A stretch of 26,120 bases of DNA. It comes from a virus. The DNA lies in the IMG/VR virus record IMGVR_UViG_3300000117_000205, positions 1 through 26,120 of that record; one strand, given 5' to 3'. Each line of letters begins with the position of its first letter. Position 1 is the first letter of the stretch. This document shows, piece after piece, positions 1-26,120 of this stretch. The notes beneath the pieces are model-generated. The model was not told the origin of the DNA, made no database searches, and saw only the letters and a program-made list of their open reading frames with translations. Both the position numbers and the translations under genes were made by a program.

Positions 1-17
1 CGACGCTCTTCCGATCT
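1..17 (+). other. Residual sequencing adapter, left end
   Basis: The first 17 bases, CGACGCTCTTCCGATCT, match the 3' end of the Illumina TruSeq universal adapter. The reverse complement is at the other end of the window. This is library DNA, not phage DNA. Having the same adapter on both ends points to a linker-ligated, single-primer-amplified molecule rather than an assembled contig. Confidence 0.96.
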
Positions 18-30
18 GGTAACGCAACAC
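18..30 (+). other. Left cohesive end (cos), filled-in 13-base overhang
   Basis: GGTAACGCAACAC directly follows the adapter, and the identical 13-mer directly precedes the adapter at the right end. Joining the two ends through one copy gives a 23-bp site with two-fold symmetry: arms TCGGGG (26086-26091) and CCCCGA (30-35), with the 13-mer exactly centred. Lambda-type terminases make staggered cuts symmetric about such a centre. Both copies survive because end repair fills 5' overhangs, whereas 3' overhangs would be removed. The small terminase gene begins 55 bp to the right, as nu1 does in lambda. Confidence 0.85.
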
Positions 31-85
31 CCCGAACGAACGCTAGCGTCAGAATTTTGACATTAATTGAGGGAGCGTCAAAAAA
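31..85 (+). promoter_or_regulatory. cos-adjacent leader with short repeats (possible terminase binding site)
   Basis: This 55-bp non-coding stretch lies between the cohesive end and the small terminase gene, the place where lambda has cosB. It holds two copies of AGCGTCA (45-51 and 74-80), the palindrome CGCTAGCG (41-48), and an inverted repeat TTTTGAC (55-61) / GTCAAAA (77-83). The repeats could be terminase small-subunit sites. GGGAG at 71-75 is a plausible ribosome binding site for the ATG at 86. A TTGACA at 57-62 has no matching -10 hexamer. Confidence 0.4.
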
Positions 86-538
86 ATGACAGCAAAAGAG
101 GCCAAAAGACCAGTCGGTCGGCCAAAAATCGAAGATGCAGATTACAACGCCGCACGCGCCAGAAAGATGGAAGCTGACGCGCAAATGGCTGAACTTGAGT
201 TGTTACAAGCCAAACGCAAATTGGTGGCATCTGACGATGTTGCCGGTGCTTGGGTCGAAGTGCTGGCGGCTATGAAGGCAAAGCTGTTGGCGTTGCCTTC
301 TATCTGTGCGCCGATCTGCGCCACTGAAACTGACTTGCCAACCATTCAAAGCATATTAGAAAACCAGATAAGGGAAGCGTTAGATGAATTATCATCTTAC
401 CAACCACACGAACACGCTGGACGCACAGTCGTCACTGAAAGCGGTAATATCGGGGGCGATGCAAACGCTGAAACCGCCGCCGCGCCTTCTGGTAAGCGAG
501 TGGGCAGACCAAGAAAGGCGGCTGTCATCGGAGGCTAG
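86..538 (+). CDS. terS: Terminase small subunit (Nu1-like)
   Basis: A 150-residue protein encoded right after cos and before the large terminase, the lambda nu1 position. The middle (about residues 22-95) has the pattern of Nu1-family small terminases: a charged helix around ARKMEADAQMAELELLQAKR, then LVASDDVAGAWVEVLAAMKAKLLALPS. The role is to recognise the cos-flanking DNA and recruit the large subunit. Unusually, AT-hook-like motifs lie near both ends (RPVGRPK near residue 8 and KRVGRPRK near residue 138), which could add minor-groove DNA contacts. The start is supported by GGGAG ten bases upstream. The 3' end overlaps the large subunit gene by 155 bp in a different frame. Confidence 0.85.
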   Translation: MTAKEAKRPVGRPKIEDADYNAARARKMEADAQMAELELLQAKRKLVASDDVAGAWVEVLAAMKAKLLALPSICAPICATETDLPTIQSILENQIREALDELSSYQPHEHAGRTVVTESGNIGGDANAETAAAPSGKRVGRPRKAAVIGG

Positions 539-2249
539 TGCAGCCGCCGGTCGTTGGATCACATCACGGGCAGAATATCAACGCGGCATTATGGATGCTA
601 TCAGCGATCCGAAGCTGCGTGACATTGTTGTTATGGCTGGCGCACAGGTCGGCAAGACCGAAATGCTGTTGAACGTCATAGGCTTTCACATTCATCACGA
701 TGCTGCGCCGATCTTGTTAGTGCAGCCAACGCTGGAAATGGCGCAAGCCTTTTCTAAAGACCGTCTGGCACCAATGCTGCGCGATACACCGGCTTTAAAG
801 TATAAAGTCAAAGACCCACGCAGCCGCGATGCAAACAACACCACAACGCACAAAGTCTTCACTGGCGGTCATATCAGCCTTGTCGGCTCAAATAGTGCCG
901 CTGGGCTGGCTTCTAGGCCGATCCGCATAGTTTTATGCGATGAGGTTGATCGCTTTCCTGTTTCAGCCGGATCAGAGGGTTCGCCAATCTTGCTGGCGCG
1001 TAAACGGTCGGCCACGTTTCACAATCGCAAGATGGTAATGGTCAGCACGCCGACCAACAAAGGCGCATCGATGATTGAAAGCCAGTATGAAGAAAGCGAC
1101 AAGCGGCAATTCTTTGTGCCTTGTGAAGATTGCGGCACAGTGCAAACGCTAAAATGGAAACAAGTGCAGTGGGAGAAAGACCGACCAGAAACAGCTTGTT
1201 ATGTCTGCGAAAGCTGCGGCAGTGTTTGGGATGATCCAAAGCGCAACCGGTCGGTGCGTAAAGGGCAATGGGTTGCAACTGCCGATTTTACTGGCGTTGC
1301 CGGTTTCCACATTAATGGCATTTACAGCCCTTGGACTGTAATGGCTGACGCGGTGCGTGATTTTCTGGTTGCAAAGAAGTCAGCCGATACACTGCGCGTT
1401 TTTGTGAATACATTTTTATCAGAAACCTTTGAAGATAAAGGTGAGACCGTTGGGGAGATAGATTTTCGAGATCGGGAGCAAGATTGGTCGGGCAATATAC
1501 CAGATGACATTGTAGTCATAACGGCAGGAATTGATGTGCAGGATAGCTACTTGGCTGTTGAGGTTATCGGATGGGGGCGCGATGAGTGCAGTTTTAGCCT
1601 TGAGTGGCTAACTTTATATGGCGATCCCAGCACGCCGCATCTATGGAACGATCTCGATAATATTCTAAAAGTGGCATATACGACCGAAAGCGGGCGGCAG
1701 CTAGGCATCAGGGCTGCGTGCATAGATAGTGGCGGTCATTACACGCAAGCGGTCTATAACTTTGTCAGACCACGCGAAGGGCGGCGCATATTCGCGATTA
1801 AGGGTATGGGCGGCGAACAGCGTCCACTGGTTAGCAGACCGACCAAAAACAACATCGGCAAGATCAAATTGTTCGCAGTCGGCACTTTTCCAATCAAGGA
1901 GTTGATATTTTCGCGCCTTCGAGTACAATCAGAGGGTGCGGGATATTGCCATTTCCCAGCCGGTCGGTCAGATGAGTATTATCAGCAGCTTGCTAATAGT
2001 GAAAAAATTGTCACTAAATACCAAAAAGGCTTTCCAAGGCGGGATTTTGTCAAGACGCGCACAAGGAATGAGGCACTTGATTGCAGGGTTTACGCATATG
2101 CTGCGCTTTGCATTTTGTCGCTGAATATTAACGCTGTTGCCGATAGGGTCGTAAATGCACCGGAACCAGAAGCACCACCGCAGCCGCAACAGTCGAACCC
2201 ACTGGCACGCCGACCAAGACAGGGCGGCTTTGTTAATTCTTGGCGGTAA
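384..2249 (+). CDS. terL: Terminase large subunit (GpA family)
   Basis: A 621-residue packaging ATPase and nuclease of the lambda gpA family, close to the usual length. Visible motifs are Walker A AGAQVGKT (85-92), Walker B IVLCDE (182-187), the coupling STPT (221-224), and a Cys pair site (C247, C250 with C275, C278) resembling the zinc-binding insert of this family. The C-terminal nuclease has candidate acidic ligands at D384 (AGIDVQD), D448 (CIDSGG) and D566 (NEALD). With the small subunit it cuts concatemers at cos and drives DNA into the prohead through the portal. AAGGGA upstream supports the ATG at 384. An in-frame ATG at 459, preceded by GGGGGCG, is an alternative that would shorten the long overlap with terS. 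Confidence 0.95.
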   Translation: MNYHLTNHTNTLDAQSSLKAVISGAMQTLKPPPRLLVSEWADQERRLSSEASAAAGRWITSRAEYQRGIMDAISDPKLRDIVVMAGAQVGKTEMLLNVIGFHIHHDAAPILLVQPTLEMAQAFSKDRLAPMLRDTPALKYKVKDPRSRDANNTTTHKVFTGGHISLVGSNSAAGLASRPIRIVLCDEVDRFPVSAGSEGSPILLARKRSATFHNRKMVMVSTPTNKGASMIESQYEESDKRQFFVPCEDCGTVQTLKWKQVQWEKDRPETACYVCESCGSVWDDPKRNRSVRKGQWVATADFTGVAGFHINGIYSPWTVMADAVRDFLVAKKSADTLRVFVNTFLSETFEDKGETVGEIDFRDREQDWSGNIPDDIVVITAGIDVQDSYLAVEVIGWGRDECSFSLEWLTLYGDPSTPHLWNDLDNILKVAYTTESGRQLGIRAACIDSGGHYTQAVYNFVRPREGRRIFAIKGMGGEQRPLVSRPTKNNIGKIKLFAVGTFPIKELIFSRLRVQSEGAGYCHFPAGRSDEYYQQLANSEKIVTKYQKGFPRRDFVKTRTRNEALDCRVYAYAALCILSLNINAVADRVVNAPEPEAPPQPQQSNPLARRPRQGGFVNSWR

Positions 2250-2252
2250 ATA

Positions 2253-2834
2253 ATGGCAAACCTTTTCAATACAGATAATGCACCAACAACTGAACCGCAG
2301 CAATTTGCGATAGGTGATTTTGTTCAATGGAAACGTGAAGATATTGTTGGCGACTATCCTGTTGCCACGCACAGCGCAGAATGGGTTGCGCGGTTAGCAA
2401 GTGGCAGTAGCACAGAAATCAAAGTTGCAGCAACCGAAGCCAGCACATATTACCTTTTTACAATCTCCAGCACTGACAGTTCTGCCTTTACGCAAGGTCA
2501 CTATCACTGGCAGCTTGAAATCACAGAAACAGCGACCAGCAACCGGATTATCATTGATACCGGCACGCTGGATATTGATTTTGATCTGGATAACAATGTT
2601 GACCCGCGCAGTCACGCGCAAGTAATGATCGACAAGATCGAAAGCGTCTTGCAAGGCAAAGCGGATGCAGACGTTGCCAGCTATTCAATCAACGGGCGGT
2701 CACTGACAAAAATGTCATTTACTGACTTAATTGACGCGCGGAACTTTTACCGGCAAGAATATGCCAAAGAATTGCAGAAAGAACGCGCCAGACAAGGCGA
2801 TAACACTGGCGCAACCATCTTGGTGAGGTTTTAA
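2253..2834 (+). CDS. gpW-like head-tail connector with N-terminal beta domain
   Basis: A 193-residue protein in the gpW slot between large terminase and portal. Residues 118-180 (HAQVMIDKIESVLQG, SYSINGRSLTKMSFTDLID, then a charged helix) match the pattern of gpW-like connector modules, in which GRSLTKMS is a recurrent signature. Residues about 15-110 are predicted beta-rich, with alternating polar and hydrophobic strands. Lambda gpW is only 68 residues and lacks this part. The likely role is head completion before tail joining. The extra domain may decorate the neck or contact the portal, which is inference. The gene starts 3 bases after terL and ends 2 bases before the portal gene, so it is translated within the same operon. 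Confidence 0.65.
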   Translation: MANLFNTDNAPTTEPQQFAIGDFVQWKREDIVGDYPVATHSAEWVARLASGSSTEIKVAATEASTYYLFTISSTDSSAFTQGHYHWQLEITETATSNRIIIDTGTLDIDFDLDNNVDPRSHAQVMIDKIESVLQGKADADVASYSINGRSLTKMSFTDLIDARNFYRQEYAKELQKERARQGDNTGATILVRF

Positions 2835-2836
2835 CA

Positions 2837-4339
2837 ATGGGCATCTTTGACTTTTTCAAAGCAAAGCCTCAGCCAAAAAAGATGGCAAGGGCGTTTCACG
2901 GGGCTGACACTGGCCGACTATTCAGCGATTTTGTATCTAGCAGCCGGTCGGCAGATAGCGAAATCAAGCCATCACTGCGTATTTTACGCGATAGATGCCG
3001 CGAAATTAGCCGCAATCACCCATATGCACGCCGTTATTTGCAGATAATGACCACAAACGTAGTCGGTGCGGCTGGCGTGCGGATACAAGTTCGCAAGCGT
3101 AATGATGACGGTTCGCTAGATAGCGTTGGCAATAGGATCGTTGAACAAGCTTGGCAACAGTGGGGCAGGGCTGGTTTATGCACTGTTGATGGCCGGATAT
3201 CTTGGTCACAAGCGCAGCGGCTGTTTATTGAGACGCTGACACGCGATGGCGAGGTGCTAATCCAGAAAATCAAAAACCCAGCCGGAAACCCATTTGGCTT
3301 TTCGCTAAAGTTTTTGGAAGCCGACTATCTTGATGAGGGATATGACGCACGCCTAAACAATGGCAACGAAGTGCGGATGGGCGTTGAACTGGATCGGCGC
3401 ACTGGCAAGCCGGTGAACTATTATCTGTTTGAAGATCACCCTCATCACGATCAAGGCTATGGTTCACGCACAAAGCGGCATCATAAAATTGTGCCAGCCG
3501 ATCAGATCATTCATTGCTATATGCAAGACCGCGCTGGGCAGACCCGTGGCGTGCCTTGGATGTCTAATGTTTTATCACGTTTAAAAATGTTAGACGGTTA
3601 TGAAGAAGCAACTTTGGTCAATGCGCGGGTTGCTGCGTCAAAGATGGGCTTTTTCACCAGCCCCGAAGGTGATGGCTTTGTTGGTGACGATTATGACAAT
3701 CACGCGCCGATAATGGATGCTGCGACCCCGGGCAGTTTTATGCAATTACCGACCGGAATGTCATTCACAGCCTTTGATCCGCAAAACCCCACTGACAGCT
3801 TTGCGGAGTTTGAAAAGGGCATATTGCGCGGGATCGCGTCCGGTCTTGGTGTCAGCTATGTATCGCTGGCAAACAATCTTGAAGGCGTTAGCTATTCATC
3901 TATTCGGCAAGGCACTATCGAAGATCGTGACCATTTCAAGGTCGTCCAGCAATTTATGATCGACCAGTTTGTTGACCCGATCTATCGCGCTTGGCTAGAA
4001 ATGGCAATCACTGTTGGCCGCATCAATCTGCCAATGGGAAAATATGACCTGTTTGCCGATCAAGTGGTGTACCGGCCACGCGGCTTTGCGTGGGTTGACC
4101 CAGCAAAGGAAATCAGCGCAAGCGTTCAAGCGTTGCAAAATGGCATCGTTAGTTTGCAAGATGTGCATTCTCAATATGGGCGTGACACTGAAGAAGTGTT
4201 TGAACAAGTTAATCGTGAAAACGAATTGGCGGCAAGATATGGGATTGAAACAGCATTCCAGCCGTTCGGTGGTGGTCTGTCGAGTTACGGCCCATCAAAG
4301 CTATCAGAACAAGAGATAGGTAAAACAGATGAGCAATAA
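2837..4339 (+). CDS. Portal protein (lambda gpB family)
   Basis: A 500-residue portal protein. The N-terminal section LRDRCREISRNHPYARRYLQ followed by TNVVGAAGVRIQ, the middle GRISWSQAQRLFIETLTRDGE, and LKFLEADYLDE are recognisable lambda-type portal (phage_portal_2) signatures. Further on come the conserved DRAGQTRGVPWMS and the SYSSIRQGTIEDRDHF region. It forms the dodecameric ring at the capsid vertex through which DNA enters and leaves and on which head-tail connectors assemble. The gene follows the gpW-like gene by 2 bases. Its last 11 bases overlap the start of the protease-capsid gene, suggesting translational coupling. The length is typical and no truncation is seen. Confidence 0.94.
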   Translation: MGIFDFFKAKPQPKKMARAFHGADTGRLFSDFVSSSRSADSEIKPSLRILRDRCREISRNHPYARRYLQIMTTNVVGAAGVRIQVRKRNDDGSLDSVGNRIVEQAWQQWGRAGLCTVDGRISWSQAQRLFIETLTRDGEVLIQKIKNPAGNPFGFSLKFLEADYLDEGYDARLNNGNEVRMGVELDRRTGKPVNYYLFEDHPHHDQGYGSRTKRHHKIVPADQIIHCYMQDRAGQTRGVPWMSNVLSRLKMLDGYEEATLVNARVAASKMGFFTSPEGDGFVGDDYDNHAPIMDAATPGSFMQLPTGMSFTAFDPQNPTDSFAEFEKGILRGIASGLGVSYVSLANNLEGVSYSSIRQGTIEDRDHFKVVQQFMIDQFVDPIYRAWLEMAITVGRINLPMGKYDLFADQVVYRPRGFAWVDPAKEISASVQALQNGIVSLQDVHSQYGRDTEEVFEQVNRENELAARYGIETAFQPFGGGLSSYGPSKLSEQEIGKTDEQ

Positions 4340-6215
4340 TGACCAGATTGAAAAAGAAACAGAATTGGTGGATAATGCACCAATGGAAAACGAAGTTTTA
4401 CAAACCGAAGATCGGCTGGATCGTGGCGAACTTGTGTATCGCGCACGCGCTGCGGATATGGTGGAAGAAGATGACCGCCGCGTCAGAATGTCGATTTCAA
4501 GCGAAGAACCCGTTGAGCGTTCTTTCGGTTTAGAGGTTTTGCGTCATAGCGATGGCGCAGTAGATTTGTCAAGGTTGGATAGCGGTCACGCACCTTTGCT
4601 GTTAGACCACGACCTGACGAAACAAATTGGCGTTATTGAACGTACCTATTTGGATCAAGCAGATCGCAAGTTGCGGTCTGTGGTTCGCTTTGGAAAAAGT
4701 GCGCTGGCTCAAGAGGTTTATCAAGACGTCAGGGATGGGATACGAAGCAACGTCAGCATCGGCTATCAAATCCGCGAAATGGAACAAAAGAATGAGCGTG
4801 ATGGGACAGTCGCGATTTCATCTTGGGTTCCGTATGAAGCCAGCATTGTATCTGTTCCCGCTGACGCTGGTGTCGGCGTGAACCGCAAAGCTGAATTTGT
4901 CGAACCAGTGATTAAACAAAAGGAGGTCAATATGACCGAAGTAAATCACGAGGAAATTCGCGAAGCCGCTACTGAGGCAGCCAAGCGCGATTTTCAAAAG
5001 AATGCCAGCGAGATCATCAATCTTGCTGTTAAACACAATCGGCGCGATCTAGCCGATAAAGCTATTGGTGAAGGTCAGTCTGTTGCACAATTCCGCGCAA
5101 CATTGCTTGACGCCATTGGCGAAGGCAAGCCACTTGAGCAGTCAGCCGGTGCGGTTGATATGTCACCTAAAGAACAGCGTTCATATTCCTTTATGAAAGC
5201 GGTTCGTGGTCTGGTAAACGGTTCTGGTCTGCAAGGTCTTGAGCGTGAAGTTTCTGAGCAAATTGCAAAGAACAATGGCCGCGAAGCACGCGGTTTCTAC
5301 GCACCTGATAGCTTCTGGGGCGGTCGCCGTGATCTGACTGTTGGCACAGCTACAGCCGGTGGTCACTTGGTCGGCACAGATCATCTTGGTGATCAGTTTG
5401 TTGACGCACTCCGCGCACGTTTGGTTTTCAGCGAGCTTGGCGCACGCTTTATGACCGGTCTGCGTGGCGATGTGGCTATTCCAAAGCTGGCAACTGGCGT
5501 TTCAGCCGGTTTCGTTGCTGAGAATGGCGCAACATCCGAAGTGAACGCTGTGTTCTCACAGATCACAATGTCACCAAAGTCACTTGGCGCATTTTCAGAC
5601 GTTTCACGTTTGCTGATGATCCAGTCTGATCCATCTGTTGAGCAGATTGTTCGTGACGACCTTTTGAATGCAATTGCACAAAAGATCGAAGACGTTGCAA
5701 TCGAAGGCGGCGGTTCTAACGAGCCAACAGGCATCACTGGAACAGCCGGTATCGGTTCAGTCGCAATCGGAACCAATGGTGGCGCGTTGACTTGGCAAGC
5801 AATCACCGATCTGGTCAAAGAAGTTGAAGTTGACAACGCTGCAATCAACGGCAGCACCCTTGCCTACTTGACCAACCCGAAAGTGAAGTCACATATGGCT
5901 TCAACTCCAAAAGTTGCGTCAACAGATAGCGTAATGTTGATGGATGCGCCTTGGAATAGCCTTTATGGTTATGACTTGGCAGTGACCAACAACGTGCCAT
6001 CTGACCTGACAAAAGGCACATTGACCACTGCATCTGCAATGATCTTTGGTGACTTTAGCCAGCTTATGATGGGCTTCTTTAGCACACCAGACATCTTGAT
6101 CGATCCATACACAGCCGGTTCAACCGGTGCAGTACGCATCCGCGTAATGCAGGAAATGGACTTGGCTGTTCGTCACGCCCAGTCATTCGCTGCGTGTCTC
6201 GACATTGATGCCTAA
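4329..6215 (+). CDS. Prohead protease-major capsid fusion (S78 protease + HK97 capsid)
   Basis: One 628-residue frame joins two proteins that HK97 encodes separately. Residues about 30-185 are an S78-family prohead protease: catalytic candidates are H94 (LLLDHDL), S143 (SNVSIGY) and E170 (PYEASIVSVPA). Residues 202-628 are an HK97-fold capsid protein. It begins with a helical delta-domain-like segment (about 204-300), which would serve as the built-in scaffold, and continues with the shell domain (GGHLVGTDHLGDQFVDALRARLVFSELGARF onward). No separate scaffold or decoration gene is seen. The start is an ATG overlapping the portal end. A strong internal ribosome binding site before residue 202 suggests that free capsid protein is also made (separate entry). 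Confidence 0.9.
   Translation: MSNNDQIEKETELVDNAPMENEVLQTEDRLDRGELVYRARAADMVEEDDRRVRMSISSEEPVERSFGLEVLRHSDGAVDLSRLDSGHAPLLLDHDLTKQIGVIERTYLDQADRKLRSVVRFGKSALAQEVYQDVRDGIRSNVSIGYQIREMEQKNERDGTVAISSWVPYEASIVSVPADAGVGVNRKAEFVEPVIKQKEVNMTEVNHEEIREAATEAAKRDFQKNASEIINLAVKHNRRDLADKAIGEGQSVAQFRATLLDAIGEGKPLEQSAGAVDMSPKEQRSYSFMKAVRGLVNGSGLQGLEREVSEQIAKNNGREARGFYAPDSFWGGRRDLTVGTATAGGHLVGTDHLGDQFVDALRARLVFSELGARFMTGLRGDVAIPKLATGVSAGFVAENGATSEVNAVFSQITMSPKSLGAFSDVSRLLMIQSDPSVEQIVRDDLLNAIAQKIEDVAIEGGGSNEPTGITGTAGIGSVAIGTNGGALTWQAITDLVKEVEVDNAAINGSTLAYLTNPKVKSHMASTPKVASTDSVMLMDAPWNSLYGYDLAVTNNVPSDLTKGTLTTASAMIFGDFSQLMMGFFSTPDILIDPYTAGSTGAVRIRVMQEMDLAVRHAQSFAACLDIDA
4921..4927 (+). promoter_or_regulatory. 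Internal Shine-Dalgarno for capsid-only product
   Basis: AGGAGGT, a near-perfect anti-SD match, lies inside the fusion frame, with 4 bases to the in-frame ATG at 4932. It falls exactly in the junction between protease and capsid domains, where the peptide (VIKQKEVN) looks like linker. It is among the strongest ribosome binding sites in the window. Confidence 0.8.
4932..6215 (+). CDS. Major capsid protein (internal in-frame start)
   Basis: Translation from the ATG at 4932 would give a 427-residue capsid precursor, close to HK97 gp5 (385 residues), starting MTEVNHEEIREAATEAAKRD. It comprises an alpha-helical N-terminal segment of roughly 100 residues, which the protease should remove, and the HK97-fold shell domain. 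Hundreds of capsid copies but few protease copies are needed, so the strong internal start would set the ratio: rare full-length fusion carrying protease into the prohead, abundant capsid from this start. The principle resembles lambda C/Nu3. Expression of the short form is inferred from the ribosome binding site and domain boundary, not observed. Confidence 0.75.
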   Translation: MTEVNHEEIREAATEAAKRDFQKNASEIINLAVKHNRRDLADKAIGEGQSVAQFRATLLDAIGEGKPLEQSAGAVDMSPKEQRSYSFMKAVRGLVNGSGLQGLEREVSEQIAKNNGREARGFYAPDSFWGGRRDLTVGTATAGGHLVGTDHLGDQFVDALRARLVFSELGARFMTGLRGDVAIPKLATGVSAGFVAENGATSEVNAVFSQITMSPKSLGAFSDVSRLLMIQSDPSVEQIVRDDLLNAIAQKIEDVAIEGGGSNEPTGITGTAGIGSVAIGTNGGALTWQAITDLVKEVEVDNAAINGSTLAYLTNPKVKSHMASTPKVASTDSVMLMDAPWNSLYGYDLAVTNNVPSDLTKGTLTTASAMIFGDFSQLMMGFFSTPDILIDPYTAGSTGAVRIRVMQEMDLAVRHAQSFAACLDIDA

Positions 6216-6222
6216 AACAACT

Positions 6223-6251
6223 AGCGGGGCGGCTCCGGTCGCCCTGCTTTT
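6223..6251 (+). terminator. Putative intrinsic terminator after the capsid gene
   Basis: AGCGGGGCG (6223-6231) pairs with CGCCCTGCT (6240-6248), nine pairs including one G-U, with loop GCTCCGGT, followed by TTT. It lies in the 51-bp gap downstream of the capsid stop. The short T run suggests partial termination, which would step down tail-gene transcription relative to capsid, or an mRNA-stabilising hairpin. Confidence 0.55.
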
Positions 6252-6266
6252 CCCTTGGGGGCTAAT

Positions 6267-6479
6267 ATGAAAATCAAGTGTAAACGTAATATTCTGATCG
6301 CTGGTCAAGCGCACGTTGTTGGCGATATTGTCGAAGTGACTGATAATGTGGGTCTTGATTTGGTCAATACTGGCAAAGTCGAAGTTTATGAAGAAAAGCA
6401 GGGCATCACTGATCGGGCAATTGGCCTAACAAAGAAATCAGCGGCCAGCCTTGTAAAGCGGAACACAAAGAAAAAATGA
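6267..6479 (+). CDS. Small head-region protein, unknown
   Basis: A 70-residue protein directly after the capsid gene. It has a short beta-rich body (KIKCKRNILIAGQAHVVGDIVEVTD) followed by a helix and turn with the pattern LDLVNTGKVEVYEE, then a basic tail ending in three lysines. Similar small genes often sit between capsid and head-tail joining genes in siphoviruses, but I do not know a defined function. The start is the ATG at 6267 with GGGGG at 6257-6261; the frame also opens at a TTG at 6255. Its stop overlaps the next start (ATGA). Confidence 0.65.
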   Translation: MKIKCKRNILIAGQAHVVGDIVEVTDNVGLDLVNTGKVEVYEEKQGITDRAIGLTKKSAASLVKRNTKKK

Positions 6480-6658
6480 CAACAAAACTGATCAAAATCA
6501 CCACGCTAAAAGACTGCCAAGCGGGATCGGTCGGGATTATGCTTGAAGGCGAAGATCACGATGTTCGTGAAGATGAGGCGAACAAGCTGATTGATCGCGG
6601 CTATGCAAAGCTATGGTCAGCTAAAGTGGCTAAAGTAGCTAAAGTGGACGCCGACTAA
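6476..6658 (+). CDS. Small head-region protein, unknown (resembles its neighbour)
   Basis: A 60-residue protein overlapping the previous gene by 4 bases and the next by 1 base, hence translationally coupled. The layout echoes the upstream gene: short beta strands, then a helix and turn DVREDEANKLIDRGYAKLW comparable to LDLVNTGKVEVYE, so the two may be diverged relatives. The C-terminus contains AKVAKVAKV, encoded by a threefold 9-bp repeat that probably arose by slippage. No function is recognised; the position suggests a head or neck role. Confidence 0.6.
   Translation: MTTKLIKITTLKDCQAGSVGIMLEGEDHDVREDEANKLIDRGYAKLWSAKVAKVAKVDAD
6620..6646 (+). repeat. 9-bp tandem repeat, three copies
   Basis: GCTAAAGTG, GCTAAAGTA and GCTAAAGTG lie in tandem inside the 3' end of the small gene and keep its reading frame (AKV three times). 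The near-identical copies suggest recent replication slippage, so copy number may vary between relatives. Confidence 0.85.
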
Positions 6659-6954
6659 TGGCTGTCGAAACCGCAGATGATCGCGCTATATTCATTGGCG
6701 TTGATGATTTTGGGGTTGCCGCAACCTATAACGGCGGCACGATCAATGGTATTTTTGACAATGATTTTGTCGAGGTTGACGCTGGTGGGGGCGTTGGCTT
6801 TGCATTACAGCAACCACGCTTTGTTTGCCGCACCGCAGACGTTAGCACCGCAGCCGAAGGCGACACTATTACAATCAGCGCGGTGGCCTACACAATTCGG
6901 ATTGTGCAGGATGACGGCACTGGTATGACCACGCTGGTCTTGGAGAAACAATAA
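6658..6954 (+). CDS. Head-tail joining protein (gpFII-like)
   Basis: A 98-residue protein with the pattern of lambda gpFII: NGIFDNDFVEVD matches FII's RGVFDDP region, RFVCRTADV matches SLFVRTDEV, EGDTITISAVAYTIRIVQDDGTGMTTLVL matches RGDTLTI and the following strands. Lambda gpFII is 117 residues, so this is slightly short at the N-terminus. It should form the ring that caps the portal/connector and receives the tail. It is followed immediately by the tail terminator gene; lambda's Z gene, which would lie between them, is absent here (see the gene at 25447). Confidence 0.75.
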   Translation: MAVETADDRAIFIGVDDFGVAATYNGGTINGIFDNDFVEVDAGGGVGFALQQPRFVCRTADVSTAAEGDTITISAVAYTIRIVQDDGTGMTTLVLEKQ

Positions 6955-7398
6955 ATGGCGCACGTTCGGCAGCAAATCCGCGACCAGATCGTGACCGCAT
7001 TAACGGGATTGACCACTACCGGCAGCAATGTTTTCCGCAGCCGTATATTTCCGCTGGAACAGACAAAGCTTCCGGCACTTTGCATTTTTACCAAGAGCGA
7101 AGCGACCGAATTTGATACAATCACTTTAGCGCGTTCTGTAAATCGGGTTTTGGAAGTTGCTGTTGAAGCATATGTAATTGGCACAGCGAATTATGATAAT
7201 GCGCTGGATGGAATTGCGGTTGAGGTTGAAGAAGCCATTGCCGCTGATGTGACGCTAAACAATCTGGCAAAAGATGCACAGGTTGTTGCGTTTGAGGCTG
7301 ACTATAGCGGTGATGGCGAACAGCCGGTTGCCGTTGGTCGGTTTACTCTTTCGGTGCAATATCGCACCAAAGAAAATGACGTTGAAACTGCCGTTTAG
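6955..7398 (+). CDS. Tail terminator protein (gpU-like)
   Basis: A 147-residue protein with typical tail-terminator features: N-terminal helix VRQQIRDQIVTALTGL, the strand NVFRSRIFPLEQTKLPALCIFT, a central RVLEVAVEAYVIG, the helix ALDGIAVEVEEAIAAD, and a late beta strand GRFTLSVQYRTKEN. Lambda gpU is 131 residues. The protein caps the tail tube once it reaches its set length and presents the surface that binds the head. It starts right after the FII-like stop, and its own stop overlaps the strong ribosome binding site of the major tail gene. Confidence 0.75.
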   Translation: MAHVRQQIRDQIVTALTGLTTTGSNVFRSRIFPLEQTKLPALCIFTKSEATEFDTITLARSVNRVLEVAVEAYVIGTANYDNALDGIAVEVEEAIAADVTLNNLAKDAQVVAFEADYSGDGEQPVAVGRFTLSVQYRTKENDVETAV

Positions 7399-7409
7399 GA
7401 GATATAACG

Positions 7410-7796
7410 ATGGCGACTTTTAAAGGAAACGATGGTGTCGTTCTAATCGGCACAGACGTAATGGCTGAAGTGATTAGCTTTTCGGTTGATGAGACCGCCG
7501 ACACTATTGAAGATACAGTGATGGGCGACACAGCTAAAACATACAAAGCCAGCTTCACAGATTTTACTGCAACCGTTGAAACCTATTTTGACGACACAGA
7601 CACCGCACAGCAAGCAGTAACCGCTGGCGATACTGTTGTTCTGAAATTGCAGATGGAAGGCAACACAAGCGGCGACCACCAGCTAACCGGTTCCGCGATT
7701 GTCACAAGCCGTTCAATCGGTGTATCATCTGATGGCATTAACACCGCCACCTATTCGCTGCAAGGCACTGGTGGACTGACTGAAACAACCGTTTAA
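7410..7796 (+). CDS. Major tail tube protein
   Basis: A 128-residue, almost all-beta, acidic protein in the gpV position. MATFKGNDGVVLIGTDVMAEVISFSVDETADTIEDTVMGD and SFTDFTATVETYFDD are typical of compact siphovirus tube proteins, and GDTVVLKLQMEG and the C-terminal TYSLQGTGGL fit the same fold. It lacks the C-terminal Ig-like domain of lambda gpV, so the tube should look smooth. AGGAG at 7397-7401, eight bases before the ATG, is a strong ribosome binding site, as expected for a highly expressed structural protein. Confidence 0.85.
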   Translation: MATFKGNDGVVLIGTDVMAEVISFSVDETADTIEDTVMGDTAKTYKASFTDFTATVETYFDDTDTAQQAVTAGDTVVLKLQMEGNTSGDHQLTGSAIVTSRSIGVSSDGINTATYSLQGTGGLTETTV

Positions 7797-7806
7797 GGGG
7801 TAAACT

Positions 7807-8151
7807 ATGGGTTTGGGAGAACAGATCGCCGCAAGGCGTAACCGCGACCGAAAGGTCATTAAAGTTGATGAGTGGGGCGAAGATGGGCAACCTTTGGTTA
7901 TTTATTCTGGCTCGATTACCGCTGGCGACATTGATAAGCTGCAAAGAAAGCACAAAGACTTTCTAAACAATATGACGATCAGCGGAATGGTTGATCTGAT
8001 TATTACCAAAGCTGAAGATGCCGATGGCAAACGGTTATTCACCCTTGAAGATAAGATGTATCTGATGGGTGATAGCGTGGCCTTGATTGCTGATATTGCT
8101 GGGCAGATGTTTAGTGATGTTGAAAGCGTTGGGGATGCGGAAAAAAACTAA
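7807..8151 (+). CDS. Tail assembly chaperone, short form (gpG-like)
   Basis: A 114-residue protein between tube and tape measure genes, the lambda gpG position. It has a beta-rich front (RKVIKVDEWGEDGQPLVIYSGSITAGD) and a helical rest (IDKLQRKHKDFLNN through MFSDVESVGDAEKN). AAGGGG lies a few bases before the ATG. Chaperones of this class coat the tape measure protein while the tube polymerises and are absent from the virion. The gene ends GAA AAA AAC TAA, which contains a canonical -1 slippery heptamer, so a longer G-T product is expected (next entries). Confidence 0.8.
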   Translation: MGLGEQIAARRNRDRKVIKVDEWGEDGQPLVIYSGSITAGDIDKLQRKHKDFLNNMTISGMVDLIITKAEDADGKRLFTLEDKMYLMGDSVALIADIAGQMFSDVESVGDAEKN

Positions 8152-8297
8152 AGGGCGACCCGTTGAGGCTGAATATGCTGGCCTTAGCGGATCGCCTACA
8201 CAAGACACAAGCCGAAATTGAAGAATTGACGCTGACAGAACTGAACGAATGGTTCGCATATTTCAAGGTGATCGAAGATGGCAAATCAAAATCTTAA
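7807..8297 (+). CDS. Tail assembly chaperone, frameshifted long form (gpG-T-like)
   Basis: If ribosomes slip -1 at 8142-8148, translation passes the stop at 8149 and continues for 49 codons from 8148 (LKGDPLRLNMLALADRLHKT and onward) to a stop at 8295-8297, giving about 163 residues. The added part includes a short helix and ELTLTELNEWFAYFKV, a pattern common in the T domain of tail chaperones that grips the tape measure and recruits tube subunits. The extension ends 20 bases inside the tape measure gene. It has no good start of its own, which supports expression by frameshift. Confidence 0.85.
8142..8148 (+). promoter_or_regulatory. Programmed -1 frameshift site A AAA AAC
   Basis: The zero-frame codons GAA AAA AAC place the heptamer A AAA AAC in register for tandem slippage, immediately before the stop TAA. 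Most siphovirus tail chaperone genes use such a site. In lambda the heptamer is G GGA AAG. Confidence 0.88.
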
Positions 8298-9906
8298 CTT
8301 TACCATCACCGCGAAAGACCTAACACGCGGCACGTTCCGCAAGTTAAACCAATCGCTTGGCCTTGTTCGCAAAGCACTGTTCAACTTCAAGGTTGGTCTG
8401 ACTGCCGTTGCTGGTGCGGCTGGTATTGGCTTGCTGGTCAAATCATCATTGCAAAGCATCGACACGCTAGGCAAGACCGCGCAAAAGCTGGGCGTTACCA
8501 GTCAAGCATTACAAAAGCTGCGATATGCGTCCAATCTGGCTGGCGTTGAAACGCGCACAGTCGATATGGCGGTACAGCGGTTTACGCGGCGGCTGTCTGA
8601 GGCTGCAAACGGCACTGGCGAAGCTAAAGATGCGTTGAAAGAACTTGGCCTAAATGCCAAAGAACTAGCCAAACAGCCACTTGATAAGCAAATGCTTGCG
8701 CTTGCTGATGCGTTTGATAACGTGCAAAGCAGCGGCGATAAAGTGCGTCTGGCGTTTAAATTGTTCGACAGTGAAGGCGTGGCGTTTGTAAACACCTTGC
8801 AAGGTGGCAGCGAAGCCCTGCAACAGATGTTCCAAGAGGCCGAAGGGCTTGGCTTTATATTGTCATCTGGCGCGGTTAAAGGCGTTGAAGAAACAAATGA
8901 CGCAATGATGAAGCTGGGCGTGATGCTTGGCGGCGTTCGTGATCAGATCGTTGCTGGTTTGGCACCGGCTTTCCGATTGATTGTTGATCTAATTAGAAAC
9001 AAATTAGTCGATGCCATCAAAGGCGAAAATGGTATGGGCAAGATTGAAGATTTTGCCAAAACGCTAGCGATTAACGTCATTGATTTTGTTGAGGATATTG
9101 CTGAAGGCTTGCAGGGTTTTGCAGACAGAACCAGAACTGTCGTCAACTTTATGATCGCAGCGGCGCGGGCGATGGGCGGTATCACGCTCAACAAAACCTT
9201 GATCGATTTAAAAGACGTTGGCAAATTAGTCATATTAAATCGCGGATTTTTCCAAGATTTGCGCGATGCAGTAAATGGAACAGAAAAGGCAACAAATCTT
9301 TTCAATAGAGAAATGGAAAATGGCACTGGAACCGGCAAAACCTATCGCAAGCAACTGATGGACTTGGCCGATAGCGCAAAGGACTTGCAAAAGAATATGG
9401 AAAGCGCAGCGGTTCGTGGCATCAAGTCGCTTGAAGATGCACTTGTTGATGTGACTATGGGAACAGCCAGCGCGAAAGATGCGTTCAAATCAATGGCGCG
9501 GTCAATCATTAGCGACCTAATCCGCATTCAAATTCAGAAAAATATCACAGGACAGATCGCGGCGGGGATGGGTGGCGGCGGTGGCAGCGGTATATTTGGC
9601 GCAATTGGAAGTTTCTTTGGCGGCTTTTTTGCTGATGGTGGCAGACCACCACGCAACAAGGTTTCTGTTGTGGGCGAAAGAGGCGCAGAATTGTTTGTGC
9701 CGGATGGCGTTTCTGGTACTGTTGTGCCAAGTGGTGCTGGTGGCGGCGTTACTGTTCACCAGACCATCAATTTATCGGCTGGCGTGTCGCAAACAGTACG
9801 CGCTGAAGTGATCGGAATGTTGCCGCAGATCCAAGAAGCATCAAAGGCGGCGGTGCTTGAAGCAAGGCGGCGTGGCGGTTCATTCGCCAGCGCATTTGGG
9901 GCGTAA
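8278..9906 (+). CDS. Tape measure protein
   Basis: A 542-residue, mostly helical protein that sets tail length. The N-terminal LNFTITAKDLTRGTFRKLNQSLG is typical of tape measures. A hydrophobic stretch at about 36-60 (VGLTAVAGAAGIGLLVKSSL) is followed by KTAQKLGVTSQALQKLRYAS and long helices. The C-terminal GGGGGSGIFGAIGSFFGGFFADGG followed by VVGERGAELFVP is a common tape-measure ending. At the usual 0.15 nm per residue the tail would be about 80 nm, short for a siphovirus. AAGGTG seven bases upstream is the ribosome binding site, and the start overlaps the frameshifted chaperone end. Confidence 0.9.
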   Translation: MANQNLNFTITAKDLTRGTFRKLNQSLGLVRKALFNFKVGLTAVAGAAGIGLLVKSSLQSIDTLGKTAQKLGVTSQALQKLRYASNLAGVETRTVDMAVQRFTRRLSEAANGTGEAKDALKELGLNAKELAKQPLDKQMLALADAFDNVQSSGDKVRLAFKLFDSEGVAFVNTLQGGSEALQQMFQEAEGLGFILSSGAVKGVEETNDAMMKLGVMLGGVRDQIVAGLAPAFRLIVDLIRNKLVDAIKGENGMGKIEDFAKTLAINVIDFVEDIAEGLQGFADRTRTVVNFMIAAARAMGGITLNKTLIDLKDVGKLVILNRGFFQDLRDAVNGTEKATNLFNREMENGTGTGKTYRKQLMDLADSAKDLQKNMESAAVRGIKSLEDALVDVTMGTASAKDAFKSMARSIISDLIRIQIQKNITGQIAAGMGGGGGSGIFGAIGSFFGGFFADGGRPPRNKVSVVGERGAELFVPDGVSGTVVPSGAGGGVTVHQTINLSAGVSQTVRAEVIGMLPQIQEASKAAVLEARRRGGSFASAFGA

Positions 9907-9908
9907 TT

Positions 9909-10538
9909 ATGGCAGAAAGTTATCCATTAGCATTTCCAACGCAAACAGGGGTGGCGCAGGTTGAGATTACCGCCACAGACGTTGTTTCGATTAGCGAAAG
10001 CCCATTCACGTTTTCACAGCAAGTTGTGCGGCACGCTGGCGCACGTTGGTCGGCAACAATCAGTATTCCACCCGTAAAGCGTTCTGACAGCGAATATTGG
10101 AACAGCTTTCTTTTGCGGTTGCGCGGTCAATTTGGCAGCTTCTTGCTGGGCGATCCTAATGCGGCAACGCCACGCGGATCAGCGGCATCCGCAGCGGGAA
10201 CGCCTGTTGTTAATGGTGCAAGTCAGACCGGCAACGAATTAGCTATTGATGGCTTGCCTTTGTCTGCAACTGGCTATCTTTTGGCGGGCGATTATATCCA
10301 GCTAGGCAGCGCAGCATCAGCGCGCCTTTATAAAGTGCTTGAAGATGTAAACACAAACGGCAGCGGTCAAGCGACATTGAACCTATGGCCTGATTTACGG
10401 TCGTCACCGGCAGACGGCGCAACAGTGACAGTAAGCAACGCAAAAGGCTTGTTCCGGCTGGCAAGCAATGATGCCACTTGGACAATCAATAATGCTGGGT
10501 TTTATTCAATCAGTTTTGCGGCGGTTGAAGCACTATGA
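9909..10538 (+). CDS. Tail tip protein, gpM/distal-tail-like
   Basis: A 209-residue beta-rich protein directly after the tape measure, the position of lambda gpM or a distal tail (Dit) protein. The front half (VEITATDVVSISESPFTFSQQVV, ARWSATISIPPVKRSDSEYW, LRGQFGSFLLGDP) is the pattern of the family of short tail-tip proteins seen in GTA-like and alphaproteobacterial siphoviruses. The insert LLAGDYIQLGSAASARLYKVLEDV resembles a small barrel that recurs in this family. It probably forms the ring joining tube to hub. The stop overlaps the next start as ATGA. Confidence 0.65.
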   Translation: MAESYPLAFPTQTGVAQVEITATDVVSISESPFTFSQQVVRHAGARWSATISIPPVKRSDSEYWNSFLLRLRGQFGSFLLGDPNAATPRGSAASAAGTPVVNGASQTGNELAIDGLPLSATGYLLAGDYIQLGSAASARLYKVLEDVNTNGSGQATLNLWPDLRSSPADGATVTVSNAKGLFRLASNDATWTINNAGFYSISFAAVEAL

Positions 10539-11074
10539 CGCGCAGCGGTGTACCATCCGAATTTGCGACCGATAGCTTTACCGGCTTTCTCGCGGCTGAA
10601 CTTGAGTTTGACAGCGGCACTTTGCGCGTCTGGAATGGTTACGGCAATCTGACCCTTGGTGGCAATACCTATACCGGCGGCGGGTCATTGATTAGCGTTT
10701 CAGCCATTGAAGAAACTGCGGAAATTGGTGCAAAAGGCATTTCAATGACGCTGGACGGTATTTCCGCAAGCATACTGTCAACAGCCTTATCGGAAAACTA
10801 TCAATATCGGATCGCAAACATCTATATCGGGGCAATAACCGGCGGCACAGTTAGCAGCTATAAAGTGTTTTCTGGCCGGATGGATGTGATGAGCATCACC
10901 GAAGAAGGCGACACTTGCACAGTCACAATGACTGCCGAAAGCCGATTGATTGATTTAGAACGGCCACGATTGCGCCGCTGGACAAGCGAAGATCAGAAAG
11001 CCCTTGATGCTAACGATAAAGGCTTTGAATTTGTCAATTCCTTGCAAGAGGCATCTATAAAATGGGGCGGCTAG
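10535..11074 (+). CDS. Tail tip/baseplate hub-associated protein
   Basis: A 179-residue beta-rich protein in the slot of lambda gpL or GTA gp13. Signatures are FLAAELEFDSGTLRVWNGYGNL, ISVSAIEETAEIGAKGISMTL, FSGRMDVMSITEEGDTCTV and TMTAESRLIDLERPRLRRW, which recur in a widespread family of phage tail proteins encoded just before an NlpC/P60-like gene. I have no defined biochemical role beyond tail tip assembly. It overlaps its neighbours by 4 and 13 bases, so the three tail-tip genes are a coupled cassette. Confidence 0.65.
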   Translation: MTRSGVPSEFATDSFTGFLAAELEFDSGTLRVWNGYGNLTLGGNTYTGGGSLISVSAIEETAEIGAKGISMTLDGISASILSTALSENYQYRIANIYIGAITGGTVSSYKVFSGRMDVMSITEEGDTCTVTMTAESRLIDLERPRLRRWTSEDQKALDANDKGFEFVNSLQEASIKWGG

Positions 11075-11466
11075 TAGATTGGCCGACCCGATTGAACAAT
11101 CATATCGAGGAATGGCGTCACAAAAAGTTTGAATGGGGCAAGGCTGATTGCGCTTTGTTTTGTTTATATGCGGAAAAAGCTATTTGTGGATCGTCACGTT
11201 TTGATGACTTTATCGGCAAATATTGCTCCGCAGCGGGTTCTGCAAAGGCTTTGCTAAAGATAGGCGCGGGTAATCTTGCGGCCAGTGTAGGGGCTAGGTT
11301 GCCCGAAATAGAGCCATATAAAGCACAGCGTGGCGATGTGGCACTGATAGACACGCCAATGGGTGATGCGTTATCATTAGTGATTGGTGATAAAGTTGCC
11401 GCAATGGGCAAAGATGGTTTGATTTTTCTGCCGTTAAGCGCGGCAAAGCAAGCGTGGAAGGTGTAA
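11062..11466 (+). CDS. NlpC/P60-like tail protein (gpK position)
   Basis: A 134-residue protein with the start of an NlpC/P60 fold: WGKADCALFCLYAEKAI places a candidate nucleophile at C30 on the first helix. Further on come PYKAQRGDVALID and DALSLVIGDKVAAMGKDGLIFLP, as in the small phage family sometimes labelled DUF6950. The usual catalytic His position is not obvious: VALID and ALSLVIGDK have no His. It may therefore be a structural or inactive relative of the peptidoglycan hydrolase that helps the tail cross the cell wall. It sits directly before the hub gene, as gpK does before gpJ. Confidence 0.6.
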   Translation: MGRLVDWPTRLNNHIEEWRHKKFEWGKADCALFCLYAEKAICGSSRFDDFIGKYCSAAGSAKALLKIGAGNLAASVGARLPEIEPYKAQRGDVALIDTPMGDALSLVIGDKVAAMGKDGLIFLPLSAAKQAWKV

Positions 11467-11467
11467 T

Positions 11468-14242
11468 ATGCCACAGGCAATCATCCCAGCATTAGTTGCG
11501 ACAGCCGCAACAGCCGGAACCGCTTATATAGCTGGCACAGCAATCACAATGACCTATCTTGCTGGCACGTTTGCGGTCAATCTTGCGCTGACTGCCGCGT
11601 CACAAGCACTTGCACCAAAGCCAAAACAGCCAAACATCGGTGGCGGTGGCAATGGCGGGGTTGACCAATCCAAGACAATCACAGCCAGATCATCTAATGC
11701 CACGCGCAAGCTGATTTATGGCGAAACCCGCGTTGGCGGCACGTTTGCATTTATTGAGGCAACAGATAACGATCAATATTTGCATCTGGTCATCATTCTG
11801 GCAGCACACGAAGTCGAGCAATTTACCGGCATATATTTCAACGATGAACTTTTGACGCTGACCGGCAATGCAGTCACCAGCCCGACCAAATACAATGGCT
11901 TTGCAGATATCTACACAGTAGTCAAAGGCACCGCCGGAAATATTCCAGCCCCGCTTTTGGCGACATCAAAATGGACAAGCAGCCACACTTTAACAGATCA
12001 AGCATATATTTATGCGCGACTAAAGTTTGATCCTGATGCGTTTGAACAGGGATTGCCAAATATAAGCGCAAAGATACAAGGTCGCAAGATATATGACCCG
12101 CGCACAACAACCACTGTTTATAGCAAAAACCCTGCTTTGGTTATCCGCGATTATTTAAGCGATACTGTTTACGGTCTTGGCGCGACAGCGGCAGAAATTG
12201 ATGATGCCAGCTTTATTGCTGCGGCTAACGTCTGCGAAGAAAATGTAACTTTGTCTGGTGGCGGCACACAAGACCGCTACACCTTTGATGGCGTTGTCGA
12301 TACGCAGAACACACCGCGCAGCAACCTTGAACAAATGCTGACTGCATTGAATGGTTCGCTTTATTATAGTAACGGGCAATGGTCTTTGCGTGCTGGCGCG
12401 TATGTAACGCCGACTGTGACGCTAGATGAAAGCGACTTTGCGTCTGGTTTGACCGTTAGCACCGCTATTTCGGCGCGTGACAGCTTTAACGCCATCAAGG
12501 GGCAGTTTATTAGCCCAGACAGCGACTATCAAGCCACAGACTATCCTGCGATCACTAGCAGCACATTTGAAACCGAAGATAATGGTGAACGCCGTTATCT
12601 AAACCTTGATCTGCCATTTACAGACAATGCGGCACGCGCACAGCGTATTGCAAAGCAAATTTTATATAAGAACCGGCAAGAAATCAGTTTGCGTGCAAAA
12701 TTCAAGATGAACGCATTTCAGTTTCAAGTTGGCGACACTGTAATGATTACAAATGCGCGACTTGGCTTCACGCAAAAAGTGTTTGAAATTGTTAGCTGGA
12801 AACTAAACTTTGGCGTTAACGAAGTGACCGTTGATTGCGAACTGACTGAAACAAACAGCGCGGTTTATACTTGGAACGCTGAAGAAACTGCGTTTGTTCA
12901 AGATAACACAACCTTGCCAGACCCGTTTAACATCCCAGCCCCGACTATTTCGCCATCTGACACGCTAGAACTGTTTAACCAGCAAGCCATTTCGGTGCTG
13001 GTGGTTGACGCAGAAAGCACTAGCATATATGCGCGGCAGTTTGAAGTGCAAGCAAAGCTGTCAACAGAAACAGTTTACAAGTCATTAGGCATCGGCAGCG
13101 GCAACAGGTTCACGCTGGTAAACGTCAAGGCTGGCGGCACTTATAACATCCGCGCAAGGTCAATAAACGCGCTGGGTGTAAAATCAGCGTGGGCAACGGC
13201 AAATCACACTATTGTCGGGCAAGTTGCGGCTGCGTCTGATGTGACTAATTTCAGCGTCAATATCATTGGCAAAAATGCTGATTTAAGCTGGACAGCATCA
13301 ACCGATCAAGATTTGTCGCATTATGTTATCCGCCATTCGCCACTGATCAGCGGCGCGACATACAACAACGCACAAACGATTGTCAAGAAAGTGCCACGCC
13401 CGACTAACACTGTTGTCGCGCCAGCATTAACCGGCACATATTTTGTTAAAGCGGTTAACAAGTTTGGAATTCAAAGCGCAAATGCAGCAAGCAGCTTGGC
13501 CTTAGTCGATCAAGTTGATGGGTTAAACCTAAGCGATACAGTGTCAGAACATAGCGATTTTCTTGGCACAAAGACCGATTGCGTTGTGATTGATGACGTT
13601 CTGCGGCTAGACACAACCAACTTGTTTGACAGCGTTGCCGGTAATTTTGACGATGCGACCGGCTTATTTGGCGGCGGTTCTGGTTCCGGCTTTATCGCAA
13701 GCAGCGGCACATATGATTTTGCGAACATCATTAACCTTGGCGCGGTATTTACGGCACAAGCCAGCGCGGTTTTGAAAGTGTCGCAGCTATCTATGCACAC
13801 CGGCACACCGGCCAGCGGCGCAACTGACGTTGATTTGTTCGTTAGCACCACGCAGGACGACCCTACTGGATCGCCAACGTGGACTGCTTACCGGCAGTTT
13901 GTTGTTGGAACCTATACAGCAAGGGCGTTGCGGTTTAGGGCGGTTCTAACAAGCACTGACAGCGCAGAAACACCGGCCATCTCAGAATTGACCGCAGAGA
14001 TGCGTTTGCCGACCAGAACGCAAAGCGGTAACGATATTCAAAGCGGCGCAGGGGCAAAGGTTATTACCTTCACCACGCCATTCAAGGCACTGAACGCGGT
14101 GTCAATTTCTGTCGGGGATATGCAATCTGGCGATTATTATGCTATAACTAGCAAGTCGGCATCTGGGTTCACGATCACGTTTTATAATAGCAGCAACGCA
14201 GCGGTTGATCGTTTGTTTGATTACGTTGCAACGGGGTTCTAA
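11468..14242 (+). CDS. Central tail hub / host specificity protein (gpJ-like)
   Basis: A 924-residue protein, the largest in the window. The first 45 residues are hydrophobic and Ala/Thr-rich (ALVATAATAGTAYIAGTA), as in many hub proteins of this class. Hub domains follow (RKLIYGETRVGGTFAFIEAT, ALVIRDYLSDTVYGLGA, RAQRIAKQILYKNRQEISLRAKFK). About residues 490-680 look like two fibronectin-III-type modules (YNIRARSINALGVKSAW, YFVKAVNKFGIQSANAAS). The C-terminal third is beta-rich (LFVSTTQDDP, FRAVLTSTDSAETPAIS). It should form the tail tip trimer, contact the tape measure end and probably the receptor. The stop is followed without a gap by the fibre gene. Confidence 0.85.
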   Translation: MPQAIIPALVATAATAGTAYIAGTAITMTYLAGTFAVNLALTAASQALAPKPKQPNIGGGGNGGVDQSKTITARSSNATRKLIYGETRVGGTFAFIEATDNDQYLHLVIILAAHEVEQFTGIYFNDELLTLTGNAVTSPTKYNGFADIYTVVKGTAGNIPAPLLATSKWTSSHTLTDQAYIYARLKFDPDAFEQGLPNISAKIQGRKIYDPRTTTTVYSKNPALVIRDYLSDTVYGLGATAAEIDDASFIAAANVCEENVTLSGGGTQDRYTFDGVVDTQNTPRSNLEQMLTALNGSLYYSNGQWSLRAGAYVTPTVTLDESDFASGLTVSTAISARDSFNAIKGQFISPDSDYQATDYPAITSSTFETEDNGERRYLNLDLPFTDNAARAQRIAKQILYKNRQEISLRAKFKMNAFQFQVGDTVMITNARLGFTQKVFEIVSWKLNFGVNEVTVDCELTETNSAVYTWNAEETAFVQDNTTLPDPFNIPAPTISPSDTLELFNQQAISVLVVDAESTSIYARQFEVQAKLSTETVYKSLGIGSGNRFTLVNVKAGGTYNIRARSINALGVKSAWATANHTIVGQVAAASDVTNFSVNIIGKNADLSWTASTDQDLSHYVIRHSPLISGATYNNAQTIVKKVPRPTNTVVAPALTGTYFVKAVNKFGIQSANAASSLALVDQVDGLNLSDTVSEHSDFLGTKTDCVVIDDVLRLDTTNLFDSVAGNFDDATGLFGGGSGSGFIASSGTYDFANIINLGAVFTAQASAVLKVSQLSMHTGTPASGATDVDLFVSTTQDDPTGSPTWTAYRQFVVGTYTARALRFRAVLTSTDSAETPAISELTAEMRLPTRTQSGNDIQSGAGAKVITFTTPFKALNAVSISVGDMQSGDYYAITSKSASGFTITFYNSSNAAVDRLFDYVATGF

Positions 14243-15478
14243 ATGTCACAGCACGATTTTAACATTGCCAACCAAACTTTTCCGAATTTTCGGGCTGATC
14301 TGAACAATGCGTTAGTTGCGGCTGCAACGATGAGTGCGGGTTCATCTGCGCCGACAACACCATATGCCTACCAGCTTTGGTTTGATACCACGACCGGCAC
14401 TTGGAAAGTCAGAAACAGCGGCAATACTGCGTGGATCAACACAATCACGACTGATTTGGCGACTGGTAATCTTGACGTAACTGGCCGTGTCACGGCTGAT
14501 GACTTAGACTTATCTGTTGGCACAGCGGGTGATGGAATACAAATAACAAGCGCTGGTGCAAATTACTTAAACCTCGGTTTTGACACAAACAGAACAGGCG
14601 CATCTCAAACGCTTACCCAAATAGAACAGAAGTGGAATGGAACTGCCGTTGCAAGAATACAGTTTGTATCAGGCTCAGACACAACAAACAAAGACGATGC
14701 CGAAATAAGATTTCAAACTGCATCAGCCGGCACCCCATCTACCCGAACGACCATATCATCAGCGGGCATCTTAAGAACACAATGTACAGCAGGTTCCGGC
14801 AACTATGCTTTTGAAGCATATAACCCAACAAGCACATCGTCACGGGCAATTGCTTTGTTTCAGTCAAATGTAGGCGGAACACAAGCAAACAAAGTAGTCA
14901 TACAGTGTGATGGCTCCGTTGGCATTGGCACTAGTTCCATAAACAATACTTTAGAGATAAAAAGTCCGACAGCCAGTGATGGAATTAGGCTGTCTAATGC
15001 CGTTGGTAGTTATTACCATTTAGTCAGAAGCAACGGGGATGGTTTGCTTTTTGATGCTGACGCTGGAAATACTGGCGGTGCCGGTGCTGATATTCGTTTT
15101 CAAGTTAAAGGCTCAGAAAAGATGCGTCTTGAAAGCGATGGCGATCTTCAAGTAGACGGGGACGTAATTGCCTTTTCAACCACTATCTCTGACGAGCGTT
15201 TAAAAACTGACATTACTAAAATAGGCAGCGCACTAGATAAAGTTAAGCAGCTTAATGGTTACACCTTTACCTACAAATCTGATGGCAAACAGTCTGCGGG
15301 CGTTATCGCACAAGAGGTTGAAAAGGTACTGCCTAGCGCAGTTGCTGAAAAACAATTGCCTCTTAAAACCGATGATGAGGTTTCATATAAGACAGTTCAG
15401 TATGATCAACTTGTCGGCTTGTTAATCGAAGCAGTTAACGAACTACAGGCGAAGGTTGCAAAGCTGGAGGAAAAATAA
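14243..15478 (+). CDS. Tail fibre with C-terminal S74 self-cleaving chaperone
   Basis: A 411-residue fibre protein. The N-terminal 65 residues (NFRADLNNALVAAATMSAG, YAYQLWFDTTTGTWKVRN) are the attachment-type domain seen in many marine phage fibres. The middle is repetitive beta sequence with VGIGTSSINNTLEIKS-type strands. The last 100 residues are a peptidase S74 intramolecular chaperone: ISDERLKTDI gives the Ser316/Lys321 dyad, followed by SAGVIAQEVEKVLP and a terminal coiled coil (LLIEAVNELQAKVAKLEEK). The chaperone trimerises the fibre and then cuts itself off near Ser316. The middle has a lower GC content by eye than neighbouring genes, which suggests exchange of receptor-binding modules. 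Confidence 0.88.
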   Translation: MSQHDFNIANQTFPNFRADLNNALVAAATMSAGSSAPTTPYAYQLWFDTTTGTWKVRNSGNTAWINTITTDLATGNLDVTGRVTADDLDLSVGTAGDGIQITSAGANYLNLGFDTNRTGASQTLTQIEQKWNGTAVARIQFVSGSDTTNKDDAEIRFQTASAGTPSTRTTISSAGILRTQCTAGSGNYAFEAYNPTSTSSRAIALFQSNVGGTQANKVVIQCDGSVGIGTSSINNTLEIKSPTASDGIRLSNAVGSYYHLVRSNGDGLLFDADAGNTGGAGADIRFQVKGSEKMRLESDGDLQVDGDVIAFSTTISDERLKTDITKIGSALDKVKQLNGYTFTYKSDGKQSAGVIAQEVEKVLPSAVAEKQLPLKTDDEVSYKTVQYDQLVGLLIEAVNELQAKVAKLEEK

Positions 15479-16435
15479 ATGCCCTTGCCAGCATCCGGTC
15501 AACTTTCCATTAATGACATTGCAGTTGAATTTGGCGGTTCAGTGCCTCATTCGTTAAGCGAATATTATGCTGCCGATACTGGTGTTCCCGCATCTGGAGA
15601 AATATCAATTTCTGATTTTTATGGCAAAAGTGCAGTGGCTTATATCACTGCAACTGGTGGCACCATAACCACCGATGGCAATTTTAAGGTTCACACGTTT
15701 ACATCAAGCGGAACATTTGCAATTACATCTTTGCCAGCCGGTACAACTTTAGATTATATTTGTGTTGCTGGTGGTGGTTGCGGCGGTGGAAATGTTTTGT
15801 ACGGCACAGGCAGCCTTTACGTTAATGGCAAAGGCGGTGGCGGCGGTGCTGGTGGTATGCTAACCGCAACAGGTGCCACGCCAAGCGGCACAGGAAATAT
15901 TACAGTCACCGTTGGGGCTGGCGGTGCTGGCGGGTCTGGTGCAACAGGTGCCAATGGAAACAACTCTGTAATTAATGGGCTTGGCATTAGCGCAACAAGC
16001 ATTGGCGGCGGCAAAGGGGCTAGTGCTTACGGTGATGGTGGTTCGGGTGGTTCTGGCGGCGGTGGTGGCTCAAACGGGCGAACTGCTGGGTCTGGCACAT
16101 CTGGACAAGGCAACAGTGGATCAAACACATCTAGCGGCCTGTCTAGTGCGGCTGGTGGTGGTGGCGGTCGTGGTGGTGCTGGCGGTATCTCAAACGGCGG
16201 TGCTGGTTTAGCATCTAGCATTACTGGTTCAAGCCTGTTTTATGCTGGCGGCGGTGGTGGTGCATCCGGCGGGTCTGGTGGTTCTGGTGTTGGCGGAAAC
16301 GGTACAACAAGCATAACTAGCGGCAATCAAGGCACCGATGGTCGTGGCGGCGGCGGCGGCGGCAAAATGGGGTATAATACAAATGGCTGCGATGGTGGTA
16401 ATGGCATTGTGATATTCCGTTATCAGTTCCAGTAG
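15479..16435 (+). CDS. Glycine-rich tail adhesin-like protein
   Basis: A 318-residue protein. Residues 1-50 (PLPASGQLSINDIAVEFGG, GEISISDFYGK) are a short repeated beta motif frequent at the start of marine phage tip proteins. Residues about 58-95 form a beta sandwich edge (HTFTSSGTFAIT, LDYICVAGGG). The remainder is packed with Gly runs and ends NGIVIFRYQFQ. This resembles glycine-rich polyglycine-II adhesins such as gp38 of S16-like phages, which bind receptors through loops between glycine helices. It follows the fibre gene without a gap, so it probably caps the fibre. Receptor binding is inference. Confidence 0.72.
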   Translation: MPLPASGQLSINDIAVEFGGSVPHSLSEYYAADTGVPASGEISISDFYGKSAVAYITATGGTITTDGNFKVHTFTSSGTFAITSLPAGTTLDYICVAGGGCGGGNVLYGTGSLYVNGKGGGGGAGGMLTATGATPSGTGNITVTVGAGGAGGSGATGANGNNSVINGLGISATSIGGGKGASAYGDGGSGGSGGGGGSNGRTAGSGTSGQGNSGSNTSSGLSSAAGGGGGRGGAGGISNGGAGLASSITGSSLFYAGGGGGASGGSGGSGVGGNGTTSITSGNQGTDGRGGGGGGKMGYNTNGCDGGNGIVIFRYQFQ

Positions 16436-16445
16436 GGTTTAAGAG

Positions 16446-16823
16446 ATGGCAAAATTTGCAGAAATAGATGAAAACAACGTCATTATTCAAATAATAGTGG
16501 TGGCTGAAGAAGATTGCCTTGATGAAAATGAAAATCATTCTGAGGCGGTTGGTGAAGCGTTTTGTCAAAATCTGTTTAATTCTAGCAATTTGTGGAAACA
16601 AACATCTTATCCTAACAATATAAACAAAAGTGGCGCGGGTGTAGGGTATTTTTATGATGCAGAATTAGATGTTTTTATTCCGCCACAACCCTACCCAAGC
16701 TGGACTTTAAATAGTAAAATTTATCAATGGGAATGCCCAGTGCCTTACCCAGCAGACAGCCCATATTATATTTGGGATGAAGATGCGTTTTCTTGGGTTT
16801 TGCCAGATATTGAGAAAGCTTAA
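16446..16823 (+). CDS. Small fibre-associated protein, marine phage type
   Basis: A 125-residue protein of a family common in marine phages near tail genes: KFAEIDENNVIIQIIVVAEED at the start, W..TSYPNNINKSGAGVGYFYDAELDVF in the middle, then PQPYPSWTLNSKIYQWECPVPYP and WDEDAFSWVLP. These Trp- and Pro-rich repeats are distinctive, but the function is not established; roles as fibre assembly factor or capsid/tail accessory are both possible. A run of small genes follows. It is AT-richer than the morphogenesis genes. Confidence 0.65.
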   Translation: MAKFAEIDENNVIIQIIVVAEEDCLDENENHSEAVGEAFCQNLFNSSNLWKQTSYPNNINKSGAGVGYFYDAELDVFIPPQPYPSWTLNSKIYQWECPVPYPADSPYYIWDEDAFSWVLPDIEKA

Positions 16824-16825
16824 CA

Positions 16826-16990
16826 ATGAACGAAGAAAACAAAGTCATAGTTGACGTTGCGGCTGGCACAGGCACATTTGCTGCGTGGGTTGGTATGGCA
16901 CCGGACATTGTGGCTATTGCAACTGGCGTTTGGGTGCTGATCAGGATTTGGGAAACTGATACCATTAAACGGCTGACGGGTCGTGTTTAA
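16826..16990 (+). CDS. Small one-helix membrane protein, candidate holin
   Basis: A 54-residue frame starting 3 bases after the previous stop: MNEENKVIVDVAAGTGTFAA, then WVGMAPDIVAIATGVWVLIRIW and a short charged tail ETDTIKRLTGRV. The hydrophobic section could span the membrane once or twice. Similar tiny proteins with a TIKRLTGR-like ending occur in lysis regions of phages, where they are annotated as class II-like holins. Two other holin-like genes lie downstream, so the role is tentative. There is no strong ribosome binding site, and translation may be coupled to the upstream gene. Confidence 0.55.
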   Translation: MNEENKVIVDVAAGTGTFAAWVGMAPDIVAIATGVWVLIRIWETDTIKRLTGRV

Positions 16991-17216
16991 GGCGATTGTT
17001 CTAGCTTGCGTCATAGGTGCGCCGGATAATTGCATCGAATTTCATTCTATAATTTACAGTGAAACAAGGCAGCTTTGCCGCAGCCGCGCTTTTGAAATGT
17101 CGCGGGATATTGGGGAGATTGCAAACTTGATGCCGAAGCAGTGGCGGTGTCAGCTTCTCAAAGAAGGAATGCTGTCTTGGAACCAATCACAGCGGCACTT
17201 GCTGGCATTAGTTTAG
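16983..17216 (+). CDS. Small cysteine-containing protein, unknown
   Basis: A 77-residue frame from a GTG that overlaps the previous stop by 8 bases. The start FKAIVLACVIGAPDNCIEF has a short hydrophobic section, then a helix RQLCRSRAFEMSRDIGEIANL. Cysteines at 9, 17, 32 and 56 may pair or bind metal. The pattern of hydrophobic N-terminus, Cys, a helix with Cys and a final Cys occurs in small alphaproteobacterial phage proteins of unknown role near lysis genes. It may be exported. The next gene overlaps its last 40 bases. Confidence 0.5.
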   Translation: MFKAIVLACVIGAPDNCIEFHSIIYSETRQLCRSRAFEMSRDIGEIANLMPKQWRCQLLKEGMLSWNQSQRHLLALV

Positions 17217-17674
17217 TCAAAGCCAGCGTTGATTTTATCAAGCAAAACATAAACACCGCCAAAGATATTGGCGAGATTGCCGGTCAGATAGATGCACTAT
17301 TTACCGGCCAAAAACAGGTGCAGGACGCCAGCAACCGTAAATCCGGTGTTGGGATAGCCGATCAGTTTGGCGTGCAGTCTGTGGCTAAAGAAATGATAAA
17401 TACACGTCTCGCTGCAGAACAGCTTGCCGAAGTTGCGCGGCTGGTCGATTTCCGCTTTGGTCACGGCACTTGGGCATCGATACTGGCAGAACGGCAAAAG
17501 CGCATCCAAGAAGCTAAAGAAGCGCGTGCAAAAGCCAGAAAGATAGAACAACAACGCCAGCAAGAGATGCTAGAAAATCTGAAATTTGGGGCTATTGTTA
17601 TTGGTTGCATTGTGGTTATCATTGGGCTGTTTTTGGCTATAATGATACAAACGGCATCAGCTATTGTTAATTAG
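17177..17674 (+). CDS. C-terminally anchored coiled-coil protein, unknown
   Basis: A 165-residue protein if it starts at the TTG at 17177 (AAGGA eight bases upstream); a GTG at 17141 would add 12 residues. The order of parts is EPITAALAGISLVKASVDFIK, a helical core with DIGEIAGQIDALFTG, a charged coiled coil (about 104-134, ERQKRIQEAKEARAKARKIE), and a transmembrane helix (about 137-158, FGAIVIGCIVVIIGLFLAIMI). Related proteins occur near lysis genes of marine phages without a known function. A one-helix protein with a long charged arm could act in lysis or membrane remodelling; this is inference. Confidence 0.55.
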   Translation: MEPITAALAGISLVKASVDFIKQNINTAKDIGEIAGQIDALFTGQKQVQDASNRKSGVGIADQFGVQSVAKEMINTRLAAEQLAEVARLVDFRFGHGTWASILAERQKRIQEAKEARAKARKIEQQRQQEMLENLKFGAIVIGCIVVIIGLFLAIMIQTASAIVN

Positions 17675-18083
17675 CGCAACCACAAAAGGCTTAATGGGGG
17701 AATTTTATGCGGCAGGGGCGATTTTGTCTTTTGGCACCCATAAAGTGTCTCTTTGCCAACAGGACGCTGTCGATTTGGTGGCTTTCAATTCTGATAACCA
17801 TTTGCTTGTACAAGTTAAAACTGCGTTTTTGGCTTCAAGGCCAAACCGTTCGCAATCTTATCAATTTCAACTTGCCCACGGTGGTAAAAACAAGCGCGTT
17901 GCGACTGAAAGGGATTTTGATATCTATGCTTTGGTTGCCAGTCACAACCGCCGCGTGTTGTTTTTGCCCACAAGGTCGCTGTTACAACATACAAAGCGAG
18001 TGCCGCCATCGAGGTTTACGGCTGAAGCGGAAATTGATAGCTGGCATAAAGCGGTTAATTACGTTTTGGAGATGAGAAAATGA
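17664..18083 (+). CDS. PD-(D/E)XK nuclease-like protein
   Basis: A 139-residue protein with a short nuclease core: KGLMGEFYAAGAILSFG (E13 candidate), then QQDAVDLVAF (D37) and LLVQVKTA (Q50-x-K52). This order resembles PDDEXK_5-type and archaeal resolvase-like folds, where VQVKTA is a recurrent motif. The likely substrate is phage or host DNA, perhaps branched intermediates. The start is uncertain: a TTG at 17664 keeps the whole first helix, whereas the ATG at 17694 would cut into it. It overlaps its neighbours, ending in ATGA with the lysozyme gene, and is oddly placed among lysis genes. Confidence 0.6.
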   Translation: MLISATTKGLMGEFYAAGAILSFGTHKVSLCQQDAVDLVAFNSDNHLLVQVKTAFLASRPNRSQSYQFQLAHGGKNKRVATERDFDIYALVASHNRRVLFLPTRSLLQHTKRVPPSRFTAEAEIDSWHKAVNYVLEMRK

Positions 18084-18526
18084 ATTTGGATCAACTTCGC
18101 GAAGAAATCGCCAGCGATGAGGGCGTGCGGCTGGACATATATTTAGACCATCTGGGCTTGCCCACTGTTGGCATAGGGCATTTGATCCGCGAAGCTGATG
18201 CGGAACACGGCAAACCTGTTGGAACGCAGATCACACCGGAACGCTGTCGGCAGCTATTTGCGCTCGATATTGCGGTCACTGTCGAAGATTGCCGGTCTTT
18301 GTTTGAAAACTGGGATGATCTTCCGGAAGAATGCCAGCTAATATTGGCTAATATGGCCTTTAATTTGGGTCGCAGCCGGTTGGGTCGCTTCTTAAAGCTG
18401 CGTGCAGCTATTGCTAATTATGACTATGATGAAGCGGCAACCCAGATGGCCGACAGCAAATGGGCAAGGCAAGTGCCAAACCGTGCTGGCCGGTTGATTG
18501 ACCGGATGAGGGCGATTGCAGAATGA
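18080..18526 (+). CDS. Endolysin, T4-type lysozyme (GH24)
   Basis: A 148-residue muramidase. E14, D23 and T29 in DEGVRLDIYLDHLGLPTVGIGH reproduce the T4 lysozyme triad E11-D20-T26 with identical spacing. The C-terminal MADSKWARQVPNRAGRLIDRMR matches the SRWYNQTPNRAKRVI region of T4. It hydrolyses the glycan strands of peptidoglycan at lysis. No signal peptide or signal-anchor is visible, so release needs a holin, and candidates lie immediately downstream. It overlaps the genes on both sides by 4 bases (ATGA). Length is slightly under T4 lysozyme's 164 residues. Confidence 0.93.
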   Translation: MNLDQLREEIASDEGVRLDIYLDHLGLPTVGIGHLIREADAEHGKPVGTQITPERCRQLFALDIAVTVEDCRSLFENWDDLPEECQLILANMAFNLGRSRLGRFLKLRAAIANYDYDEAATQMADSKWARQVPNRAGRLIDRMRAIAE

Positions 18527-18726
18527 CACCGGAACGGCTTGACGCTTGGCGTATTGTGCCGCGTTTATTGATTTTGAGTTATATGTTGGTTTTTTATCAG
18601 ACTTGTGCTTGGTTTATGGCCTTGCCTTCACCGAATAATGCACAGGCCGGTTTTGTAAGCGTGATCGTTGGCGCAGGGGCGGCTTGGTTTGGTTTATATG
18701 TAAACAGCAAAGGGCAAAGCAAATGA
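18523..18726 (+). CDS. Two-helix membrane protein, candidate lysis accessory
   Basis: A 67-residue protein with two hydrophobic helices: VPRLLILSYMLVFYQTCAWFMA and AGFVSVIVGAGAAWFGLYVN, joined by the short loop LPSPNNAQ, and a short basic tail. The family is seen in marine phages next to lysozyme and GTA-type holin genes. It may be a second holin or a pinholin/antiholin-type partner. It starts inside the lysozyme stop (ATGA) and ends in ATGA with the next gene, so the three are a coupled lysis cassette. Confidence 0.6.
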   Translation: MTPERLDAWRIVPRLLILSYMLVFYQTCAWFMALPSPNNAQAGFVSVIVGAGAAWFGLYVNSKGQSK

Positions 18727-19106
18727 TCCAGTTTTTGACACCGATTGCAAACCTAGCTTCAACTTGGTTAGAAGGCCGCGTGGAGACTGCCAAAGCCGAA
18801 ACAGGGGTCAAGGTGGCAAAGGCACAAGCCGAAGCCATTGTGATGCAAAAAAAGGCGACTGGCGAAATTGATTGGGATTTAAAGATGGCAGATGCCAGCG
18901 TATCTAGCTGGAAAGATGAATGGCTGACCTGTCTTTTTAGCATCCCGTTGATACTGGCATTTTGCGGTGATTGGGGCAGAAATGTGGTAGCTGAAGGCTT
19001 TGCCGCGTTGGAAACTATGCCGGAATGGTATCAGGTGACTTTAGGCGTTATCGTTGCAGCCAGCTTTGGCGTGCGGTCAGCCACTAAGTTTTTCGGCAAA
19101 AAGTAA
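18723..19106 (+). CDS. Holin of GTA three-helix type
   Basis: A 127-residue protein starting at the ATG at 18723 in the ATGA overlap. The N-terminal half is an amphipathic, charged helix (LEGRVETAKAETGVKVAKAQAEA); the C-terminal half holds SSWKDEWLTCLFSIPLILAFCGDW and PEWYQVTLGVIVAASFGVRSATKFF. This is the architecture of the gene-transfer-agent holin family (GTA_holin_3TM), where the Trp-Lys-Asp-Glu stretch before the first helix is typical. It would make the membrane lesion that lets the lysozyme out. It is the last gene of the rightward block; a convergent hairpin follows at once. Confidence 0.75.
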   Translation: MIQFLTPIANLASTWLEGRVETAKAETGVKVAKAQAEAIVMQKKATGEIDWDLKMADASVSSWKDEWLTCLFSIPLILAFCGDWGRNVVAEGFAALETMPEWYQVTLGVIVAASFGVRSATKFFGKK

Positions 19107-19125
19107 GGCGGCTATTCCAGCCGCC
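19107..19125 (-). terminator. Convergent hairpin, terminator of the minus-strand operon
   Basis: GGCGGCT (19107-19113) and AGCCGCC (19119-19125) form a perfect 7-bp stem with a 5-base loop. Read on the minus strand it is followed by TTACTTTTTG, a usable U-rich tract. On the plus strand the following bases are not T-rich. The minus-strand gene's stop codon (19112-19114) lies inside the stem. Confidence 0.7.
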
Positions 19126-19318
19126 ATACTCGCCATCCGCAACCGTCATCCATTTTGCGGGTGGTATATTTTAGGCCGCGATAACGCAGCGCGTCACGCA
19201 ACGACATTGCCTGTTCATAAGTTTCGCAAAGCACGCTATCACCAATTTCCATATCATTGATAATTTCAATCTTGCTGCGACCCGCTGGTGGAACCGGCAC
19301 GTTCTTTTCGATTTGCAT
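19112..19318 (-). CDS. Small phage protein, unknown
   Basis: A 68-residue basic protein, last in the minus-strand operon. It contains VPVPPAGRSKIEIINDMEIGDSVLC, then a helix YEQAMSLRDALRYRGLKY and the ending TTRKMDDGCGWRVWRLE. The combination of VPVPP, MxxGDSV, a helix, then TTRK...RVWR recurs in small proteins of many phages and often sits in early operons, but I know no function. Its start overlaps the previous gene by 53 bases, so the ATG at 19318 is the best but not certain start. Confidence 0.65.
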   Translation of the reverse strand: MQIEKNVPVPPAGRSKIEIINDMEIGDSVLCETYEQAMSLRDALRYRGLKYTTRKMDDGCGWRVWRLE

Positions 19319-19487
19319 TTAATATATCCAATCTTTCCCGAAAGCATCCAAGATGCAGTGTTTGTTTGCCGCCATCAACAATCCAATCTGGGTCACTGAG
19401 GCGCAGGGTCTTGTCGCACCATACGCACCGACCCAAAGCATTAGAGGCCGGTGCATATGTTGGTTTCTTTTTAGAACGGGATCGCAT
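19266..19487 (-). CDS. Small zinc-ribbon-like protein
   Basis: A 73-residue protein with a basic N-terminus (MRSRSKKKPTY) and a candidate metal site: C21 and C24 (CVWC) with H45 and C48 (HLGC). The spacing suits a single zinc ribbon or treble-clef-like knuckle. The end is polar and Ser/Gln-rich. Its start overlaps the SSB-like gene by 17 bases, so it is part of the recombination operon. It could bind nucleic acid or a protein partner; no specific family is recognised. Confidence 0.6.
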   Translation of the reverse strand: MRSRSKKKPTYAPASNALGRCVWCDKTLRLSDPDWIVDGGKQTLHLGCFRERLDILNANRKERAGSTSGSQQD

Positions 19488-19722
19488 CTTCTAAAGGCTG
19501 CATTTTTTCGGCGCGTGGCGCGTCCTGTTCTTTTGGTGGCATCGGATCGCTGATCGAAGCTGACATATATTTATTGCCCGCTGCGCTTTCGCGTATCCAC
19601 AACGCAATGCGTTTTTCAACGCCATCGACATTGATCTTGCCAGTGTAGTCCGGCTGGTTTTCGGCGGTCTTGTCGTTGTTCTTAAAGATTGCGCCGCGAT
19701 TGGTGTTATCATATTCAGTCAT
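19471..19722 (-). CDS. SSB-like protein with acidic C-terminal tip
   Basis: An 83-residue protein starting at the ATG at 19722 (AAGGA about ten bases upstream; an ATG four codons earlier has no room for a ribosome binding site). NRGAIFKNN, QPDYTGKINVDGVEKRIALWIRE and NKYMSASISDP follow the pattern of small OB-like phage proteins related to DUF736-type families. The last residues, LEDAIPF, mimic the SSB acidic tip (DDIPF) that docks SSB partners. Set between an ERF annealing gene and downstream small genes, it most likely coats single-stranded DNA for recombination and replication. DNA binding is inferred, not shown. Confidence 0.65.
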   Translation of the reverse strand: MTEYDNTNRGAIFKNNDKTAENQPDYTGKINVDGVEKRIALWIRESAAGNKYMSASISDPMPPKEQDAPRAEKMQPLEDAIPF

Positions 19723-20308
19723 TTTGCACTTCATCCTTCCGTTTAGAAAACATTTCTATTTGATCAACTGGTGCTTTTATGCCGCTGGCACCATACAGCT
19801 TTGTGTAAAGCGCGTTGACATCACGCACACTTTTACACGCATCTAATTTTTCAGCTAAAACATCGTTGGAGGCGGCACCGACTGCCGGAGTGGATGCGAC
19901 AGCCGGTGCCTTTTGGCGAGGCTGCGGACGGGAGGGAACCGCGCCACCACCGCTGGCAAGATTACCATCATCATCATTGCTATTCAATCCGAACATCGTC
20001 AACAAACTTGCCCTGCGGAAATATGTCACGCAGCTAATAAATGACTGGGGCGTGTCTTTTTCTGGGCTGATCTGCAAAAAGCTACTGATCTTTTCGCCAG
20101 TCTCCAAATGCACCACAGTCGTCACCAGCGCACCGTCTTGGAAATATTGCGCGAATGACAGCCCATATTCGAGCAACACATCAAGCGCGGTTAGTACATC
20201 GCCAAGCGTTGAATATTCTGATTTGAACATCGGGTTCTTGCCAGACTTTCCGACAGATGCCGCCTTTCTAACATCGGCTAATGCCGCGTGCAGTTTTAGA
20301 TTTTCCAT
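19715..20308 (-). CDS. ERF-family single-strand annealing protein
   Basis: A 197-residue recombinase. The ERF core spans about residues 1-116: GKNPMFKSEYSTLGDVLTALDVLLEYGLSF, then VTTVVHLETGEKISSFLQI, TPQSFISCVTYFRRASLLTMFGL and the acidic NDDDGN, all typical of the family founded by P22 Erf. A Pro/Ala-rich linker (about 117-145) leads to a small helical C-terminal part. It anneals complementary single strands, feeding on ends resected by the exonuclease encoded just upstream. The start overlaps the exonuclease stop by 13 bases, with AAGGGC before the ATG. Confidence 0.88.
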   Translation of the reverse strand: MENLKLHAALADVRKAASVGKSGKNPMFKSEYSTLGDVLTALDVLLEYGLSFAQYFQDGALVTTVVHLETGEKISSFLQISPEKDTPQSFISCVTYFRRASLLTMFGLNSNDDDGNLASGGGAVPSRPQPRQKAPAVASTPAVGAASNDVLAEKLDACKSVRDVNALYTKLYGASGIKAPVDQIEMFSKRKDEVQND

Positions 20309-21144
20309 AGGTCTTTTGCCCTTTCAAGCCATTCGGTTTTCATTTTCCACTGATACATATGATTCCAATCTGGATCGGTGATTGATGCCAACACCTTTGG
20401 ATCGGTGCTGACGCTCAACAGGTTTTGCCGGATCAATGCTTTTTGCCGCATTTCATTCAAAGCGTACGTTATCCCGTCCGCTTGTAGTTCTTCACAGTTA
20501 TATGCGTTGAAAATGACCGCATCGTGTTCTGCTATGTAAATGATTGATGGCGTGACGCGCAGCGCGTGCCAATAAATAGCCGCTTGGCATATGTGGGCGA
20601 ACTCCGGCTTTTTAGGCAGCGTTGCCTTTGCCCAGCCTTGTGACCCGTCTTTCAACAGCTTGGTCTTGCGCGGGGCTTTGGTTTTCATCTCCGCAAACAT
20701 TGAGCCTTCAACAAGCAAATCGACAAATCCCAAAATCGGCACGTTTACATCATCCAACCAGCATTCAATGCGTTCTTCATCAATTGCGCCGGTGAAGCCG
20801 TTTTCCACACAAATATTCACGCCCTGATGCACCATTGCAGGGATAACTTCACGAAACTTCACACGCAGCACATCGTCTTCATCTGCCGGATGAAAATCAA
20901 AAGCAAGCTGTGCGGCTTCGATGGCTTCATCAATATCTGCGCCGTGGCACACTATAGATTGCACTGCCGTATGCACTGAAGTGCCAATTGCAGCGCGTTC
21001 CCCAACGCCAATTTCTTGCCGCTGTTCTTTTGTCAGATGCAGATAATCAAATATCCACTTAGCCGGTGAGCGTAAAAGCTGACTGGCCGATAAATGGCTA
21101 AACCCTGCGGTTTTCCAAAGTTCACTGATTTCCCGTTTTTTCAT
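20296..21144 (-). CDS. RecB-family PD-(D/E)XK exonuclease
   Basis: A 282-residue nuclease, first in the minus-strand operon. It shows the RecB/Cas4-like motif series: SHLSASQLLRSPAKWIFDYL at the start, GTSVHTAVQ (H58), GFVDLL (D142), FAEMKTK (E152-x-K154) and CQAAIYWHAL (Q187...Y191). Such proteins replace lambda Exo in many phages, resecting double-stranded ends to give single strands for the annealing protein. No four-Cys iron-sulfur cluster is apparent. The ATG is preceded by AGGGTG at a good distance. The operon order exonuclease, ERF, SSB-like protein supports a dedicated recombination module. Confidence 0.85.
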   Translation of the reverse strand: MKKREISELWKTAGFSHLSASQLLRSPAKWIFDYLHLTKEQRQEIGVGERAAIGTSVHTAVQSIVCHGADIDEAIEAAQLAFDFHPADEDDVLRVKFREVIPAMVHQGVNICVENGFTGAIDEERIECWLDDVNVPILGFVDLLVEGSMFAEMKTKAPRKTKLLKDGSQGWAKATLPKKPEFAHICQAAIYWHALRVTPSIIYIAEHDAVIFNAYNCEELQADGITYALNEMRQKALIRQNLLSVSTDPKVLASITDPDWNHMYQWKMKTEWLERAKDLWKI

Positions 21145-21249
21145 AGCAACACCCTAGCGCAGATCGTTCCCAAAATGCAACAGGTATTTTTTCACTTTAC
21201 AGATATGATCGTTTTGGGCAAGGATAGGGCAACTGAAACGGGGGCAGCT
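21145..21249. promoter_or_regulatory. Divergent control region between recombination and early operons
   Basis: This 105-bp gap is the only divergent junction, so both transcription units probably start here. An inverted repeat CCCAAAA (21169-21175) / TTTTGGG (21212-21218) frames it with a 36-base spacer, and GATCGTT occurs beside both arms. For the minus strand, TTGCCC (complement of 21216-21221) and TAAAGT (complement of 21194-21199) with 16 bp between them could be -35 and -10. On the plus strand TATGAT (21204-21209) could be a -10 but has no good -35. Promoter calls are weak; the repeat arms may be operator half-sites. Confidence 0.45.
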
Positions 21250-21678
21250 ATGTCTGGAAGCAAATCAAGAAACAAAGGTCGCGGCTATGAATATGAGATA
21301 GCCAAAGAACTTTTCGACCATCTTGGGTTGAATTTTGTGCGGGAACTGGATCAAACGCGACAAGCGCATCTTGGCGATTTGGTGACGACTGATTGTGATT
21401 TTCCTTTTGTGATTGAATGCAAAAGATACAAATCCGGCGTTTCTGGTGACTGGTGGTCACAAGTTTGCACAGCCGCTGCGGTTGCTGAAAAACTACCGGT
21501 GCTGTTTTACCGTCTTGATAGAATGAAAACCCGCGTGCGCTTGCCAGTGGCGGCTATCGTGGGGCTTGCTGGCTGGTCGCCTAATGAAGATGCGGCTGAA
21601 CAGTACGATTGGCGATATGCCGTTGAAACTGATCTGGACACGGCAATGATGATAATTCGGGAGCACATTAATGGATGA
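21250..21678 (+). CDS. PD-(D/E)XK endonuclease, possible junction resolvase
   Basis: A 142-residue nuclease starting at the ATG at 21250; upstream codons of the open frame run across the divergent control region and are not credible. SRNKGRGYEYEIAKELFDHLG gives E14 or E16, HLGDLV gives D43, and FVIECKRYKSG gives E56-x-K58, a clean E...D...ExK core. GDWWSQVCTAA and PVLFYRLDR follow, as in small phage resolvase-like proteins. It may cut branched DNA before packaging, or act as a general endonuclease. It opens the rightward early operon and overlaps the next gene by 8 bases. Confidence 0.75.
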   Translation: MSGSKSRNKGRGYEYEIAKELFDHLGLNFVRELDQTRQAHLGDLVTTDCDFPFVIECKRYKSGVSGDWWSQVCTAAAVAEKLPVLFYRLDRMKTRVRLPVAAIVGLAGWSPNEDAAEQYDWRYAVETDLDTAMMIIREHING

Positions 21679-21931
21679 CGATATCGGCAAAAAGACGGTT
21701 GGAGACCGCGAATATACGATGGTTTCAAGCGAAACGTGGATTGATGTGAAAGATTTGACCGTCAACATTGTCAAAGGCAGAACCGGCGTAAAGGTCTGGA
21801 TTTACGAACGCAACACCGGCAATCCCGATCCATTAGCTATCTGCGAAGCCGATTATGTGCGGATCACAAATAAGCGATCGAATATTATACCGTTTTTTCC
21901 TAAGGGGCATTTCAATGATCCAAAGCGGTGA
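21671..21931 (+). CDS. Small early protein, unknown
   Basis: An 86-residue protein, beta-rich by pattern: SETWIDVKDLTVNIVKGRTGVKVWIYERNTGNPDPLAICEAD, ending in PFFPKGHFNDPKR. The charge alternation suggests a small barrel. It overlaps the nuclease stop by 8 bases and the next gene by 17, so it is co-translated in the early operon. No family is recognised. Confidence 0.6.
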   Translation: MDDDIGKKTVGDREYTMVSSETWIDVKDLTVNIVKGRTGVKVWIYERNTGNPDPLAICEADYVRITNKRSNIIPFFPKGHFNDPKR

Positions 21932-22100
21932 TGGTACATTTGCTGAACTTTACGAACAAGGCAGATGCCCGAAGTGTCGAAGCTATATGTCAAAGGAAAA
22001 CGACATATGGGCTTGTCCGGTCTGCAAAATGACCCATAAAGGAGTGGATGAAGATGGAAACCGAACACAATCTGAAAATGGAAATGCTGACGATTGCTGA
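21915..22100 (+). CDS. Small zinc-ribbon protein
   Basis: A 61-residue protein from the ATG at 21915, supported by AAGGGG about nine bases upstream. GRCPKCRSYMSKENDIWACPVCKMTH carries two CPxC knuckles 17 residues apart, the classic four-Cys zinc ribbon. The C-terminal part is acidic and polar and probably flexible. Phage zinc ribbons of this size often modulate transcription or bind host proteins, but the target is unknown. It overlaps the next gene by 47 bases. Confidence 0.65.
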   Translation: MIQSGDGTFAELYEQGRCPKCRSYMSKENDIWACPVCKMTHKGVDEDGNRTQSENGNADDC

Positions 22101-22476
22101 AATCGGCACAGCGTGGAAATGCGAACCGGTCAAATTGCCGCAGTATTGTCAGCTAGACTTTGCATTGACGCGGCAAGGCAAGATTGAAGCATTTGCTGAA
22201 GTCAAGTGCAGGACATTTCCGCGCAACAGATATAAAACGTCACTGATCCACCTTCATAAAATGATGTATGCGCGGCAAGTGGCTTTCGAGACTGGCATAC
22301 CGACTTTTTTGATAGTGCGCTGGACTGACTGGATAGGGGCTTGCAGCTTCAAGGTGGATTTTGCCACAACAATCGGGGGCAGACGGGATCGCGGGATTGA
22401 ACGCGATTATGGGCTAATGGCAGAGGTTCCAATAAGCGAATTTCATATGGTAAGGGAATTAAATGAAACGATCTGA
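22054..22476 (+). CDS. PD-(D/E)XK nuclease-like protein
   Basis: A 140-residue protein. The core is YCQLDFALTRQGKIEAFAEVKCRT, with D35 and E49-x-K51, followed by the helix SLIHLHKMMYARQVAFETG and the strand PTFLIVRWTDW. This is the compact nuclease pattern seen in small phage endonucleases. AAAGGAG precedes two in-frame ATGs, at 22048 (3 bases away) and 22054 (9 bases); the second has better spacing. It is the third such nuclease in the window outside the RecB-like exonuclease. The role could be host DNA degradation, recombination or packaging. Confidence 0.65.
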   Translation: METEHNLKMEMLTIAEIGTAWKCEPVKLPQYCQLDFALTRQGKIEAFAEVKCRTFPRNRYKTSLIHLHKMMYARQVAFETGIPTFLIVRWTDWIGACSFKVDFATTIGGRRDRGIERDYGLMAEVPISEFHMVRELNETI

Positions 22477-22732
22477 AGCACTGGAAAAAGTGCAGCTAAT
22501 ATTAAACGAACGCGGTGCGTCTTATGGCGATCTGCGGAAAAACTGGACGCAAACTAGCCAGATGATGAGTATGGTGGTCGGCAAAGATGTAACGCCGGAG
22601 CAATTTGGCGCGATGATGATTGCTATGAAGCTGTCAAGGCTTGCCAATAGCGAATGCAGCCACGCCGACAGCCTGTTAGACATTATCGGGTATGCGGCTT
22701 TAACTTTGGAGATTTTGCACGATGAGCATTAA
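22463..22732 (+). CDS. Small all-alpha phage protein (DUF6378-like)
   Basis: An 89-residue helical protein. ALEKVQLILNERGASYGDLRKNW, then VTPEQFGAMMIAMKLSRLANSE and HADSLLDIIGYAALTLEIL fit a common phage family labelled DUF6378, whose RxxxYGD, KxxR and DSxxDIxGYA pattern hints at a MazG-like helical fold. MazG-type enzymes hydrolyse nucleotides, but the catalytic set is not clear here, so activity is not claimed. AAGGGA gives a good ribosome binding site. It overlaps the genes on both sides. Confidence 0.65.
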   Translation: MKRSEALEKVQLILNERGASYGDLRKNWTQTSQMMSMVVGKDVTPEQFGAMMIAMKLSRLANSECSHADSLLDIIGYAALTLEILHDEH

Positions 22733-23465
22733 AGCAGTATCTTGGGCATTGGAACAATCGCTTGGCGATAGCACTGCAAAGCTGGTTCTGCTCGGCATCT
22801 GTGACCGTTATAACGATGATTATAATGTGGCGTGGCCTTCAATGAAATGGCTATCGATTGCGGCTGATTGCAGCGAAAGAACTGTGATCCGCAAGGTGCA
22901 AAAGCTTGAGGAAATGGGGCTGTTGTCGATAGAAAAGCGACCAAACAAGACTAACCGATATCAAGTAACACCATTGGAGACCAACCATAGTGACAACCTG
23001 TCACCTAGTGACACAGCTATGTCACCTCATTATGACAACCATATGTCACACGAACTATATAGAACAATAAATAATAAAAAGGGGAAAACCAAAGTTGTTG
23101 ATTGGGAACCTAATGAGGCTGATCGCCAATTTGCTCAAAGCAAAGGTTTGGATGCAGCCGAAGTGCTAGAGGCAATCCGCTTGTGGGATAAGCAGAACGG
23201 CAACAAAGCCGCCTACGTTGATCTGACAGCCTTTTGGCAGAACTGGTGCATACGAGATGCCAAAAAGAAGCCAAAGCGCGTCACAGGCCATTCTAGGCCA
23301 TCTAGCGGCAATTATAACAATCAGTCTAATGACTGGACACCACCGCAGCGAAAGATGGTCACGCTGGATCAGTGGCAAAGGCTGACTGACGGAATGCGTA
23401 CCTATTACAAGCAAAACCGGCCAGATGTGATCGCCGAACTAAAAAAAGTTGGTGCGGATGTGTAA
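22722..23465 (+). CDS. Replication initiator, lambda O-like
   Basis: A 247-residue protein in three parts. Residues 1-83 are a winged helix-turn-helix of the replisome-organiser type (GDSTAKLVLLGICDRYND, WPSMKWLSIAADCSERTVIRKVQKLEEMGLL, NRYQVTP). Residues 84-125 are a polar linker whose DNA holds an inverted-repeat array. Residues 127-180 (WEPNEADRQFAQSKGLDAAEVLEAIRLW, AYVDLTAFWQNWCIRD) resemble DnaT/O-type C-terminal domains that contact the helicase loader. It likely binds the repeats within its own gene and recruits host DnaB. No phage DnaC, P or helicase gene is seen, so host functions are needed. The ATG overlaps the previous gene by 11 bases. Confidence 0.78.
   Translation: MSIKAVSWALEQSLGDSTAKLVLLGICDRYNDDYNVAWPSMKWLSIAADCSERTVIRKVQKLEEMGLLSIEKRPNKTNRYQVTPLETNHSDNLSPSDTAMSPHYDNHMSHELYRTINNKKGKTKVVDWEPNEADRQFAQSKGLDAAEVLEAIRLWDKQNGNKAAYVDLTAFWQNWCIRDAKKKPKRVTGHSRPSSGNYNNQSNDWTPPQRKMVTLDQWQRLTDGMRTYYKQNRPDVIAELKKVGADV
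22990..23080 (+). other. Putative replication origin inside the initiator gene
   Basis: Six half-sites alternate in orientation within 60 bp: GTGACA (22990), TGTCAC (22999), GTGACA (23008), TGTCAC (23020), TGACA (23033) and TGTCAC (23044). They form three inverted repeats with spacers of 3, 6 and 6 bases. At once to the right comes an AT-rich stretch (23054-23080, only three G/C by eye), a candidate unwinding element. Lambda has the same order: palindromic iterons then AT-rich DNA in the middle of gene O. The encoded peptide is a low-complexity linker, so the DNA signal rather than the protein is probably under selection. Confidence 0.75.
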
Positions 23466-23542
23466 AAAGATGTAAATAGGTGTTGACAGTGGGTTGGAAA
23501 AGGCGCAAGGTAAGTCATCAACAAGGAAACGGGAGTTCCAAA

Positions 23543-23701
23543 ATGATCAACACATATTACAAAAATCAAATTGTTCAAGTTCTGCCAATCAAAAGCCAAT
23601 CTAATCCAGATCATATTCTTGTGCAGTTTGAAAATGGCGATAAAAAATGGGTTTGGATTGACGATGTTGATTTGGTTCAAACCTTAAGGGCGGTGGCATA
23701 A
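23543..23701 (+). CDS. Small protein, unknown
   Basis: A 52-residue protein from the ATG at 23543, with GGGAG about seven bases upstream. It reads NTYYKNQIVQVLPIKSQSNPD then HILVQFENGDKKWVWIDDVDL, suggesting a small beta barrel of SH3-like size (HILVQFENGDKKWV is reminiscent of KOW/Tudor-type strands). No specific family is recognised. It follows a 77-bp gap after the initiator, and its stop overlaps the lipoprotein start by one base. Confidence 0.6.
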   Translation: MINTYYKNQIVQVLPIKSQSNPDHILVQFENGDKKWVWIDDVDLVQTLRAVA

Positions 23702-23922
23702 TGCCCCGCCTTTTCGTCATAGCGGTATTGGTGGCCGGTTGTAGTTATACGCCGGTCGCTGATCTGCGGGTGTCCGGGGATAAAGCGCAGCTATATCAGC
23801 GTGACCTAACTGAGTGCCGCCAGCTAGTCAAAGAAGCGTTGTCGCCTTTGCAGTTTGGTGCGGAAATTAAATGGCTTAATGAGTGCTTGCGGGGACGTGG
23901 GCATAGCGTGTTGGGGGTCTGA
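23701..23922 (+). CDS. Small lipoprotein
   Basis: A 73-residue protein with a signal peptide and lipobox: PRLFVIAVLVAGC, with LVAGC at residues 10-14, so the mature protein should begin at C14 and be lipidated. The mature part (CSYTPVADLRVSGDKAQLYQ, RDLTECRQLV, NECLRGRGHSVLGV) has two more Cys, which may pair, and the RGRGxxVL ending common in small phage and bacterial lipoproteins. It could be an outer-membrane lipoprotein in superinfection exclusion or lysis (Rz1-like), but the sequence does not decide. The start overlaps the previous stop (TAATG). Confidence 0.7.
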   Translation: MPRLFVIAVLVAGCSYTPVADLRVSGDKAQLYQRDLTECRQLVKEALSPLQFGAEIKWLNECLRGRGHSVLGV

Positions 23923-23923
23923 T

Positions 23924-24040
23924 ATGGTTAAGGATACGATTGGAATGCTGGTATTGACTGCGCTGGTCATTACGTTTGGCACTAATGCCATCACGCAGGA
24001 TTACAACATCTGGGCATTGATGGTGCGGTTTGGGGGGTAA
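23924..24040 (+). CDS. Tiny membrane protein, unknown
   Basis: A 38-residue frame starting at the ATG at 23924, with GGGGG about nine bases upstream. VKDTIGMLVLTALVITFGTNAITQDY has one membrane-spanning helix, followed by NIWALMVRFGG. It directly follows the lipoprotein gene and precedes the HNH gene by 2 bases. Too short to classify; it may partner the lipoprotein at the envelope. Confidence 0.5.
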   Translation: MVKDTIGMLVLTALVITFGTNAITQDYNIWALMVRFGG

Positions 24041-24042
24041 TT

Positions 24043-24675
24043 ATGGAAATTATTAGCAGAAAACAAGCATTGGCTGATGGCCTACAAAGATATTTCACTG
24101 GCAAAGAATGCCCACATAATCATTTGTGCGAAAGATATACATCAAATCACAAATGCGTAATTTGTTCTTCAGAACACGCAAAATTGCCCCAAAGCAAAAA
24201 ACAAATGCGTCAAAGATATAGAAAGTTTAAAAAAGAAATTTGGCAAAGAGCAAAGTTTCGTATGGAACAAAACCCACAATACAAAGAAGCGCGGCTTCTT
24301 TATATGAGACAATGGTATCGCGAAAATCGTGAATATTGTTATGCAAAGTCAAGAGAATACATTGCAGCAAACCCTGAAAAAAACACAAGATACAAAAATA
24401 AATGGGCAAAAAATAACAAAGGATATGTGGCAGCAAATTGGAAAAAAAGAGACAAAGCAATAAGAAAAGCCACACCAAAATGGTGCGACATAAATGCAAT
24501 TGCAAAAGTTTATGAAAAAAGAATTTTGTTAGACGAAAAAACCGGCATTCAACATCACGTTGATCATATTGTGCCTTTGCGCGGCAAAAACATTTGTGGG
24601 TTGCACGTCCCTTGGAACTTGCAAATCATAACCGCAGATGAAAACTTGCGTAAAGGCAACAGCTTTAATGGCTGA
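24043..24675 (+). CDS. Free-standing HNH endonuclease
   Basis: A 210-residue nuclease. The N-terminal SRKQALADGLQRYFTGKECPHNHLCERYTSNHKCVIC is a Cys/His zinc ribbon often fused to phage HNH domains. A long, very basic, Lys/Tyr/Asn-rich middle follows (about 48-160). The HNH core lies at the C-terminus: HHVDHIVPL (H172, D174, H175), then PWNLQII (N192) and ADENLRKGN (N201). It is clearly more AT-rich than its neighbours by eye (runs of A and many AAA/AAT codons), which suggests arrival from elsewhere, as for homing-type endonucleases. It overlaps the next gene by 8 bases. Confidence 0.85.
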   Translation: MEIISRKQALADGLQRYFTGKECPHNHLCERYTSNHKCVICSSEHAKLPQSKKQMRQRYRKFKKEIWQRAKFRMEQNPQYKEARLLYMRQWYRENREYCYAKSREYIAANPEKNTRYKNKWAKNNKGYVAANWKKRDKAIRKATPKWCDINAIAKVYEKRILLDEKTGIQHHVDHIVPLRGKNICGLHVPWNLQIITADENLRKGNSFNG

Positions 24676-24829
24676 GGAAATTGAATGCCCTGAGTGTCAG
24701 GGCTATGGCTGGCTTGTTTATTGGGTGGGCAAGCGTGGAGCCAATGACCCTTGTGGCAGCGAAGTGCAAGATGATTGCGATGTATGTCACGGGTCGGGGA
24801 TGATAGAGAACCCAAATTGGAGTGGATAA
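24668..24829 (+). CDS. DnaJ-type zinc-finger mini-protein
   Basis: A 53-residue protein from the ATG at 24668, inside the HNH stop region. CPECQGYG and CDVCHGSG are two CxxCxGxG motifs, the zinc-binding repeat of DnaJ, separated by 29 residues (GWLVYWVGKRG and NDPCGSEVQDD). One pair can bind one zinc. Phages encode many such minis; proposed roles are in chaperone mimicry or nucleic-acid binding, with none proven here. The next gene begins immediately after the stop. Confidence 0.65.
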   Translation: MAEEIECPECQGYGWLVYWVGKRGANDPCGSEVQDDCDVCHGSGMIENPNWSG

Positions 24830-25192
24830 ATGGAAAAACGTATAGATCAATCAATGCGCTATAAAATCACAAAGATGTTGCGTGATAGGCTAAACAATGA
24901 CCCAGATATGCGGGAAATGCTTTATAACATATCCTTAGAATTATGGGATCAAATGATCGATCATTATGGTGATGATATGGAGCAAACTAACGGCATATAT
25001 GATGAAGAAGGTCAATTTGTTCCACATATTGCTGGCGTTACTGTTTGGGATGAAATGAAAGGTGAGTTTTTATATGTGCCTTTAACAACCACAGAGTTTG
25101 ACCATCTTGAACATATGAATGATGTGCTTGGCGATACAAAGGTAATGCTGGCTATGTATCACGAAATCCGCGATGGCAAGGTTTCTGCATAA
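24830..25192 (+). CDS. Hypothetical acidic protein
   Basis: A 120-residue acidic protein starting directly after the previous stop. A helical front (YKITKMLRDRLNNDPDMREMLYNISLELWDQMIDHYGDD) is followed by a strand-rich part (HIAGVTVWDEMKGEFLYVPLTTTEF) and a final helix (LEHMNDVLGDTKVMLAMYHEI). I recognise no family. It is AT-rich by eye like the HNH gene before it. It is the last gene before a strong terminator, so it ends the early transcript. Confidence 0.6.
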   Translation: MEKRIDQSMRYKITKMLRDRLNNDPDMREMLYNISLELWDQMIDHYGDDMEQTNGIYDEEGQFVPHIAGVTVWDEMKGEFLYVPLTTTEFDHLEHMNDVLGDTKVMLAMYHEIRDGKVSA

Positions 25193-25212
25193 CGTCAACA
25201 GCAAGGGGAAGC

Positions 25213-25241
25213 AAAGGGCGGCATTGACCGCCTTTTGTTTT
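25213..25241 (+). terminator. Strong intrinsic terminator ending the early operon
   Basis: AAAGGGCGG (25213-25221) pairs with CCGCCTTTT (25228-25236), nine pairs with one G-U, loop CATTGA, then TTTTGTTTT (25233-25241). This is the clearest intrinsic terminator in the window. It separates early genes from the two genes next to cos. Confidence 0.88.
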
Positions 25242-25258
25242 GCGGATAACCTAGCGCG

Positions 25259-25447
25259 ATGGATGACTGTTGCTTGTTTTTTGAGAATGAAGTCGATTGC
25301 GGCATTTGCGGCGCGCCGACTTATGCTATTGTGGAAGCTAATAGCGGCACGATCAACTGCACTGAGTGCGATGGCATTATTTTTGACGCACGCGATTGCC
25401 ACGGTACGGTCGTAATATTGGAATTAGATAGCGAGACACAACACTGA
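25259..25447 (+). CDS. Small zinc-ribbon protein near cos
   Basis: A 62-residue acidic protein after the terminator. DCGICGAPTYAIVEA and INCTECDGIIFDA supply C14/C17-type and CxxC knuckles about 17 residues apart, a four-Cys zinc ribbon; a leading CC pair may add to it. Its stop overlaps the next start (TGATG). By position it may be the first gene of the late transcript that runs across cos into the terminase genes, perhaps as a regulator. The function is not recognised. Confidence 0.55.
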   Translation: MDDCCLFFENEVDCGICGAPTYAIVEANSGTINCTECDGIIFDARDCHGTVVILELDSETQH

Positions 25448-26082
25448 TGCAGATCAACGTCAAAAGCAATATCAGCGCGTTTGCAAAGGCAATGGATGCG
25501 TTTGGCAAGAACCAGATACCATTTGCCACGGCTAACGCATTGACCAGCACAGCGTTTGATGTACGCAAGCAAATCGTTGACGACACCTATCCAAACAGCT
25601 TCACAGTACGCAACAAGCGGTTTGCAAGCACAATGTTCCGCGTTGAGCCAGCCAATAAGCGCAACCTAACAGCGCGTGTCTACGACCGGCTGGGGCGTGA
25701 CTATATGACAACGCAAGCCGAAGGCGGGTTCAAACGACCACGCGGCAGCAACATTGCAATCCCGTCAAGGCAAATCAAACGCACAGCATCGGGCAAGGTG
25801 CCAAAGGCAAAGCAACCGCGTAACGTGCTGGGCGGTCGAGGGTACAAGGCAACGCTGCAAAGCGGGCAAGAAGTTATTGCAGAACAGACGGGGCGGGGGG
25901 CAGCGCGTAAACAGCGCGTGTTGTACCTGTTAGAGAAGATTGCACGCATTCCAAAGCGGTTTCCGTTCTATGAAGATGCAAACAAAACGGCTGGCAGGAT
26001 GTTTGACCGAAATTTCAAGAAAAGCTTCGCGTTTGCCAAGCAGACAGCGCGGCGCAAAGCAAAAGGTACTTTGGGAACGTGA
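25447..26082 (+). CDS. Minor tail protein Z-like (gpZ), displaced
   Basis: A 211-residue very basic protein ending 8 bases before the right cos. The layout follows lambda gpZ: an N-terminal helix region with QIPFATANALTSTAFDVRKQ (lambda: AVPGAAAMAINRVASSAIS), a basic middle with VRNKRFASTMFRVEPANKRNLTARVY, then VLYLLEKIARIPKRFPFYEDANKTAGRMFDRNFKKS, comparable to RYPIDVVKIPMAVPLTTAFKQNIER. In lambda Z lies between FII and U and completes the head-proximal tail end. Here that slot is empty and this gene lies at the other end of the linear map, yet next to the terminase genes once cos is joined. The match is by eye only. Confidence 0.5.
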   Translation: MQINVKSNISAFAKAMDAFGKNQIPFATANALTSTAFDVRKQIVDDTYPNSFTVRNKRFASTMFRVEPANKRNLTARVYDRLGRDYMTTQAEGGFKRPRGSNIAIPSRQIKRTASGKVPKAKQPRNVLGGRGYKATLQSGQEVIAEQTGRGAARKQRVLYLLEKIARIPKRFPFYEDANKTAGRMFDRNFKKSFAFAKQTARRKAKGTLGT

Positions 26083-26090
26083 CTATCGGG

Positions 26091-26103
26091 GGTAACGCAA
26101 CAC
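26091..26103 (+). other. Right cohesive end (cos), filled-in 13-base overhang
   Basis: The second copy of GGTAACGCAACAC, lying directly against the right adapter. Together with the copy at 18-30 it defines the 13-base 5' overhang. The left arm of the symmetric site, TCGGGG, spans 26086-26091. Only 8 bases separate the last gene from the cut. Confidence 0.85.
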
Positions 26104-26120
26104 AGATCGGAAGAGCGTCG
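26104..26120 (-). other. Residual sequencing adapter, right end
   Basis: AGATCGGAAGAGCGTCG is the exact reverse complement of the first 17 bases of the window. It is library-derived and should be trimmed before deposition or homology searches. Confidence 0.96.

Follow-up and report, generated by a model that had tools for sequence, protein, structure and literature searches.

The window, by which we mean the whole analyzed stretch of 26,120 nucleotides, derives from an uncultured bacterial virus that is probably marine. Its outermost positions are occupied by a non-phage sequence, CGACGCTCTTCCGATCT at one end and its reverse complement at the other, which we take to be the remnant of an Illumina adapter (Table 1). 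Between these, the genes for the small and large terminase subunits, terS and terL, lie beside the left end, and a minor tail protein gene is the last before the right end. As the first-pass annotation had reported, one copy of the 13-mer GGTAACGCAACAC borders the adapter at either end, the two copies having the same orientation, and it occurs nowhere else in the window. Since the adapters are inverted relative to each other and the 13-mers are direct, the latter are not part of the adapter. Between the adapters, the terminal repeat extends over 13 bases and no more, a match with an arithmetical chance of about 4^-13, and the genome therefore comprises 26,073 unique bases, the size originally proposed.

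Table 1. Features at the two ends of the window
Feature	Position	Strand	Basis or remark
Adapter remnant, non-phage	1..17	+	Sequence match
Cohesive-end 13-mer GGTAACGCAACAC, left copy	18..30	+	Relatives' contigs begin at the equivalent of base 18
cosN right flank CCCGA	31..35	+	Joined to TCGGG in 5 contigs
Conserved box CTAGCGTCAGAA, in the place of lambda I2	43..54	+	12 nt after overhang; position only
GTCA-N6-TGAC repeat 1, candidate cosB element	48..61	+	Counts among AT-hook TerS genomes
GTCA-N6-TGAC repeat 2	77..90	+	29 bp from repeat 1; overlaps terS start
terS, 150 aa	86..538	+	PHROG 57 match covers only 79-176 of 199
TerS N-terminal AT-hook-like motif KRPVGRPK	104..127	+	Motif; Pfam silent
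terL, GpA-family ATPase and nuclease	384..2249	+	PF05876 3.5e-90, PF20454 6.5e-86
TerS C-terminal AT-hook-like motif KRVGRPRKA	494..520	+	Pfam AT_hook 14.9 bits, below the 17.4 cutoff
Minor tail protein, PHROG 1924, final gene before right end	25447..26082	+	PHROG match
cosQ-like box GGTACTT	26065..26071	+	Starts 26 nt upstream of overhang; position and lambda likeness
cosN left flank TCGGG	26086..26090	+	Joined to CCCGA in 5 contigs
Cohesive-end 13-mer GGTAACGCAACAC, right copy	26091..26103	+	Relatives' contigs end at the equivalent of base 26103
Adapter again, inverted, non-phage	26104..26120	-	Sequence match

Joining the ends of the window through one copy of the 13-mer yields a 23-bp junction, TCGGG-GGTAACGCAACAC-CCCGA. 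A search for this joined sequence, suggested as a check by the first-pass annotation, recovered it from 5 other IMG/VR contigs with homologous DNA on both sides, of which two share one dataset and two have short-side alignments of only 56 (L002) and 103 bases (L004). The same annotation had described a two-fold symmetric 23-bp site; its arms are indeed symmetric at 6/6 positions, with one base of each arm inside the 13-mer, but this 6-11-6 symmetry is found at 8 of the 26,073 circular positions against 6.4 expected, and being at the chance level it was rejected as proof of a cos site. Over the family, flank pairing is weak and due to two variable pairs (4.0 of 8 versus 3.7 for swapped flanks, p 0.012; p 0.045 for the control with a shift of -2). 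Among 61 sites, the position pairs 0/14 and -2/16 are paired in 60 and 44, respectively, with C14 and C16 being forced by the main search pattern. Pairs -1/15 and -3/17 are paired in 28 (null 21.6, p 0.034) and 35 (null 27.4, p 0.019) sites, these p values being uncorrected over nine tests, and the five outer pairs display no excess (p at least 0.37).

The ends themselves recur in relatives. Of 80 loci gathered by way of TerL, 22 from 19 datasets belong to contigs whose first base is exactly base 1 of the overhang in its local variant. Four more begin one base earlier with a T, the letter in which the adapter ends; in joined sites, the same position is G in 60/61. A further 9 begin within the overhang or the gap before the CTAG box, and in 28 the cos was not found by the search rule used. 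Locus L018 begins at the position of the overhang with different letters, AAGGGAAGAGGGG. Among 80 records derived from the site pattern, which are partly the same as the TerL-derived loci, the 13-mer lies exactly at the left-side contig end in 35 and one base in from it in 4. At the right end, 7 of 21 relatives end exactly at overhang base 13, and 6 of these 21 loci end short of it. Two relatives' records, of 23,401 and 27,994 bases, carry their own overhang allele at both ends, and in both the repeat is 13 bases and not longer. In L085 and L196, from one metagenome, a 19 nt P5 adapter and an A precede the overhang. The exact termini, the retention of the site next to terS in relatives and the lack of a longer terminal repeat in these two-ended records, all points raised by the initial annotation, are thus borne out, and the fixed, unique ends adjoining terS are those of lambda-type cos packaging.

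Likewise, the large terminase belongs to the GpA family, as in lambda-type cos packaging. The virus is most likely a small tailed phage whose closest cultured TerL relatives are the CRP-822-type roseophages CRP-821, CRP-811 and CRP-406, at 56-60% identity. In the TerL tree these three fall outside the clade of the window and inside the same wider group.

Several elements around the junction are conserved. A profile of the relatives' sites, built with the window left out, matches the window junction with E 8.4e-14. Upstream, relatives have a cosQ-like box, GGT(A/T)CT or GGGTCC(T/C), whose first base lies between -25 and -30; one or the other form is found there in 60/61 dereplicated sites, a set pre-filtered for a looser box. 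In the downstream box, CTAG belonged to the search pattern and GCGACAGAA did not. From position and likeness to lambda, we infer cosQ, cosN and I2 functions for these elements, and the site would accordingly read cosQ-like box, cosN, CTAG box in the place of I2, terS and terL. Two pattern matches, L109 and L124, have neither a cosQ box nor a TerL and are probably fortuitous.

We conclude, with a probability of about 0.9, that the window holds a complete linear genome with both physical ends, packaged by a lambda-type GpA terminase at one cos and bearing 13-nt 5' overhangs that were filled in during library preparation. The terminase would cut the concatemer at its single cos by nicks spaced 13 nt from each other, so that 5' overhangs of GGTAACGCAACAC result; filling of these by library end repair would account for the 13-mer at both ends. 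The recurrent contig ends, the joined sites and the GpA TerL support the staggered lambda-type cut proposed at first, and the library chemistry and the terminase family point to the 5' polarity. The same staggered nicks could instead be followed by fill-in within the cell, ahead of packaging, which would give a 13-bp duplex direct terminal repeat and blunt virion DNA, with an identical sequence in the assembly. This is improbable, as TerL is of the lambda cos family and the Rhodobacter capsulatus RcA phages (RcRhea, RcCronus and RcSaxon), which have a similar layout and a very distant TerL, are described in the available part of PMC8601537 as having 13-base 5' overhangs. A 13-nt 3' overhang like that of HK97 is highly improbable. 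Many cos phages do have 3' overhangs, but polymerase end repair removes such overhangs, so that the first base of a contig would be the one following the overhang. This is the case for none of the 52 TerL-derived loci with the site placed or the contig end missing, and 22 begin 13 bases earlier. A random staggered break in a circular or permuted molecule would, when filled in, also yield a short terminal repeat, yet an assembly or library artefact of this kind, to which we give almost no weight, is already contradicted by the 22 contigs, drawn from 19 datasets, that all terminate at the same base and by the corresponding regularity at the right end.

The small subunit departs from its wider relatives, which have an N-terminal helix-turn-helix (HTH); one relative (L071) has this additional domain. 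Pfam, PHROG and the predicted structure revealed no HTH in the window TerS, and an N-terminal winged version is lacking, the PHROG 57 match beginning only at position 79 of 199. According to the available text of a review (PMC9611059), the HTH is common to all TerS proteins, and the same text describes TerS of the T4-like 44RR as without a canonical HTH. The TerS model (mean pLDDT 67.7, pTM 0.34) has helices at 17-45, 49-80 and 84-103 flanked by low-confidence tails. PDB fold searches gave no match below E 0.1 for this or an HTH-type TerS model; the weak matches of the latter were mostly to MerR-like regulators, and the window model showed no coherent DNA-binding fold. Both disordered tails carry AT-hook-like GRP motifs. 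Short TerS proteins were defined by the N-terminal GRP and a length of at most 156 aa, which makes that motif true by definition, and 'HTH/other', applied to 86 site entries as well as to the tree rows of CRP and RcRhea, is a label and not evidence of an HTH in each row. Neither the C-terminal motif of the short TerS proteins nor their falling into a single clade follows from the definition: GRPRK in the C tail is present in 37/37 distinct short TerS, against an average of 64% for the rest of that tail, and the 34 rows with an N-terminal-motif TerS form one clade in the TerL tree.

The protein that would be expected to recognize cos appears to have lost its usual DNA-reading domain. Tentatively, and at a little short of an even chance, we propose that, in a single event, a lambda-type cos packager exchanged the HTH of its TerS, the domain taken to read cos, for AT-hooks located in two disordered tails, with no lasting change in cosN or the I2 box. 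TerS would then act as a minor-groove clamp, reading cos through contacts of its AT-hooks with the A/T-rich stretch downstream, TerL might supply more of the specificity for cosN, and cos specificity would be mainly a TerL-cosN matter. The A/T fraction differs between TerS types (0.72 versus 0.66, p 0.001, the rows being related). AT-tract length as the AT-hook target was rejected, the types being alike (p 0.90). The GTCA-N6-TGAC repeat has at least one copy in 17/37 genomes with a distinct AT-hook TerS (two in 14) and in 0/71 others; with 20/37 lacking it, it was rejected as a general TerS site. A possible, if somewhat doubtful, alternative is that the short TerS is merely accessory and a separate HTH protein of phage or host recognizes cos. 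It would fit the failure to find an HTH in the window TerS, the start of terS 68 bp from the left end, which leaves no upstream room for an HTH in the same gene, and the fact that the window's other small genes are mostly unassigned. The invariance of GRPRK against its variable surroundings suggests, to the contrary, that TerS itself binds DNA.

With these termini, the genome of an uncultured phage group is defined exactly, and since contigs end where the overhang was filled in, public assemblies can reveal such physical ends. The site pattern turned up in a minimum of 119 contigs from viruses and 22 from bacterial genomes, and is thus usable for finding ends, prophages and satellites. With a cos packager seemingly devoid of a TerS HTH and its cut site kept, which subunit confers cos specificity becomes directly testable in two matched relatives.

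The phage collection contained nothing close to the window at the DNA level. CRP-821, CRP-811 and CRP-406 (PMC12629253) resemble the window in gene order, and in CRP-821 and CRP-406 a tail gene adjoins terS, but their records are circular, unlike the window; the words termini, cohesive and PhageTerm do not occur in the available main text of that paper. According to the site profile, which misses CRP-821 and RcRhea, CRP-406 (E 9e-11) and CRP-811 (E 5e-5) each contain a region resembling cos, and blastn of the site consensus against cultured phages gave CRP-406 as the best match (E 0.04), with six others at E of at least 2. By eye, the spacing in CRP-406 and CRP-821 is compatible with 12 nt, and TerS of CRP-821 has weak Nu1 and HTH matches below the cutoff. 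RcRhea shares with the window a box upstream, in its case GGGTCCT, and terS and terL beside the left end. Its overhang, GGTTCCTTCGCGC, which lies at the end of its record and also directly after an adapter near the start, has other letters, its TerS is longer (233 aa, compared with 150 aa in the window) and matches Nu1 weakly, and its TerL sits on a very long branch. As for lambda itself, the overhang there is of 12 nt and in the window of 13 nt with other letters, lambda has GGGTCCT at -30 where the window has the cosQ-like GGTACTT at -26, and no HTH of the Nu1 type was found in the window TerS. The initially noted distance of 55 bp from the left 13-mer to terS stands, but its equation with lambda is wrong, as Nu1 starts at bp 191, 178 bp past the 12-mer. 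The profile of relatives' sites gave a non-significant E 0.74 for lambda cos, another stretch of lambda scoring better (0.14), and homology to lambda cos by profile was accordingly rejected. The likeness to lambda hence rests on order, spacing and TerL: both have a GpA TerL and the succession of cosQ-like box, cosN, I2-like box, terS and terL, in both GCTA begins at base 12 after the overhang, and in both it is the right half that is the most variable.

In the window, a 26,120-b virus record, the 13-nt sequence GGTAACGCAACAC occurs in just two copies, on scanning of both strands, and as the first-pass annotation had stated, these copies touch the adapter on each side and delimit a genome of 26,073 unique bases. 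As the adapters are inverted but the 13-mer is direct, the latter belongs to the DNA and not to the adapter. The annotation's further claim of a two-fold symmetric site, obtained on merging the ends through one copy, holds as a description: eight circular positions show an equal 6-11-6 symmetry against 6.4 expected, so symmetry alone proves nothing.

Terminal features of the window
Feature	Positions	Strand
17-nt adapter	1-17	+
Left copy of GGTAACGCAACAC	18-30	+
Right copy of GGTAACGCAACAC	26091-26103	+
17-nt adapter, inverted	26104-26120	-

A search for the joined sequence elsewhere, a check suggested in that annotation, recovered the exact 23-mer in five IMG/VR contigs, two of them sharing one dataset. 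One side of each is homologous to the right end of the window and the other to its left end, with 83-91% identity, the short side aligning over 56 bases in L002 and 103 bases in L004. A search with the large terminase (TerL), which is blind to cos, provided 230 loci, of which the best 80 were analysed. Among these 80, the contig starts exactly at base 1 of its own overhang allele in 22 (19 datasets, counted via contig names), one base earlier, with a T, in four, and inside the overhang or between it and the CTAG box in nine; the site is internal in 15, the cos rule found no cos in 28 and two stop before reaching the contig end. The extra T is the adapter's last base, joined sites having G before the overhang in 60 of 61 cases. 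One locus scored as internal, L085, is really an end, opening with 19 bases of the P5 adapter plus A, which leaves 14 joined; L196, from the same metagenome, opens likewise. L018, scored as lacking cos, begins where the overhang would, but in different letters. None of the 50 placed loci (22+4+9+15) starts at the first base past the overhang, the signature of a trimmed 3' overhang.

Among 21 right-end loci found via the window's last gene, seven stop exactly at overhang base 13 and two a base beyond it, with A, the adapter's first base, in L092 and C, which could be a phage base, in L093; six are joined and six stop short. Retention of the whole 13-mer on both left and right ends is predicted by fill-in of 5' overhangs, and we infer that the terminase leaves such 5' ends by staggered nicks 13 nt apart.

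A pattern search extended the site to at least 119 contigs; among the 80 listed, which overlap the TerL set, 35 end precisely at the 13-mer, no base remaining on its left, and four carry one extra base. GGTAACGCGCGAC stands at both ends of G051 (23,401 b) and G035 (27,994 b; one extra left base). A stricter site was found in 22 bacterial genome contigs, 17 of them titled Alphaproteobacteria. Within the stretches examined, a GpA-family TerL lies downstream of 71 of the 102 sites (80 listed and 22 bacterial); some of the others are on stretches that end early, and some are satellite-like or prophage-like. In Shimia abyssi (L233, NZ_PYGJ01000001.1, 889-5428), an integrase, a small gene and an NrS-1-type/D5 primase are followed by a cos site of the window's family, with no TerL found within the 8 kb examined; this locus looks like a PICI-like phage satellite. 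NrS-1-type primase genes are also close to the cos site in L232 and L220. An HK97-type capsid gene is near the site in L231 (Alphaproteobacteria MAG, also with an integrase) and L226 (Acidiphilium sp. PA); the stretches examined there yielded no TerL, and these loci could be capsid-bearing satellites or cut prophages.

In 61 dereplicated joined sites the overhang is followed 12 nt later by CTAGCGACAGAA, and in 60 of the 61, which had been pre-filtered for a looser box, a cosQ-like box starts at -25 to -30. The GGTAACGC, AC, C14, C16 and CTAG elements of the consensus were largely imposed by the search pattern. As on the lambda side of the comparison, the right half is the most variable part of these sites, although the left halves GGTTGTTC, GGTTATTC and GGGAACGC occur among the TerL-derived loci (best 80 of 230). 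A profile of 60 of the 61 sites, with the window omitted, was run on 13 targets and matched the window junction (E 8.4e-14), the cultured Roseobacter phages CRP-406 (9e-11) and CRP-811 (5.3e-5), phiAP1 (2.6e-7) and phiNP (3.2e-5), while weak partial matches fell in Pyei1 (0.007) and on the opening bases of the Vibrio phi 2 record (0.009); among these targets, CRP-821, RcRhea, AcaML1, WO and RcOceanus gave no cos match.

The small terminase (TerS) of the window, of 150 aa, matches PHROG 57 only over positions 79-176 of 199, and that of the relative L071 over 19-190; in alignment, the N-terminal ~64 residues of HTH-type relatives are largely missing from the former. AlphaFold2 predicts helices at 17-45, 49-80 and 84-103 with low-confidence tails (mean pLDDT 67.7, pTM 0.34), and for L071 the same three helices, preceded by an HTH-like domain at the N-terminus (73.1, 0.31). 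Only 68 bp separate the left end from the terS start, which leaves no room for the gene to encode an HTH further upstream. This short class with AT-hook-like motifs, for which the criteria were length and a GRP in the N-terminal part, accounts for 61 of the 147 site entries in which a TerS was found (contigs recur and the window is counted twice) and 37 of 108 distinct proteins, all 37 having GRPRK near the C-terminus, with the rest of the tail averaging 64% conservation. Its 34 rows in a 104-row TerL tree, made by a quick search and with some very long branches outside the clade, group as a single clade (SH-aLRT 100, one change) nested in the others. Against 50,697 cultured phage records, tblastn with the window TerS gave one weak match (E 8e-3), restricted to the core, and a literature search on AT-hook (hyphenated) and terminase small subunit returned no AT-hook TerS among the matches listed. 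This change in TerS makes the window system a new variant.

Each of GGTAACGCAACAC, GGTAACGCGCGAC and GGTTGTTCGGCAG is found in genomes with short-class and with HTH-type TerS; cosN alleles and the CTAG box are common to both types, in part since the search required them, and contigs that start exactly at the overhang are seen with either type (L008 and L071 are examples). The common alleles could be the outcome of exchange during mixed packaging. What the genomes display at the sequence level is fixed ends, one conserved site, a GpA TerL and a TerS with no detectable HTH. The TerS AT-hooks would bind A/T-rich DNA past the CTAG box, and cos specificity may have moved to TerL and cosN; alternatively, a separate HTH protein may recognise cos.

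Between cos and terS, L071 has a gene whose product combines ParB and DNA methylase domains (62-1249; Pfam, L071 only), and similar genes are present there in L053, L055, L070, L075 and L077, all with HTH-type TerS; the window has no such gene between cos and terS. At 4329-6215 the window has a single 628-aa ORF in which a prohead protease domain is fused to a major capsid protein domain.

In comparison with lambda, GGTACTT at -26 in the window stands against GGGTCCT at -30, and lambda cos matches the profile at E 0.74; GCTA from base 12 past the overhang is alike in both, the lambda overhang being 12 nt. In CRP-406 (L107, 28189-28323) and CRP-821 (L105, 1-276), the distance from GG to a CTAG-like box, read by eye, is 24 against 25, one base less, as though the overhang were of 12 nt. 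The RefSeq genome of the Rhodobacter capsulatus phage RcRhea (L237, NC_028954.1) has GGTTCCTTCGCGC at 81-93, identical to the 13-mer closing the record; directly before it, bases 62-80 match a Nextera adapter, and the first 80 bases look like a library chimera. Within the literature collection searched, the 13-mers matched no paper, and the words 'termini', 'cohesive' and 'PhageTerm' are absent from the main text of the CRP-822 paper (PMC12629253). The window termini add a new member to the lambda cos kind; 5' overhangs of 13 bases have already been published, according to passages of PMC8601537, for the R. capsulatus RcA phages.

Follow-up and report, generated by a model that had tools for sequence, protein, structure and literature searches.

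We analyzed a 26,120-base virus record (hereafter the window), whose gene content includes terminase, lysozyme, tail, Erf-type recombination, and O-like initiator genes. Comparison with related genes indicates that this phage very probably keeps the candidate docking sites of its replication starter inside the starter's own gene. With high confidence, we read the inverted-repeat array in the linker-coding part of that gene as the putative initiator-binding iterons of a phage replication origin, arranged in the style of lambda and RepA_N replicons, with the DNA-binding domain and its sites apparently exchanged as one cassette.

The initiator gene and its linker array

The initiator gene (22722-23465, plus strand) encodes a 247-aa HTH_36 (PF13730) O-like replication initiation protein. 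The Pfam match to HTH_36 (E=2e-10) and the PHROG matches to phrog_1032 (replication initiation protein, E=4e-20) and phrog_391 (replication initiation O-like, E=2e-16) bear out the O-like designation given in the first-pass annotation of this DNA. Codons 1-82 (22722-22967, plus strand) encode the winged-helix DNA-binding domain, modeled by AlphaFold2 with a pLDDT of 78-92 over residues 1-80 and with helices at residues 3-11, 17-28, 41-48, and 52-64. The top matches in the structure search were wHTH folds, and the structural matches include the RepA_N structures 4pql and 4pt7 and the Rep-DNA complex 5kbj. The helix at residues 52-64 (ERTVIRKVQKLEE; 22875-22913, plus strand) is the predicted recognition helix according to DSSP, covariation, and an hhalign comparison with CRP; it contains R53 (22878-22880) and R57 (22890-22892).

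The C-terminal module (23079-23462, plus strand), which is common to all cassette types described below and ends in the invariant tail YKQNRPDVIAELKK, is predicted to be helical and presumed to contact the helicase or its loader. A fold search with this module gave no significant match and no known fold was recognised; the C-terminal domain of DnaT, at rank 3 with an E-value of 4.1, was not usable. Sequence searches against solved structures returned only generic wHTH regulators or chance matches. No gpP-type helicase loader was recognised among the neighbouring ORFs scanned. A scan of genome contigs returned distant relatives only.

The array lies where the first-pass annotation had placed it, between the predicted winged-helix domain and the helical C-terminal domain, in a linker whose residues 88-119 have a pLDDT below 50 (AlphaFold2) and appear disordered. 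It spans 22990-23049 and comprises the half-sites GTGACA (22990), TGTCAC (22999), GTGACA (23008), TGTCAC (23020), ATGACA (23032), and TGTCAC (23044). The reported strict alternation of six half-sites holds, with five exact GTGACA/TGTCAC copies and a single one carrying one mismatch, the ATGACA at 23032. The reported steps of 9, 9, 12, and 12 bases were likewise reproduced, but the final step is 12 rather than 11, since the degenerate fifth site had been anchored one base off. The most suitable reading of the array is as three hyphenated dyads, spaced centre to centre by 19.5 and 24 bp, whose paired half-sites are separated by 3, 6, and 6 bp: GTGACA-ACC-TGTCAC (22990-23004), which is kept in all type A relatives; GTGACA-CAGCTA-TGTCAC (23008-23025), defined by half-site sequence and conservation; and ATGACA-ACCATA-TGTCAC (23032-23049), in which the first half-site is degenerate here and GTGACA in most relatives. 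The AT-rich DNA said to follow the array was also recovered at 23050-23091, where the A+T content reaches 74% compared to 53% for the gene, making this stretch a candidate DNA-unwinding element.

Single GTGACA copies are no rarity here: the window has 17, against 11.3 expected. When the whole record was scanned in 66-nt segments for a repeated 6-mer, the top scores were those of the array segments, and a search with the spaced dyad pattern returned no further sites. Significance was assessed with a null model in which synonymous codons were permuted within the gene, so that the protein and the codon usage were held fixed. The linker repeat score exceeded the shuffles with p=0.0036 for gene nucleotides 210-420 and p=0.0002 for the core, and the five GTGACA/TGTCAC copies, compared to a null mean of 0.64, were matched in none of 20,000 shuffles. 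The same test gave unremarkable results for the regions coding for the wHTH and the C-terminal domain, and the annotated iterons of lambda O, used as a positive control, scored p=0.0005.

A protein search with the initiator yielded 39 viral loci, and the array spacing is unchanged in those of type A. As anticipated by the first-pass annotation, the 19 distinct type A genes keep the half-sites but vary in their linker residues. Variable columns number 3 of 36 in the half-sites compared to 14 of 24 in the spacers, and mean column entropy is 0.04 in half-sites, 0.71 in spacers, and 0.72 at wHTH third positions (p=3.6e-6). Third codon positions inside the half-sites are invariant (entropy 0.00), and serine to glycine and similar swaps occur around the half-sites with the DNA half-site unchanged. 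These data also bear on the proposal that selection acts at the protein level on a repetitive, disordered linker peptide and that the DNA repeats arise only as its consequence. The type A linker peptide indeed consists of SPSDxxxSP repeats, and every step of the array is a multiple of three, in line with the first-pass view of an array fitted to the reading frame. That view applies to the window's own gene but fails in relatives: the sister cassette has steps of 17, 11, and 11, and in 62 of 80 related arrays the copies on one strand fall into different frames. Together with the loss of the array in synonymous shuffles, the invariant third positions, and the occurrence of copies on both strands in 55 of the 80 related arrays, these multi-frame copies led us to reject the protein-level explanation, which we regard as extremely improbable.

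Exchange of the DNA-binding domain together with the array

Comparison by blastn with syntenic type B relatives delimited an exchangeable specificity cassette of ~305 bp (22754-23057) that comprises the DNA-binding domain and the array. Matches between the window and type B (78-95% DNA identity) end at 22753, or at 22725 in a few relatives, and restart at 23055-23058 in most; the type B sequence between these flanks has no match to the window. In type B phages sharing the window's C-terminal subtype, the C-terminal module is 89-98% identical (mostly 89-95%), whereas the wHTH is only 40% identical. In place of the GTGACA array, the type B linker contains CCTGCA/TGCAGG repeats whose steps are not divisible by three. 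A search with the C-terminal module alone added types C and D, so that four cassettes (A-D) are found on the same C-terminal module.

Types A and B are each present on both C-terminal subtypes. Mapped onto the C-terminal tree, the type labels require 13 changes, where 4 would suffice, and the well-supported (starred) branches force at least six changes for A and for B; the exact number of exchanges is only rough, because tree support is modest. As judged from these alignments, a swap of the DNA-binding domain brings a changed array with it, and the exchange has recurred. Since the sites lie inside the initiator's own gene, side by side with the binding domain, both would be inherited together and relatives can swap them as one small cassette. 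The co-exchange argues against recognition of the array by another protein, such as a phage repressor or a host factor, as the array changes along with the initiator DNA-binding domain between syntenic neighbours on both sides. Even among unrelated hosts, moreover, the array sequence follows two residues of the recognition helix (see below), and we consider binding by a protein other than the initiator very unlikely.

Recurrence of the array and its covariation with the recognition helix

The wider O-like family was collected by N-terminal profile searches of viral contigs, phage records, and prophages of evenly sampled Pseudomonadota, giving 103 non-redundant representatives at most 75% identical. 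A linker array was detected at p<0.01 against synonymous shuffles in 80 of the 103 genes; the same test elsewhere in the genes was positive for the wHTH region in 4 of 103 and for the C-terminal region in 9 of 91. Repeat spacing peaks at 21-24 bp, with 153 gene-spacings of 20-24 bp compared to 59 expected, and A+T content is raised just downstream of the arrays in 77 related genes. The array sequences differ widely, as exemplified by three copies of TGCGAAGCTACTTCGCA in L207 and by GGCGCAGGAGATGCGCC in L229. The first-pass annotation had named relatives with the same initiator but no repeats as evidence against its reading. None was seen among close relatives, but 16 of the 103 genes in the wider superfamily have no array even at p<0.05, and the intragenic layout is therefore not universal.

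Several individual genomes deserve mention. Salmonella phage SI8 (L044) is a natural exception, its HTH_36 initiator being close to array-bearing ones while no array is detectable. Four related prophages (L122, L125, L127, and L141) carry different numbers of in-frame iteron units of ~21 bp (GTGCA/TGCAC occurs, for example, 10, 8, and 6 times), and the array therefore grows and shrinks. Micromonospora genomes (L184-L192) contain several copies of distant HTH_36-like proteins, in which no clear inverted linker array was seen.

We further regressed array similarity on residue identity at each wHTH column, controlling for overall identity. The best predictors of the array were position 57 (partial r of 0.387) and then position 53 (0.210), compared to a maximum of 0.204 in 200 permutations. 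The two positions, four residues apart, fall within the predicted recognition helix. Position 57 still ranked first in sets thinned to 60% (p=0.01) and 50% identity, although in the latter the top covariation barely exceeds the permutation limit (p=0.038). Arrays of the GTGAC/TGACA kind were found in 25 of 33 genes with both R53 and R57 compared to 8 of 70 other genes, and in none of 25 genes with R53 but without R57. A strict one-residue code was rejected, as R57 without R53 is accompanied by GTGAC/TGACA in only 5 of 20 genes. In a held-out check on 16 later-fetched genes, the R53+R57 rule gave 3 of 4 compared to 1 of 12 (p=0.027). The R53+R57 association was weaker when N-terminal domains were thinned to 40% identity (p=0.016, n=33). 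With 8 of the 33 R53+R57 genes lacking such arrays, the two-residue rule is a tendency and not a code. Across the family, residues 53 and 57 nevertheless appear largely to predict the site sequence carried in the gene.

The hhalign comparison aligned CSERTVIR of the initiator with CSRETVGR of CRP (probability 89.5%), pairing position 53 with E181 and position 57 with R185. These are two of the three base-contacting residues of CRP (PMC12531629, PMC11253593) and together read the G4:C4 pair of TGTGA (PMC11253593). The likeness to CRP/FNR proteins concerns the recognition helix and its covarying positions: the initiator has no cAMP domain and a different function, and no homology is claimed beyond the wHTH fold.

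Because the DNA-binding domain and its target stand in one readable stretch, thousands of phage genomes form a ready data set, which may serve to derive winged-helix recognition rules testable by one- or two-residue swaps. We give even chances to the broader proposal that O-like initiators constitute a self-labelled protein-DNA library in which residues 53 and 57 set much of the specificity and swaps of a ~300-bp cassette repeatedly switch origin identity.

Proposed origin function, known precedents, and neighbouring genes

The described features support the intragenic origin proposed in the first-pass annotation. The N-terminal winged helix would dock as a dimer on each of the three hyphenated dyads, which follow one another at intervals of roughly two turns of DNA; the adjoining AT-rich stretch would melt; and the host helicase machinery would be recruited through the C-terminal module and its invariant tail. 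An exchange of the cassette would change origin specificity with the rest of the replicon untouched. We infer binding, dimerisation, melting, helicase recruitment, and replication start at the array from the DNA-level facts, the covariation, and the precedents of lambda, pSK41, and pPR9. GC skew across the window has no sign change or turning point at 23 kb and lends support neither way.

In an alternative scheme, initiator binding would serve chiefly in autoregulation or copy-number control, with the array acting as an intragenic operator or roadblock, and replication would start elsewhere. The wHTH folds are common repressors, and the domain-array covariation, while pointing to cognate binding, is silent on what the binding does. 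However, the array lies ~270 bp into the gene, away from the promoter, and is followed by AT-rich DNA; a search of 19000-26120 turned up no second array of comparable repeats; and origins with this layout operate in lambda and pSK41 (PMC7466680, PMC5703833). We therefore regard self-regulation as unlikely, though less so than the alternatives considered above, and favour the intragenic origin.

The first-pass description of the origin as lambda-like is correct for the architecture but not for homology. As in the lambda ori within gene O, hyphenated-dyad iterons occupy the stretch of the initiator gene that encodes the linker and, by composition, AT-rich DNA adjoins them on the downstream side; the annotated lambda iterons step by 20, 24, and 23 bp, comparable with the dyad centres of the window. 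The window differs from lambda in its initiator family (HTH_36), in its three dyads, whose gaps measure 3 and 6 bp, in having no recognised gene P, and, as the first-pass annotation had noted, in iteron sequence. The initiator has no match to Phage_rep_O, the lambda O family, at E 0.01, and lambda O scored -0.4 bits against the family N-terminal profile, i.e., without detectable similarity. Specificity exchange in lambda-phi80 and lambda-82 hybrids was reportedly described by Furth and Yates in 1978. In lambda O, the N-terminal part binds DNA and the C-terminal part contacts the partner (PMC6022878, PMC7466680).

The RepA_N plasmid pSK41 has its ori centrally in rep, a winged-helix N-terminal domain, an ori-encoded linker, and a host-specific C-terminal domain (PMC5703833), and the layout proposed for the window resembles that of RepA_N replicons. 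The window differs from these plasmids in its C-terminal module, in being a phage, and in the initiator, which has no match to RepA_N (PF06970) at E 0.01. In pPR9, a ~500-bp cassette of domain plus ori with a pfam13730 (HTH_36) domain has replaced the RepA_N domain and ori of pSK41; pPR9 is a functional replicon compatible with pSK41 (PMC5703833). It is a close precedent for exchange of a pfam13730 domain plus origin, whereas the exchange among the window's relatives is recurrent within one phage group. A counter-example to the in-gene origin is the RepA_N initiator of the PLE satellite, which uses iterons in a non-coding region (PMC7145576).

With its simple sequence signature, the intragenic layout offers a way to locate origins in phages and prophages. 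Why phages change origin identity becomes a testable question given the cassette exchange seen here. Ectopic copies of the origin block lambda (PMC4488673). More speculatively, origin switching is perhaps driven by escape from origin decoys, satellites, or incompatible relatives.

A recombination module on the minus strand (19471-21144), opposite in direction to the other early genes, encodes an SSB-like PHROG protein, an Erf-family annealing protein, and a PD-(D/E)XK nuclease. Just upstream of the initiator, 21094-22476 encodes two more putative PD-(D/E)XK endonucleases (PDDEXK_15 and PDDEXK_14). On the other side, an Endonuclease VII-like or HNH-type gene (24043-24675) is missing in most syntenic relatives and present in L007, L024, and L026; blastn matches end near 24036-24054 and restart at 24551-24681, and by this pattern it looks like a mobile endonuclease gene.
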